This document shows, one piece after another, positions 1-64,000 of a DNA stretch of 64,000 nucleotides. The notes beneath the pieces were generated by a model that did no database searches, was not told where the DNA came from, and was given only the letters and a program-made list of their open reading frames with translations. The first letter of the stretch is position 1. Each line of letters starts with the position of its first letter. The stretch spans positions 1,643,501-1,707,500 of the forward strand of contig JAJTWR010000021.1 of the NCBI GenBank assembly GCA_021613335.1, read 5' to 3'. Source of the stretch: Whitmania pigra. Its lineage: Eukaryota > Annelida > Clitellata > Hirudinida > Haemopidae. The translations under genes and the position numbers were made by a program.

Positions 1-390
1 GGTTTGAAAGTCAACAGAGCGGTGAGAAAATGTTATGTTCTCATGAAATATGGAGCTTTCGACGAGTTCGCTTTAAAAATTTCATCAAGCTGCATTTCCT
101 AAAAGTACGTCAGGCTCGAGGGGGAGGGGAGGTCTAAGAAAGTGTTACATTTTGTGACAGAGGGGAGGGGGAGAGTTAAAAATTGCGTGACGTCTGACGT
201 TAGAAAATTTTTAAAAAATAATAAATTTTAAGACAACTTTTTAAAATGCTTATTCTATATAATCTTTGAGAATGAAGCTCCGAAAATCACGATTACCTTT
301 GTTTCAGTCAGATCGTGTATCGCTCACAATTTTTAACGGTGTTAGTCAAACTGATCTTTTCACAGAACGACTCACACGGCAAGCATATCG
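1..390. other. No gene seen; low-complexity flank
   Basis: This stretch is AT-rich with short purine runs around 120-175. I see no domain, exon with good splice sites or repeat end. It leads into the relic that starts at 391. Confidence 0.4.
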
Positions 391-710
391 ATGGAAACCT
401 CTGCAGGCACATTGTCACATTTGGAAGAGTTATCATCAATTTTAGGACCTAACGAAGTTTGCTTCTTAAGGCAGGATGATAAAGCAAGAGTCCCAAAAGG
501 ATCGACGGCAGCAAATAAACAGGCACCATTACTCATACATATGGAATATCGAGTCAGCTTACCAAACCATGATTATGTTGTTGCAGCCAAACACAAACTG
601 ATTACGGCAGTTTATGCTGGAGTTCATATTTTAAAAAATTGACTTGGAAAACCAGAAGCTGTAAGCTATTCGGGACCAACTTACATCGCAATTGGATCAG
701 GTAAGCATCC
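391..710 (+). pseudogene. Relic of a transposon-associated uncharacterised protein family
   Basis: An ATG-started frame of 83 codons carries the blocks LSSILGPNEVCF, QDDKARVPKGSTAANKQAP and a stretch ending in YAGVHI. After the stop, another frame gives AVSYSGPTYIAIGSGKH near 657-703. From memory, these blocks occur in this order in a protein family that is repeated many times in aphid, hydra and other invertebrate genomes and is generally taken to be transposon-borne. The frame change between them means the copy is broken. Its biochemical role is unknown to me. The next open stretch, 776-961, is not clearly part of it. Confidence 0.5.
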
Positions 711-1084
711 AGCATAACGCTGCGTTAGTCCATGGACTCCTAAATATACACCAGTACTGATATTACACCAATTTTATGTATGAGAGTCATCTGAAGTTGT
801 CAAAAGAATTCCAGGAAAGATTTCATGATTTCTCATCTTTTGAACACCAATTTGTATTATTCTCAGCACCACTCCCTGGAGAACTAGCAAGAGATTTAGG
901 ACTTTTAGCAGAAGAAGAAATTGTATGGGTTATGAAGATGTCAATATGTTTTTACAACTAAAAGACCTGAGCACAAAACTTGGATTGTTGAATTTGTAGA
1001 TCACTAAGAGACGGACATCAATTAGCACTTTTATTAACAGTAGCAGTTTCAAATGAGCTATATGGAATGCTTGTAAGCATAGGA

Positions 1085-1162
1085 CGGTGCTCCCGTAGCG
1101 GGGTTTGAATCCCATGCTACCATCGTGAGAGGCACGGCCTTAACCGTTAGGCCATGCGGGTG
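1085..1162 (-). pseudogene. tRNA-like sequence (degenerate tRNA or SINE head)
   Basis: On the minus strand there is an A-box-like GGCCTAACGGTTAAGGCC, a CTCTCAC anticodon-loop-like heptamer (a Glu-CTC loop if real) and a B-box-like GGATTCAAACCCC. The anticodon stem and T stem contain mismatches, so a functional tRNA is unlikely. It could be a dead tRNA gene or the head of a tRNA-derived SINE. Confidence 0.5.
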
Positions 1163-1332
1163 CACGAATGCTCGTATGCTCTACTGCTAGGTTTAAGTTT
1201 AGAATCCGATCGAAAATGATTTTAGGGGTGGGACCGAGAACGAAAATAGACCGAATAACAAACAATGCTTGACACCGAAAAAGAACAAAAAACAAAAACT
1301 GAAACCGATTTACGGTCTAAACCGTAAAAAGC

Positions 1333-1954
1333 AGTTGGCACCATACCAGCTTCTCTTAAAGGCGACATTTTGGCTCACCTAGGAGCTCTGATGGCATTAT
1401 TTCATGACTACTTTATTACGAAAGAGTTGCAGCCCTATGATGCCTGGGTCAGGAATCCACTTTTGGTCAATTTTGAAAGTGTGGATGATCAGGACTTGGC
1501 CAAAGATCTCGTTGATATGAGGCACAAAGAGTTGCTAAAGAGGGAGTTTCAGATCAAAAGTTTGGCTGACTTTTGGTGCTCCATGATGATACCATATCCA
1601 GTTCTAGTTAAAAGAGCCATAACATCCACCAATCCTTTTGTGACAACCTACCTCTGTGAAGCTGGATTTTTAACCCTGCTGACAATCAAAACAAAATAGC
1701 AAAACAAACTTGATGCAAAGGAAGACATGAGAGTGCCCTGTCAAAATCAAAGCCCAGATTCCATCTACTTGTGAACAAGAAGCAGGAGCAATCTTCACAT
1801 TAAAAATTTGCTTTCAAAATACATTGTATGGTTTTTTTTTTACATTACATTATTGTTCATTACTTTTTTTCTTGAAAAATTTTGATATGGGGGGCCGTGG
1901 ACCACATTTTGTCCTCCAAGAGACCCGTGGGCACAAAAAGGTTGGGAACCCCTG
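1333..1954 (+). mobile_element. 5'-truncated hAT element (ZBED5/GTF2IRD2-like), copy 1
   Basis: This block matches, almost base for base, the right half of the better preserved element at 41232-42354. It starts at the equivalent of position 41735 and runs through the same right terminus, which reads as CAGGGGTTCCCAACC on the minus strand. The open frame from about 1345 to 1699 encodes the C-terminal part of a hAT transposase of the ZBED5/FAM200/GTF2IRD2-like type, with blocks such as LAHLGALMALFHDYF and TYLCEAGF before the hATC region. The left terminus and N-terminal transposase are absent, so it cannot be autonomous. The codon that is TGA in copy 2 (after ADF) is TGG here. Confidence 0.8.
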
Positions 1955-2718
1955 CTGTAGAGGATAGTCTGAAGTTCCTGCAGTGTCCTACTCATGGAAC
2001 TAGGTCATTAGCAGGATGAAGTTCGTCCATTTCCTACTTGCACATTTTTGTGCGTGTTTAGCCTTGTGTTCCTAAACATCCCATTAATTAATTATATTCA
2101 TTAATTACAGTGAAAATCGAATACAATATTTCGAATATTGAACAACCGTGTCTGTTTCTTAAGTTTGATGGTGCAACCCGCCGGTTTATTCAAATTTTAT
2201 TAAGCGGCTCTCGATACCACTTGAGTTTGACATACATGATCTAGTTAGCATAGCATACAATAAATTTTATTAAATTCAAAATTTTTTCCTCAAACATAAA
2301 GACTCTTATAAAGATAGAAATATTTCTTACAACAATTCATTCACTCAATCACCCGTTCCACCTATCCATTCACATCTACCAGCCCGCTAACCGTTAGACC
2401 CCTCAAAAAATCCGTACCTCTCCCCCAAAGACATACCAATAATGAAAAGACCAATGACACTTTAATCATACAGTTTATTATAGAATAATGTAAAAAGAAA
2501 AGATTGAATCGGGAGCACACCACCATAAGGGTTTTTATTTTTTTAAATAAAAATATTTTGCTTATTGCAGATTAAATTCAATTTAAAAAATATTTATTAA
2601 TGTTTCATAAATTATCATAAATTGGGAAAGCAAAGAAATATTTCGAGCTTTGTGTTTTTAAGAACGATAAAATAGTTATAGTTTTAGGCGACTGATTTTA
2701 AGAAATACGAATTTTAAG
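1955..2718. other. No gene seen
   Basis: AT-rich sequence between the hAT copy and the Nudix gene. It includes a C-rich patch near 2350-2420. I found no domain-like frame or transposon terminus here. Confidence 0.4.
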
Positions 2719-4107
2719 ATGGCTCACGGGGGTTTTGGAAGTATAAATGATTATCTAAGTCGAATAACAATTACTACGGATTTTTTGCAATTTATGCATC
2801 GAATCGAAGAAGCATATTTTGACTATTTAAATGCTTATCCTATTCAACCCGACGATGACTGGAGGCGCCAGATATTCATGAATGCTGATATCCTTTTGAT
2901 ATTTCTAATTGATAGTTAATTATTTCATATTTTTACTTGTATTAACTTATAGCATAATAATAAAATATTAAAGTTACATTTTCTTAACCTTTTTTGATAA
3001 TACGCATGCAGAATGAAACTGTACTTAGTAATGTCCAGTATTTCAGTGGCCCACATGGTAATTTGTACCAACTTTACAAATATTACAAGGGCAACACCAG
3101 AATATGTGGGGCTGCACTTGTAGACCCTCGTGGGAACCATGTTGGTGTTTTGTAATTTGTCTATTATTCTGATTACATCATTTTCATCAGTGGATAGTTG
3201 TCTTAAATTGTAACATTATTCAATATGCTTAATTTTATTTATATTTGTTTTTCAGCTACTCGTTTGTCGGGGATTTGGGCGTCAATCATGGACAGTACCT
3301 GTTGGTAAAATGGCAAGCGATACAGAGACAACGTTTGCCTGTGCTCAAAGAGAGGTATGAATACTTTTTTCAAACATCTTTTTTTCATCTCAAAAGAAAT
3401 TGTTGAATCTTCTTTTGACAGGTGCGAGAAGAAGTAAATTTTCAGGTCATTGAGGGCAGCATGCTGTATGAAGATGAGAAGTCAACCATCTATTTGGTAA
3501 AAGATGTCCCAATCAACACTGTATTCCGACCCACGGTTCCGCACGAGATAGAGGCAAGTTGTTTTAATTTAGCTACTCTCTGTAAAAAGAATCATATATG
3601 TAATGATTTAGAGGTTCAGGATGACTTCTAGTACTTTGAGTTAACTTCAATTTATTTTGTTCAACTATTCTGGCAAGTTGAAAAAGTTTTCATTTGCAGA
3701 AGATCGGATAGCTCTCTATTCCATACTTGAGGTTTAGAGAGATAGAGGGGAAAGAACAGAAGTTTCGACACATCCTTAAACTTCTTGAGTAATTATTTTC
3801 TTCTATGCAAAATTCAATGAATTATGACTCAGATATTTATTTGTAAATGATTTTTGTAGTAATATTTGTGTTATCATTCCAAAATAGTTTTATTAATAAT
3901 GTAACTAATGCAATGTAACTTAAGTGCTTAATTTTATTGAATTATTTTTGGATAAACATATATTTTTAATTTTCTGCCGGTGAACTTAAAGTGGTCTCGA
4001 CATGCAAGCTCCACCCCAAGTCCCTATTGTCCAACATCATTTTGCAAACCCTCCTCCAGGTGCAAATGAAAATGACCCAATGTCAGACCTCTTCTGGAAC
4101 ATGATTG
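2719..4107 (+). pseudogene. DCP2-like Nudix (mRNA-decapping) gene, broken
   Basis: Exon-like blocks follow in order. 2719-2914 encodes an alpha-helical start (RIEEAYFDYLNAY) like the DCP2 Box A region. 3010-3140 ends in RICGAALVDPRGNH. 3256-3354 encodes LLVCRGFGRQSW and GKM. 3422-3553 encodes REEVNFQV and continues to PHEIE. Exons 3 and 4 together form a Nudix box resembling G-x5-E-x7-REUxEExGU, with one extra residue after the Gly and Asn-Phe in place of Gly-Phe. DCP2 proteins remove the 5' cap of mRNA. Exon 4 ends at GAG|GCAAGT, a classical GC-type donor. The next exon (3700-3788) starts KIG and then has TAG where the family has Trp. Exon 3992-4107 is a Pro-rich tail ending at GTGAGT. Exon 1 to exon 2 phases do not join cleanly. 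I infer a decayed or mis-assembled gene; orthology to DCP2 is probable, not proven. Confidence 0.55.
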
Positions 4108-4398
4108 GTGAGTTGCAAATTAGTTACTGATTTGATTGGTTTGATTATATTAAGTTGGCCCAGAAGTGAGCCTAACTTGCACAGCCAAAATACGCCCCGC
4201 AGGATGCTACATAAATAAAATAGCGTGCATGGCAATCTGAGATGGTCGATATCAAACTTATTTTAGAATTTTCCGAGACCATGGGACTAAGGAGGATGGT
4301 TTGGGACAATAACCTCATGAGATGGTAATAGACAGCCTCATCGCATCTTGTACTATCTCTTTGCTATTCCTCAGTTCTTGCTTTTCTGTATATTTTAA

Positions 4399-4613
4399 CT
4401 TTTATGTATTTTCCTTTTTTTTACCTGTGTGATGTTTTTTATAATCGCAGAGACTAGTGTTGTACCTATTTTGATATGTATTTTATTATTGTGTATTTTT
4501 ACTTTTCTGTATTTTCCTTTTGGTCACTTTTTAATTCGTGTGATGTTTTTATAATCGTAGAGACTAGTCTTGTGCACCTACTTTGATATGTATATTATTA
4601 TTGTGTATTTTTA
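4399..4613. repeat. Two-unit tandem repeat, about 111 bp period
   Basis: The block around ATAATCGCAGAGACTAGT at about 4445 returns as ATAATCGTAGAGACTAGT at about 4555, with matching flanks on both sides (TGTATTTTCCTTTT before, TTATTATTGTGTATTTTT after). Differences are a few substitutions and short indels. Confidence 0.75.
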
Positions 4614-4924
4614 AGTAACTTTTTGTGGTATTTGAAAAAAATTTAAAATTAACAAAAAAATAAAAAAAGCCAAAAATTATAAAAAAAAAAGAACAAAAAC
4701 AAAAAAAAAATATTTTGATGTATTGTATTTTTTATTGTATTGTGTGCTGTATGATGTAATGTGTTTGTTATTGTATTGTATGCACTTTTTATAATGGCTG
4801 GATGGTTGGAAGGAGGCTGGAGGATTTCCTTCCTTTTATAGTCTTTTATTCTGATCAGAGACATTCTTTGCCTTTTTAATAGTCTTTTATTCTGCGATGT
4901 TTAATTCCTCTTTCTGGAAACAAG

Positions 4925-5083
4925 AAGGATGAATCTATAGCTAAGGGAGCAAATGAACACTCCCAGAGCATCATGAGTGTTTGTGGTTGAGGTCGACCAC
5001 CACATGGCCACCACAACAGAGAAAGGAAAGCTCAAGATTTGGAACTTCAAAGCTGTTCCTAGGGGGATTCTGCAGAGGGAGAA
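4925..5083 (+). other. Exon-like block of unknown product
   Basis: A frame reading MATTTEKGKLKIWNFKAVP ends at a good donor (GTGAGT) at 5084. The upstream half is open only in another frame and meets TGA near 5000. It may be a further exon of the neighbouring broken genes. I do not recognise a domain. Confidence 0.3.
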
Positions 5084-5447
5084 GTGAGTTGATTACCATA
5101 ATTTAAAAAAAATGATTATTAAGTTATTATTGTTTATAATACATTATTGTGATTAATTATTGATCATTAAAAAATATTTAATTTACTTGTTGAACTTTAA
5201 TTAATTTATTGTAATGATTTTTGCTGGATGACGTCGACTTGCCATTGTTATCGTTGCAATCTGACCTATAACATGGTAATAAATTATTCCAGCAAAGGCC
5301 TTCTAAGCCCCATTGACCAGCCCAGTAAACCTCTTCAATTGAGGGTTCCTTCGTGTCCTATTCAGAGCCTCTCAGGGACGTCCATGTCGTGGAAAAGCAG
5401 CGAAGAATGCACCAAAAAATAAAAAAGTCGGCTCAGTCTCCGAGATA

Positions 5448-6921
5448 AAAAAAAAACAGGGACATCTTCGACCTAGTTCGACCTCTCCTGAATGCTTCCA
5501 TCTTTGATAGGCCCTACATTCAGCTCCTCCCCAAAATGGAACAGCTGCTCCTCCAGTAGGGAAAGCTTCTCCCCAAAGTGGAACAGCCCCTCCTCTGCCT
5601 TCCCGTCAGGGTGGAAATGGTTCAAACGCGAGTAAGTTGAAAGAGAACTGTCAACTGATTGTTGAAATAAGTTTGTTGAAATGTTATTCTTTTTATTGCA
5701 TTATTATGGTAGATATTCAATTATTTCAATAATATCCATTTGTCGAATTAATTAATTACAGATTTCCTGACTTCTCTGTCCAAAACGAAACTCTTGCAGA
5801 GACATTCGGTTGCTGAGGAGACCTGCTATGACCCGAGGATCTCCATCTATGAGGCTATGGCACGAACCAACAGCTCCGGCACCTCCCTATGACAACCCGG
5901 AGTGGTTGGACTTTTTTTGCTAAGTACACGAGAATGGAATCAGAACCGACAGGAGATTCTCTATTGACCTTTGCCAAGCAGATTGCCAGCGATTCGAAGA
6001 GACTAGGCATGTTGAGCGACATACATTATGAGGTTCAATGCCAATCACTGATAAAGCATCTCTTCAATCCTAAGATCACTGCAGAACCTCAGGTATTGGA
6101 AAAATTGGTCGACGTGGCTTTCATTCCACCCGCGCATCCACAGACGACTCAGATGAAACTCATTCATCCTTCTCAAGAACATGAAAGCCTGAGAACCGAT
6201 CAGAATACCTGGGTCATGTTCCAGGACTGCGTTTCCTACTGAAACCACGACGTTTGCCTTCTTGGGCTGATCCTCACGAACTGGTGAGAGGCACAGAGAT
6301 CAAAGATGGAAATTTTGATGAGCTTAAAGACGAGGAATTCGGCTAGAGTTCGTCAGATAGCCGAGAGACTTTGCTATAACCGACTGCTATCAGTTGAAGC
6401 TTCATCGAGTACATGCAGAACGTCTGCTCCCACCACCACGCCTCTTCGTCGTCGTTGACGCCTGCGGGCACGACCGAATCTCCATCAATTTTGGCGCATA
6501 CCTGGAAGAACCAGTCGAAGTGAAGAGCATGAGGGCAGCCGTGCTCCAGAAGGGCGAGAGCAACAGACTGGACGTAGCGCCCGATTCTCAGTCATTCTCC
6601 AACATCCAGCGAATTCTCCACAGGTTATCGTCAGTGCCGTGCATTGTTCTCGACGGCGGCTCGAAATTCGTCTCGCCAAAGCAGGTAGTCCTCAATCTCT
6701 ATAACAACGATCAAGTGCCGCCGTATGTATGTCAAGCCCCTGCGGAATTAGGTCAGTTCACGCATCTGTTGATAAGCATGGGAGCTACGGCCACTACCAC
6801 GCCGGATCAGTATTCAAATGCACTCGACAACATAAGCCACCAGGCAGGCAGAGAGAAGCTGCACCCTTTTGAATCTCATCGGTTCGCTAAAGCACCCCAT
6901 CTGCTGATTGGTCAGGAGTGA
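5448..6921 (+). pseudogene. Sacsin-like gene fragment with frameshifts
   Basis: A Pro/Ser-rich exon near 5520-5631 (APPQNGTAAPP) ends at GTAAGT and joins in phase to an exon starting at 5761. The blocks that follow resemble the repeat regions of sacsin-type proteins: YDPRISIYEAM, then PPYDNPEWLDFF, then LLTFAKQIASDS, LEKLVDVAFIPPA, LPSWADPHEL, and a 175-codon stretch (6394-6921) with CIVLDGGSKFVSPKQVVLNL and GQFTHLLISMGA. Sacsins are large chaperone-like proteins with HSP90-type ATPase repeats; none of those ATPase motifs is visible here. The blocks sit in different frames: one shift falls just before PPYDNPEW, another at a run of seven T at about 5919-5926, another near 6240. The fragment is much shorter than any full sacsin. 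The family call rests on recalled motif spacing. Confidence 0.5.
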
Positions 6922-7240
6922 ATGCAAGCCTCAGTGCACCCCTAAGCTGAAGGAAGAGTATGTTTGTTTTGTTGCATTGATTTCGGTAACAAGTTGCTTA
7001 CAGTTAAAATGGGTTGTGTTTTACCATACAAATCTGTGTCCAATCACAGAATAGCTGCACATTATTTTTAAATCACTGACCAATCAAATTCAACTATGCT
7101 CTAGGTCGATGTCATTGGCTGTAGGCTTCGTTGGGCAACACATCCTAATGCACTTAAAATCAACATGTTAAAATCTTCATGTATAATTATGTAATTATCT
7201 GCTGGTTTAGTTTTACAGTAAACTAAATATCATCATATTT
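6922..7240. other. No gene seen
   Basis: AT-rich spacer between the sacsin-like block and the exons upstream of the SBF gene. No repeat end or coding signal was recognised. Confidence 0.4.
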
Positions 7241-7289
7241 TCCAGCATGAAAAAACAAAACAGGAAAGAAGGAGTGAAAGGATGAACTG

Positions 7290-7798
7290 ATGCTGCAGAA
7301 GAGCATCCAGAGGGAAGTCAAGAAGGAGCAGAACCTCAGGAACAAGATCGAGTTTGACGAACTTGTCCAGGAGTACGTGTCCTTTTTCTTATTAATTTCC
7401 ATGGCTATTTTCAGACTCTTTATAATTTCCATGTTATTTTTGATTAATATAATCTTACTTTTTAGATAACCGTTATCTATAGATAATCTAATAATGCTCA
7501 GTTGTTGAGTCAACATCTTATACCCATGTAATGCATGTCTTATAATAATATCTATAAAATTATACAAGATGTCTTGGTAATGACATTATCAAGACCTGGA
7601 CTTATAGGTCAAGCTTTTTAATAACTGATACGAGCTTGAACCTTGATCTTACCCTTTTGACCCCCTTTAATAGGAAACAAACAAGGAACGAAAAGACAAG
7701 GAAGATAATCAACGAGCGGGCCAGTCAAGGGGGAGAGATCAACACTTTGAGGAAGAGGAAGAAAATTGAAGGAAAGAAGGGGAAGGTGGAAAAGTTCT
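7290..7798 (+). other. Two short basic exon-like blocks upstream of the SBF-like gene
   Basis: 7313-7373 reads REVKKEQNLRNKIEFDELVQ, a likely coiled-coil segment. 7672-7798 reads RKQTRNEKTRKIINERASQG followed by a Lys-rich tail and a stop. They could be exons of the SBF-like gene or of another gene. I have no domain match. Confidence 0.3.
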
Positions 7799-7895
7799 GA
7801 GTGGGGCCAGGTGTGGGCGGTTCATGCGTTCGAGTAAAACATTATGAACTGTTTTATGGGAATTTACAAATACCCTTTTAACAAATTAACAACGA

Positions 7896-10215
7896 GTTGA
7901 AACGCGTTGAACTGGGCTGGCACTCGCAGGACTACGACAATTCTGGCAACCTGACAGACTCCACCGAGGAGATGCAAGACATGCCCTCATGCTCCCCGCT
8001 GCCCTTTCACCATAACTCTGACCTGAGTCTCTCCTCCTAAGCTGCAGACACGCTCACCCACCAGAGGGCGCACGGAGCCAAGAACGCCTCTTTGTCCATC
8101 TGGGATTACATCGATTATCACTTATCACCACAAAAGATCACCAGTCTTCTACAACTTTCTCTACTGCCAAAGAGATCACGATATGGTAAGAAATTTTTGA
8201 AGTTGTGGTGGAAAAACTGATGAATTTATTTTTCAAAAAGATTTAAATTCTTGAAAATCATTATTATTTATTCTGTTATTTCTTTGACCAGGTCTTGAGG
8301 AACTCCGCGACTTCATCCTCAAAACCGACGAGGATCCAGATTTGGCACCAATCTCAGAATTTCAAGGCATCCGGGCAGGCACGAAAGTGATAAACGGTTG
8401 CTATGACAATGTCGAGGTCTTTGAGCCTGACTCTTGCAGTCACTTGTTGATGGTGAGTTGTGGAACTTGTGGTTTTACTAATTGTAAAAGTTTATTCATA
8501 ATTTTTTAATAATATAACTCATATTTGCCAATGTTCTTAGCAACAATATTCTGTCTCTAATTTCATCTGTTTAGCCTCCTTTCTTAAGTGGTTGTCATGC
8601 ATAACTATATCAGCATGCAGGTTGGAAAAATGGGTTCCATACCTGCATGAAGTAATAATGGCAACAGTCATCATGTGTCTTGTTTGAAACAACGTCCACT
8701 GCCACAAGTACTCTTGAGAATGAGCTCAGTGTAAATGGTCACAAGAGGCACCTCTGATGCTATGCATATGGCACTATGTAAATGAAGTGCATTTATCTTT
8801 TAAATCATGCTGAGACCTTCTGCACTTTATAAAAAGGAAATCTTCAAATTGGACTCGGAGCTGAATGGCAGGCCACCGAGAGGTTGGATCCAGCAGTGGG
8901 AAAGCCTTGAAGTTCCAACGCACGTCTTCAGCTCGACCACCTCATCGTCCGGTCACCAGGGCTCGTCGTCGTGGGAGGAGCAGAGACGGAGGCTGGCCCT
9001 TCAGCAGTCTAACCACAAGAAACTCACTGTAAACAACTTTTGTCTTAAATGTTAAATCCGTCATCTAATTTTTTTCTTTTCTGTGTTGTACCACGAGATG
9101 TTCATTGTAATTATATTATAATGTTATTACAATTGCATTAAAAACCAAATCAAATAATAATAATGGTAATGATGATAATAATTCCTCAATAACAATGTAT
9201 CCCTTAGGCTTCCACTGCAGTGACTGTGGTTATAGTTGTCATGAGAAATGTCTGCCTCACATCCCAAAGAATTGCACCGGAATTAAAACCAAAACAGAGG
9301 TTTCGTCGAGTCAGTACGGATCCATCTCATCATCGTCAGGAACTTCAGTGCAGAACCACTCCGGTCATTTCATTTGATTATTCATTTTAATTGTAATTTA
9401 AATTGTAATTTTTATCACATTTTCGAGTGTTTGATGGTCGACCAATGGTATTTTGGAGATTTCTATTCATGTTATTTACACTTTTATTCATACTATGCAA
9501 ATTTATATTTACATTGTTATTTGCATTATTTATGTTTGAATTCAAATTATTCAACCTATTCCTTAATTAATTATTTAATCTCCATCCAGGAGGAGGGCGA
9601 AAGGAAGGCACAGGCGATTCATTTCGGAAGTTCACGGAGCACCACACCTGTACAAGAGGGGTACCTGTACAAGAGGGCAGTCATGCTCAAGGGTTGGAAG
9701 AGTCGATGGTTTGTCTTGATTCTGTGAAGCATCAGGTGGATTCAAAATGCAAATCAACTTTACTTTGAAGCCATTAAATGATTGTGCTACTGATCTTGAT
9801 GATAATGAATTAAATATTTGCTTTAAATTATCTAACTTGTTTCTGGCAAGTAGCTCACTCGCTGTCATTCTCAATGTATTTATTGAAATGAATTAAGTAA
9901 TTACCGTTAATTAATTATTTTACCATTAGTTGGTTTTTATCACTAATTGTTGTTGCTTTTGTAATAAGTCAATAATTAATTATTTATTTTACCGTTAGTT
10001 GGTTTTTATCAACTTGATAAGTTAATCTACAATGGGGACTTGTGATTTGTAAGTATGCTTTGTATGGAGATAATGGCAATTGCGAAGATTAATTGAATTT
10101 CCACATTGAATGTTTTGTTTTGCAGCTGAAAACCACAAGAAGAACCTATCACTTCTATGCTACAGAGCAGAATTCTGTCCAAGAATTGATCGATAAGATC
10201 CAGTTGTGCATCTGA
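7896..10215 (+). pseudogene. SBF-like (MTMR5/MTMR13) 3' gene end, decayed
   Basis: SBF proteins are catalytically inactive myotubularins with DENN, GRAM, C1 and C-terminal PH domains that act in endosomal phosphoinositide control. Blocks seen: 7896-8185, with SIWDYID and, in another frame, SPVFYNFLY before GTAAGA; 8292-8452 (unassigned); 8807-9028, with LRPSALYK and GRPPRGWIQQWESLE; 9208 onward, the second half of a C1 zinc domain (GFHCSDCGYSCHEKC); 9590-9735, the PH start GYLYKRAVMLKGWKSRWFVL; 10126-10215, the PH end, stopping at TGA. The diagnostic PH strand-1/2 sequence supports SBF. Damage: TAA at 8038, a frame change before PVFYNF, a missing base before DSVKHQ at about 9720, no exon for the first half of C1, and no exon for the middle of PH. 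Splice phases around 9028/9208 do not match, which fits a lost exon. Confidence 0.65.
8612..8794 (+). mobile_element. tRNA-derived SINE, diverged copy
   Basis: Aligns along its length with the SINE at 21612-21797: GCATGCAGGTTGGAAAAATG (A-box region), a degenerate B box (TTGTTTGAAACA) and the tail GCTATGCATATGGCACTATG. It lies in the intron just before the SBF exon at 8807. Confidence 0.7.
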
Positions 10216-11723
10216 GACGGCTTTGATTCGATGTTTTGGTTGTCGGACGTTGGTAGCTAGTGAGATGGTAACAAAGGCAACGACATTGTGACTTCTTAAA
10301 GCTTTTTGAAATCATGTTTAGACTGAGTCTGCTGCATGACTCGTGTTTCCACGGCGACCAGCCAACTCTTCGATTTTTTTGAACTGGCTTTAAGGAAATT
10401 TTAAAGCGGGCAAAGGCGGCTTAGTCTATTTTCCATTGCAATGCCAGGACAACATGTTCCTTTGAATAGTGTTAGTAACGTTGCAAATCCTAACATCAGT
10501 GGTGACATTAGTGATACTTTAATTTTGTAGGGCCTGTAGCATCATTTGAGTCTCCCTACAATATAACTTCTTAGCTGCGACTTGCACAGTTTAGAACCCT
10601 AGCAAAGTCGTGCATTCATTTTAATGTTTCTACTTTTTGTCCGCCATTTTAAAGAGGAGAAGAGGCTGAGTTTGTTAGGCAATGTATTAACTGCTAACAA
10701 CATTGTACATCTTGTGATTTGTGTATCGGCGAATTGTAAATGGACATTTGTTTGCGCGTGTTTCGGGACATGTCAACTGCTCTGTCGGCAGTGACTTGCA
10801 ATGTTTTTCTATTTCTTGCTCTGCTTAGCAATCGTGCACTGCAGCATAATGTAATAATAATAATAATATATTAATAACACCTTATGACATCATAATACTA
10901 ATTGGTGTTCCACTTCTCTTCAGTCGACCGGTCTGCTCTGTCTGCCTTGAAAATTCTCATTTTTGTGGCAGTTTCCGTCTTTAACGAAATTGCGGTTGTG
11001 GTTTTCGTGCTGACGATTTCAACGTTTTCGAGGCAAATTGCTTGTCGTTTTCTTAGAAAAAAGCCGCCACTGGCCCGGTTACGGTTAAATTCAACACTTT
11101 GCGCCCTCTGTTGTTCGACAGGGTCAGTGTTTTTTATTCAATTCTTAACAAGAAACTAACCGGAATTAATTATGTTATTGTGTTTCCTCTGAGGACGATA
11201 ACCCTCAATGTCAGTGATTATAAAGTTAACATTTTTTGTTTAAATTCATCGGTCGTTAAGAGAAGGAATTTAAGTGATTCACCGATTAGAAAACATTGTC
11301 ATGAAACAAAATCATGATTTGCGACGGAGTTCTGTAGGCTTGGGCCCATCGGTTTTTCTTCGAAAGTCTTATCGTTTCCGTAGGAAAAATATTATTGAGT
11401 TAAGGGAGATGATCGTGCTATGAATTTCATAATTCCTGAGAGCCACCTTAGGGTTTGCCCCGATCATACTCACCAGGTCACAGATCCCATCCTGGTGCAG
11501 GGCAAGTCTTGGGCCTTAGCCATGTCTTGCGATAATGTTAATGAGTTTGAACGCGATCTAGTTAGCAATTGAATCGTGCCAGAGCAAGAATTCAATAAAA
11601 ACAATTAAGAGGTATATCGATTAAACGAATGGTACTCTAATAGCCTAAAATACTGCACCCATAATCGACTTTCAAAACTTAATTGTTATACTCGAAATAT
11701 AAGCATCAAGCTGTTCAATCCCA
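10216..11723. other. Probable 3' UTR then gene-free stretch
   Basis: The first few hundred bases probably hold the SBF 3' UTR; I could not fix a poly(A) signal. Short open frames at 10902-11317 have no recognisable content. A block at about 11440-11570 is open in one frame but has no identified domain. Confidence 0.35.
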
Positions 11724-13785
11724 ATGGCAGTCGGGGATGGAACAATATCTGCTTATGATTTTTTGCTTTTGTTCCCTGGAACAATTCATTCGAAGCCAGT
11801 GGACAAGTCGAGAGATGAGGGTAACCTTCGCACGATCGAGAGCGTCTTAAGGGCAGATGTCTCGCTTATCAGGATATGAAGCCGGGACTTTTTCCTCCTA
11901 GGTGAGTTCATATTTTAACACGTTTATTTTCTGTTAATGATTGCTCATTTAAGCAGTTTAAAAGGTTATTTTTTTATAGTTTTTGATTTAAATATTGTTC
12001 ATATCATTTTCAAATTAATTTAAAAATTAACTTTGAGAGCAGTCGATTTATGTAGTAAGCGAACTTCCAATTTAAGCTAAACGAGGTTTAATTATCCTTA
12101 GAAAAGATAGTATATTATATCCTTAGAAAATATTGTATTATTACATAACATATAAATACTGAATTTTAGTGTTGTATCCTAGCGAAGTCCAAATCATCTT
12201 AGTTACGCAACTTACTTTAATCAAGTAATTATATAAGTAAATAAATAAATAATTGTATCCTAACTATAATTATATTTAATGTAGCAAGAGGAAGAACTGC
12301 AATAAACTCTGGGACCTTTTCAAGTCATCATTCGCCTTCAAGGATGCCTGCGAAATCAGTATGGACAACTACGAGGATTATTCCTAAGAGGCTGAACATG
12401 ACCTTGGCACCATGAATAGAGTTGTTTTGCATTACATTTTTCAACTATTTTAAATTACATTAGCTTGTTGTAAGAACTTTTAATCAATGAGTAATATTAT
12501 TATTTTTTAATTAAAGGTTTTTTTTTTATACCACTGTTTCTCAGGTTCACACCACAAGTCACTTAACATTTAAATTTGTTAAGTTAATAAGTAAAAACTT
12601 ACAGTCCTTCGTTTTAAACTGTATTCATGTTATCCTCAATAAATGATATTGATGATGGTGATAATCATTAATTAATATTAATAAAGATAAATCTCCATGG
12701 TCTGCAGGTCATGTTGTGGAATGGTGTCGAGAAGTATGCGCTTTACAAAGGGAAGTTCATCCTCGTCAGGAATATTCTAGAAGGTCCGAAGCAGTAAAAA
12801 CGAAAATTTTTGTATTTTATTCTAAACTTTGCAATGAAAGTTTACAGGTAAAATTAAGATTATATTTATTAAACGAATGATACAACAGCGACGACAATAC
12901 CAATGCAAAATGACAATTTTTATTTAAAGTTTACCCGGTTTTGGACATTGACGTCTGGTGTGGAACGAAGGATGGTAGCGGTATAAACTTCCATTCCTGT
13001 CCTCAGCTGAGCAAGTGCCCTGAACGCGCCACCATAGCTTTTTGGGAGCACGTGTCCAAGAAGGTAACATGTGTTTCATGACTTCTCTTAATGACTCATT
13101 TATGCATGTAACATTATGTTCATTATTTTAATGTCTCTGGAATTTTATTGGAATGTTATTCTCAATTCTTGACCGAAGAGTCGTAAAAGCAATCAATAGC
13201 TTATTATTATATTATAATTTCCAATTTATATGAAAATTACTTTGCAAATATGATTTCGCTTGAATTAATTATTCCATGAATATGCATTGAAATATTGGAA
13301 ATGAATTTAGTTTGCCTTAACTTCAAAAGAAGTTCATGTGATGCTCAACGCGAGTTCAGATCTTGCATTCAGAGAAGAAAGGTTGTTTTACTGATTGAAT
13401 TTTTGAATCAATATAGGCAAATATTAACTTAATATATTCATATGGATCAATATTAGGTTATTAAAAAATGAATATTGATTTCGAGAGCATCTAAAATTGT
13501 TATAAAGTGATATATTATTTGGTTATTGATTTAATTAACTTATTAATTGCAACTGTTTTTCCATATTGGCATTACATTAATAATTAATCATTAAATCGAA
13601 TACAATATAGTCAAATTAGTCATAATTGCTCTTAATAATACTTTTTTAAATTTAAAATTATTACAAATTCAAATTTAAAAACTCAAAGCATTTTTGGACA
13701 AATGGAACTTCCCAATTTGGAGGCTCAAAGAACTCCCAAACTGAAGGCCCTTCTTGTGAGGAATCTGGACGAGATACCAAAGTAG
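11724..13785 (+). pseudogene. ADP-ribosyl cyclase (CD38/Aplysia cyclase family), six exons, two lesions
   Basis: The family makes cyclic ADP-ribose or NAADP from NAD(P), usually as a secreted or type II membrane glycoprotein. Exons: 11724-11901, 12285-12420, 12708-12783, 12930-13063, 13311-13381, 13689-13785; all joins keep phase and use GT-AG. Family landmarks are GRCLAYQDMKPG, NKLWDLFKSSF, VMLWNGVEKYA, DVWCGTKDGSG with SCPQLSKC, EVHVMLNASS and SIFGQMELPNL. The Glu in FGQMEL aligns with the catalytic Glu. Two lesions: one G appears missing in the GGG at about 11851, just before GRC, and TAA at 12385-12387 interrupts exon 2. Otherwise everything from exon 2 to the TAG is in frame. The first ATG lacks an obvious signal peptide, so a 5' exon may be missing. 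It is either a recent pseudogene or a gene with two base-level sequence errors. Confidence 0.75.
12185..12224 (+). repeat. Dispersed 40-bp repeat, intronic copy
   Basis: The segment AAGTCCAAATCATCTTAGTT and its extension recur at 42973-43012 on the same strand and, in reverse, at 37880-37906. It may be part of an unrecognised element. This copy lies in intron 1 of the cyclase gene. Confidence 0.6.
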
Positions 13786-13825
13786 AATATTTTCTTTGAC
13801 ATGTTGATTTTCGCATGGAATTATC

Positions 13826-14905
13826 ATGGTTCGTACAGGTTCTAAAAAGTCCTAAATTCGGTTTTTTAGTACTAAAAAGTCCTAAAAAGTGAAGGAGGTC
13901 CTAAAAAATAAAAAAAAAAGTCCTAAAAAATGATAAAGATTCAAAAGAATGATAATGTTCATAAGTTTTATTGAAACAACAATTAGCGTGAAATCGGTCC
14001 CTTTGATCTTGCGGTCTCATTGTTCTAGCCTCATCCAATTAAGTTTCCGGTTACGTTCGTTCGCTTGTCTGTTTGATCCTTTAAGTTTTGATAGCACTAT
14101 CAATCATGCCTGGTCTTAGTGTTTTCAATAGCAAATGGATAGATAATGAAGAATGGAGTTGGCTGAGAAGGAATACTACAGATTCCCAAAAGACGTATTG
14201 TTGCGCCTGCAAAAAGAACTTTGACATTTCGAAATTGGGAGTTACAGCAGTTACAACACACGCTCGAAGAAAAAACATTGGATCTTTTCCAGATAAGCCC
14301 CGCCACTAATGATAAAAGTGTTTGCGCGAAAAGTTAAGCCCCGCCACTCTAATTTCATAAACGCACCCAATTTCTGATGTCTGGACATTTGAATATTTAA
14401 ATGCACGCCACAAAAACAACTCCTTATCCACCTCTATGCCCATTTGTGCAAATATTTTCTGCGTTCGGACTTAAAACCTGAAATGAACTTTCTGACGCTT
14501 TCGTCTCTCGTCTCTCGTTCACGACAAGGAGACGGCAATACGTGGAGCTCACACACAAAACATCGAATCTTGTGTGAATTCGTTTGGAGGCAAAGGTACA
14601 GAAAGGTACGGACCTTTTCATGGAAATTTGGATGACATGTCTCAAGTTTACTCTCTTCAATAAAAACTAAAAGTACAAATATCATATCCTCTGTTTTATA
14701 ATCGTTTTTTGGTGGCGGGGGTTAACTTTTTGGCGGGGCTTGTCTGGAAAAGATCCAAAACATTGCGACAATGTTACATCATGCAAAGGCTCTCAACCGA
14801 TGAACAGTTGTTCGTCACCACTTTTACTTGTATAAGGCTAGCAGGGTGTTTACAAATCGCTAGCAGGGTGTTTATATTTAAACCGAAGCACTGCTTGTTG
14901 CGGGG
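13826..14905 (+). mobile_element. hAT element remnant, copy 1 (left end plus BED-like finger)
   Basis: The left terminus ATGGTTCGTACAGGT, with clustered GTCCTAAAA motifs behind it, matches the left end of the element at 20716. A frame starting at ATG 14106 encodes a BED-type finger region (SKWIDNEEWSWLRRN, CCACKKNFDISKLG) that ends where the MITE at 14280 interrupts it. Host sequence resumes at 14757 with the same bases found in the other copy (AAAACATTGCGACAATGTTA). The rest of the transposase and the right end are absent, so the remnant is inactive. The right limit is approximate. Confidence 0.75.
14280..14756. mobile_element. 477-bp MITE with 25-bp inverted ends and 8-bp target duplication
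   Basis: The element begins GGATCTTTTCCAGATAAGCC and ends with the near-perfect inverse (GGCTTGTCTGGAAAAGATCC). It is flanked by direct copies of AAAACATT (14272-14279 and 14757-14764). Removing it restores the sequence seen in the sister hAT copy near 21090. No convincing coding frame lies inside. An 8-bp duplication fits hAT, P or Merlin-like elements; the GG ends do not decide which. Confidence 0.9.
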
Positions 14906-15101
14906 GTGTAAAAGTGAAACTGTAGAGTTATTTTATAAAGTGCAACAATAGAATAAGTTGTCGCCATGTTATATAAATTGCAAAATGTATGTATTTATTT
15001 TGAAATCTTTAAAATTAGACTTATTCAAATAAAATTATTGCAAATTTGAATAAGAATAGCAGGCTGCTTACAAATCGCTAGCAGGGTGTTTATATTTAAT
15101 T
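14848..15101. repeat. Direct repeats around GCTAGCAGGGTGTTTA
   Basis: GCTAGCAGGGTGTTTACAAA appears at about 14838, again at 14860 (followed by TATTTAA), and the pair is echoed at about 15058-15101 with an identical second unit. The rest of 14905-15385 has no recognised gene or transposon end. Confidence 0.6.
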
Positions 15102-15778
15102 AATCGCAATAATTTTCGCAATCTCATTCACTCAAGCTATTTACAGAATCAGCCACTACCCTAGTCGTTCAATAGGAGCATATGAAATAGCTAGCAACTG
15201 CCAATAGATACAATCAACTAAGATTGGGGTTTTTCTGGATTTGAAGGCCCTCACCTCAATTTCATTATCCGCAAATCGGCACCCCGTCATACTAGCCCGG
15301 CGACAAAATAGCCCCGTCAAAACAGCACCATCAAAACATAAAACTCATTTCAATTAATCAAATTTTAAATCAGTTATCGGTTAATGTCTTCAACTTATAT
15401 AAATATTTTTTATTTTTGTACAACAATAATAACTACTTAATTAATTATTAACAGTTTTCCATTTAATTATATTTTGACCACGGGCGAAAAATATCTTAGC
15501 TACGCGTCTGTACGACTGATGCTTTCTCCGACAGGCTCAATATAAAATCAAGTCTAAACCGCTTGGGCAAGAGCTGGCAATTATTTACTACATTTTAAAT
15601 GAATATTTAATACAAAAACAAAACTTTTGAATTTATAGTAATAACATTTTAAAAATTTTAATAAATAAATATTCTGAATCTTTTTCAAGCAAGTGAAACA
15701 TCTGAGATTTGTATCCATACAATATCGAATTATTATTTCTAATAATTTAAATTCACAAATATAGATAACCTTCTAGTG

Positions 15779-17158
15779 ATGAATCTTGAAAGGTTTAACA
15801 AACCTGAAAGAACTTTATATATTAGTAACCTCCCCTACGATGCAACTGAGAAAGAGTTGGAAAGCATAATTGGAAATATCGTACCAATCGAGGAAGTTTA
15901 TATTTTTTATAAATCTTATGGAACCAGTACAGGAACTGGAGAAATACTTGTACGCAACCGAAATGATGCCGCGATTCTGTGTGACAGAATTAAGAACACG
16001 CTGTTTAAGGGGAGGATTATTAGAGTGCAGGCAGGACTCAACGGGAAAAATATGTATCAATTTAGCACATATCTGGTAGATAATTTGCCTCTCGATGTTA
16101 CATCAAGAGAACTTAAAAAACATTTCCGTCATCCCTTCACAGTCAAAAAAGCAAGTGTTTTTTATAATGAAGATGGAAGTAGCACAGGAAGAGGGATAGT
16201 AAAATTTCTTGGACATTTTCGTGAAATTGATGATATTTATTATTACGACCAGTGCAAAATTAAGGGCAAGAAAATGGAATTCAGAGACTTATATATATTT
16301 TCATATACAGGCGTCATACCTTTGATGGAAAATAACCAATATCTGCAACTCTACATTGTCAACCTGCATTACGATGTCAAAGCGGAAGACTTGGAAGCAT
16401 ATTTTGGGAGATGGTTTGAGGTCGCAGAGGCCATCATATATTATGAAGAAGATGGAACCAGTACTGGGACTGGTGCAATTACTTTTTATGAATTCGAATC
16501 TATTCCTAAAATTTTCAGATTTGTTGTGAAAGCCTTTGAGGATCGTTATTGGTCGGTAATGTGCCCTTGTGATCCTGAAAATTACTATTCATTCAAAGAT
16601 GTAGAAAGCAGTTTTAATATTATTGAAGATGAAATTGAAGAATATGCAGATTTCCATGAAAAGGTTCAAAACCCTTTTCAAAGCACTCAAGCGAGAAAAC
16701 AACTGAAGAAGTACAGTGATTCTGATGTTAAGGAACGTCTTAGCATTGTGGACGAAATCATATTATTGAAGCAATTCAACAAAGGGGGATCAAAGGAAAG
16801 ACTCTTGAAATTAAGGTATTACAACAGTTTTGCCAATCAACATTTCAGACAGAGAAGTTACTTCGTTGCTCTGAGATTGGGAATTCCTGAATGTGAATTT
16901 CATTGTGCCATTTACGTCACAAACTTGCACTACGATGTCACGGAAGAAGAGTTGAGGGCTTTTTTCTCTGCAGAAGTGCCTGTCAAGAGAACCTTCTTAA
17001 TTGCCAATAGGGTCGGTACAAGTTCTGGAACCGGAATGGTGGTATTCAAGAGTAGGAGAGACAGGCTCTTGTGTTTGCTTCTGTTTGAAAATAAGAAATT
17101 GAGAAATAGAATATTAGATATGAAATGTGTCCCTGGTCTGACAAAGAAATGCTGGTGA
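15779..17158 (+). CDS. Single-exon protein with four ALYREF-like RRM domains, copy A
   Basis: The frame is open for 459 codons with no sign of introns. Four RRM-like units each begin with an RNP2-type strand (LYISNLPYD, YLVDNLPLD, LYIVNLHYD, IYVTNLHYD) and carry a Gly-rich loop (YGTSTGTGEI, DGSSTGRGI, DGTSTGTGAI, VGTSSGTGM) where ALYREF-type RRMs have SGRSLGTADV. Approximate units are residues 8-80, 95-175, 188-270 and 375-455. A Glu- and Lys-rich helical linker of about 100 residues separates units 3 and 4. Aly/REF proteins link splicing to mRNA export but have one such domain, so this is not a plain orthologue. The partner gene at 35521 starts at an ATG that is ATA here, so translation would start at 15779. 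Strong conservation of the frame suggests selection. RNA binding is inferred. Confidence 0.8.
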   Translation: MNLERFNKPERTLYISNLPYDATEKELESIIGNIVPIEEVYIFYKSYGTSTGTGEILVRNRNDAAILCDRIKNTLFKGRIIRVQAGLNGKNMYQFSTYLVDNLPLDVTSRELKKHFRHPFTVKKASVFYNEDGSSTGRGIVKFLGHFREIDDIYYYDQCKIKGKKMEFRDLYIFSYTGVIPLMENNQYLQLYIVNLHYDVKAEDLEAYFGRWFEVAEAIIYYEEDGTSTGTGAITFYEFESIPKIFRFVVKAFEDRYWSVMCPCDPENYYSFKDVESSFNIIEDEIEEYADFHEKVQNPFQSTQARKQLKKYSDSDVKERLSIVDEIILLKQFNKGGSKERLLKLRYYNSFANQHFRQRSYFVALRLGIPECEFHCAIYVTNLHYDVTEEELRAFFSAEVPVKRTFLIANRVGTSSGTGMVVFKSRRDRLLCLLLFENKKLRNRILDMKCVPGLTKKCW

Positions 17159-17270
17159 TATTTTATCATACTAAATATTGCTTGTAAATCTTAGTGGTCT
17201 AATATATGCGATGGTTATGTTTAAATATTAAAAAAGTTAATAAATGTGACATTCATTAACGTCAGACTTT

Positions 17271-17760
17271 TTAATCAATGTTTTCATTATCGAATTCTTT
17301 TCCTTTATTGAACAGAACAAGAAATGAACAACATAAATGAAAAGCGAAGGATGTGGAAATAATTCCGTTGTTCTTTAAAATCTTGCTAATAAGGTTTTGA
17401 ATATGTGGTTTGAAAGTAAAGTGTTGGTCGATGATGATTCCAAGAAATTTACAATTGACAACGCGATATAGCAAGGAGTGTGGTTGTCGAGTGTTAATCT
17501 TATTTTTTTGGTTTATGAAATAACATGTAAACAGTTTTCTTAACATTAAGATTTGAAATATTAGATGCGCACCAATTTGTTGTTTTTGTGAGCTCGCTGT
17601 TCACCATTGAATAAAGTTTATCATTGTTATATCCTGACAAAAAACGTTTGTGTCATCAACAATGAATTCAAGGTTATCCGATGAATTGCTCATGTCATTG
17701 ATGTAAACAAAAAATAATAGTGGACCCGTCACAGAATCTTGCATTGTGACGAAATCATAT
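17271..17760 (-). mobile_element. LINE reverse-transcriptase fragment inside duplicated segment A
   Basis: On the minus strand, GPLLFFVYINDMSNSSD and DDTNVF match the RT region around the catalytic Asp pair of non-LTR retrotransposons. Further on, CKFLGIIIDQHFTFKPHI matches the post-RT block. The frame is interrupted. A shorter copy lies at 37016-37390 at the same distance from the partner gene, so the insertion came before the duplication. Confidence 0.7.
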
Positions 17761-18930
17761 TATATACTCCTAAAGTTACAGGTGCAATTGAAGAAAGTGA
17801 GTTTTTGAAATGGACCGTCTGGATTCGATGACTTAGATAACTATTTATATCACAATAGGCATTTATCTCGGATGCCATAATGTTGCAGTTTCTCAAGCAG
17901 AATGATGTTGCAAGTACTGCTCATGTTATTATAACATATTATAAGAAATTACTATTATAGCTGAATGTATACTGATAATTTGATTCCTATATATATATTA
18001 ACATTATTCAATGGCTGGTCGAACATCCACCTTTCTCGAAAAGAAGATTCCGTCGCGATGTTGATGCTGGGACTTCAACGATTGAATGAAGTCTGCCATC
18101 GATATCAAAAAGTTTACTTTTATTCATGGTGGTGTTTTCATCATCTTGTATTCTTTTGTAGAATTATCTGTTTTTCCGTGTCATCCACGAAGATATCGCT
18201 GGGAATCAAGGAGAAGCATTTGTTGCCATGGGTGAAGGCAACTATCTGATGGGTGTTATTAATAGCATTATAATAAAAGCAAATTGGGTGAACTGAATAG
18301 ATATAGATAGATTAGATATTGTATATGGTAATAAATTTCGAATCAAGTCAAAATTCAAAATTCTCAACGAGCGGGTTTGTCAATGAATTTCGGATATCTG
18401 CGAATTCGGTTTAAGAAAGTTAACGAGATGCCAATCATTGAAGGTATCCTCACAATTCCGCAAAATACTAAACGATTGAATTTGCTGAAGATCCGACTAG
18501 TGACCACACTGCTTATGATGGTCATTAGTAGGCTATTTTAAAAAAGAATATGTATTGAAATAACCCGGGGGTCCGCAAATAAGTAAGTTAACTAATAAGT
18601 TTATTAGAGCAGGTATTCAGTTAACGGAACTGAATAATAGAAGTTAAGTGTTGAAGAAGTTGAGGTACTTAAGGATGCAAATGGTTATTTGGGCTTCTAA
18701 GTTGTCTTGATTCTCGTTGTTTGTCAGATGATTATCGAGAATGCTTTTCTGTAGCAAAAATATATCCCACGGGGCGCAAGCCTAATAGGAAAGACCCTGC
18801 AAATTTTGTGAAAAACTTCTAGTCATGTCAAAATTTAAAAATTTAGTAGAGACACCTCGCGACATATCGGTAAACCTTTAATTAAATATATATTTACTTT
18901 TAATCATTATAGGCGGAGCTAATTTTGTTT

Positions 18931-19058
18931 ATGGGGTGGAGCTATGTCTCTTATTTTTCATCTCATTAAGGCTGTGTGCAGCTCGGACGGTTTTACCGAA
19001 AAGTAAAGCTAAACTAACTTTAATTCATATTTAACTCTCATTTCCAGAGATTTTCAGC
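18931..19058 (+). repeat. Dispersed repeat (GGGGTGGAGCTAT... block)
   Basis: The part GGGTGGAGCTAT followed by TTTTTCATCTCATTA and GCAGCTCGGACGGTT recurs at 38594-38652. The part CTAACTTTAATTCATATTTA, running to CCAGAGATTTTCA, recurs at 42583-42640. The element type is unknown. The stretch 18556-18930 before it holds no recognised feature. Confidence 0.6.
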
Positions 19059-19059
19059 A

Positions 19060-19312
19060 CCATTCTCTCATCCATCAAAAATCAGACACAGACTGGACCA
19101 TTCATTTATATTTATTATTTAAATTGTCCTTTAAATTGTACTTAGTTCGTGTTATTCTCGATTAATTGTTTGTTTGACAGGTTTATTATTGTTCTTTCAT
19201 TTAATTGATATTTCTGGGTCAGCTTGCCAACGGAAGCTTGCGCTTCCTTAAAGCTGATCAATGAGTTCTTTATAAATCTGCATGTTTTTTTGTTTGTTTC
19301 ATTTTGATGATG
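19060..19312 (+). repeat. SINE/LINE-type 3' tail, copy without head
   Basis: It matches 21800-22060, where it follows a tRNA-derived SINE. Shared landmarks are ACAGACTGGAC, TTGTACTTAGTTCGTG and the hairpin-like GGAAGCTTGCG-TTTCCTTAAAGCTGATC. This copy lacks the tRNA-like head and may be a truncated copy of the same element or of its LINE partner. Confidence 0.6.
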
Positions 19313-19394
19313 TAAATTATGAACTGTTTTATGGGAATTAACAACAAATGTACAAATAAAAATGGTCCTGACACGTTTACTTCGTTACTATTTT

Positions 19395-19912
19395 TATCAA
19401 GAGTTTGTCATCAGGGCAGTAGGCCTTTTATATAACATCATGCGCAGAACAGACACTGGCCTGAGTTGAAAGGTCGTGTAGTCCAAGTAGGTCATCCCTT
19501 CGGAAAAGGGGGCATTCAAATTCGTGCTGTCGTTGCATTCGTTTTTAAGCCACCAGCCAGACCTGGAATGGAGTGTGCAGTTCACTCCTTCCTTTTCCAC
19601 CTCCATTCTAGAAAGGTTGTCCTTGACCTTGAAGTCCTTTCCGTTCAGACCCAAGTACGTCAGGATTTCTCCGATGTCGCCGACGTACCTGCTGGCGTAG
19701 AGGCAAAAGTTGCTCGCTTATCGGAGCATGGGAGCCACTGCCTCGGAGCTTATCCTGAATGGTCCATATTCGCCAGATATCCATCTGAAGAGCAGAAAAA
19801 CTTCCAACGGACGTCCACGTCGTCTGGTCTCACAAAGCTGGGAAAAGATGCGCTAGACTTTCTATTGACTGATGGTATAGAAGTTCCATCGTCATTTTCG
19901 TCCCTGACATGA
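19395..19912 (-). pseudogene. Fibrinogen-related (FReD) C-terminal domain relic
   Basis: FReD proteins are secreted lectin-like recognition factors. On the minus strand a frame ending at 19397-19399 reads YVGDIGEILTYLGLNGKDF, CTLHSRSGWWLKNEC, then STNLNAPF and LRPVSVLRMML. This is the order of the FReD C-terminus (GYSGD, the Ca-site region, the Cys before GWW, NLNG and the final strand). EYGPFRISSEA lies just upstream in the same frame, but a TGA follows it, and earlier sequence is spread over other frames. Only the last third of a normal domain of about 220 residues is present. Confidence 0.65.
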
Positions 19913-20047
19913 AAATCCATACCACACTATCCGAACATTTCTCCTCCTCCATCACTATCATCATCATCACCTAGAGTCCCCATCACCGCCGAAAAAGGAG
20001 CCGAGGATGAACTTTTTCCATCGGAATGTCTCGGAGTTTAGGGCAAA

Positions 20048-20165
20048 GCGAGTTGGCTCAGAGGTAACAGTCGTGTTCGTAATCCCGTTCGCACCGCCAG
20101 GGAGCGCCCTCGGGTAGGGGCTCCATGTAAATGGTGGTTCGATCAAGAAGTGCATTCACATCCTA
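20048..20165 (+). mobile_element. Diverged relative of the tRNA-derived SINE
   Basis: It contains an A-box-like TTGGCTCAGAGG, CAGTCGTGTTCGTAATCCCG (B-box region), then GCACCGCCAGGGAGCGCCC and TAAATGGT in the order seen in the SINE at 21612. The 3' part of the consensus is missing or heavily changed. 20166-20460 has nothing I can name. Confidence 0.5.
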
Positions 20166-20465
20166 CTTGCATACGTAAGGCACTCAAAAAATCGGCTAAA
20201 TACACAATGGCTTCCAACATGAAAAAAGAAACTATTTGTTTTTTTTGCTTATCAGTGGGGGGGGAGGGGAATAAGGTTGGTGCCTGTGGGACTTCTACCT
20301 GGGTAAATCTGGAGCTGATCAATGTTGGATAGAGTTGATTCTGCTTGGATACTAGAATAGAGCACATGCATTCTTTTTCAGTGGATTCATGTTAATTTAA
20401 TGTAAAGCTTATTTCATATTGGCGGTTGTCTTTTCATTTAATTGGTTTTAATTAACTTTTGTCAG

Positions 20466-20601
20466 GTTAATCCTCATATATCACAACCTCATACATTAAA
20501 TCAATTGAGATCACAGCAAGGTGTAATGCAACAACTTTTGGTCCAGATTTCTAATTTATAGCTACCCCAGCAAATTCTCCAGAATCAGATTTTGAAATCA
20601 G
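20466..20601 (+). other. Gln-rich exon-like block with an internal stop
   Basis: A stretch bounded by an acceptor (TTTTGTCAG) and a donor (CAG|GTAAAT) reads a Gln-rich sequence (LNQLRSQQGVMQQLL, then LPQQILQNQ), with one TAG where a Gln codon would need a single base change. No gene context was found; low confidence. Confidence 0.25.
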
Positions 20602-21611
20602 GTAAATTTAGGATTAAATTTGAATTAGTTGGTCTTAAAATTGGTAATATTTGTGAAAACACTGTTTTTGTTTATGTTTGAAAAAAATATAGATACTACA
20701 TTAAAAGTATTTAACATGGTTCGTACAGGTCCTAAAAATTACAATAAAGTCCTAAATAATAATGTTCTGAGATTTTATTAGCAACATTTTTGTCGAAATA
20801 GCAATTGGCCGGTAAATCGGTCCTTTTGTTCTATCGGTTCCTTTGTTCTGGCTGCTCGGGAACGGACCCAATTAAATTTCCTGTTACGTTCGTTCGCTTG
20901 TCCGTTTGATCCTTTAAGTTTTGATAGCACTATCAATTATGCCTGGACTTCGTGTTTTCAATAGCAAATGGCTAGACAATGAAGAATGGAGTTGGTTGAG
21001 AAGGAATACTACAAATTCCCAAAAGGCATATTGTTGCCCTTGCAAAAAGAACTTTGACATTTCGAAATTGGGAGTTACAACACACGCTCGAGAAAAAAAA
21101 CATTGCGACTATGTTACAAAGGCTCTCAACCGATGAACAGTTTCGTTACCACGTTTGCAAGCAGATCAGTTGATCAGTGATGAAATTGTACCTAAAGCAA
21201 GTTGTGATTCTGTTGAGGCTTTCCCATCATTTGCTGGGAATCGTTATGATGATGAAGATTGTCTACAGATGGTATCAGTTTTGCTAACTTTGAGTCATGG
21301 TCAGGCATTTGTTGAAAGAGGTCAGACTCCATAAATAAAAGTCTGATTTGTTAGAATCAAAAAGAGAAGAACTTGAATGCAAGGAGGATAATTAGAGACC
21401 ATGTTAACAGTGTTGGAGGTATAGGCAATTTAAGGATAAATAAATCTGTCCTGAGCCATTTTAAAGCATCAAGACAAAGATATAAAGCCTGAAAGTGTCA
21501 ACTACACTAAACCTTCACACTCCCTCCGTCATACCCATGAATATAGTCTATCTTTTGCCAAAACCACCCTCAAGCTCTTTTCAATAACATGTTACGGACC
21601 TAGACTATATA

Positions 21612-21797
21612 ATGCGCGTGCAGGTTAGCCAAATGGGTTACGTGCCTGCATACGGCGGTAATGACAACAGTCGTAATGTGTCGTGTTCGAAACCCAGCCT
21701 GCACTGCCGCCAGCGCCCTTGGGAAGGAGCGCTATATAAATGGTTACGAGAAGCGCCTCTGACGCTATGCATATGGCGCTATATAAATGAAGTTACA
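21612..21797 (+). mobile_element. tRNA-derived SINE, best copy
   Basis: The pol III A box (GGTTAGCCAAATGGG) and B box (GTGTTCGAAACCC) lie about 60 bp apart, followed by a body with two copies of GCGCTATATAAATG. Relatives are at 8612 (+), 20048 (+) and 43874 (-). A tail shared with 19060-19312 follows and ends in an A-run at 22087-22096, typical of a retroposed unit. Confidence 0.85.
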
Positions 21798-21799
21798 TA

Positions 21800-22096
21800 C
21801 CATTCCTTCATCTATCAAAAATCATACACAGACTGGACATTCATGCTATTATATTTATTATTTAAACTGTCCTACAAATTGTACTTAGTTCGTGGTATTT
21901 TTGATTAACTGTTTATTTGACGGGTTTATTATTCACTTTCTTAATTAATTGATATTTCAGGGTCAGCTTGCTAGCGGAAGCTTGCGTTTCCTTAAAGCTG
22001 ATCCATGAGTTCTTTATTAATCCGTATATTGGTGTCTTTATTGTTTGATTTGTTTTGTTCATTTTGATGATTAATAAAATTGCTCCAAAAAAAAAA
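21800..22096 (+). repeat. Tail block shared with 19060-19312, ending in poly(A)
   Basis: It directly follows the SINE head and body and ends AATAAAATTGCTCC plus about ten A. The GGAAGCTTGCGTTTCC segment can form a small hairpin. Its presence without a head at 19060 suggests a 3' end shared with a LINE or 5' truncation. Confidence 0.6.
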
Positions 22097-22198
22097 TATA
22101 AATTTTATTTGGATACCTTGCATGAGGAAGAAGCTGAAGACTCTAAAACATGATAGTGATATGTTGGACAGAGAATTTCGAATATTAATAAACGTATG

Positions 22199-22390
22199 TG
22201 TTGTATCGCTTGTATAAATGAAAACAACAGCGAAACTAAAAGTCTTTATTTACAACAAAACACGTCTTCTTGTTTTTAACTAATTCGTATCAATTGTATG
22301 TAGCAACTCCAGAACTCAAACGAACCGCTCTCTAGCTTCGCAATTAGGCACTAGCCTTTCGGCACATACAGGTGAGCTAGCTACGTAACA
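22199..22390 (-). repeat. 3' LTR of the gypsy element
   Basis: Direct repeat of 26181-26372 with TG...CA ends. The polypurine tract (AAGGGGGAGG on the minus strand) abuts it at 22391-22400, which marks it as the 3' LTR. Confidence 0.95.
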
Positions 22391-23303
22391 CCTCCCCCTT
22401 CAGTAAAAGTCGTCGGTTCAACTGCTGACGAATTCTTTCTGATCTTCGTGGCATAGTCGGAGAAGGGAACCGTACTTCGGGTCTGGGTTCTTTAATCGTT
22501 CTTTGCCCTCTTCTTGGCGTAGGTTCTTGTAATTGTCTTGGTCGCTCAGACGTTGGTTTCACTATCAGGGATGGATGTACAACCACTGGATCTCCAGGAT
22601 CAGCATCCTGTTCAACACCGTATCTGTGGCGAATTTGATCAATGTGCCTCTTCCACAAATATCCCTGCCTTAAAGATTTGACTACAAACAATCTTGGACC
22701 CAGAATCTGTTGAATTATAGCCGGTACCCATCTTGGTTGTCGATCTCTATGAGGTCCAAAGTATTTTGCGTAGCAAGGCGATCCTACCGCGAATCGCTCT
22801 TTGTTTTTGCTTTGTGTAAGAGCTACCTCTTTTGTTAGGAGCGACGGAGATGGGCGAAGGACATCCGGAACCACCCACGGATGATTCAAGGCTTTTGGCG
22901 GATTATTGTGTTGTTCTTGACAGCTGGAACAACCTCTGCAAAGAATTTCAATTTCGCGATCCATCCGAGGCCAATAAACGGCTGTTCTAGCCAGATATTT
23001 CATCTTTTGCATTCCGAAATGTCCCAGGTGTAATAACTGTAAAACCTCATTCCTCAACCTCTTGGGAATAACTAATCTGTTACCCATACACAGGCATTTA
23101 CCCTCAAAGGACAAAGAATCTTTAAGTCTTTTGAAAAACGTAACTTCGTCCTCATTGATCTTCTGTGGCCAACCCTTTTCCATGTACCTGAGAACCGTTG
23201 TAATTACGGAGTCTTTTGCTGTTTCCTCCGAAATTGCTTTAGAGTCAGTCGAAGTAATTTGTTGACTCAAAGCATGAATCGTGCAGACATTGGAAAATTC
23301 CAA
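22377..23303 (-). pseudogene. Gypsy integrase lacking its catalytic core
   Basis: The HHCC zinc-binding domain is visible (HLGHFGMQKMKYLA through CRGCSSCQ). The next residues, ALNHPW, should lead into the D,D-35-E core, but the sequence jumps to the post-core part (RPSPSLLTKEV, YAKYFG, then a Pro/Arg-rich tail). All three catalytic acidic residues are therefore missing. The deletion keeps the frame. The tail has no chromodomain that I can see. Confidence 0.85.
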
Positions 23304-24899
23304 TTACTTCTCTGCATCATCAAATATTTTATCTTCACCCGAAGGTAACCGACTTATCGCATCTGCGTTCCCGTGTTCAGACGTTTTCCTGTATTCAATT
23401 GTATAATTGTACTGTTGAAGTATAAGGGCCCAGCGTGTCAGCCGATTCAAAGTAAGTTTTGGCACTGCTTTATTTGGATCAAATAAAACCAAGAGTGGCT
23501 TGTGATCAGTCACTAAGATGAATTTCCTGCCGTAGAGATATGGATGGAATTTTTGTACTGCGTATATTATTGAGAGAGCTTCCTTATGAATTTGACTGTA
23601 TTTGCTTTGGCTTTCGGACAAAAGCTTTGAAACGTTGAATATGGGTCTTTCAGATCCATCTGGATAACGGTGAAATAATACTGCTCCCAAACCTACTTCG
23701 GATGCATCACATGCAATTCCAACTTGTAACTTTGGATCAAAGTGGGCCAGTTGAACTCGTTTCAGCAGTAATTCTTTCAATCTCTTGAACAATTTTTCTT
23801 GATTCGGTCCCCAAAACCATTTGATATTCTTGCGAGTCAAAGAATACAGGGGTTCAGCAACCGTAGACAAATCTGGTATGAATTTGTGGTAAAATTGTAT
23901 CGAAAACAAAAACGATTTCAGTTCCGAAATATTTACTGGTCTGGACATGGAAGCTACGGCATCAACTTTTCCTCCAGGACCAACACCTTCTCTTGACAAC
24001 GTATGGCCAAGATAATCTAAAGATTCTTGTGCAAAACAACATTTCTCTTTGTTACATTTTAAGCCACTGTCTTGTAGTTTCTGTAGTGTATTCTTTAGAT
24101 TTTGTAGATGTTCCTGTTCGGTCGCGCCTCCTATTAGTATGTCATCCAGATATACCACCACTCCAGGTAGGTCACTGGTCAAATTATCCATGATTTCCTG
24201 GAAATACCCAGGCGCTGAACTTATGCCGAACGGAAGTCTTGTTTGTAGGAATACACCTCTAGGTGTTCTAAGGGCAAGACGTCGTTGACTCTCGGGACCC
24301 AGTTTTATTTGATTGTAGGCGTCCGCTAAATCAATTTTTGTAAAAAATTTACTTCCGGATAATTTCCTAATAAGGTCCTCGGGTAATGGCATTTGGTGTC
24401 GGTGAGTTTCTAGCTGTGAATTTACAGTGACAGCGTAATCCCCACACACACGCAATTTGACCTTTGAACCCGATCCTTTCTTCCGAATTGGTACAATTGG
24501 AGTTCCCCAATCATTGAATTTGGTTGGTATCCAAATTCCTTTCTGAATTCCAGCTTCTAAAGCTTGATTCAAATCCTTCATGATAGCGAATGGCACCGTC
24601 CTTGGTTTCTTAAACACCGGCACGGCCTCCTCCTTGAATTTGATTTCCAGTTCACAATCTTTAAGCAAACCTAATCCTGGCTGAAATAATTCCTCGAATT
24701 TCTGGCAGAGATCGCGACACTTCTTTTGGACGTCGTTTGCATTCAAGTTTGAATGTATCTCTTCATTCTGTACAAGACATATTCTCTGAGATTCCTGAAG
24801 CTTTTTACTCAAGTCTACCTGCAACTGTAACATTGCGACTCTTCCCAACAAATTCAGTTGTTTTGGAGTCACGTTGAATGTTATGTATGTTATGTTTTC
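23304..24899 (-). CDS. Gypsy reverse transcriptase and RNase H segment
   Basis: It continues the gag-protease frame after TAG. RT landmarks are FTKIDLADAYNQIKL, LPFGISSAPGYFQ and the catalytic YLDD. RNase H follows with ACDASEVGLGAVL, the Glu in KEALSIIYAV and TDHKPL. The frame ends at TAA 23304-23306, shortly before the integrase zinc domain, and the same frame resumes immediately. No start codon is required if it was one polyprotein. Confidence 0.9.
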   Translation of the reverse strand, partial: ENITYITFNVTPKQLNLLGRVAMLQLQVDLSKKLQESQRICLVQNEEIHSNLNANDVQKKCRDLCQKFEELFQPGLGLLKDCELEIKFKEEAVPVFKKPRTVPFAIMKDLNQALEAGIQKGIWIPTKFNDWGTPIVPIRKKGSGSKVKLRVCGDYAVTVNSQLETHRHQMPLPEDLIRKLSGSKFFTKIDLADAYNQIKLGPESQRRLALRTPRGVFLQTRLPFGISSAPGYFQEIMDNLTSDLPGVVVYLDDILIGGATEQEHLQNLKNTLQKLQDSGLKCNKEKCCFAQESLDYLGHTLSREGVGPGGKVDAVASMSRPVNISELKSFLFSIQFYHKFIPDLSTVAEPLYSLTRKNIKWFWGPNQEKLFKRLKELLLKRVQLAHFDPKLQVGIACDASEVGLGAVLFHRYPDGSERPIFNVSKLLSESQSKYSQIHKEALSIIYAVQKFHPYLYGRKFILVTDHKPLLVLFDPNKAVPKLTLNRLTRWALILQQYNYTIEYRKTSEHGNADAISRLPSGEDKIFDDAEK

Positions 24900-26099
24900 C
24901 TACTCTGGCATGGATGCGTCAATCTTGAACAAACCGTAAATTGGTAGGACATCACCTGTAACCGACCTGTATTCAGTTGAATTTCTTTGGAGTTTTGGGC
25001 AGCCTAATTCGGTCCATATTGTCTTCGAAATAAAACTGTCGCGTGTACCGCTGTCCAACTCGAATTCATAAAGTTTCTTGCCAAGTTGTATCTTTTGTAA
25101 AAGCGGATCATTATCATGCATTCTTTTGATTATTTGCACGACGTTTCGTGGTTTCTTCTGGAAACACACTCTTTCGTAATGGCCTTTCCTTCCACAAAAA
25201 TTACAAACAACACCAGTCTTCTTACATTTGTCGGCCCAATGTTCCGCACTACCACACCTGTAACAATTGTAACGCTTTGTAGGGTGTGCATGGTCTCGCT
25301 TGAATGTTTTGCTGGTATCGTATCTTTTGCTTGAAATGACTTTTCTTTGAAATGGAGTCTGTTCTCCTCTTTTGGCGTGAGCTATCTGTTTCGGTTTCAA
25401 CTGAATAGCCTGAATTGACTCCGAAGTCGAATGGTATACTGTGTCTTTGGCCACGGTGGCCACTCCTTCAATCTCATTTGCCACTTCCACTGCTTTAGCA
25501 AAAGACAGTTCCTCTTCTGGGATTCTAAACAATGCTTTCAGAACTGCTTCATTTTGAATGCTGCATATAAAATTTGTTCGGAGCGCCTCGTCCAATGGAT
25601 TTGTAATGCTCGAGAAATCGCACGTGACCGCTCCTTGACGAATCCGAGTTGCGAGCTCTTGTACCGACTCACCTGGTTTTCTTTTCCCATTAGTCCAAAA
25701 TTTGTATCTTTCTCGTATTACAAAAGTAGCCGGATTGAATAACTTTTCCATGTTCAAGACTATTTGTTCGTAATTCATGTCATTTGTATTTCTGGGCGGT
25801 TGCAATTGCGTAGCCAAAGTTTCAAGCATTTTATATATTTCTGGACTTTGGTTTGTAAGAAAAACCTGGGCTGCTTTGCCTTTAGCGATTGAATTTGCCA
25901 ACAGAAATGTATCAAACCTTTTGATGTAATCCTTGAATAATTCTTTCTCTGGTTGAAAAGGCTCGAACTTTTGTATAGAAGACGTCGTATTTCCTTGTTG
26001 ATAAGTTTGTAGCATTTGTATCATTCTTCTTTCACTTTCTGCTGTTTGTTTCGCCAACATTTCAGCAAACAACTGAACAATTTCTTTCAATTCCGACAT
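24900..26099 (-). CDS. Gypsy gag and protease segment
   Basis: The ATG-started frame of 399 codons begins with a helical capsid-like region. Two zinc knuckles follow (CYRCGSAEHWADKC and CNFCGRKGHYERVC, about residues 275-310). Then comes the start of a retropepsin with the catalytic triad written DSG (ELDSGTRDSF, about residue 350). It stops at TAG in the middle of the usual protease-to-RT region. The same frame continues with the expected family sequence beyond the TAG, so the stop is either a mutation or a readthrough site; a mutation is more likely at this location. Confidence 0.9.
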   Translation of the reverse strand: MSELKEIVQLFAEMLAKQTAESERRMIQMLQTYQQGNTTSSIQKFEPFQPEKELFKDYIKRFDTFLLANSIAKGKAAQVFLTNQSPEIYKMLETLATQLQPPRNTNDMNYEQIVLNMEKLFNPATFVIRERYKFWTNGKRKPGESVQELATRIRQGAVTCDFSSITNPLDEALRTNFICSIQNEAVLKALFRIPEEELSFAKAVEVANEIEGVATVAKDTVYHSTSESIQAIQLKPKQIAHAKRGEQTPFQRKVISSKRYDTSKTFKRDHAHPTKRYNCYRCGSAEHWADKCKKTGVVCNFCGRKGHYERVCFQKKPRNVVQIIKRMHDNDPLLQKIQLGKKLYEFELDSGTRDSFISKTIWTELGCPKLQRNSTEYRSVTGDVLPIYGLFKIDASMPE

Positions 26100-26165
26100 T
26101 TTCTTTAACCGAAAGTAACCGTGACAGAAATTGAAACCTCGTAGACTTGTACTTCAGAAACAACT

Positions 26166-26178
26166 GTCGACTGCGCCA
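26166..26178 (-). promoter_or_regulatory. Primer-binding site, tRNA-Ser type
   Basis: Two bases inside the 5' LTR, the minus strand reads TGGCGCAGTCGAC. This is complementary to a tRNA 3' end with acceptor CGACTGCG-CCA, the acceptor pattern of animal tRNA-Ser. The assignment is inferred from complementarity alone. Confidence 0.6.
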
Positions 26179-26180
26179 CT

Positions 26181-26372
26181 TGTTGTATCGCTTGTATAAA
26201 TGAAAACAACAGCGAAACTAAAAGTCTTTATTTACAACAAAACACGTCTTCTTGTTTTAACTAATTCGTATCAATTGTATGTAGCAACTCCAGAACTCAA
26301 AATGAACCGCTCTCTAGCTTCGCAATTAGGCAGTAGCCTTTCGGCACATACAGGTGAGCTAGCTACGTAACA
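26181..26372 (-). repeat. 5' LTR of the gypsy element
   Basis: Second copy of the 192-bp repeat. It lies next to the primer-binding site and carries the minus-strand transcription start region. One run differs in T number, and two or three other positions differ from the 3' LTR. Confidence 0.95.
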
Positions 26373-26612
26373 GTATGTGTAAGAACCAGGAACATGAATC
26401 TTTTGGTCCAGGCAAAAAGCCCGAGGAAAGATAGCAAGGCAAAATCGACAGAAATTCCAACTTTAGAGAATGACTTGGAAAATTGATTTTTATTTAAATA
26501 AATCGATATTATGAACTTTCACGTGTTAATGTCTTGTGTTATATGTCTAAATTATACAAAAATTAATAATTAAAGTCCTAAATTTTGGTTTTCAAGTTCC
26601 TGTATGAACCAT

Positions 26613-26880
26613 GTGTCAGACAGCTTTCGTTTTTGCAGTCTTCAAGGATATTTTGACACTCTAGCTTAGTTAGCTTGTTGTTGACTTTGATTATTTTAAT
26701 AATAATAATATTAAATTAAATAAAAATCGTTTAATAATAATAATTTGAGCCAAGCTTAGTTTTGAATAAAAGAATAATACAAATTATGATAATTATTTCA
26801 AATATAAATAATAATATAATATAAGTATGAATATACTGTAAATTATTTTGAATATTAAAATTTAATTAATCTGTTCTTAG
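26613..26880. other. AT-rich spacer, probably intronic
   Basis: TA- and AAT-rich sequence between the hAT right end and the kringle exons. It ends in a good acceptor (TTAATCTGTTCTTAG). Confidence 0.4.
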
Positions 26881-27241
26881 GTACACCTTCTTATATGGGC
26901 CTAATTAAATCTCAGAACGTTACCACCAACATCAACCAATTTGTTGACAACATCAGAATTTTAGCCCTCAATTCCTCGTCTGACCTTGACATGTGTGCGA
27001 AAGGTCAAAACATGACCTTGCCCTCAGACAGGGCTTCGATCTGTGAGATCAGACTGCTTAATCCACCTGAGGAAGGTAACAGAATTGGTTTTCTACAGGT
27101 TAAAATTCTACGAAAACCTTTCTATTTCAGATTGCAAGTTTAACCCGAGTGGAAGAGATTACAAGGGAGCAGAAGTACGGAAGGTTTCTGGTAAAATGTG
27201 TCTGTTCTGGAGCGAGGCTACTGATCTGATAACGACTTTCG
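26881..27241 (+). CDS. Two exons of a kringle-containing protein (partial gene)
   Basis: Exon 26881-27075 (donor GTAACA) joins in phase to exon 27131-27241 (acceptor TTTCAG, donor GTGAGA). The second exon opens a kringle domain: DCKFNPSGRDYKGAEVRKVS, then GKMCLFW. Kringles are disulphide-rich, extracellular binding modules of about 80 residues; here the first half is present and the next exon should supply the rest. The first exon has Asn-rich, N-glycosylation-like sites and two Cys but no domain I know. Both exons are undamaged. The nested LINE complex from about 27260 would lie in the following intron or has destroyed the gene's 3' part. Confidence 0.6.
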
Positions 27242-27636
27242 GTGAGAAGTTGTGAAGAGAAGTGAGTTGAGAAGAGCAAGCGCTCAACAAATGTCATTGT
27301 TTCCGGCTTACCAGCTCAGCCATCACTCGATGATAGCATACTTGTACATAACTTCATCGAGCAGAATCTCACTGTGAAGCCTGCCATCACAAATATACGC
27401 CGCTTTGTGAGAGATCCTACTAATACTAAGCTCTGTCTCACTCTTTCGAACTCTGAGGCAGTAAGAGACTTGATCTCGACGTCCAAAATTCTCAGAATTT
27501 CCCAAGATGCTGCCGTCCGAAAAGTGTTCATGAATTATGACTTGACGCCCAGCGAAAAGATGCAAAAGAAGACTGAAAACCGCTCAGAGTGGCTCAACTA
27601 AGGCATCCGCGGTTCAGACACAATCAACCTCTCAGC

Positions 27637-28684
27637 CAGGGTTTCTTTCAGGCATACTTTCGGGGGGCTAAGCCCCCCCGGAGCTCAGCCATCGCCCCCC
27701 CGGAGCTCAGCCATCGCCCCCCCGAAAAAAATTTTTTTTCTCTTTTCTCAGCAATGCTTTACAAAAAAAAGATTTAAGTTTGACTAAAGTCATCCCATTG
27801 ATTACTTCAACAAAATTGCACTTGAATGATATTGTGAAGCAGTGCGAAGATACCGAGAGTCATTTACAAAAAAAGATTAAATGCAAAGTTGATGAGATCA
27901 AATTAGAAACACACCTGGTTGAAGATGAAAGTGCTGAAAGCGTATTACTAGGAATGAAGAGGTATTGTGAAACTGTCATCAAAGAGATTGAAGACAGATT
28001 TAATGACAAATCGATTGAGATTATGTTATTTGCAAGTCAATTTGAGACTTTTGAATCAATGTCAGGTATTCAAGAAGAAGACATCATAACTTTTTGTAAC
28101 AACTTTCCCATTCTAAATGCAGAAGCTGTACTCGCGGATTTAAAATCTTTTAAATTTTTTATAAAATCTATGGTTGAGTGCAAAAAGTACAAAATGGATG
28201 AAAACCCATTGAACAAAATACTGGAAGCTGATTTGGGATACTGTGAACTACAAAGGCTTTGTGAAATTCTTCTTGTAATTACAGTAACAACTGCTTCAGT
28301 AGAAAGATCATTTAGTACAATGAACAGGATTCTAAGCAAAGCAAGAAATAGAATGCTACCAGAAACTTTAACTCATTGTATGACCATAAGCATTGAAGGT
28401 CCCGAAGTTCCAACGGAAGATTTTCTCGATAGAGTAGTAGATTTATATGCTCTCAAAAAACCTCGGCGTATAAAATTTCTTTAAACATTTCAGTTAATAA
28501 ACATATTTTAAATTTTAGTTTGTATAAATGATTTTCAATATGTTTTTACCTAAAATATAATTATTGAACTGAGGTTATGCGTGATTTGATTTTAAACTTG
28601 TATTTGGCACGAAAAACTGCCCCCCCCCCCCCCCCCGAACTCATAAAATGCCCCCCCGAACAATAATGCCTGAAAGAAACCCTG
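27637..28684 (+). mobile_element. hAT element of 1048 bp with 8-bp target duplication CTCTCAGC
   Basis: Both ends read CAGGGTTTCTTTCAGGCAT as inverted repeats. CTCTCAGC is duplicated at 27629-27636 and 28685-28692. Subterminal C-rich tracts flank the coding part. Only a C-terminal transposase segment is encoded. The insertion lies at the start of LINE-1 ORF2. Confidence 0.95.
27780..28484 (+). CDS. C-terminal hAT transposase protein (ZMYM1-like hAT group)
   Basis: The frame is open for 234 codons; the first ATG is at 27954, giving about 177 codons. The end carries the hATC dimerisation signature (TTASVERSFSTMNRILSKAR, then RMLPETLTHC). The preceding region is the helical part before hATC. 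The N-terminal zinc-finger region and the first catalytic residues are missing. It could at most make a dimerisation-competent fragment; function is unproven. Confidence 0.75.
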   Translation: MTKVIPLITSTKLHLNDIVKQCEDTESHLQKKIKCKVDEIKLETHLVEDESAESVLLGMKRYCETVIKEIEDRFNDKSIEIMLFASQFETFESMSGIQEEDIITFCNNFPILNAEAVLADLKSFKFFIKSMVECKKYKMDENPLNKILEADLGYCELQRLCEILLVITVTTASVERSFSTMNRILSKARNRMLPETLTHCMTISIEGPEVPTEDFLDRVVDLYALKKPRRIKFL

Positions 28685-30125
28685 CTCTCAGCCCTTTCGG
28701 AAATAAACTAAAATCATGGGCTTCCACAAATATCAGAAGCCTAATCAGCCCAAGAGAAGAACTATCTTTGTTTCTGAAAAGCCACAACCTAGAAGTTTTT
28801 GGTTTGGTTGAAACTTGGTTGGACAGTGAACCCGACGGCTTATTTCTGTTAAAAGAGTATCAGGCTTTTCGTTGGGACAGTGGCTCTCGCGGAGGAGGTG
28901 TAGCCCTACTCATCAAGAAAAATCTCAAAGTTCGACAAATACCCATACCATTGGAGTACAAGTCTATTGAAATAGTCTGTGTTGATATTCTTACGTCTTG
29001 TTCAACTTGCCGAGTTATTGTCTATTACAGACCAACTGGTTTCAATTCAAATTCTGTTGAGTACGCCAATAGAAGCGTCCGCTGTTTGGACTATCTGTGC
29101 AGTGATACTGGACTGGTTTGCGTCATGGGAGATTTCAACCTTCCGTATGTCAACTGGCAAAACTACTCCCACCCTAACAATGAAATCTATAAAATATTTA
29201 TCAACTTATTTGACTAGATGGGATTTCACCAATTTGTCCAGTCACCAACGCGACAATCAAACATCCTAGACCTGCTCTTCTCCAACGATTCGAGTTTCAT
29301 ATCAGACATCAGGATAATGCCACCAATCTCTCAGAGCGACCATAACACCATCGTCTTTACAACGAATCTTCCAACCACACCAGTCACAATTCATAACCTA
29401 AGCTACAGACACTTAACCAAATCAGCCTATGAAAATCTAGACATCTACCTTTGCCAAACAAATTGAAACGAGTTGTTCCAATACTGCTTCTCTGTTGATG
29501 ACTGTTGGAGAGTGTTTACAGATATTGTTTACAAAAATTGATCGAATATTATTCACTCCTGATCGCACATACCAGACACTCCGTAAACTCAAACCGTCCC
29601 TCTCATCTGGTCCGGATGGAATCACTAACACCCTCCTCAGAAACTGTGCTGCTGGTCTCTGTTTGCCACTCTGCCATATCTTCAACTTCTTCTTCAATAT
29701 GCATGAACTACCCCTTGATTGGAGATCTGCCCACGTAACCCCCGTGCACAAAAAAGGAGCCACTTCTGATCCCGGTAACTACCGACCAATATCACTCACA
29801 TCCTCCTGCTGTCGAGCAATGGAACGGATGATCAATAAAGACATCTTAAACTACCTTCAAGCTAACAACCTTATATCACCTGAACAACATGGCTTTTTAA
29901 ACTCCAGATCGACATGCTCCAACCTGATTGAATGTACAAATGATTGGTCAGTATCAAGGCACCAGGGCACAGACATAATATACTTTGACTTTAGAAAAGC
30001 CTGTGACTCGGTCTCTCACCAAAAACTGCTGTCTAAACTTCAGGCATATGGCATCTCAGGCAATCTACTTTCATGGTAGATGAAATTATTTACTTAATTA
30101 TCGCTCTAGTGAAAGTTTCGCTAAA

Positions 30126-31019
30126 ATGACTACGAGAAGTTTTAAAGATTTTAAAAAATGCCAAGAATGCGAAATGTATGGAAGTGTCGAGGGTTTGAAT
30201 CTAAACCAAATTTGCAAGAACTGTGTGCGAATGAAAGACGTCGTCGAAAGACTCGAACAACTCATAGGTATCAATAAGGAACAAAGTCACAAAATCGAGT
30301 TGCTCGAAAAAAAGTTGGAGACTATAGAAAGCGGCAAAGTAGGAGGAGATCTTGTGGAAAATAAAGTTTCAAAGCTGGAGGAGAAAGTAGAGAGCTTACT
30401 TGTCTCAGTCGAGGCTGACATGACAGCCGAAGCTGGTACTAAAAGCAAGGGTCTTGCATGGACAGAAATTGTAAAGAAAAGAGTAGATGCAAAATTGAAA
30501 ACAATTGAAGACAGAGTACAAGTTGTGGACAAAAAAATCAGTACAGCAAAAACCATTGCTCAGGAGGAAGTCGAAAGAGAAAAGAGAAGGAACAACATTA
30601 TACTGTACAGGCTCGAAGAAAGCAAAGCTAAAAGTGAGCCAGAACAGAAAACTGAGGATAGAGACACTGCTATGCATTTCATCAACAATGTACTTGGTGT
30701 AAAATGTGATAGTGGTGACATCAAAAGTGTATTCAGGATAGGTAAGGATACAAAGGAGGTAAGGCCACTAATGATTCAATTTAGGGAAAGAGAATCAAAG
30801 AACCTAGTTTTGGAATCACTTCCAAAATTACGAACTGCAGAAAGCAAATTCAAAGGCATCTCTGTCTGCCATGATTTGACTAAAGCAGAAAGAGAGCAAT
30901 GCAAGAAATTGTTGGAAGAGGCGAAGAAAAAGCAAGCTGAAGATCAGTCGGGGGACTACATTTTCAGAGTGAAGGGCCAACCAGGCAATATGAAGCTGGA
31001 AAAGCTGAGGAGGAGGTAA
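30126..31019 (+). CDS. LINE-2 ORF1 protein
   Basis: Intact 297-codon frame from ATG. Residues 10-40 hold a CxxC pair set (CQECEMYG, NQICKNCVRM) that suggests a small zinc site. A long coiled coil follows (about 40-165, with EQLIGINKEQSHKIELLEKK). An RRM-like domain comes next (RRNNIILYRLEESKA, VFRIGK, RPLMIQF), then a basic end. This is the usual nucleic-acid-binding, trimer-forming ORF1p layout. Its end overlaps the opening of the ORF2 frame, which lies at -1. Confidence 0.85.
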   Translation: MTTRSFKDFKKCQECEMYGSVEGLNLNQICKNCVRMKDVVERLEQLIGINKEQSHKIELLEKKLETIESGKVGGDLVENKVSKLEEKVESLLVSVEADMTAEAGTKSKGLAWTEIVKKRVDAKLKTIEDRVQVVDKKISTAKTIAQEEVEREKRRNNIILYRLEESKAKSEPEQKTEDRDTAMHFINNVLGVKCDSGDIKSVFRIGKDTKEVRPLMIQFRERESKNLVLESLPKLRTAESKFKGISVCHDLTKAEREQCKKLLEEAKKKQAEDQSGDYIFRVKGQPGNMKLEKLRRR

Positions 31020-33853
31020 GATTAGAAATTAATCATTTAAGTAAGGATATAGACAGAGTAAGAGTTCTGAAATGTGTTTATGCCAATGCTAGAAGTATAG
31101 TTAGTAAGACTAAAAGGACAGAACTCGAGCTAATTGTCGATACGGAGGAGCCAGATATAATTGGCATTACTGAGTCTTGGGCAAAAGAAAGTATTCAAAA
31201 CTCTGAGCTAGCAATTGATGGCTATGAGATGTTAAGGAAAGACAGAGAGGGACAGAAAGAAAATGGACATGGAGCAGGAGGGGTATTAATTTATATTAAG
31301 AATCATATCAAAGTAATAGAAAGAAAGGAATTTCAAAATGAAAAATTTAAAGAGAGTTTATGGTGTGATATTTACATAGGTAAATTCAAACTTCTTTTAG
31401 GGGTTTGCTACAGGCCACCAAATTTTAAAGAGGATACTGGACTAAATGAGATATTATACAAAGCCAGTAAGGAATTTATGCTAGTAATGGGTGATTTTAA
31501 CTACCATATTAACTGGAACACTTTAGAAGGAGAAAGACCTGAGGATATAAACTTTATAAATGTAACAAATGATAACTTCTTATTCCAGCACATCACTGAT
31601 CCCACAAGAGGTAAAAACACATTAGATTTGATATTAACAACAGATGAGAACTTAGTGGAAGGCCTAACAGTTGGTGAACACTTTGGAACAAGTGATCATC
31701 AAGTTGTCAGATGGAACATTTATTTAGACAACGAGGATTTAAAAAAAGAGAACCTAGATTCTAAAAACTTTTTTAAGGCTGACTATGAAAAAATACGGAA
31801 TGAGTTAGAGAAAACAAACCTAGCTAAAAAAAATAGAATCTGCTAATGTAGAAGAAGCTTGGGCAATAATCAAGAAAGAGCTAAATCTAGTTGTAGATAA
31901 ATATATCCCAAGCAGAGGCAGAACTCAGAAAAGACAGCCATGGCTTACGAAGGAGGTCATCAAATGCAAAAGAGCTAAGTATAAAGCATGGAAGAAATTA
32001 CGAGAAATGACAAAAATAAAATCTGGAGATGAAGAGGAAAGAGAGCTTAAGGATTTAAAACAAAAATATCAGAAACAAAGGAATGCATCAAACAGAATTA
32101 ATAAAAAAGCATTACTAGAATATGAGAACAAATTAGCAAAGAATGTTAAAAGCGATAGCAAGAGCTTTTTCAGATACGTTAGATGTAAACAAAAAGTAAG
32201 GGACAAAATTGGACCATTACAAAATAGTGAGGGGCAAACAGTTGATTCAGTAGAGGAAACAGCCAATATATTAAATAGCTACTTCAGTTCAGTTTTTACT
32301 AAAGAAACAATAGGGAATATACCAGAACTGCCAAGGAGAATCCAACAGATTGAGATAAAGTTAGATACAGTAAACTTCTCAAAAACAGGGGTAATTAAGC
32401 AACTGGAAAATTTGAAAGTAGACAAGAGCCCTGGAATAGACAACCTACATCCTAAACTACTATATGAGACAAGAACAGCTATAGGAGAAGCATTGGCAAT
32501 CTTATTTGTCAAATCGTTTGATTCAGGAACAATACCAAGAGATTGGAAAGATGCAATAGTAGTTCCTCTATTCAAAAAGGGAAGTAGGGGTTTGCCATCC
32601 AACTACAGGCCAGTAAGCTTAACTTCTATAGTTTGCAAGGTAATGGAAAGAATGATCAAAGAGGCTGTATCAACTTTTTTTGGAAGAAACGATGTGATTG
32701 GAAAGAGCCAACATGGTTTTACTAAGAACAGATCGTGTCTTACCAACCTACTTGAGTTTTTTGAAGAAATTTATGAGTGGGTTGATCATGACAAGGCTGT
32801 AGATGTAGTGTACCTAGACTTCGCAAAAGCATTTGACAAAGGCTTCAAAAAAAGCTCGGTGCATGTGGGATTGAAGGCAAACTATTACATTGGTTTACAA
32901 ACTGGTTGATAGATAGGAGACAGAAGGTAGGCATAGGAGGAATTTATTCAGAGTGGCAACCAGTACTTAGCGGCGTCCCACAAGGATCAGTGCTTGGACC
33001 TGTACTGTTCTGCATATATATAAATGATCTGGATGATGGCATAAGATCTAAGTTATCCAAGTTTGCTGACGACACCAAAGTAGCAAGAAGTGTCAGCAAG
33101 CAAGAAGATGTAGATACACTTCAGGAAGATCTTAACAAGTTATTCAAATGGGCAGAAGATTGGCAGATGCTTTTCAACGTAAGCAAATGCTCCATTATGC
33201 ATATGGGATGCAAAAACACGAAAGTCGAATATGCATTTGGAGGAAGCATTCTGAAGCAGTCAAATCAGGAAAGAGATCTGGGGGTAATAATGCAGAACAA
33301 TGGAAAAGCATCTCTACAGTGCATGGAAGTTGCTAAAAAAGCAAACAGAGTACTTGGAATGATAAAGAGAACAGTAGTAAGCAGGAACAAGGATGTAATA
33401 CTGAGATTGTATAAGGCATTAGTAAGGCCACACCTTGAGTACTGTGTGCAAGTATGGAACCCTCATTTGAGGAAGGATGTAGAGATGTTGGAAAGAGTGC
33501 AAAGAAGGGCAACCAGGATGATAGATGGTTTTGGAAAGCTTAGTTACGAGGAAAGATTAAATAGATGTAAATTAACGACTCTGGAAAAGAGAAGAAATAG
33601 AGGGGACCTCATCGAGGCATTCAAAATTTTATCGGGAAGGGAAGGCCTTTTGCCTGAACAGTTTTTCGAAGCCACAAAAAGTGTTTCTACTAGAGGGCAC
33701 GATTGTAAATTATACAGGAAGGCTTCGGGAAACTTGAAAAACAATTATTTCAGTTCAAGGGTGGTTTCCTTATGGAATAAACTAGATAAGGAAACCATCC
33801 ATGCTGACACAATAGATAAATTCAAAATTTACTTAAGTAAATTCGGATATTAG
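31020..33853 (+). pseudogene. LINE-2 ORF2: AP-endonuclease and reverse transcriptase, two frame lesions
   Basis: Endonuclease landmarks are YANARSIVSK, ITESW, YRPP, MGDFNYHINW and SDHQVV. RT landmarks are DKSPGIDNL, NYRPVSLTS, QHGFTKNRS, YLDFAKAFD, SGVPQGSVLGP and FADDTK. The C-terminus has RVQRRATRMI and YLSKFGY before TAG/TAA. Lesion 1 is an extra A in the A8 run at about 31825. Lesion 2, at about 32840, follows AFDK, where a short stretch is missing and the frame changes. Apart from these it is open over about 930 codons. Confidence 0.85.
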
Positions 33854-35520
33854 GACTAAAAAGAGTGGTTATTACACAGATCCAGGTCTTCTTAACCACT
33901 ATAAATAATTGTTATGTTATGTTATGTTATGGCTTGAGACTTTCTTGTCCAACCGAACCCAGGCAGTCAAAATTAACGGCCACCTTTCCAATGAAGTGGA
34001 CGTGGTTAGTGGCGTGCCTCAAGGGAGTGTGCTCGGACCTACACTTTTCCTCATATATATTAACCGATTACCGATGTTACCGATAACCACGTCAAATCAA
34101 AACTTTTTGCTGACGACATCAAACTGTACTCAACATCATCACTCCCTTAAAGTTCCTCCCTACAGTCTGCTGTTGAAAGGTTGGTGTCATGGAGCAACAA
34201 GTGGCAACTACAGCTTGCTCCTGAGAAATGCATTCAAATATCCATCAGGGCAGCTCGTACCAAAACTCCACCAAGACATTACACAATTGCTTCCCAAACA
34301 GTACCTCTATTAGAAACTACACGAGATCTTGGAGTCCTCATCGACGACAAACTTACATACAAGGCAAACATCAGCAATATTGTACACAAAGCATTTGTGA
34401 GGTTACGCTTGATTTCCAAATTCTTTCGCACCAGGAACAAAAACATTTTAACCAAGGCATACTGCTCCTACGTCCGGCCAATCCTCGAGTATTGCTCCCC
34501 AATATGGAACCTACACACTAAACAACTTACAATGAAAATAGAAAGGGTGCAAAAATACTTCACAAGATTGACTCCTGGTCTCAGAGCACTGCCCTATCAC
34601 AATAGACTAAAACAACTCGGACTCAAAACCCTCGAACATCGTCGCCTCATCTGTGACTTATGCTTATGTTACAAAATAATCCACGGCCATGCTATATGCA
34701 AAATTCCCGAGTTCCCTACGTTTCTAGCCTCCAGAACTCGTGGTCATCCCCTTCGTCTACGCCAAGAGAAGTGTCTCACCAGTCACAGACAGAACTTTTT
34801 CACCAACCGGGTCATCAAGCCCTGGAACTCCCTACCTCTTGATGTAATAAACTCCTCAACATTATCTCGATTCAAATCTTGCATCTCGTCTACTGACCTT
34901 AACAAATACTTATCGATTTAAAGAACTTGCTTCTGCACTTTATTTGCGCACAATATGTTGAACTTACCCAAATTTGTGTAAGTAGTCATTGAATGACCCT
35001 TCAATTTGTTGTGTAATAAATAAATAAATAATTATCCATAATATTTTTTTATAATATTAGCATGATGTTATAACTTTAATACATTAATTTTTATAGTATT
35101 TATTAATGTAATAACATTTTTTCATTAAAATATTACTGCTGTTATCTTTATTTATGTCTACAAATACATAAATTTTATTTTTGTACAATAATAACTAATT
35201 AATTAATTATAAACAGTTTCCATATAATTATATTTTGACCACGGGCGAAAATTTCTTAGCTACGCCTCCCCATGACCGATGCTTTCTCCGACAGGCTCAA
35301 TAAAAATCAAGTCTAAACCGCTGGCAATTATTTGCTACATTTTAAATGAAAATTTAATACCAAAACAAAGTTTTTGAATTTATAGTAATAAAATATAAAA
35401 AATTAATTATCAATTATTTAATAAATAAATATTCTGAATCTTTTTCAAGCAAGTGAAACTTCTGTGATTTGTATCCATACAATATCGAATTATTATTTCT
35501 AGTAATTTAAATTCACAAAT

Positions 35521-36906
35521 ATGAATAACCTTCTAATGTTGAACTTTGAACTGGGTAGCAAACCTTCTAGAACTTTATATATTAATAACCTCCACTACGA
35601 TACAACTGAGAAAGAGTTGGAAAACACATTTGGAAATATCGTACCAATCGAGGAAGTTTATATTTTTTATAAATCTTATGGAACCAGTACAGGAACTGGA
35701 GAAATACTTGTACGCAACCGAAATGATGCCGCGATTCTATGTGACAGAATTAAGAACACATCGTTTAAGGGGAGGATTATTAGAGTGCAGGCAGGACTCA
35801 ACGAGAAAAATATGTATCAATTTAGCACATATCTGGTAGATAATTTGCCTCTCGACGTTACGTCAAAAGAACTTAAAAAACATTTTCGTCATCCCTTCAC
35901 AGTCAAAAAAGCAAGTGTGTTTTATAATGAGGATGGAAGTAGCACAGGAAGAGGGATAATAGAATTTCGTGGATATTTTCATGAAATTTATGATATTTAT
36001 GAATACGATCAGTGCAAAATTAAGGGCAAGAAAATGGAATTCAGAGAATTATGTATACCTGCATATCAAAGCGGCGAACGTTTTATGAAAAATAACCAAT
36101 ATCTGCAACTTTACATCGTCAACCTGCATTACGATGTCAAAGCGGAAGACTTGGAAGCATATTTTGGAAGATGGTTCGAGGTCGCAGAGGCTATCATATA
36201 TTACGAAGAAGATGGAACCAGTACTGGGACTGGTGCAATTACGTTCTACAAATTCGAATCTATTCCTAAAATTTTCAGATTTGTTATGAAAGCCTTTGAG
36301 GATCGTTATTGGTCGGTAATGTGCCCTTGTGATCCTGAAAATTACTATTCATTCAAGGATGTAGAAAGCAGTTTTAATATTATTGAAGATGAAGTTGAAG
36401 AATATGCAGATTTACATGAGAAGGTTCAAAGCACTCAAGCGGGAAAACAACTGAAGAAGTACAGTGATTCTGAAGTTAAGGAACGTCTTAGCATTGTGGA
36501 CGAAATCATATTATTGAAGCAATTCAACAAAGGGGGATCAAAGGAAAGACTCTTGAAATTAAAGCATTACAACAGTTTTGCCAATCAACATTTCAGACAG
36601 AGAAGTTACTTCGTTGCTCTGAGATTGGGAATTCCTGAATGTGAATTTCATTGTGCCATTTATGTCACAAACTTGAACTACGATGTCACGGAAGAAGAGT
36701 TGAGGGCTTTTTTCTCTGCAGAAGTGCCTGTCAAGAGAACTTTCGTAATTGCCAATAGAGTCGGTACAAGTTCTGGAACTGGAATGGTGGTATTCAAGAG
36801 TAGGAGAGACAGGCTCTTGTGTTTGCTTCTGCTTGAAAATAAGAAATTGAGGGGTAGAATATTAGATATGAAATGTGTCCCTGGGCTGGCAACAAAATGC
36901 TGGTGA
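35521..36906 (+). CDS. Single-exon protein with four ALYREF-like RRM domains, copy B
   Basis: Intact 461-codon frame from ATG. About nine in ten residues match copy A, with the same four RNP2-like strands (LYINNLHYD, YLVDNLPLD, LYIVNLHYD, IYVTNLNYD) and Gly/Thr loops. Differences cluster in the N-terminus (LLMLNFELGSKP), in the second half of RRM 2 and in the segment joining RRM 2 to 3. Copy B lacks four residues present in the linker of copy A (after EKVQ). Upstream sequence is shared with copy A, so both may use the same promoter region. No introns and no membrane segments are seen. RNA binding or mRNA-export function is inferred only from the domain type. Confidence 0.82.
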   Translation: MNNLLMLNFELGSKPSRTLYINNLHYDTTEKELENTFGNIVPIEEVYIFYKSYGTSTGTGEILVRNRNDAAILCDRIKNTSFKGRIIRVQAGLNEKNMYQFSTYLVDNLPLDVTSKELKKHFRHPFTVKKASVFYNEDGSSTGRGIIEFRGYFHEIYDIYEYDQCKIKGKKMEFRELCIPAYQSGERFMKNNQYLQLYIVNLHYDVKAEDLEAYFGRWFEVAEAIIYYEEDGTSTGTGAITFYKFESIPKIFRFVMKAFEDRYWSVMCPCDPENYYSFKDVESSFNIIEDEVEEYADLHEKVQSTQAGKQLKKYSDSEVKERLSIVDEIILLKQFNKGGSKERLLKLKHYNSFANQHFRQRSYFVALRLGIPECEFHCAIYVTNLNYDVTEEELRAFFSAEVPVKRTFVIANRVGTSSGTGMVVFKSRRDRLLCLLLLENKKLRGRILDMKCVPGLATKCW

Positions 36907-37015
36907 TATTTTATCATTCTAAATATTGCTTGTAAATCTTAGTGGTTTAATATCTGCGATGGTTATGTTTAAATATTAAAAAAGTTAATAATAAATGTGA
37001 CATTCATTAACGTCA

Positions 37016-37390
37016 GACTTTTTAATCAATATTTTGTTATCGAATTCTTTTCCTTTATTGAGCAGAACAAGAAATGAACAACATAAATAAAAAGCGACAG
37101 ATATGGAAATAATTCTGATGTTCTTTAAAATCTTGCTAATGAGGTATTGAATATGTGGTTCGAAAGTAAGGTGTTGGTCAATGATGATTCCAAGAAATTT
37201 ACAATTGTCAACACGATATAGCAAGGAGTCGCCAACACGAATGTGGTGGTTATCTAGTATTAATATTATTTTTTTGGTTTATGAAAAAACATGTAAACAG
37301 TTTTCTTAACATTAAGAGATGAAATATTAGATGCACACCATTTGTTGTTTTTGTTGTTCACCATTGAATAAAGTTCATCAATGTTAGATC
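37016..37390 (-). mobile_element. LINE reverse-transcriptase fragment in segment B
   Basis: Shorter version of 17271-17760, with LLYRVDNCKFLGIIIDQHL and LTFEPHIQ on the minus strand. The upstream RT part is lost in this copy. Its shared position shows that it predates the duplication. Confidence 0.7.
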
Positions 37391-37879
37391 CTGACAAAAA
37401 AAGTTCTCAAATTCTAAATTCTCAACGAGCGGGTTTGTCAATGAATTTCGGATATCTGCGAATTCGGTTTAAGAAAGTTAACGAGATGCCAATCATTGAA
37501 GGTATCCCCGCAATTCCGCAAAATACTAAACAACTGAATTTGAATAATAATTATAATAATAATAATAATAATAATTTGAATTTTTAGACCCGACTAGTGA
37601 CCACACTGCTTATGATGGTAATTATTATGCTATTTTAAAAAAGAATATGTATGATAAAAATATAAAAAAGAGTTTTATTTTATAATAACCATCATCACCA
37701 AAGTTATTATTATACTTGAGAACAATTAACGAAATTATTTTTACAATTGTTTCATTTTATATATAAAAACTCAAAACCCTAACCCATGGGATTTTGGCGG
37801 TTTCACTTCAAAGTCAGCGATTAGTTCTGATGTTCGAGTTCTATTGCCATTTATTTATTTATTTATTTGGTTAAGGTTC

Positions 37880-37906
37880 GTTGCATAACTAAGATGATTT
37901 GTACTT
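37880..37906 (-). repeat. Inverse copy of the dispersed 40-bp repeat
   Basis: GTTGCATAACTAAGATGATT is the reverse complement of the core seen at 12185 and 42973. The surrounding 37648-38010 is otherwise AT-rich and gene-free, with an ATTT microsatellite at 37850-37868. Confidence 0.55.
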
Positions 37907-38017
37907 GTTAATTAGTTTTAGTTATGTAAAAGAAACGATATGTATTATTATAACAATAGGATTATATTAATATATATTAATTTCATATAAATAAAATTTG
38001 ATTAAAGACTCTCTTAA

Positions 38018-38440
38018 GTGACTCCGATTTTTGCAGACCCATACGTAAATAATGTACACACTCGCCGGATTGCTAAGCATGTATATCATCTTAGATATGT
38101 TTTGAATCTAATTTCTTCCCTCAGGACAGACTGTGCCGGACATTTCATCTTCCGGAGGGCACATCTGATGTTTTTGTTAAAGAGAAACAGGTGTGGATTG
38201 TGCTCAAAAAATATCTTGACACACATTAAGAAAGAAATGAAATTTTACGAAGCAACAAAGGAATGTCCCAAAATCTTGAAAAGCTTAAGTCCTGTCTAAA
38301 CTCACTTTCACCCTCCTCTGTTGAAGCAGAAAGCTGTTTCAATGCTGATGCACTGTTTATTTTAAAGTTGAGGTTATCGTTAAATGATGAGATGATTGAT
38401 TCTTTGTGCTTTGCACACAGCTACTTTATCCGCAAATAAT
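38018..38440 (+). pseudogene. hAT transposase C-terminal relic
   Basis: A frame to 38299 is followed, after a shift, by SPSSVEAESCFNADALF and IDSLCFAHSYF up to TAA at 38437. This is the hATC pattern (SSVEAER-F-, LS, LCFL-SY) of another hAT subfamily. Palindromic ACTTAAGTA-rich sequence at 38515-38570 may be its terminal region. It is too short and broken to be active. Confidence 0.6.
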
Positions 38441-38593
38441 TCTTCTTTATAGATGAGCTATAAATAAGGTAATTAAAATTTGTTTTATTGTCTCTAACTA
38501 CCTTAAAAAAAATTACTTAATTATTTAAGTAATATTTTAAAAATTACTTGTTACTTAAGTATTTTTTTCAAGCTTGCTTGAACCCAGCACAGC

Positions 38594-38660
38594 GGGGTGG
38601 AGCTATCTTCCTTGTTTTTCATCTCATTACGACTGTGCAGCTCGGACGGTTATATATAAT
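38594..38660 (+). repeat. Second copy of the GGGTGGAGCTAT repeat
   Basis: Matches 18931-19000 (TTTTTCATCTCATTA and GCAGCTCGGACGGTT). The downstream parts differ. Confidence 0.6.
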
Positions 38661-38971
38661 AAAATACAATAAAAAGTTATGTCTAAAAAGCTGATTTCCG
38701 CCACAAAGTCCCACGATTGTGAGCACCGGACCTCGAATAAAATTTTTAGTCATATAGGCTATCGTCCTTTGTGCTTTTTTATTTATAACGTAATTCAAGA
38801 TGTCATACAGCATCACTTCGTCCGGTCCGGATCTTCAATTTTTAGCAACGACTGGGCTCTGTTGATGTCCGTTGAGGAAAACCATTGAGCGCCAACCAGA
38901 TGATGTAAGGCTGCATAAAGATTTTTTTTTCAATTATAAATGAAAAATTAGAGCGTTCAATTAAAATAAAG

Positions 38972-40285
38972 AATATACTTCGGTGATGTCGTTTTCCTCA
39001 TCGATAATCACAATGTTTTCTGTTTGTTTGGGTTCCACCTGTAATTGTGATGTATTATGGAAAATGAAGCTAGTTATGAAATGAAGTGAAAACTGACACC
39101 TTCGCACTGCTTGACATTTCATCTTGATGTGTTGTAACTTTAGCGCTCCCATTTTTTTTTTGCATCATCATAGAACTTTTTTAAAAAAATGAGTTACTTG
39201 TACAACGAGCTCTGCAAAAGAATTGAAAATTACCTTTTGCGCAGATTTTAGAGGGCGTTTGGGGGCATTCGAGTAAATTCCAACAGTATTATCTATGGGA
39301 TTTTTTCCGGTTTCATTCCCCATATCTCCTTTTCTATCTGTTTTGCCTTACCAGTCTGCAACAGATTGTAATAAAGTGCATTTTAGAGATCGAAACTCGA
39401 TCTAATGCACGTACAATTTCCTGCACCACTGCTTAGCATTTTTCATTGTGTGGCTTAAGCACCGGTGAAGAATTGGCAGATTAAGGTCAGATTCCGTCGC
39501 ACAATTCGTACAAATTCTGTAATATCCTTCCAAAACTGATGAAAAAATAAGTTCGCATATATTGCATCTGGTCATTTGTATGGGAACATAATTAGTCCTT
39601 ACTTGGCGTTATTTCTAAATAACCCAGAACTAATAGCATGGACTTTAAAAGTACTATAGATCCATCCATGATCACCATAACCGATTTTAATTTCTCTGAT
39701 CCAAAATAACGGCCAAAATCGGACTTAAGTTTTATGAAGGCCTGTGACAAGGAAGTAACAGACTGGTCTTCGGTCACGACTGTCACGACAGGGAGAGGCG
39801 TTTGACCGATTCTCGTATTTCTGACTACAATCTACAATGTTTGAGTTAGAGTAAGAGATGCATTGTAAATCTATATCAATTAAACTTCTACCTCGTAAAC
39901 ATAAAAATGTTTATCTCTGCTCCTCATGACGCGTAGCGTCAAAATGTAGAATATCCTCGCTACACCTTCTCTTGAGGATCGATAAACTCGCTAAAGACCA
40001 CAAAGCAGCTGTTAAGCGAGGACGAATTAAACAACCCCGTAAGGCGTACATGTTTTTAGGGTCGTCCTCAATTAATATGTGGAGAGCCTCCACTTCGTTC
40101 TGATGAGCCCGTTTTTCCTTGTTGGCTTCATACCTCATCTGGTCCAAAGCCTGTGATGTAATTAAATTTATTTCTCAATGGTGCAATCACAACTCAGTAA
40201 GGCATAGACTTACCCTAACCTTGGAACGCCATCTCTGTTGCTCAGTTGCTTTGCGTCGCTTGCCAAGGCGCACAGATTCAGAAAT
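38972..40285 (-). other. Minus-strand exon-like cluster, uncharacterised, possibly transposase-derived
   Basis: On the minus strand: a block ending RKATEQQRWRSKVR at a GTAAGT donor (exon end at 40214); after an acceptor at 40151, 40150-39912, a charged helix (NKEKRAHQNEVEALH) with EDDPKNMYALRGC and a stop; a block ending at donor GTAAGG (exon end at 39603) with PVVTVVTEDQSVTSL and MDGSIVLLKSMLLVLG; then RICTNCATESDLNLPILHRC with HTMKNAKQWCRK; and 39038-38972 (VEPKQTENIVIIDEEND). The middle blocks resemble multi-copy invertebrate and fish proteins that I associate with MULE-like or other DDE transposases (Asp, then a CxxH-like stretch). The exon chain is not closed, and more than one gene may be present. 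Confidence 0.35.
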
Positions 40286-41223
40286 ATAAATTCAATTTAT
40301 AAAAATGATAAGTTTTCAAAATCAGTAGTCCTTGATAAATGAGTCCATTGAAGCGTTGGGTTTCAATTTGGCATTTGGTTTAGCGCATCGATTGATGTAC
40401 TGCATATGCGAGCTACATATCAAAGAGATCATCAAGTCATGACATATATTATACCAGATATTAGCATGCCTGGCATATTATTAGCATTTAATTACAAATC
40501 TCTTTTATCTATAAGGTGATCGACAAGTAACTCCTATATATATAATATATCTTATATAATATATCCTATCTTATAATGCTTATAAGTTTTTAATATTTTG
40601 TAATATATTTACAATTACATACATATAAGATCCTTGTTTTATATGCCTGCTTCGCCATAACTTCTAACACAGAATCAATTGAAAACTCAACAGATTTCAG
40701 ACCCCTACAGAAGACAATACTAGACATTTTTGTTAGTTCAATAAACTATCACACGCCAACTATCATCAACACTTTGTTCAACATGGTGTTCACGAAAACC
40801 TTGAATAGAGGATTTAAAAATGTAAAAATGAAATAATTCTAAAAAAACTAAAATGTTGTTGAAAGTTTTGCGATTAATCGGATGATTTTTTAAAAGTTTG
40901 ATATGTTCAGTTTGGAGTTCAAGCTATGAGAAGTTCAACTGGCTAGCTATATTTTAGCATTGGCTTTTTTCAACCGGCTCGCAGGGAGATGTGTGCAGAT
41001 AATGACTTGGAACTCCTGAATGGTTCACAATTAAAAAATTCTAAAAAGATGAAAATGTAGCTAAATGTTTCTTAATTTATTATATGTTTTTAGTTTTAAG
41101 TTTGATATGTTCAGTTTGTTGTTCAAGCTGTGAGAAGTTCAACCGGCTAGCTATCTTTTAACAATGGCTTTTTTCAACCGACTCGCCTGAAAGTGGTGTC
41201 TTCTCAGGCTGGAAGGATTTATC
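40286..41223. other. Gene-free stretch with a two-unit repeat
   Basis: AT-rich sequence with TATA-rich runs near 40530-40620. It contains the two-unit repeat listed separately. No coding signal was found. Confidence 0.4.
40895..41186. repeat. Two-unit repeat, about 204 bp apart
   Basis: The block GTTTGATATGTTCAGTTTG, through GAAGTTCAAC-GGCTAGCTAT, to GGCTTTTTTCAACCG occurs at 40895-40984 and again at 41099-41186 with few changes. Confidence 0.8.
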
Positions 41224-41231
41224 ATCTAGAG

Positions 41232-42354
41232 TAGGGGTTCCCAACCTGGGAGCCAGGGCTTCCTAGGGGAGCCGTGAAGGGAGTCCAGGAGAGCCGTGGA
41301 GTACTTTTCAAAAATCAGCATACAAAATTTTAAAAATTATTTTAAAACTAACTTTTTAAAAAATCCGAGAATAATATTTATGCACAAGTAACGAGTAAGG
41401 AGCAGAGTTTATGATAAAGTACAGGAAAGTCAATTTTAGCAAAACAATTAATATTGAGGTGACCATGTTCTTACGAGAGAAACAGAGTGACCTTGAAAGT
41501 ATATTTTGACTGACAGAATTCAGCCTATCACAGGCATATTTGGCTGACATTTTCACCCACTTAAATGAGCTTAACACTAAGATCGAGGGTCCTAAACATG
41601 ACTGTTATTGATGCTGGTCAGAAACTAGGCTCATTTCTGGAGAAGCTGCCCCTGTGAATCAGAAGAATGGAAAATAACAACTTTGCCAATTTTTCCAAGA
41701 TTAGAAGAGTCTCTGCAACTCGGTCTGGAGGCAATTGGCACCATACCAGCTTCTCTTAAAGGCGACATTTTGGCTCACCTAGGAACTCTGATGGCATTAT
41801 TTCATGACTACTTTATAACGAAAGAGTTGCAGCCCTATAATGCCTGGGTAAGGAATCCATTTTTGGTCAATTTTGAAAGTGTGGATGATCAGGACTTGGC
41901 CAAAGATGATCTCATTGATCTGAGGCACAAAAAGTTGCTAAATAGGGAGTTTCAGATCAAAGGTTTGGCTGACTTTTGATGCTCCATGATGATACCATAC
42001 CCAGTTCTCGCCAAAAGAGCCATGACATCCATCATTCTTTTTGTGATAACCTACCTCTGTGAAGCTGGATTTTCAACCCTGCTGACAATCAAAACAAAAT
42101 AGCAAAACAAACTTGATGCAAAGGATGACATGAGAGTGCCCTGTCAAAATCAAAGCCCAGATTCCATCTACTTGTGAACAAGAAGCAGGAGCAATCTTCA
42201 CATTAAAAATTTGCTTTCAAAATACATTGTATGGTTCTTTTTTGACATTAAATTATTGTTCATTACTTTTTTCTTTAAAAATTTTGATAGGGGGCCGTGG
42301 ACCACATTTTGTCCTCTTAGGGAGCCGTGGGAACATAAAGGTTGGGAACCCCTG
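41232..42354 (+). mobile_element. hAT element of 1123 bp (ZBED5/GTF2IRD2-like) with 8-bp target duplication ATCTAGAG
   Basis: Termini are TAGGGGTTCCCAACCTGGG on the left and the inverse of CAGGGGTTCCCAACCTTTA on the right. ATCTAGAG is duplicated at 41224-41231 and 42355-42362. Subterminal motifs (GGAGCCGTGG) recur near both ends. It encodes only the C-terminal part of the transposase. Copy 1 (1333-1954) matches its right half. Confidence 0.95.
41610..42102 (+). pseudogene. Transposase C-terminal fragment of the 1123-bp hAT element
   Basis: From about 41683 the frame reads IFPRLEESLQLG, then LAHLGTLMALFHDYF and NFESVDDQDLAKDDL, up to TGA at about 41978 (Trp in copy 1). After it the same frame continues with CSMMIPYP and TYLCEAGFSTLL to TAG. 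The N-terminal BED finger and catalytic Asp residues are not encoded. One in-frame nonsense codon separates it from an otherwise open C-terminus. Confidence 0.75.
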
Positions 42355-42362
42355 ATCTAGAG

Positions 42363-43802
42363 GAGTTGGTGTTTGATAAATTTATATAAAGATTGTTTTT
42401 GAAAACTAACACTTGAATTATTAAAAATTTGGTTAAATAAATTGTTTATAAACGAAAACATTAAAACTAACTATAGCTGAAAAAAATCTGAAAATTAAGA
42501 AACTTGAGGAAGGTAAAACTGTAACTGAACCAATACTAAATAATCTATAATAATACTAAGTAAAATATAACTAAGAAAAGTAAAACTAAACTAACTTTAA
42601 TTCATATTTAACTCTCATTTCCAGAGATTTTCAAATTGTCATCTTTGTATTCGAGCATACCATACAAATCAGATTTCCATATAATCAGCCGCGTTTCTTG
42701 CAACCATAATTTATTCATTATTCCATCATTACCTACAGTGTTAATCTTTAATTTCTTAATTTTATAATTGCAATTTTGACAAACTTGTAGGGCAACGGGA
42801 AGAGAAATTATTTAAAAAAATAATTAGATCTAAATTTAATTATTTTCAGTTTTAAATTTAATAATTATTTAATTAGATTTGAATTTAATTATTTTTACGG
42901 TTGTATTCAGCACCTTTTTCTACGAAGTTGTGATAACTTTATAGACAAACAAATAAGCACAAACAGTTCTCTAAGTCCAAATCATCTTAGTTATGCAACT
43001 GACTTTAATCAAATAAATAATTAAACAAACAGTCTTAGCAAACAATCTCAGAATCCAACACAGTCTGAAGTTCACGATACTCAAATCCTCATTTTGATTG
43101 TTCACCCGGACCCGGGTTATTTCATTATTAATAAGATAATCACGGCAAATTTATTATTAATTGAGTAGTCAATTATTACGAAATAATATATGACAATTTA
43201 TAAAAAATATTATAAATAAGTTTCTGGTAAAATATAAAAAACCGTATATGGTAAATGTTATAAAAAAACTTTACCATTTATCAAATTAATGTGTTGCCCT
43301 TTCATCGCATTTCGAATCGTTCGATTTTAATAACGGTGCTAGAGGCGCCATATTTATTTATTGGTTTCTTCGGTTCAATTATTATGTTTAAAAACAGTCA
43401 TTAATTAATTACAAACTCAAATTTCAAATTTCAAATTATAAAGCACTGCCCAAACATTCTTTGGGATATCAAATTAGAGGTCTTTTGTTCAGAAATTGTT
43501 TATTATTACCAATTTGAAATTTGTTTGAAATTTAGAATAATTGTTTATGCAAATTTTATGTTATCAGAAGCATAAAATTATAGGAAATAATTTGTTTAAA
43601 AATATATCGATCAAGCACCTTTCCTGCAAAAGTTCATCATAAAAGTTCACCGCGCGGGTGCTTAAGAAGATTGAGTGCACCGACGCACCAAATGTCAAAA
43701 ATCAGGTTTAAAAGGCGAATTGTAAATTTGGTTTGTTCAACAAAGTTTAGTTATTGATCTTTTGTCTTTTGTGACCGTATTCTAAAGTTTTGGAAGGCGA
43801 AA
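42363..43802. other. AT-rich upstream region of the BPI-like gene, with repeat pieces
   Basis: It contains a copy of the TTAATTCATATTTAACTCTC repeat (42583-42640) and of the 40-bp repeat (42973-43012). The last few hundred bases should hold the promoter of the gene starting at 43803; I could not choose a TATA box or start site. Confidence 0.4.
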
Positions 43803-46540
43803 ATGAAGATTTTTGTTGCAGTAGTTTTGTTCTGCAGTAATGGTAAAATATGTAGTCTTCATATTGTAATTGTAACTTTATTTATGTAGCGCCATATGCA
43901 TAGCGTCGGAGGCGCTTCTTGTAACCATTTATATAGCGCTCCTTCCCAAGGGCACTGGCGGCAGTACAGACTGGGTTTCGAATGCGACACGTTACGACTG
44001 TGATATTAAATATTTTGATTTCTAAATGCCATTTTTAACTTGTTCTTGAAATTAGTTCTAGGGGATCCAGGTATCATAGGGGGACTTTCCCGAAACGGAC
44101 TAAACTTTTGTTCAAAAGTCTTGGGGACACTTTGCAAGCGTGAGTTTGAGAAAGGCAATGTCCATTTTAAGAAAAACTACCATTTCTCTGCTGATATCAT
44201 GGAAGGAGAGTTGCTGAATGTGGAGGTCTGTGAAATAATTAATTTATTCATCCAAATAGTGATTTATTATGATCGATACTAAATTATACCTCAGTATAGC
44301 CAAGTTTACAAATAATTGTAACAACCAGGTCAGGGACATCTCATTCCAGCCTCCAAACACAGAAATAATACCTGGAGAGGGATTAACTACTTCTGTCACG
44401 AATCTATCACTCACGTCTGAAATTAGAGTGGAAAGAGTTAAATACAAAGGAGAACCCCTGAAGAACCTGTCGTCTTTCTTGGTACGACTTCAGGGGACCA
44501 ACGTGACGCTGACTACAAAGCTTTATAACGTCGGCGGAAGACCAGAATTCGAGGTTTTGAGCTGTAAGGCTTCAATAGGCGAAATCCATCCATATTTCGA
44601 AATTAATGCTCATCGAATACTGCTAAGGTGAGAGTTAGATCTTAACCGATTTCATAAAAAATTAAATTTGTGATATGTTGACAAATAATTTTTAAATTGC
44701 TAATTTACTTTCTTGCTCCGACAAAAACACGGCAAGAGATAAAAAATAAATATTAATTAGTTGTTTGATAAAGACTTAAATAAAGGTAATTTGCAATATC
44801 TGTAACTATTCACTCAAGTAACTTGGTATTGTGCATAGGTTTCTTGATCTAAATAAATCTTATGTTTTATTTAAATACTTTGTTGTGTTAATTAACTTGA
44901 AAATTTATGGAACAAATGAGACAGTTTAATGTAACGTAGCAGAAGTTATTTTAAAAATCATTATCAATATTTTTTTATGCCTGACTTAAACATTCTATTT
45001 TATCCTTCCAAAAGCCATAGAGTGAAAAAATACGTCAGAAACAATGATGGTGTTCTCTGTCACCATATAAAACAAACTGCCGAAGCGTTTATGAAGAGGA
45101 AGCTTCGTTCTTTGCTGTTGAAAACCAATGTGCTTGGCTTCCATTTTGATTACTCTCTTGACCTAAATTTTGCCACCGGGGAGGATTCCATCGAATGGTT
45201 TCAGAAGTCTACATTTGAAAATGATAAACATCCTGCTGCAAACTCAGTGCGAAACTTATAATTTATATATAATAAATTTTTATAGTATTTAATGTATTAA
45301 TAAGAGCAGACACATTTTAATTACAGATTGACATGAGACAAATGAAGTTACCACTGCAGAAGATGTTTGGGCTCTCAATCTCTGAGTCAGTCTTCAACAG
45401 GTACCTCAGTGTTCTGTACGGGGGTGACAACTTGACATTTTCCGACAAAGTGAATGTTTCACATGCGGTAAGTATGGACATAGACGTTTTAAAATCATTT
45501 GTAAACCCTGACTAGTAGGAAAACATAGAATTTTCTCAGTAACTTAAAGAATAATAACTACATGTACTGCCGTAGCTGAAAACGAATATATACTATGCAT
45601 ATATTTTAATAATTAGTACTAAGATTAAGAGAATCATAATGTCTAATAGCTTTAGTAGTGCAAAATCACCAAATGGTGACCTACCACAAAGACATTAGCT
45701 GTGGCTGACTTGTTTGGAAATCCTCTCGACTGCTCATTTACAATCAAAAGCAGGATTACATGGATTGGACTGTGTGATTTCCATGTAATTTTAATAATAA
45801 TTTTATATATAGGGCTTTATAAATTATCGTCAGCTCTATTTTGTGATCTTATTTTCCCAATCATTCCTAATCACTTATTATTTAACTTGTAATTAAATTG
45901 GCTATTTTGTCAGCACTGTTGCTAATGCAATTTCCTTAATCAGACATATTATTTATTATTTCATTAATCATCAGGACTTAGCAAAATCACTAGGACTGCA
46001 AATTGAGAAAGGTGAAGCTGTTCAGGTCACAGTCAACATCCTGAAGACCCCAAGAGCCACTATTACATCGACGGGTATTGTCGTTCAGGCAAACGGCTAG
46101 TATTACCCAAAATTTGAAATGTTGCATTATGGCTTTCTATCTCAAATTTTTTCTATTCGTAGCTTTTTCATTATCATAAATTTTAAATATGTAACATTTA
46201 AATTATCATAGGCACAGTTAAAGTTTTATCCAAGCAAGCCGAGACGCTTTTGCTGTTTTCCACATTGGCAGTCCATGATGTTGGGATATCCTCCGATTTC
46301 CGCAAAGTCCAGCTTCAAGTGCAAGACATTTCCCTGAAACTGACCAACCCCTACAAGCCGGAAGTCGACTTCGGAGCTTTTGAAGAGCAACTAAAGAGAC
46401 TAAACTTATACAAGTTAAAGGGCAAGTTTGAGATTCCTCTGATGACCGGGCTTTCTCTAGAAAGAGTCTCTCTCGTCCTGGAGCCGCCATGCGTAACAGC
46501 AAGCTTTGATCTGGCTGTTGATGATAAGTTCTTTGACTGA
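43803..46540 (+). CDS. BPI/LBP-family lipid-binding protein, eight exons, intact
   Basis: Family members bind lipopolysaccharide or other lipids in two elongated barrels and often act in innate defence. Exons: 43803-43842, 44056-44225, 44329-44627, 45021-45246, 45327-45467, 45692-45784, 45975-46095, 46212-46540. All phases match, giving 472 residues, close to the family norm of about 480. Exon 1 is a signal peptide (MKIFVAVVLFCSN). Exon 2 opens the N-terminal barrel (GDPGIIGGLSRNGLNF). A Cys pair in exons 3 and 4 (VLSCKAS, GVLCHHI), 34 residues apart, sits like the conserved disulphide. Exon 5 has LSISESVFNRYL, where BPI has the LSDYFFN-type motif that starts the C-terminal barrel. The last exon ends FDLAVDDKFFD. 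Seven of eight exons are bounded by GT-AG sites; exon 7 seems to end at a GC donor. AATAAA lies at 46780. Confidence 0.88.
43874..44006 (-). mobile_element. 5'-truncated tRNA-derived SINE in intron 1 of the BPI-like gene
   Basis: The minus strand matches the SINE at 21612 from ACAGTCGTAA onward: B box CATTCGAAACCC, then AAGGAGCGCTATATAAATGG and GCTATGCATATGGCGCTA. The A-box part is missing. Confidence 0.85.
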
Positions 46541-46779
46541 TTCACTGAAATCGTCGTTTTATCCCTTCGGAAAAAGGAATGACATTGACATTCTAACTAT
46601 CGTATTCTATCCTTCTCTCATATCCATATATTTCATATACATGCGCATATATACAAATGCTTATCCATTGATTTATGACATTCGCTTATGACTCTTCCAA
46701 TTGTTATATGGAATTGAACTTCCGAATGTCATCTAGATATGCGCTTGTTGTTCTTTGAATGTGATTCAATATTTACTTG

Positions 46780-46785
46780 AATAAA
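46780..46785 (+). terminator. Poly(A) signal of the BPI-like gene
   Basis: AATAAA lies 240 bp after the stop codon in an AT-rich 3' UTR. It is the first canonical signal after the gene. Confidence 0.6.
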
Positions 46786-46929
46786 CATTGGAAGAATAAT
46801 TTTAAATGTGTTTGTAATTGTGGTATAACCTGTAAACTATGGCACTGAGAAAGTAACTGAAATTTACTAAATGCTCCTAAAAATGTTAGAAAGTTTTTGA
46901 AGATATCCTTCAGAGGAAAATGCATATGG

Positions 46930-48290
46930 TTACTGAAGACGATGAGATATAACAGCTCTCAATCCATAATCACACGCGTCCGCAGCAACGACAATGTCCA
47001 GTCCGGGGTCGAAGTGCGTCAACAAAAGATCTGACTGCGGCACTTTCTTCAGTTTTTCCAGAACTTTCTGGTGCTTCGCAGTCCACAAAAATTTGTCTTC
47101 CCTTTGTAGATCTAGGCCTCTCATTGCACGCATCTCAGGTACGAAAGACGAATAGCTGATCATGCCTAAGAACGACTTCAGCTGCTTTGGGTCCTTAGAC
47201 GCTGGCATCTCAACAATCGCTTGAATTTTCTCTGGGTCTGGTCGGCCTTCTTTTGAAACCACGTGTCCCAAGAACTTGATTTCTGGTTTTGCGAAGGTAC
47301 ACTTCTCCATCCTGACGCGAAAACCACAATCAGCGATTCGTTTAAACAAAGCCCGGACGTTGTTGTTGTGTTCTCCCAGCAAAGATCCAGTCACAATGAT
47401 ATCATCTAGATACGCTGCACAAACTTCAAGTCCTGTGATCATCCGATCCATGGCTTCCTGGAAAATGCCCGGTGCGCATTTGACTCCGAAGGGTACCTCT
47501 GGTACCGGAATAGGCCTCTATGAGTGTTTATTGTAACCAGTTCCTTCAAGACTTCTTCAACTTCCATCTACGAATATGCATCGGCAAAGTCTATCTGGGT
47601 GAACCATGCGCCTTGGTTTAGACGAGCAAAAATTTCATCGGGTGTCGGCAGTGGATGGTGGTGCATCTCAGGTGCTTTGTTGAGACCTGTCTTAAAATCA
47701 GCGCAGATCCTGACTGCTCCGTTCTTCTTTGCAACCACAACAACTGGCGCCGCCCAATTGCTGTAGTCCACTTTCTTTAGGATTCCTTGTTGTACCAAAC
47801 GTTCCAGCTCCGCATTTACTGCTTCTTCCCTAGCGAGTGGAATATTTCTCTGTCGGCAGAAGATTGGACGTGTACCCTGCCTGACCAACAGCTGTGCTTT
47901 TGTCCTGAACTTCCCCAGCCCCTCTCTAAAGACATCCAGAAACTCTCCAGCCAAAACTTTGGCCAAGTTTCTCCCTTCCTCTGGCTTCTGCTCAATCTTG
48001 CAGCAGATGGCATTGAAGGCCTTCTGAAGAGCTGGTAGTTGGTTCATCCACTCGATGCCCAACAGCTGTTCAATGTTTTCAGCCACATAGCAGCGACCAT
48101 GGCCTGAATGTCCTCCGCAGTTGAACTGTGCATCAAAGTGACCCAGGACCTCAATCGGAGTTCCGTTTGCAGCACCCAGTGACATAGCTGGTGAACCTAT
48201 CTGTTCCCAGGCCTCCTTGTTGATAACTATGACATCTGCACCAGAATCAAACTGCATCCTAACCTTGGTCTCACCACGTCAACCTGACAA
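46930..48290 (-). mobile_element. Ty3/gypsy fragment: protease and reverse transcriptase
   Basis: Minus-strand frame 48257-47568 has the retropepsin start QFDSGADVIVINKEAW and the RT opening (ICADFKTGLNKAPE, WFTQIDFADAYS) before a stop. After a frameshifted gap, 47451-46930 has the catalytic YLDD, the fixed FLGHVVSKEG block and the start of RNase H (AADACDYGLRA), where the copy is cut off. No LTR, gag or integrase belongs to it that I can see. It is a decayed fragment; it joins the next gypsy fragment near 48295. Confidence 0.8.
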
Positions 48291-48294
48291 GCGA

Positions 48295-49577
48295 TTATCT
48301 ATTCGTTTGAATAGTGACTAGTTGCGGGTGACTGATTGTCTATCTGTGTTGCATGTAGCAGTGATCATAGAGTGATTCTATGTGTGATTTGTTGTTTCAC
48401 GACGACCGTGTCACCCATGCTGATTGATGAAGGTTTGACATAGGACTTGTTGTCAGACTAGTCCTTCGACTTCATTTCGCGAAAACTTCTATCGCCTTGT
48501 GTATCAGTGACTGTAGATGGTTCTGTTGATGGTAGAGTTGTTTTGAAGAGACGTCCAAACAGCATTGTCGCAGGAGGACGACCAGTTGTGCTGTGAGGCG
48601 TGGCACGATGCTGACGATGAAAGATGTTCAGTTCTTGACACCAATTCTTGTATTCGAGTTGCGCTGTCTCGATAACCTTCTTTAATGTCTTCACAAATCG
48701 TTCGACCTCGCCATTGGCACGCGGCCATAAAGGAGTTATTTTTAGATGCTTGAAGCCCACATATTCAGCAAAACGGGTAAATTCAAATCCATTAAAGGGG
48801 GGTCCCTTATCCGACTTCAGAATGTCACACGAACCAAATTCGGATAGGATGCGATCGAGTTTTTATATGATGCTGGCTGCTGCGGTTGACTGGACGACGT
48901 CAACGACAGGGAATCGTGAATAGTCATCAATGACCCCCAGTAGGTAGTCACCAGTTGTTAACTGAGCAAAATCGACACTCAATTCACTCCAGGGTGATGA
49001 CAGTAGTTGGGTCATTTGTAGTGGTTCACGATGCGGGGTCGCGACGGCGATTTGACAGGCAATATATGCTTTGATGCGTTCTTCCACCAAACGATCGATC
49101 CCAGGAAACCAGACTTTTTCCCTAATCAATGCTTTGGTTTTGACAATGCCTTGATGTGCGAGATTGACTGCACGTTCTCTCAGTGACTCAGGGATAACTA
49201 TGCGGCTACTAGGTAGTAGTATATTGTCTCCACTGACGCACAGTTCACCACGCATTCTAGCGAACGTGTCAAAATCGTTAGTGTTTATGTTAGCGATGTG
49301 TGACCAACCGTTTGTACGGATCGCTTCGATGACATCGAGCAGTGTTTTGTCTTTGTCGGGGTGGCGATTTCAATGCGAGTCATAGCTTTCGGTACTGCGT
49401 GACCCACGAGATAGTTAAGGTACTCTTCGGCGATGTGTTTTTCACGGCTCGATCTGCCACTTGACAAAGTTGGATGAAGTGATAGTTGGCCGGATTGTCA
49501 CGACCTGGTCTATAGATAGTTGTCTCGTATGGTTGAAGGCGCAGGGCCCAACGCTCGATGCGCGCTGGCGGCTTGTA
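48295..49577 (-). mobile_element. Ty3/gypsy fragment: RNase H end and integrase
   Basis: Minus strand: RNase H end at 49575-49470 (RIERWALRLQPYET, YRPGRDNPANY); linker (SREKHIAEEYLNYLVG); integrase zinc domain (LAHQGIVKTKALI); core with WSELSVDFAQL and GVIDDYSRFPVVDV; then, after a stop, LKSDKGPPFNG, WPRANGEVERFVKTL and an MGDTVVVKQ end. These carry the D, D and E positions of the core. Stops and shifts make it non-functional. It is continuous with 53659-54360 if the LINE between is removed. Confidence 0.8.
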
Positions 49578-49798
49578 TCTTGTTACTTATTACTCCGCCT
49601 TGGAGCTCCGACAGGGATCCTCAGAGGAGTTTCCCCCGTCTTCAAACGTTTCGGCCCTTTGTATCTCCTTACGTTTTCGGGGGGTGGGCCGCATCCGGTG
49701 ATCAGCCGGATGTCCCTGTCGGTTTGGTCTATCTGGACCCAACTGTTACCGCCGGCCTTGTTATGCCGGTCACTGCCGTCTTGGACTGGAGCGACTGC

Positions 49799-49949
49799 GA
49801 AAGCTCTCAATGGCTTCTTCATGTCGCATATAACCTGTTTATCACCTGCAAACTTCGACTATGCGAGGCTCTCTTTGGCCTTATTATGTCGATCGCCTCC
49901 ACCCCAGTTTGCCTACAGCGGTCATGAAAGCTCTCAGTGGCTTCTTCAC
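49799..49949. repeat. Direct repeat in the RLE LINE 3' UTR
   Basis: GAAAGCTCTCAATGGCTTCT at 49799 and GAAAGCTCTCAGTGGCTTCT at 49926, 127 bp apart. The flanking GTCATG/TTGACT-like bases also partly match. It could be an RT-recognition structure, but that is a guess. Confidence 0.6.
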
Positions 49950-50202
49950 ACCGTCTTAATATATGCAAACTGGGCTTTATAATTTCTTTGTAGCGGCGGC
50001 CGGAGATAGAAATTTTCGGGACCCGACCGCGGGCCTATTCGCTGCTGCGGTTTGATCCGCATTTCATGTTGCTTCGCGAGTCCGCGGCCGGCCCATTTCT
50101 CCCGACAACACCGCGTCTCTCGGCCAATGATTTGGCCCCGTCGTTCGGTGGATTATTCATACCGGAGACCGACGGCTTTCCCCGGCTTCCTGCAGTGGCC
50201 TC

Positions 50203-53200
50203 TTAAGACTTCTTCTGGCTCCTCATGTGCCAGATCCAGAATGAAGCCGCTTCTGCGGCCTCAGACATCTTTGTCATAGCCTTTGTTCTCTCCCGGCTTG
50301 ACAGTCCAATCTTAGTGAGGAAAGCGTAAGTCGACTTGCCGACCACGCCCCTTGCGCCAATCTCGATTGGGAAGAGGTCTGTACGGTACCCTCTCGTTTC
50401 CAGGTCCATCGTCAGATCTGCGTACTTATCTGCTTTGAGCGCATTGCTGTATTGCAGCCTGTCCTCCCATGGGACCGTCAACTCCACCAGAATGATGGCA
50501 TCCGTCGACGGCGATACGAGCACCAGATCCGGCCTCTTGCCACTTTCTATCAGCACTTGGGGGTAGTGCCTCATCCCTTCTAAGTCGGCTGCGATAGTCC
50601 AGTCGTTTGCCTCTGCCAGAATGTCTCGCCTGGGGGTTTGGCATCTCTTTTTGCAGAGGTGTGCGAAGCCCTCGCGCAAGAAGTAAATCTTTCGCTGATT
50701 TACAATCGTGCGCGAGTTTGCTTTGAATACTGCTGCCTTTGCGGCTTCACACACTTCTCGAAGGACCTGGTTATGTCGCCATGTGTACCGACCATTGGCA
50801 AGGGCATACGTGCAGTTGCTGAGCACGTGATGCAGTGTCTCGGTCCCGCCGCAGAGCCGGCATTCGGTGTCTTCCACCATGCCCCACTTTTGCAAATTGT
50901 CCCTGGAGGGCAACTGGTCGTACACTGACCTTATCGCGTAGGCAAGTCGGAGCGGGGACATCTTCCACATGTCGCTCCAGGTAAGGGATCTTTGCATCAC
51001 GTCTTCCCACGTTGTCCACTTACCCTGCTGTGACTGCTGGACTGCCTTCGTGACTCGGTCTTGTTCCACTTTCCTCCTCCTTTCCTGGATAATCATAGCG
51101 GCTCTGACTGATGCGCTCGCCTGGGACCATTTTGGCAAGTGGTTCCATCCAACTGCATGACGATCCGTCTGGGTAGGACCTCTCATTTCCTCGAACATCA
51201 GCTCGGCAACTGATTCGTCGATCTCATTCTGCGCTCTGAATTTCCTTCCAGATCTGAGCAGTGGTTTGACTTCGCGGATCCTGTTGTCCGCGGAGTTGTT
51301 GAGCATCCACTGCGTTCTTATTTTGGAGAGTTTGTACTCTTCCACGATGGACCTTAGTGGCAATCGCAGGCTCGTGCTCCTACTGTAGAGGGCAACCGAT
51401 GACAGCGCTGGAGGTAGGCCTAGCCATTTTCTGGTGTATCGGTTAACTTTCCTCTCCAGTTTCTCGACCACTGACACCCCAATCTCATAGATGGTTAACG
51501 GCCAGAGCAGTCTTGGAAGGAGAACGAACTGGAGCAACCACACTTTGAACCGCCCTTGCAGCGGTGCCTCGTCGAATGCCTGCAGTCCCTTGATGGTTTG
51601 TTGGAGTATGGCGTCCCTCATGCTCTTGTCGGTGAGAGATTTGTCGAAAACCCTTCCAAGGCTTTTCACCGGTTCTTCGGATACTGTGGGAATTCGCTGC
51701 TCCGCCACATCGAAGAACACGTCCTCGCGAATTTTCCCCCTGACTAGGGCGAGACTTCTGGATTTCGCAGGCTTGAAAGCCATTCGACACCACCCTAGAA
51801 GGTCATTCAACTTGTCCAGGGTATTTTGGACAACCTTCTTCCTGTTCATGATCAGGGTAGTGTCATCCATAAATGCCTTTATTGGAGGCATGTACACACC
51901 TTTACCAATGTGCGCCTCTGGAATACGAGACCCAGCTGCCTTCAGTAGGATTTGCATCGCTAGTACAAATAAGGAAGGAGAAATCGTGCACCCCATAGCT
52001 ATTCCAACCTCTAGAGGCACCCACCTTGTAGTGTACGTCTTGGTGGAAAACCGCATCATGAACCCGTTAAAATATTCCTGCAGGATGTGAATAACGGTCT
52101 GAGGCACATGATGGGCCTCCAATGTTTTCCATAGGAGCTGGTGTGGTACTGACCCGTATGCGTTCGCTAGGTCCAGCCACACGACGTACAAACTCAGCCG
52201 GTTTCTCTTGGCTCTCTGGATAGCTTCCCAGATCATCGAGGTATGCTCGATACAACCGGGTACACCTGGAATGCCTCCCTTTTGGACTGAAATGTCCACG
52301 TACTGATTAGACATCACGAACTCCGTGAGCCTCGATGCCATGATAGAGAAAAATATTTTCCCTTCTACGTTCAACAGCGATATTGGTCTGAATTGATTCA
52401 GACCATTGGAGTCTTTCTCCTTTGGAATGTAGACGCCCTCTGCCTTTTTCCACTCATCATCGACAGTGGCCAACGACCACGCTCTCTGAATGAGGGAATG
52501 CAGCAGATATAGTGTCTTGGGACATCTTTTGTACAGGAGATAGGGAACTCCATTGGGCCCTGGCGCTGATCGGTTTCTCGCTTTCCTCACAACTCCTCTC
52601 ACCTCCTCGAACGAAGGAGACGCCAAGCAAAAGGGACTGGTCGGCAGAGGCACCGCCGGGATGTCAGCCCTTTCCTGTAGAGATTCATGGCGGAGGGCGT
52701 CACTGTACGTTTTGAGTAAGTGCTCCTCCAATTTGTCTTGCTCTACAGAAAGTTCTCCCGATTTCGGAGGGTCTAGTAGCAATCTCCCGTATCTGTACGG
52801 ATCGCTAAAGAAGCTTCTCATAGCTCTCCTCCTCTCGTACTTCCTCTGTCTCCCTCTTTCTGCGCGGCGCAAGTCCCTCACTCGTCTCTTCACGTCCTCC
52901 CATAGGACGGAGAGTCCTTCTCTCTCGTCTTCTTTGGCCACCTTCCACCGACGGCGAAGCGCTTTCTTTTCGCCTTTGAGGCGTCCAAGTTTGCGCTGTC
53001 GCCTGGAGTCTTTCGTTTCCTGGGGTCGTCTGACAGGCACAACCCCAAATCTCTCGATGCACTTGCTGTAGATGAAGTCACTGAAGGATTTCACTGATCC
53101 ATCCTTCAGGCTTTTCTTAAGTCCCTGCTTAAGTTCCTCATCCAGTCCTGACCAGCCTTTCTTGTCGTTTCCTCGAGGGAACTTTATCCTGCCTCTTGGG

Positions 53201-53406
53201 GGGTCTTGTCCTTGGCGAGAGACTCGGACACACTCGGAACTGTGGTGTGACTCCGGTCCGGTGTCGTCCGGCGTTTTACCTATCTGCAACTTTGCGATAG
53301 TACGCTGTCTCAATGCCTCACACCCGCAATTTGATTTTGTTTGGTGGACTTTGAGTCCCCTCTCGGTTGCGAAAACTCTTCCACACGTACATCTTCTAAC
53401 TGGCAC
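50203..53406 (-). CDS. RLE-type LINE polyprotein: zinc finger, reverse transcriptase, restriction-like endonuclease
   Basis: Open for 1067 codons from a GTG; the frame opens about 95 bp further upstream at a TGA without an ATG, as in several R2-like elements whose start is unclear. An N-terminal CxC...H...C finger (CTCGRVFATERGLKVHQTK) could bind target DNA. RT landmarks are RSAPGPNGVPYLLY, NQFRPISLLN, VVWLDLANAYGSVPH, AMGCTISPSLF and FMDD (an Ala-to-Met variant of FADD) with both Asp kept. The C-terminal part has a CCHC knuckle (CRLCGGTETLHHVLSNC) and the endonuclease core RPDLVLVS, VELTVPWE and a Lys further on. Every catalytic feature I can check is present. The subfamily (R2, Hero, NeSL or Utopia-like) is undecided. 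Confidence 0.88.
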   Translation of the reverse strand: MPVRRCTCGRVFATERGLKVHQTKSNCGCEALRQRTIAKLQIGKTPDDTGPESHHSSECVRVSRQGQDPPRGRIKFPRGNDKKGWSGLDEELKQGLKKSLKDGSVKSFSDFIYSKCIERFGVVPVRRPQETKDSRRQRKLGRLKGEKKALRRRWKVAKEDEREGLSVLWEDVKRRVRDLRRAERGRQRKYERRRAMRSFFSDPYRYGRLLLDPPKSGELSVEQDKLEEHLLKTYSDALRHESLQERADIPAVPLPTSPFCLASPSFEEVRGVVRKARNRSAPGPNGVPYLLYKRCPKTLYLLHSLIQRAWSLATVDDEWKKAEGVYIPKEKDSNGLNQFRPISLLNVEGKIFFSIMASRLTEFVMSNQYVDISVQKGGIPGVPGCIEHTSMIWEAIQRAKRNRLSLYVVWLDLANAYGSVPHQLLWKTLEAHHVPQTVIHILQEYFNGFMMRFSTKTYTTRWVPLEVGIAMGCTISPSLFVLAMQILLKAAGSRIPEAHIGKGVYMPPIKAFMDDTTLIMNRKKVVQNTLDKLNDLLGWCRMAFKPAKSRSLALVRGKIREDVFFDVAEQRIPTVSEEPVKSLGRVFDKSLTDKSMRDAILQQTIKGLQAFDEAPLQGRFKVWLLQFVLLPRLLWPLTIYEIGVSVVEKLERKVNRYTRKWLGLPPALSSVALYSRSTSLRLPLRSIVEEYKLSKIRTQWMLNNSADNRIREVKPLLRSGRKFRAQNEIDESVAELMFEEMRGPTQTDRHAVGWNHLPKWSQASASVRAAMIIQERRRKVEQDRVTKAVQQSQQGKWTTWEDVMQRSLTWSDMWKMSPLRLAYAIRSVYDQLPSRDNLQKWGMVEDTECRLCGGTETLHHVLSNCTYALANGRYTWRHNQVLREVCEAAKAAVFKANSRTIVNQRKIYFLREGFAHLCKKRCQTPRRDILAEANDWTIAADLEGMRHYPQVLIESGKRPDLVLVSPSTDAIILVELTVPWEDRLQYSNALKADKYADLTMDLETRGYRTDLFPIEIGARGVVGKSTYAFLTKIGLSSRERTKAMTKMSEAAEAASFWIWHMRSQKKS

Positions 53407-53658
53407 GCCATTGTCCTGGGCGTTATTCAGAATGGAAAGTCCGTTGGAAGCAAATTCGGTAATCCTTGAGTCCGTTGATGGTCAGTCATTCTCCCCCTCC
53501 TTTCGGCTGGAACCATGGGGGCATATTTCCGTAGTTGATGTGGTAGCAGCTTGGTTTTTTATCGCGATCGGGGAGCTGGCCCACTCGCGACCTCGTCTCT
53601 CCGAGATGCCACCTGTCTATCCAGGTCGTCGCCAGTCTTTCCTGGTTGTCACTCGGTC

Positions 53659-54360
53659 TGTTGGATTGCTGTACAGACTGACTAACGGCTTGTGATCAGT
53701 ATGAATGGTCACTGTATTTGTACGGATATGTATATGAAAATGTTCACAAGACCACACGACTGCGAGCGCTTCTCGTTCTACCTGTGAGTATCGCTGTTCG
53801 ACATCAGTTAACAATCTGCCGGCGTAAGCGACGATGTGTTCTTCGTTGTTATTTCCTTGTTAAATCAAGATGGCGCAGAGTCCGACTGGTCTAGCGTCAG
53901 TATGTATTTCTGTTTGCTTGCCAGAGTCAAAATACGACATTATTGGAGCATTTCAGAGTTTCTGTTTGAGTTGTGCGAGTACAGACTCTTGCTCATCGGT
54001 CCGCTGCCATGGTGGGTCTTGTCGTCTTAGTCTACGTAGCGGCTCAGAAACTATAGCATAGTTTAGTATGAAACGAGCGAAATAGTTAGTCATCCCGAGT
54101 AGACTGCGGACTTCAGATGCATTGGTTAGCGTGTCCATGTTGACAATTGACTGAATCTTCTTCGGATCTGCCATGATGCCATACTCAGGGAATACGTTAC
54201 CAAAGAATTCGAGAGTGCGTTTCGCATAGACGCATTTCTGCTTGTTAAGAGTTAACCCTTTTTCTCTCAGACGTTGAAACACGGCACGCAAATTGTTGAA
54301 CATCTCCTGCTCAGTTCTGCCGTACACAAGAATGTCGTCACTAATGTTTATGAGTTCTTC
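53659..54360 (-). mobile_element. Ty3/gypsy fragment: RT end and RNase H start
   Basis: Minus strand: ISDDILVYGRTEQEM (post-catalytic RT), LNKQKCVYAKRTLEFFG, SLLGMTNYFARFI, then RNase H (TEIHTDARPVGLCAILI, a TAA, then VAYAGRLLTDVEQRYSQ and TDHKPLVSLYSNPT). This is the upstream half of the fragment at 48295-49577. The in-frame TAA at about 53862 and truncation of RT mark it as dead. Confidence 0.8.
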
Positions 54361-54602
54361 TATTAAAGTCGATCAAATCCCGCACAGTTTCTACTGCTGA
54401 AACTCCTGCATCTCTTGCCACTTTTCCTGGATTCTTCCAAAGCTGCCTAATTCTTTTGCCCACCTCAATCCCCGGGCTGTGCATTTTGTTTTGACATTTT
54501 CTAAAGCAACTTGGCTCAAATCATTATGAAGCTTGACAAGTTCTTGTTCCAAAGATTCAATATCATTTGCCTCCTTGATATTTATAGTAGGATCTTCTAA
54601 GC

Positions 54603-55256
54603 CAGGGGTCTCAAACTCAAACTGCTCCGTGGGCCAAGTGATGACTTCTAAAGTTCCTCGAGGGCCGCATAGCCAGAACTTGTTTAAAATGATAAAAAGT
54701 CAATAAACAAGACAACGTAATAAGAACGTAGTGCTTTACAAACTTTCTAAAATCCATTTATTACAAATGTAATGTAGTCAATTTATGTATCGTTTTTGGC
54801 GTATCTGTATTTGGTTAACTTAGGTTTCAGTCCCTTTCTGTACTGACTGCTGACCTGGCAGCGTTTTGCGTCAACAAGGGCATCAATGTTAGGCTTGATT
54901 TTGTGAGAAGAAACCAATCTCAGTGTTGCTTGCAAATGTTCATTAGTGAGCTGTGACCTCAGTACAGACTTGTTAACTTTCATGGATGAGAAAAATTGTT
55001 CACATGCATATGTACTGCCAAACATTGCAAGAATCCTTGCAGTAGCAGAGAGTAACCTTGGAAATCTTTCTCGTAAATCTCGAAGGACTACGAATAAATA
55101 AGTAGGTAAGATTTTCTCCTGGTTAAGATGGCGCTTTTGCAAAAGTTCAAACACTGGCAATAGAACAATTGAAAAATGTAATGTAAATTTTTATTAATAT
55201 GTATTCGTCGAGGGCCGCATGAAATGCCTTTGCGGGCCGCGTGTTTGAGACCCCTG
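54603..55256 (-). mobile_element. hAT element of 654 bp with 8-bp target duplication TTCTAAGC
   Basis: Inverted termini CAGGGGTCTCAAACTC (left) and CAGGGGTCTCAAACACG (right, read on minus), with GAGGGCCGCA-type subterminal motifs on both sides. TTCTAAGC is duplicated at 54595-54602 and 55257-55264. The target is the transposase region of another hAT element. It encodes only the hATC end. Confidence 0.95.
54783..55160 (-). CDS. hATC-only transposase fragment of the 654-bp element
   Basis: Open for 125 codons from a TTG; the first Met codons are internal. It contains the dimerisation signature (ILAMFGSTYACEQFFSSMKV, then SQLTNEHLQATLRL) of GTF2IRD2-like hAT transposases and a basic tail ending TKYRYAKNDT. 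The DDE residues and zinc finger are absent. Whether it is translated is unknown. Confidence 0.65.
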   Translation of the reverse strand: MPVFELLQKRHLNQEKILPTYLFVVLRDLRERFPRLLSATARILAMFGSTYACEQFFSSMKVNKSVLRSQLTNEHLQATLRLVSSHKIKPNIDALVDAKRCQVSSQYRKGLKPKLTKYRYAKNDT

Positions 55257-55732
55257 TTCTAAGCGCATCTGTAAATGATCAGTTTTTCCAAGAATGGCAT
55301 TCCAGAAAAATATGAAGTTAAAATTTAGTATGACAGTAACTGTTCTGCATCACTTCTGGATTAGGCGTCATAGTTTAATCCTCTGATAATTTGTGTGGCA
55401 GCCCTACTATAGTTCATCCAGTCCTGCATGGATAGCTTTAACTGCTTCTTATCGTGCGCTCCAACGTGCTTCAGATTCCCGCTTTCCTGTGATGCGTACA
55501 GCTTTTTTAAACTCGTTCACAGTGGCAGACGTATAATACGTCTTGATGTAGCCGCTGCAGTCATCTTGTGACCGATTTATTACCCTTGTTCAGTTATTGT
55601 AGTGTAATATTGTTTAAGATACAATCATAAAAAGCCTAATTTGTAAGCCTCCTTTTGGCGCCCCTCTACCTTTCGTCCGAGTGTCGTGTTTATGACACCG
55701 GGGGCATATGTATCCCCCTAGCTGAGCCACTG

Positions 55733-56801
55733 CTTCAATTTACGGGCTTTGTGGCATCCTATGCGCAAAAAGTTCTTCTTTAAGACGTGTTTCTTTCCCC
55801 CCTTTCTTTTATTTTTCAAGCAGATTGATCCAATGGAGATTATAAGTTGTAATACCTTGATTTTGTGAAGGACGAGTTGCAGATAGAATACGTGATGCTC
55901 CAGCTTTAAAAATTAACTAAGGAATATAGAGTTTTAATTTGAATATTGAATGTCATATTTATTTTATTATTAGTTACATTTATTTGAGTCATTTATGTGA
56001 ATTGTATAATAATTTGAACCACTTCTTCTCATTAATATTCATGAGTTGGCTGGGCCCTGTAAATCGAAGGTCCGATCTTAAAGTGTTGTCTTATATAAGT
56101 AAAATAAATAAATGATATTTGCATTCGGATTGCATGCAAAAAGCTCTACACATCTTGCTATTAGAAATATATTTATATAAAAATTAACAATATATTAAAA
56201 TTTAAGCGCTTTATATATATATAGTATAGACGGAAACATTGCACTCACAGGCAGCATCTTATATTTTATGATTATTATTTGTTGCAGACATTTTTAAAAT
56301 TTGAAATTTATGCATAAGTAAATTGAAGCAATAACATTTGAACTGTATGTTAATTCTGTTTATGTTGAACCTAAAATGAATGTGAATGTTTATGTGTACG
56401 TGATTCTAAATTTATCATAATCCAAACTAGCGGTGGTTTAGGAGTGGTTGGCGGGTTGTTTGGTGAAGTTTCTATTTTGTTTGCCATAAAACTGGTTCCA
56501 TGGTTTGAAGTGAGGATATAATTTGAAAAATTTGTAATCTTTTTTGTGGCTTTAAGATATTTGTGAGCAAGATAATATCATCTTGGGAAAGCAATTGCTA
56601 CGTGATTTTCATATCACCTGACCGTCTAAATAAATATGCAAGTTCAGACTAACTCTTGAGTAACGTATGCACGAAGCTGTATTATTTCCAGTATGAAGAA
56701 TATACATTGAAAAAAATTGTCTAGATTTTTGTCTTCGTTTGTGGATTTAAAAAATGTATCATTTTGCCTAAAACTTTTAATGTTGTTTTGTAACTTACAG
56801 G
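55733..56801. other. Gene-free stretch, probably upstream region or intron of the zinc-finger gene
   Basis: AT-rich sequence with TATATA near 56212-56224. It ends with the acceptor-like TTTTGTAACTTACAG at 56787-56801, which suggests that an upstream exon exists somewhere in it or before it. Confidence 0.4.
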
Positions 56802-58489
56802 ATAAAGTTATGTCTGACTTTGCATTGCATGTGAAAGAGGGTGGAAGCATGCCTCATAATGCAAATGAATGTTTCTCAAGTGAATTTATCAACAAACCAG
56901 ACTGCAGTGAAAAAAGCAGTGAGTCTTGCAGTGTAATTGATGACACTGATGTAATCTGTGAAGAAGTTGTTGTAGAAAGTCCAGCTGCAAAACCAAATGG
57001 CCTGAAAAACTTCAATGCTTCACTTGATGGTGAAGTCATCTGTATCGAAGATTCAGAAGATGAAACTTCTTGCAGTCAAAACTTGGGACCAGTTGGCAAT
57101 AAAAATGTTCTCATCCGTGTGCCTAGAGAGAATGGTAGCAATTTGGAATTTCTATATCCAGATGCAAGATCCATCTTGTCTCTAACCAGCATAAATGCAA
57201 GTCCAGAGATTAGCAAAATATTGTGTGACATTGGCTTCAACTTGATTTTGTGTAAATTCTTTTCAAATAATGACATGAACAGTGAGGATTCCATCAAACA
57301 TTTGAATGCCCCACTAAAGCATTGTAAATGTGGTTTTAAAAGTGAATCTGCCTTAATATTTAATAGCCATGTAAATTTGCTGGATGGCATTCCATTAAAA
57401 TGTTGCCTGTGTAAGAATTTCTCGGCTAGACGACTAAAAAAACTTGCAATGCACATGAAGAACGTTCATGCCGTTCCTGAATATTGGGCCGAGAAATATC
57501 CCTCGTACCAATGCCATTTTTGTGAACACAATGCCAACACTCCCACTGCTTTGAAGAAACACACAAGAAATTGCACTTCTAAGTTTATCCTGAATTCAAA
57601 TCTGGCACCTCGAAATGAGGAAGAGCAAAGTTTGTTCTTTGATGGCATTTCAAAATCCTCAAGAGCTTTTTCTGTCATATACCCCAATCCGATGAATGGT
57701 GCTTTAGGGGTTGGCGTTTCTGCAAATGATTTGCTTCCCGCGTCTCAAACCACTCAGGCATCTGTAATTGTGTCAAACGGTAAAGGGCACAAGAATATCT
57801 CTCATGTAATAGAGTGTGGCTACTGCAAAGCCTCCTTGAAGGATCTTTCTTCTTTAGGAGTCCACATGGAGGTCGTGCACAGCATTCGGTACTCTTTCGA
57901 ATCTTCGGCTTCTGAAGTGGAGGACAAGCCTATGGTGGTCGTTCCGGACGAAGGTGTTGGCATTGGGGAAAATCTTGATGCTAATTACGATCGGCCGTCC
58001 TTTTCCTCATCCTCTCCGGGATCCACCGGCAGAACGGACGTGGACGTGGAAAAAGAACTTGCGAAGATGGCTCTAAGGAGAGAGTGCTTGTGGTGCTGCC
58101 GGAGGTTTGACAACTTGGAAATGTTTGAAGATCACATGATCGAGGAGCACGACGACCTGAAGTGCGACATCGAAGGTTTCTGGCTGGCGATCGAAGCGGG
58201 CCTGAGGGAGTGCACCGGATCGAAAACGGCTCTCGAGAAGGTCTGTCCTCTGTGCCGGCAGTCGTTTGAAACTTCCTCATCTTGTCACAGGCACATCTTG
58301 AATAAGCATTGGAAGTTACATCTGGAAGAGTGCCAGTGGTGCTGTGACATCACCACTCTGCAATTACCTTATTTGAATATGCATAATGGCGAGATGGATG
58401 TCGATGCTCTTGAATCTTCCAATGAAAGTGACAGCACGTCGACATCGTCGTTTTTGTCGGACATTGACTCAAAGGAAGTTCTGAGATAG
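56802..58489 (+). CDS. MEP-1-like multi-zinc-finger protein
   Basis: MEP-1 proteins are nuclear zinc-finger cofactors that work with Mi-2 and HDAC complexes in germline/soma gene repression. The exon is open to TAG at 58487-58489. I place its start at 56802, after a good acceptor, with the first ATG at 56811; an upstream exon is possible. Fingers in order: CKCGFKSESALIFNSH, CCLCKNFSARRLKKLAMHMK, CHFCEHNANTPTALKKH (ending H...C), CGYCKASLKDLSSLGVH, CLWCCRRFDNLEMFEDHM and CPLCRQSFETSSSCHRH. The block with LAMHMKNVHAVPEYW and the Cys finger after it is the best MEP-1 match. The N-terminus is acidic with SUMO-interaction-like VICIEDSEDE. About 560 residues, shorter than typical MEP-1 (roughly 850 or more). 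The frame is undamaged. Confidence 0.7.
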
Positions 58490-58908
58490 TTTTCAGTTTT
58501 CAAAACAGTTGTATTTTCGAGGATTGCCATTTTTCTTTGAATCTTTGATAATTTTCAATAATAGTTTCTCAAAATGGATTTCATTTGAATTACTGTTTGC
58601 GTTGAAACATGGCTTAGTTGTATGCCTATTAAGGCCTAACTTTTAGTGACCTAACTTGGAGTGGGCTAATGATAATTTCTGCTAATTGCCAAGGCCCAAA
58701 CAAAACCCGCTTGATGGAAAACACCGCAAATGTATTAGTTCAAAGTTTACCGATAAATTGCGAATGTTGTTAATGTTAATTAGGAGTCCTAGGCGCTGTC
58801 ATGTTCTGGAAGTAAAAGCTATCGAAGGGGGAATTAAAGGAAATTTTTGCTGAACCCTCGCAGGTCTTAGTAGCCAATTAATTTGTTAAAAACCTAATTT
58901 CGTTAAAC
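58490..58908. other. 3' UTR and spacer
   Basis: Follows the zinc-finger stop codon. No canonical AATAAA is evident and no repeat was recognised. Confidence 0.4.
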
Positions 58909-58920
58909 TTGCTGAAACGG

Positions 58921-61900
58921 ATGGCATGTTTTAGACTGTCTAGGTTTTATAGCAGACGGGATGATTGCATCACCATAGAGTTACGTTACCAAACAAACAT
59001 GACGTTAGCTCTAGAGCCGCCTGTCGAGTCGTTATTGAGCGAGAAATTGGTTTCAAAACAAAGAGAAGAACATTTCTGGAATCCTAAAATGAAATCAAAG
59101 CGTGCGGGTTTATGAGGTGGTGACAGAACTTAGGTTGAGACCACCGATGAACCAACAATTCATCACAATTAAATTCGCGACTTCGAAATTGGAAATGCTC
59201 GCCAACAGACTCTGGAAAAGCGGAGAGCCGCACGATCTAGATTATGTTTACGGAAGGATATGGTTACATAGCCTGGAGCTGGCGCATTATTTTGGTAGCG
59301 CCACTGCTGAAGAGTACTTGAGAGGATTGGTTGGCCACTGGGTTTATTTCTATAGAGTTCTCTATAATTATAGAATTAACGTAATTATAATTTTAATTGG
59401 CAGAATATCAAGTATCAGCCAAAACAAGGACCCTCGACTCCACTCAAAGTGTCCGTCGTCATCTCTGATGGATGCGTAGCTGATGAATTGATGGATAAAA
59501 ATGGAGAGAACAAATATAGACTTCAATCTTCCAAGAACTTAACCAGCAACACAAGTAACGAGTATGAAAGTTGTTAACTTAGTATTCTACATAATAGGCC
59601 TTTAGTTTAAAAAGGAAAGTAACGCAATTTCAGAGGTAATGAACAAATTCTACCTTCGAAATATTCAGCAACGAGCAACAATGCCGATGTTGTTCGATGT
59701 CAAACCGATGACGAAAAAGATGAAGCGGCTGTGGACGACATGAAGCTGAGGTTTTCTAAACCCGGTTCTCTCAGAGGAGATAGAATCATGTCTCTCATTA
59801 AGGTTGCATGTTTTTGGATGAAAAGTCGAAATGAATTCAATCAAATAAAACAAATCCAATCAAATAGTAAGCCAAAAATTGGTTAACATCCTCTGGTGCT
59901 TGTAGAGCCGACAAATGAACTATTATCATCATTTGTTATTGATAATCTGCTATTCCAAACATAATTCAAAAGAATTTTATTCTAAATGTGAACTCATTCT
60001 AAAGATTCCTTTAAATGACATATGATTAAGTGATAATTAAATAAGCTAATTTGGATGGTTAAGTTTTCAATAATAAGTCTGTGACTTCATGTGAATACAA
60101 AGAAAGCTTTGAGAAGAAATCGGACTAATTTTGCACCCAAATCCTTAGAACAAATGTTTGAATAGCCGTGGAATTTTTATCATCATTATCGATGCTCCAA
60201 CTTTAGTCGTAAATTTCACAATTAAGCGAATGTTAATTACGTCGAGACATACATAGAAAAAGAAGATTAATTCAACAGAAGAACTAAAGCATTAACTTAA
60301 AATTATGCACAACTTGCAACAAATTCTGCATAGGTACCTCTCGATCGGTTTGCTCACGACAAGAACCTTTTAACTCTCTACCAGTCCATTCAGAGTGACC
60401 AGGTACGTCTCTTGTGGCTCGATACGTCAGAGGACGATAAAACCCTTCCTGGTCTGCCACCTCTTCGATCTCCAGCCCTCTTCTATGTTCCACCGCTCGA
60501 GGAAAACCTCAGAAGTTTGCCCGGTCCCTTGAGAAGGCAAAGAATGAAGCGCTGGAGGGTCTATAGGAGTTCTTCACATTCCAGGAGTAATTACATAGAA
60601 AAGGCAAAAAAACGATTGCTTCAGGTTTTTTTTCACATTGATTGATTACTTTTATTTTGTAACAACAATATTGCAATATTTTCTAATTGAAATTTGGGAA
60701 GGCTTCAAGAAATTAAACTGAGTGGCTAAAATTCACAGTCCTTATTTTGATGTCTTATGTGAGATCTTGAACAAGAATAAATAATTATAATAAAATTTAA
60801 AATCAAAAGAAGACGGAGACGAAAAATATTTCTAAAATATCGCGGAGCTAGCTAAAATGAATTCACACACTATTTGTTCAGTGTAATTCAGTCAAATTGT
60901 AACGTTGAAGCAACGAAACTATTCTCTGGCGAGGTGGTTGAGAGAGACCTCAGTTCACCGAGTGTCGAGTACCAACTACCTTTTAAACCTTGATCAGCAT
61001 CACAACACCGACAGCAAGAATCCGTCCAACAATTCCGTTGTAATTAGCAATAAATCCACAACCGAGGAACAACTGAGACAAAAGTTAGCGTCCGATTTGA
61101 ATCTCAACAGGAATTCCTCCACACCAGTTCTGCACGTTGGAGGATCGAAAATGGTCTGCCTCAGAGGGTCCAAGGACAGGATCAAGTCTTCTCTGTCTGA
61201 TGCTCACCTCAACAAGTATGCAAGTGATTGGTACTTAAAATTATTGGCAATTAATGGAACGATCTCACATGGCCTGTTAAGTCATCTGACACAGTCGCTT
61301 CATCCAAAACCAACCTCAAATTAATTGTATTTTAAAATTCATGATTTCGTTGTAATTTTTTTTACTTTTAATATTTAGAACAAAGAATTTCAGCAAGTAC
61401 TATTATTAATGTTGTTATTGTTCTTAATAACAGCATTAATCGAAAACATTAAATGGACAGTTTAATAAATAAAAAATACAGTTCTTTAACTGCACGTATA
61501 TTTCAATGACATTTCAAATGTAGTAATTTTCAAAATAAAATTATTTAAGCAAAATGAAATATATTAATAAAGAAATAGTTCTTCAAGAAACACATTAAAT
61601 TAAAAGTGGAATTTTAGAAAAGAATTCGATTTTTTTTAAATTCATTTGTAGTGTAAGACTTATCCTCAGCTACCAGAGGATTAATAATAATGAAATTTGG
61701 TCTGCTATAAATTTTGAGCCGCGCTAAGACATTCCAATCAATCTTGTTTTTTGATTTCATTGTTCATGGAGCCTCATTTTTTAAAATATCTGAACTAAAA
61801 AAAATTATTTTTCTATTTCATTGCTTCAATAGCCTCTTTGCCACTCACTTTTTTCTAAAATGCAACTCTAATATTTGCTTCTTGATTTACTGTTGCTAAT

Positions 61901-63086
61901 TTGAATGCTGCTGTATTCATAAAGGAAGCGTGCGTAAGATTTATGCCACAGTTCAGACTAAAATGAAAGTAGTAACATTTCGCTTCATAAAACATTCATA
62001 CAAGCTTCGAGAGAACATGCAATTTAAAATGCGTTTTGTTATAAACAATACAACGATTTTATTAGAATATTTTTTCAATAATTAAATAAATTTCATTTTA
62101 GAATCAGCATATAAAGGCACATTTTTTCAAAAAATGTCCCTATTATTATATAGATTTTGTTTTAGGTAAAATCAGCATAATTTTAACAGAATATTAATGA
62201 CCATTCCACTAAACTCTATCACAGAATATCAGATGCAAAATCCGCTGGTAACAATGAAGCGGTTACAGCAGAGGTTTGACATTATTTCCAATTTCTTTAA
62301 AAACATTTTTAACTTTTTCATTTTTAACCTAACAACTTTTTAAAGCAAATTGATGCTACTAAGGAGAGAAAAGAAGCACTTTCTACCTCATATGTTGAAC
62401 ATCAGACCGCGAGGCCGGATTCCAGCAAAACGAGTTCATCTTCACGACTTTCTACGCCTGCCAGTGTTCCAAACTTCAGTTCCAATTACTTTGCTCCGAA
62501 AGTTCAGCCCATGCCCTACTTTCTCTTCTATCCAACAAAACCTCAACCTGTGGTCCTTCAAACTTCTCCTTGGATTGTCCGTACGCCCGGAAGGCCCATG
62601 CTTGCCCGTATGATGCCAACCCAAGTTCTTCTCCCAGGGTTCAGGCCTCTTTCTGTTTCGAGACCTGCTGTCGTGCGAATGCAACAATGCAACACGAAGT
62701 GCTCTCCGCCGAGCATGCCCTTCCCTGCTGCAGTCGGAAAAATTAGCGTTGATTCGACAACGCAGGCCTTCCACATGACGAGGTTCCAAATCCCGTTGAA
62801 ACAACAGAACGGCTGTTTTACAAATCAGACAGCACCGCCGAGAATAATATCTTTGAAAGCAGACCAAGGAACTCAAACAGAGGTGGCAGAGGACAGCTTG
62901 CAACAGAAGACTGCCTCTCAAAAAATTCAAAAACTCTCAGATTTGAAGGTCTCTCTCGTCCATTTTCCTTCTCAACCAATCCACGCCAACCTCGGCTTCC
63001 CTGTGGGAATGCCTCATTTCAGGAATTTCGGCATGAATTGTTTTCCGTTCGTCCAATTGACTCATCTCAGCAACAATGCCGTTTGA
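58921..63086 (+). CDS. Unrecognised multi-exon gene
   Basis: I do not recognise the product. An exon-like start (ATG 58921, MACFRLSRFYSRRDD, running to EEHFWNPKMKSKR) meets the next block (RVYEVVTELRLRPP, through KLEMLANRLWKSGEPHDLDY and HYFGSATAEEYLRGLVGHW, ending 59341) with a one-base frame change at about 59100. From there the exons join without conflict: 59404-59561, 59634-59802, 60385-60624, 60911-61215, 62225-62273, 62346-63086 (stop TGA). Later exons are low-complexity and charged: KSIQSDQVRLLWLD-type, Arg-rich RRQRMKRWRVYRSSSHSRS, Ser/Asn-rich, and a last exon rich in Pro, Gln and aromatic residues (KVQPMPYFLFYPTKPQP). The second block (about 60 residues, LANRLW to GLVGHW) looks like the only folded domain. 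An alternative start is ATG 59149. No signal peptide or membrane segment is visible. Confidence 0.6.
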
Positions 63087-64000
63087 CAGAGAATGACAAT
63101 AATGTCCATTTGTTTAGTTTAGTATCGGTGTTTTTAATTCAATCATTCGCTCTGAAATCAATTCCTTCAAGTTGTTAAGTTGTTGTAGTTCAAAGTTCAA
63201 CTTCGTTGCTCTGGGATTTCTTTACGAGTTCCTTAACGTTTGGAAATTTCAATTTTAGTTTAAAAAGCTTATCTTGTCAAGTAGTATTTTTCAAGTTCTT
63301 ACGTTCAGTGACATTCTCTTGACGCCCAGCATGCCCCATTGAACCATCGAACTATTGACCCATTGAACAATTAAACTCTCATTAAAAATCGCGATTGGGA
63401 TTTTTGTAGAAGGAAGTATTTGTACATTTTTATCCATATTTTCTGACAATAAATCCATAAACGCCGTTCGGTTTTCGTTTTCATAGCGAATTTTGCAGCT
63501 CTCAGGTTGATGAAAACTGATATCCGATTAAAAAAAATTTGAATAAAACAACTCAATTAGGGTATACTTTAATACTATTAAATATTAGGGTCAATACTTT
63601 AATAAAGTCCACTTAACCACTTCTACTTAACTAACATGTGAGAGCAAATTAATTCCTCCTATTTGCGCTTGTCCTCATTCTCAATGAGGATCATTCAGAA
63701 GCTGCTAAAGATGCTTTCATTCGTAATTTGTACGCAGTTCTAGGACAACTTCTCCTTGTTATTTTAACTAATTAAATCAAATATGGTTTAATTTAAATAT
63801 TTGCTACCTAACTTTATTACTGTCAAACGAAAAAGTACGCAGAGTAAATAACTTTTCATTTTACAATCTTTAAATTTCTTATTTTTGTTTATCATGTGAT
63901 GGGGTTATTAAAAAAATTTCCTGACTTTATTAAAAATTATCTGAACGTTTTAAAATAATTTCATCTAACAAGCAAGGAGCACGTTTTGCTCGACGGTCGC
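63087..64000. other. 3' UTR and gene-free end of window
   Basis: AATAAA-type signals occur at about 63449 and 63542. Short echoes of CCCATTGAAC lie near 63335-63370. No further gene was seen before the window ends. Confidence 0.4.

Follow-up and report, generated by a model that had tools for sequence, protein, structure and literature searches.

Four RRMs in one polypeptide are familiar from nucleolin, and the ORF1 proteins of some LINEs also carry RRMs. A different type of organization is that of the TREX export adaptor ALYREF/THOC4 (Aly/REF, Yra1), with a single central RRM, arginine-rich/RGG flanks and a C-terminal FoP/C-UBM. One ALYREF gene in human, and two each in mouse and yeast, are the numbers given in a published account (PMC5095910). 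In open-licence literature nothing pertinent to ALYREF expansion or to a leech RRM family was found, and the main-text portions covered of leech genome papers have zero mentions of 'RRM' and 'RNA-binding'. The window considered here, a 64,000-nt stretch of Whitmania pigra DNA, encodes two proteins (P0001 and P0002) whose RRM type is like that of ALYREF by a domain tree and an own-genome family profile. RNP1 without aromatics is a further likeness, and a UBM-like motif, placed in a flexible stretch, may be another. However, the window proteins have four RRMs, no RGG, no Pfam FoP and no C-UBM-like pattern, and because the FoP/C-terminal domain and RGG are lacking, 'ALYREF-derived' is, going by these sequence features, a better term for them than 'Aly/REF proteins'.

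The two frames and their family

The initial annotation had described two duplicated, fully open copies of about 460 codons, each encoding four RRM units. Both copies are indeed open and lie within a segmental duplication, and each protein has four matches to Pfam RRM_1 above the curated cut-off (whole-protein E 8.6e-34 and 6.7e-35). 'Open' and 'uninterrupted' refer throughout to coding sequence only. The features are:

15399..17648, + strand: duplicated block with copy A and flanks, 90.7% identity to 35164-37405
15596..15778, + strand: upstream stretch common to other full-length paralogues (blastn), putative promoter/5′ UTR
15779..17158, + strand: copy A, four-RRM ORF, 459 aa, RRM units at about residues 10-86, 95-169, 187-265 and 374-453
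17227..17244, + strand: poly(A)-signal-like hexamers ATTAAA/AATAAA 3′ of copy A, starting at 17227 and 17239
35164..37405, + strand: duplicated block with copy B and flanks, 90.7% identity to 15399-17648
35521..36906, + strand: copy B, four-RRM ORF, 461 aa, RRM units at about residues 16-92, 101-176, 193-271 and 376-455
36975..36995, + strand: poly(A)-signal-like hexamers ATTAAA/AATAAA 3′ of copy B, starting at 36975 and 36990

The first ATG of copy A is six codons later than that of copy B because the counterpart of the latter's start ATG, at position 15761, is ATA. Homology among the full-length loci starts, by blastn, somewhere between about 15518 and 15596, and from paralogue to paralogue it ends shortly before and shortly after the ORF. 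Rfam at gathering thresholds gave no match in the window.

Modeling by AlphaFold2 with a 6-sequence alignment also yields four RRM folds (pTM 0.42), with pLDDT per ten-residue block mostly 65-91 within the RRMs, where a few blocks fall to 40-57. A helical insert had been proposed for the region between units 3 and 4; a linker with partial helix is what the model has there (residues 273-362), and with pLDDT below 50 the helix is not established. A Foldseek search with the model returned generic multi-RRM proteins, with a TM-score by query length of at most 0.24 among the best 50 of 1,696, and a PDB search with the linker gave no ALYREF chain and nothing relevant.

The two genes are not the whole set that they had been taken for, since 33 multi-RRM places were counted in the genome, 10 of them open with four units. 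Six near relatives are split, have a stop or run into N, and assembly errors may underlie the frameshifts of other copies. A 2,097-aa frame at C99:927500 was rejected as a family member, being a run of N, and C99:12173 and C146:9108, with 5,377 identical bases in common, were taken as an assembly overlap and counted once. Outside this genome full-length relatives have 35-56% identity, and three proteins of another genome (P0003, P0004 and P0006) are relatives of the same architecture. Within the scope of word-limited database searches, the suggestion that the four-unit chain is lineage-specific holds.

The same genome has, counting from the genome search, about 17 single-RRM ALYREF-like copies, with one RRM in contrast to the four of the window proteins, and with the coding frame uninterrupted in most. 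The nearest domain relatives in the tree are:

C220, C192, C330, C227 and C177:3057030: intronless single-RRM ALYREF-like genes

FoP is above cut-off in one, and a C-UBM-like motif is present in two, of the seven single-RRM proteins tested. In the genome, C220 and C177 have between them 7 places with FoP, and none of 11 FoP matches is within a multi-RRM locus. An RRM exon and a FoP exon are side by side on C169 and on C211, and from this arrangement the two are read as ordinary intron-containing ALYREF genes.

Probable ALYREF-type ancestry of the units

The initial assignment of the units as ALYREF-like is backed by the domain tree, the own-genome profile and a genome search, and not by profiles against PDB. 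In the tree, which is based on 80 columns, 37 units from 11 proteins form one clade, and a single origin of the chain is supported. This clade adjoins the same-genome single-RRM ALYREF-like proteins and human ALYREF, and 24 other RRMs (an unbalanced sample, with 17 taken from the genome's best RRM_1 matches and 7 from PDB results) split from units plus ALYREF at 99/88. Each array is represented by one or two members only, and because a domain needed at least 68 residues and an E of no more than 1e-5 to enter, the second units of some proteins are absent. At RNP1 positions 3 or 5 there is no aromatic in any of the 37 units or in the eight ALYREF-type domains, with at least one being retained in 23 of the 24 other RRMs.

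A genome search with one single-RRM ALYREF-like protein gave 135 matches, 101 of them in multi-RRM loci and including all eight window units. With a profile built from the single-RRM ALYREF-like proteins of this genome, human ALY reaches 77 bits, the four units of copy B 35-56 and unrelated RRMs no more than 34. With human ALY alone as query the eight window units score 17-23 bits, below several SR-like RRMs (25-27). When unit profiles were run against PDB, other RRMs ranked above ALY, and for unit 4 ALY is absent among the matches listed. AU tests, with groups picked after the PDB matches were known, weakly reject grouping of the units with PABP (p 0.042) or nucleolin (p 0.0445), and do not reject joining them with NONO RRM2 (p 0.171). 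Derivation of the units from ALYREF is supported by these sequence comparisons, although human ALY alone and the PDB profiles do not single it out.

Constraint, rival readings and a proposed role

Rather than the value near one that the initial annotation had named as adverse, dN/dS between the copies is 0.47, with the bootstrap interval (0.30-0.78) below one. The flanks, about 870 bp in all, have twelve indel events, compared with one, in-frame and of 12 bp, in about 1,380 bp of coding sequence, and the chance of no stop arising in 84 random substitutions, all taken as equally likely, is P = 0.008. Both ORFs are more than chance open frames, and coding sequence has been preserved after the duplication. 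That these are young duplicates without lasting function, drifting towards pseudogenes, is quite unlikely, even with dN/dS above 1 in two of eight 60-codon windows, a ratio of 0.88 for one recent paralogue pair on C274, and the interrupted state of six near relatives. Against drift, besides the overall ratio, the scarcity of coding indels and the lack of stops, are pN/pS values across nine subfamily members of 0.35 for unit 3 and 0.26 for unit 4, as well as the divergent full-length relatives elsewhere. The family as a whole still looks to be under selection.

The surroundings raise a different issue. Transposon pieces flank both copies, as had been noted, with copy B 600 bp downstream of a reverse-transcriptase fragment, but not all need be dead, as a reverse-transcriptase frame of 1,067 aa without stop is present at 50203-53406. 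Such neighbors, and the uninterrupted frames, would suit the ORFs being ORF1 of a retrotransposon. That reading was rejected and is very improbable: for 18 of 21 locus records (a set with some overlaps that includes both copies of the window) the window's transposon proteins, the only probes used, gave no match within about 1.5 kb on the flanks, paralogue homology ends just outside the ORF, and the domains are of ALYREF type by the tree. Another reading makes the proteins decoys or dominant-negative derivatives of ALYREF, or else RNA-sorting proteins of the germline that are in conflict with transposons, which would explain fast turnover. Gain and loss of copies, their arrays, absence of the C-terminal FoP domain and pN/pS values close to or exceeding 1 for the N-terminus and for the stretch from unit 2 to unit 3 are all in keeping with this, but strong constraint on units 3-4 suits a general adaptor equally, and the possibility is an unlikely one.

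On balance, the window ORFs probably encode proteins from a multigene family of leeches, in which chains of ALYREF-type RRMs would serve as a multivalent nuclear mRNP adaptor, presumably in export or packaging, this being the most likely mechanism. Intronless single-RRM copies would have arisen from an ALYREF gene, presumably by retroposition; the domain would then have been duplicated within one gene, one time, to give the four-unit chain, and multiplication of that gene would have generated the subfamilies, the window pair being the latest product. RNP1 lacks the two aromatic residues, as in ALYREF's RRM, and single units are therefore predicted to bind RNA or partner proteins weakly, with four in a row conferring avidity on mRNPs. 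If expressed, as is presumed, the chain could be tethered to the export helicase by a UAP56-binding-like motif before unit 4:

16748..16762, + strand: UBM-like motif VDEII, copy A linker, residues 324-328 (computed from 15779)
36496..36510, + strand: UBM-like motif VDEII, copy B linker, residues 326-330 (computed from 35521; the model has a low-confidence helix here)

The motif is not at the N-terminus as in ALYREF. Its loose form, [LMV]D[DE]II, is at the same place in the linker in nine of nine subfamily members, and 312 and 423 of 5,000 shuffles also produce the loose pattern that the window copies have. The strict pre-set N-UBM pattern, [LM][DE][DE][IVL]I, is present in six of the nine; both window copies and C183 lack it, as do all seven single-RRM ALYREF-like proteins.

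A broader proposal, tentative and somewhat doubtful, is that a separate class of mRNP adaptor evolved in leeches. Its members would string together ALYREF-type RRMs, from three up to six or more, with the UAP56-binding motif in a new position and an RS-rich insert present in some. The several subfamilies (at least three of them in two species) would assist ALYREF or rival it when mRNA is packaged or sorted for export, with the germ line as a possible setting. The approximately 17 single-RRM copies and the 33 multi-RRM places would be a natural experiment in which the ALYREF RRM was made multivalent. The family would show that RRM freed from its C-terminal UAP56-binding part, and turnover of export adaptors.

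Comparison with other RRM systems

PABPC also has four RRMs in a row and is the top overall PDB sequence match of the window proteins, but its RRMs retain the RNP1 aromatics that the window units lack. PABP-1234 family scores are 44-68 bits for P0001-P0004 (45.9 and 64.0 for the window proteins), and the cut-off of 497.1 is not reached. Within NCBIfam both window proteins match NF058537 Rbp_regulator best, at 61.4 and 69.2 bits and so below the curated cut-off of 100 bits. When PDB scores are summed over its domains, nucleolin ranks first for the profiles of units 1 and 2. With NONO/SFPQ/PSPC1 (DBHS) the relevant domain is RRM2, where RNP1 is likewise without aromatics (seen for NONO); NONO chains reach 45.9 bits with the profile of unit 2, versus 31.0 for ALY, and in the domain tree NONO RRM2 groups, on a long branch, with the other RRMs.

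The two open frames and their coding constraint

Of the features below, the transposon frames grouped in the fourth entry can be labelled Gypsy- or LINE-like.

Features of the window
15779-17158: copy A, uninterrupted frame of 459 residues with four RRM_1 matches
35521-36906: copy B, uninterrupted frame of 461 residues with four RRM_1 matches
50203-53406, minus strand: reverse-transcriptase frame of 1,067 amino acids, no stop, with RVT_1 and zf-RVT
22377-26099 (minus), 27780-28484 (plus), 28648-34921 (plus) and 46930-48257 (minus): frames for reverse transcriptase, RNase H and zinc knuckle, plus a dimerisation region of hAT type
56717-58489, plus strand: single frame of 590 amino acids with zinc-finger-like C/H spacing by eye; Pfam match absent at E 0.001
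1331-1964 and 41731-42364: another duplication, lying apart from the RRM blocks (637 bp at 93.6%)

That both copies are open and carry four RRM units each, as the initial annotation had it, is borne out. An AlphaFold2 model, built from a six-sequence alignment, has four RRM folds with pLDDT mostly 65-91 and a whole-chain pTM of 0.42, so the individual predicted domains are believable but their mutual arrangement is not; the supposed helical insert between units 3 and 4 gives way to a low-confidence linker (residues 273-362, pLDDT < 50). The first ATG of copy B is gone in copy A, whose own first ATG is six codons downstream.

Each copy sits in a duplicated block (15399-17648 and 35164-37405; 90.7% identity between the two), and small pieces downstream are common to both as well. 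The proposed comparison of synonymous and non-synonymous differences between them was run (NG86), giving dS 0.113, dN 0.053 and a ratio of 0.47 (bootstrap 0.30-0.78), with flanks diverging by 6.5-7.0%. Indel events number 12 in about 870 bp of flank and one, of 12 bp, in about 1,380 bp of coding sequence, and the probability of zero stops under 84 random substitutions is 0.008. Counter to constraint are two of eight 60-codon windows (N-terminus and unit 2) with ratios of 2.09 and 1.46, resting on 2 and 3 synonymous changes respectively; a third has zero synonymous changes. Across the nine close members of the window type, here called the subfamily, pairwise dN/dS is 0.45-0.70, with one recent pair at 0.88. 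Their pN/pS profile is lowest in unit 4 (0.26) and unit 3 (0.35), making these most likely the working core, and rises through the motif-bearing part of the linker (0.59), unit 1 (0.63), unit 2 (0.74), the acidic linker (0.80) and the N-terminus (1.02) to the stretch between units 2 and 3 (1.23).

ALYREF-type descent weighed against other RRM families

The genome contains intronless single-RRM genes, some 17 ALYREF-like copies on C220 (most of them), C192, C330, C227 and C177; for one, the best single-domain PDB chains are ALY and THOC4 (E 7.8e-13). FoP_duplication, a mark of ALYREF and CHTOP, exceeds the Pfam cut-off in one of seven such proteins tested and occurs at 11 genome places, of which C220 and C177 account for seven; the multi-RRM loci have none. 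One single-RRM protein as genome query gave 135 matches, not an exhaustive ranking since only the best candidates get scored: 101 in multi-RRM loci, including all eight window units, 22 in single-RRM clusters and 12 elsewhere, four of these on C20 and of the type of the database relative P0005. RRM_1 itself had 595 first-look candidates in the genome, 150 of which were scored. Against a profile of seven single-RRM domains, human ALY scores 77 bits and the highest unrelated RRM 34. First units score 44-69 and fourth units 38-50; second (9-44) and some third units (28-46) overlap other RRMs.

A tree of 69 domains places all 24 other RRMs on one side of a branch (99/88) and all 37 units, from 11 proteins, in a single clade (93/96); human ALYREF and the single-RRM proteins of the leech fall between the two. 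Each position groups separately (unit 1, 90/66; unit 2, 99/97; unit 3, 99/91; unit 4, 95/77); once the units of P0005 are added, support drops for unit 4 (81/76) and unit 1 (85/60). RNP1 positions 3 and 5 are without an aromatic in all 37 units and all eight ALYREF-type domains, an aromatic being present in 23 of 24 other RRMs, the exception being NONO RRM2. Other results run against ALYREF in particular. With human ALY as sole query the eight window units score 17-23 bits, under SR-like RRMs (25-27), and unit profiles against PDB do not single ALY out: for unit 1 it has 43.1 bits (U1-70K 46.6, SFPQ 46.5), for unit 2 31.0 (NONO 45.9), for unit 3 33.7, beneath hnRNP M (37.1) and others, and for unit 4 neither ALY nor THOC4 is among 48 sequences. 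In AU tests, grouping the units with PABP (0.042) or nucleolin (0.0445) is weakly rejected, and grouping them with NONO RRM2 (0.171), or constraining the ALYREF-type domains of human and leech to one group (0.443), is not.

The family in the leech genome and in other organisms

A six-frame search of the genome (178 Mb, 381 contigs; the window is on C11) with copy B gave 102 matches, those in multi-RRM loci grouping into 34 places, or 33 without one duplicate contig end, a count that leaves out additional fragments, several stop-containing. Open frames with all four units number ten, window copies included.

Open four-unit members besides the window pair
C99:963932
C99:12173
C19:309368
C310:2002644
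C146:159388
C274:1868232
C274:2183974
C183:1990010 (diverged)

RS-rich inserts with long RS repeats, in or after unit 3
C183:1990010-1991407
G000:C327:1105463-1118391

Six near relatives (C99:927500, C99:1113189 and four in C274) are split, stop-bearing or run into N. Arrays on C43 (seven places) and C327 (five) have three units per open frame among those read, some split; C80 and C370 frames of 802, 431 and 493 amino acids have six, three and four unit matches. Homology to full-length paralogues starts at about 15518-15596 and stops about 20-130 bp past the stop codon, in some members extending beyond poly(A)-like hexamers. In a family copy at G000:C274:197000-206000 the linker passes into a poly-Asp and then a poly-Met/Thr frame, as if shifted by simple repeat. 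Identity over 5,377 bases between G000:C99:9625-15000 and C146:7000-12376 is probably an assembly overlap. Clustered single-frame copies also occur among SR-like and PUF60-like RRM genes (L012/L013 on C80, L014/L015 on C320). Among the best 120 of 813 matches to a PUF60 protein of this genome, a protein without a name comes first at 83%, followed by one of the leech Helobdella robusta (66%, 414 bits) and by others at 373 bits or less. A hirudin-family exon reaches 28.8 bits (cut-off 25), aligned over just 19 of 64 positions; the genome is read as that of a leech.

Copy B, searched against 5.8 billion proteins, had two relatives among them, at 56% and 35% identity. With a profile built from four sequences, and scores limited to the 7,995 candidates with most shared words, there were seven matches, of which five (P0003-P0007, without protein names) belong to the family; two are weak matches to ordinary RRM proteins, one carrying the Aly/REF name REF1 (E 5.1e-5). 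P0007 is identical to C146:107245 of the leech genome studied here at 366 of 368 positions. P0003 sits beside the window subfamily in the tree (99/96 for first units) and P0006 beside C43 (99/98), and P0005 shares 78-85% identity with C80 and C370, so at least three subfamilies would be older than the split from the other species if the three come from one relative. For P0004 only the first unit shows a grouping, with C183 and C327. The five units of P0005 are evenly spaced at 130 residues; C20 holds single-unit relatives of this protein (frames of 177-183 amino acids, 68-76% identity).

A linker motif and the comparison with ALYREF

Both window proteins have VDEII in the linker ahead of unit 4, and [LMV]D[DE]II stands there in all nine subfamily members, which, being paralogues, count as a single event. 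The strict pattern for the N-terminal UAP56-binding motif (N-UBM), fixed beforehand, is found in six of the nine and in none of seven single-RRM ALYREF-like proteins; 5,000 shuffles of two members gave it in 58 and 109, and the loose one in 312 and 423. The chain may act as a multivalent mRNP adaptor.

In ALYREF, according to PMC5095910 and PMC12823420, the RRM binds RNA weakly via loops, arginine-rich flanks bind most, and UBMs at the N- and C-terminus contact UAP56. Neither window protein has RGG, a FoP domain or a C-UBM-like pattern. The open-licence literature yielded no account of this multi-RRM family; RRMs and ALYREF themselves are already known, and what is undescribed, as far as searched, is a multigene family whose proteins chain four RRMs of ALYREF type.
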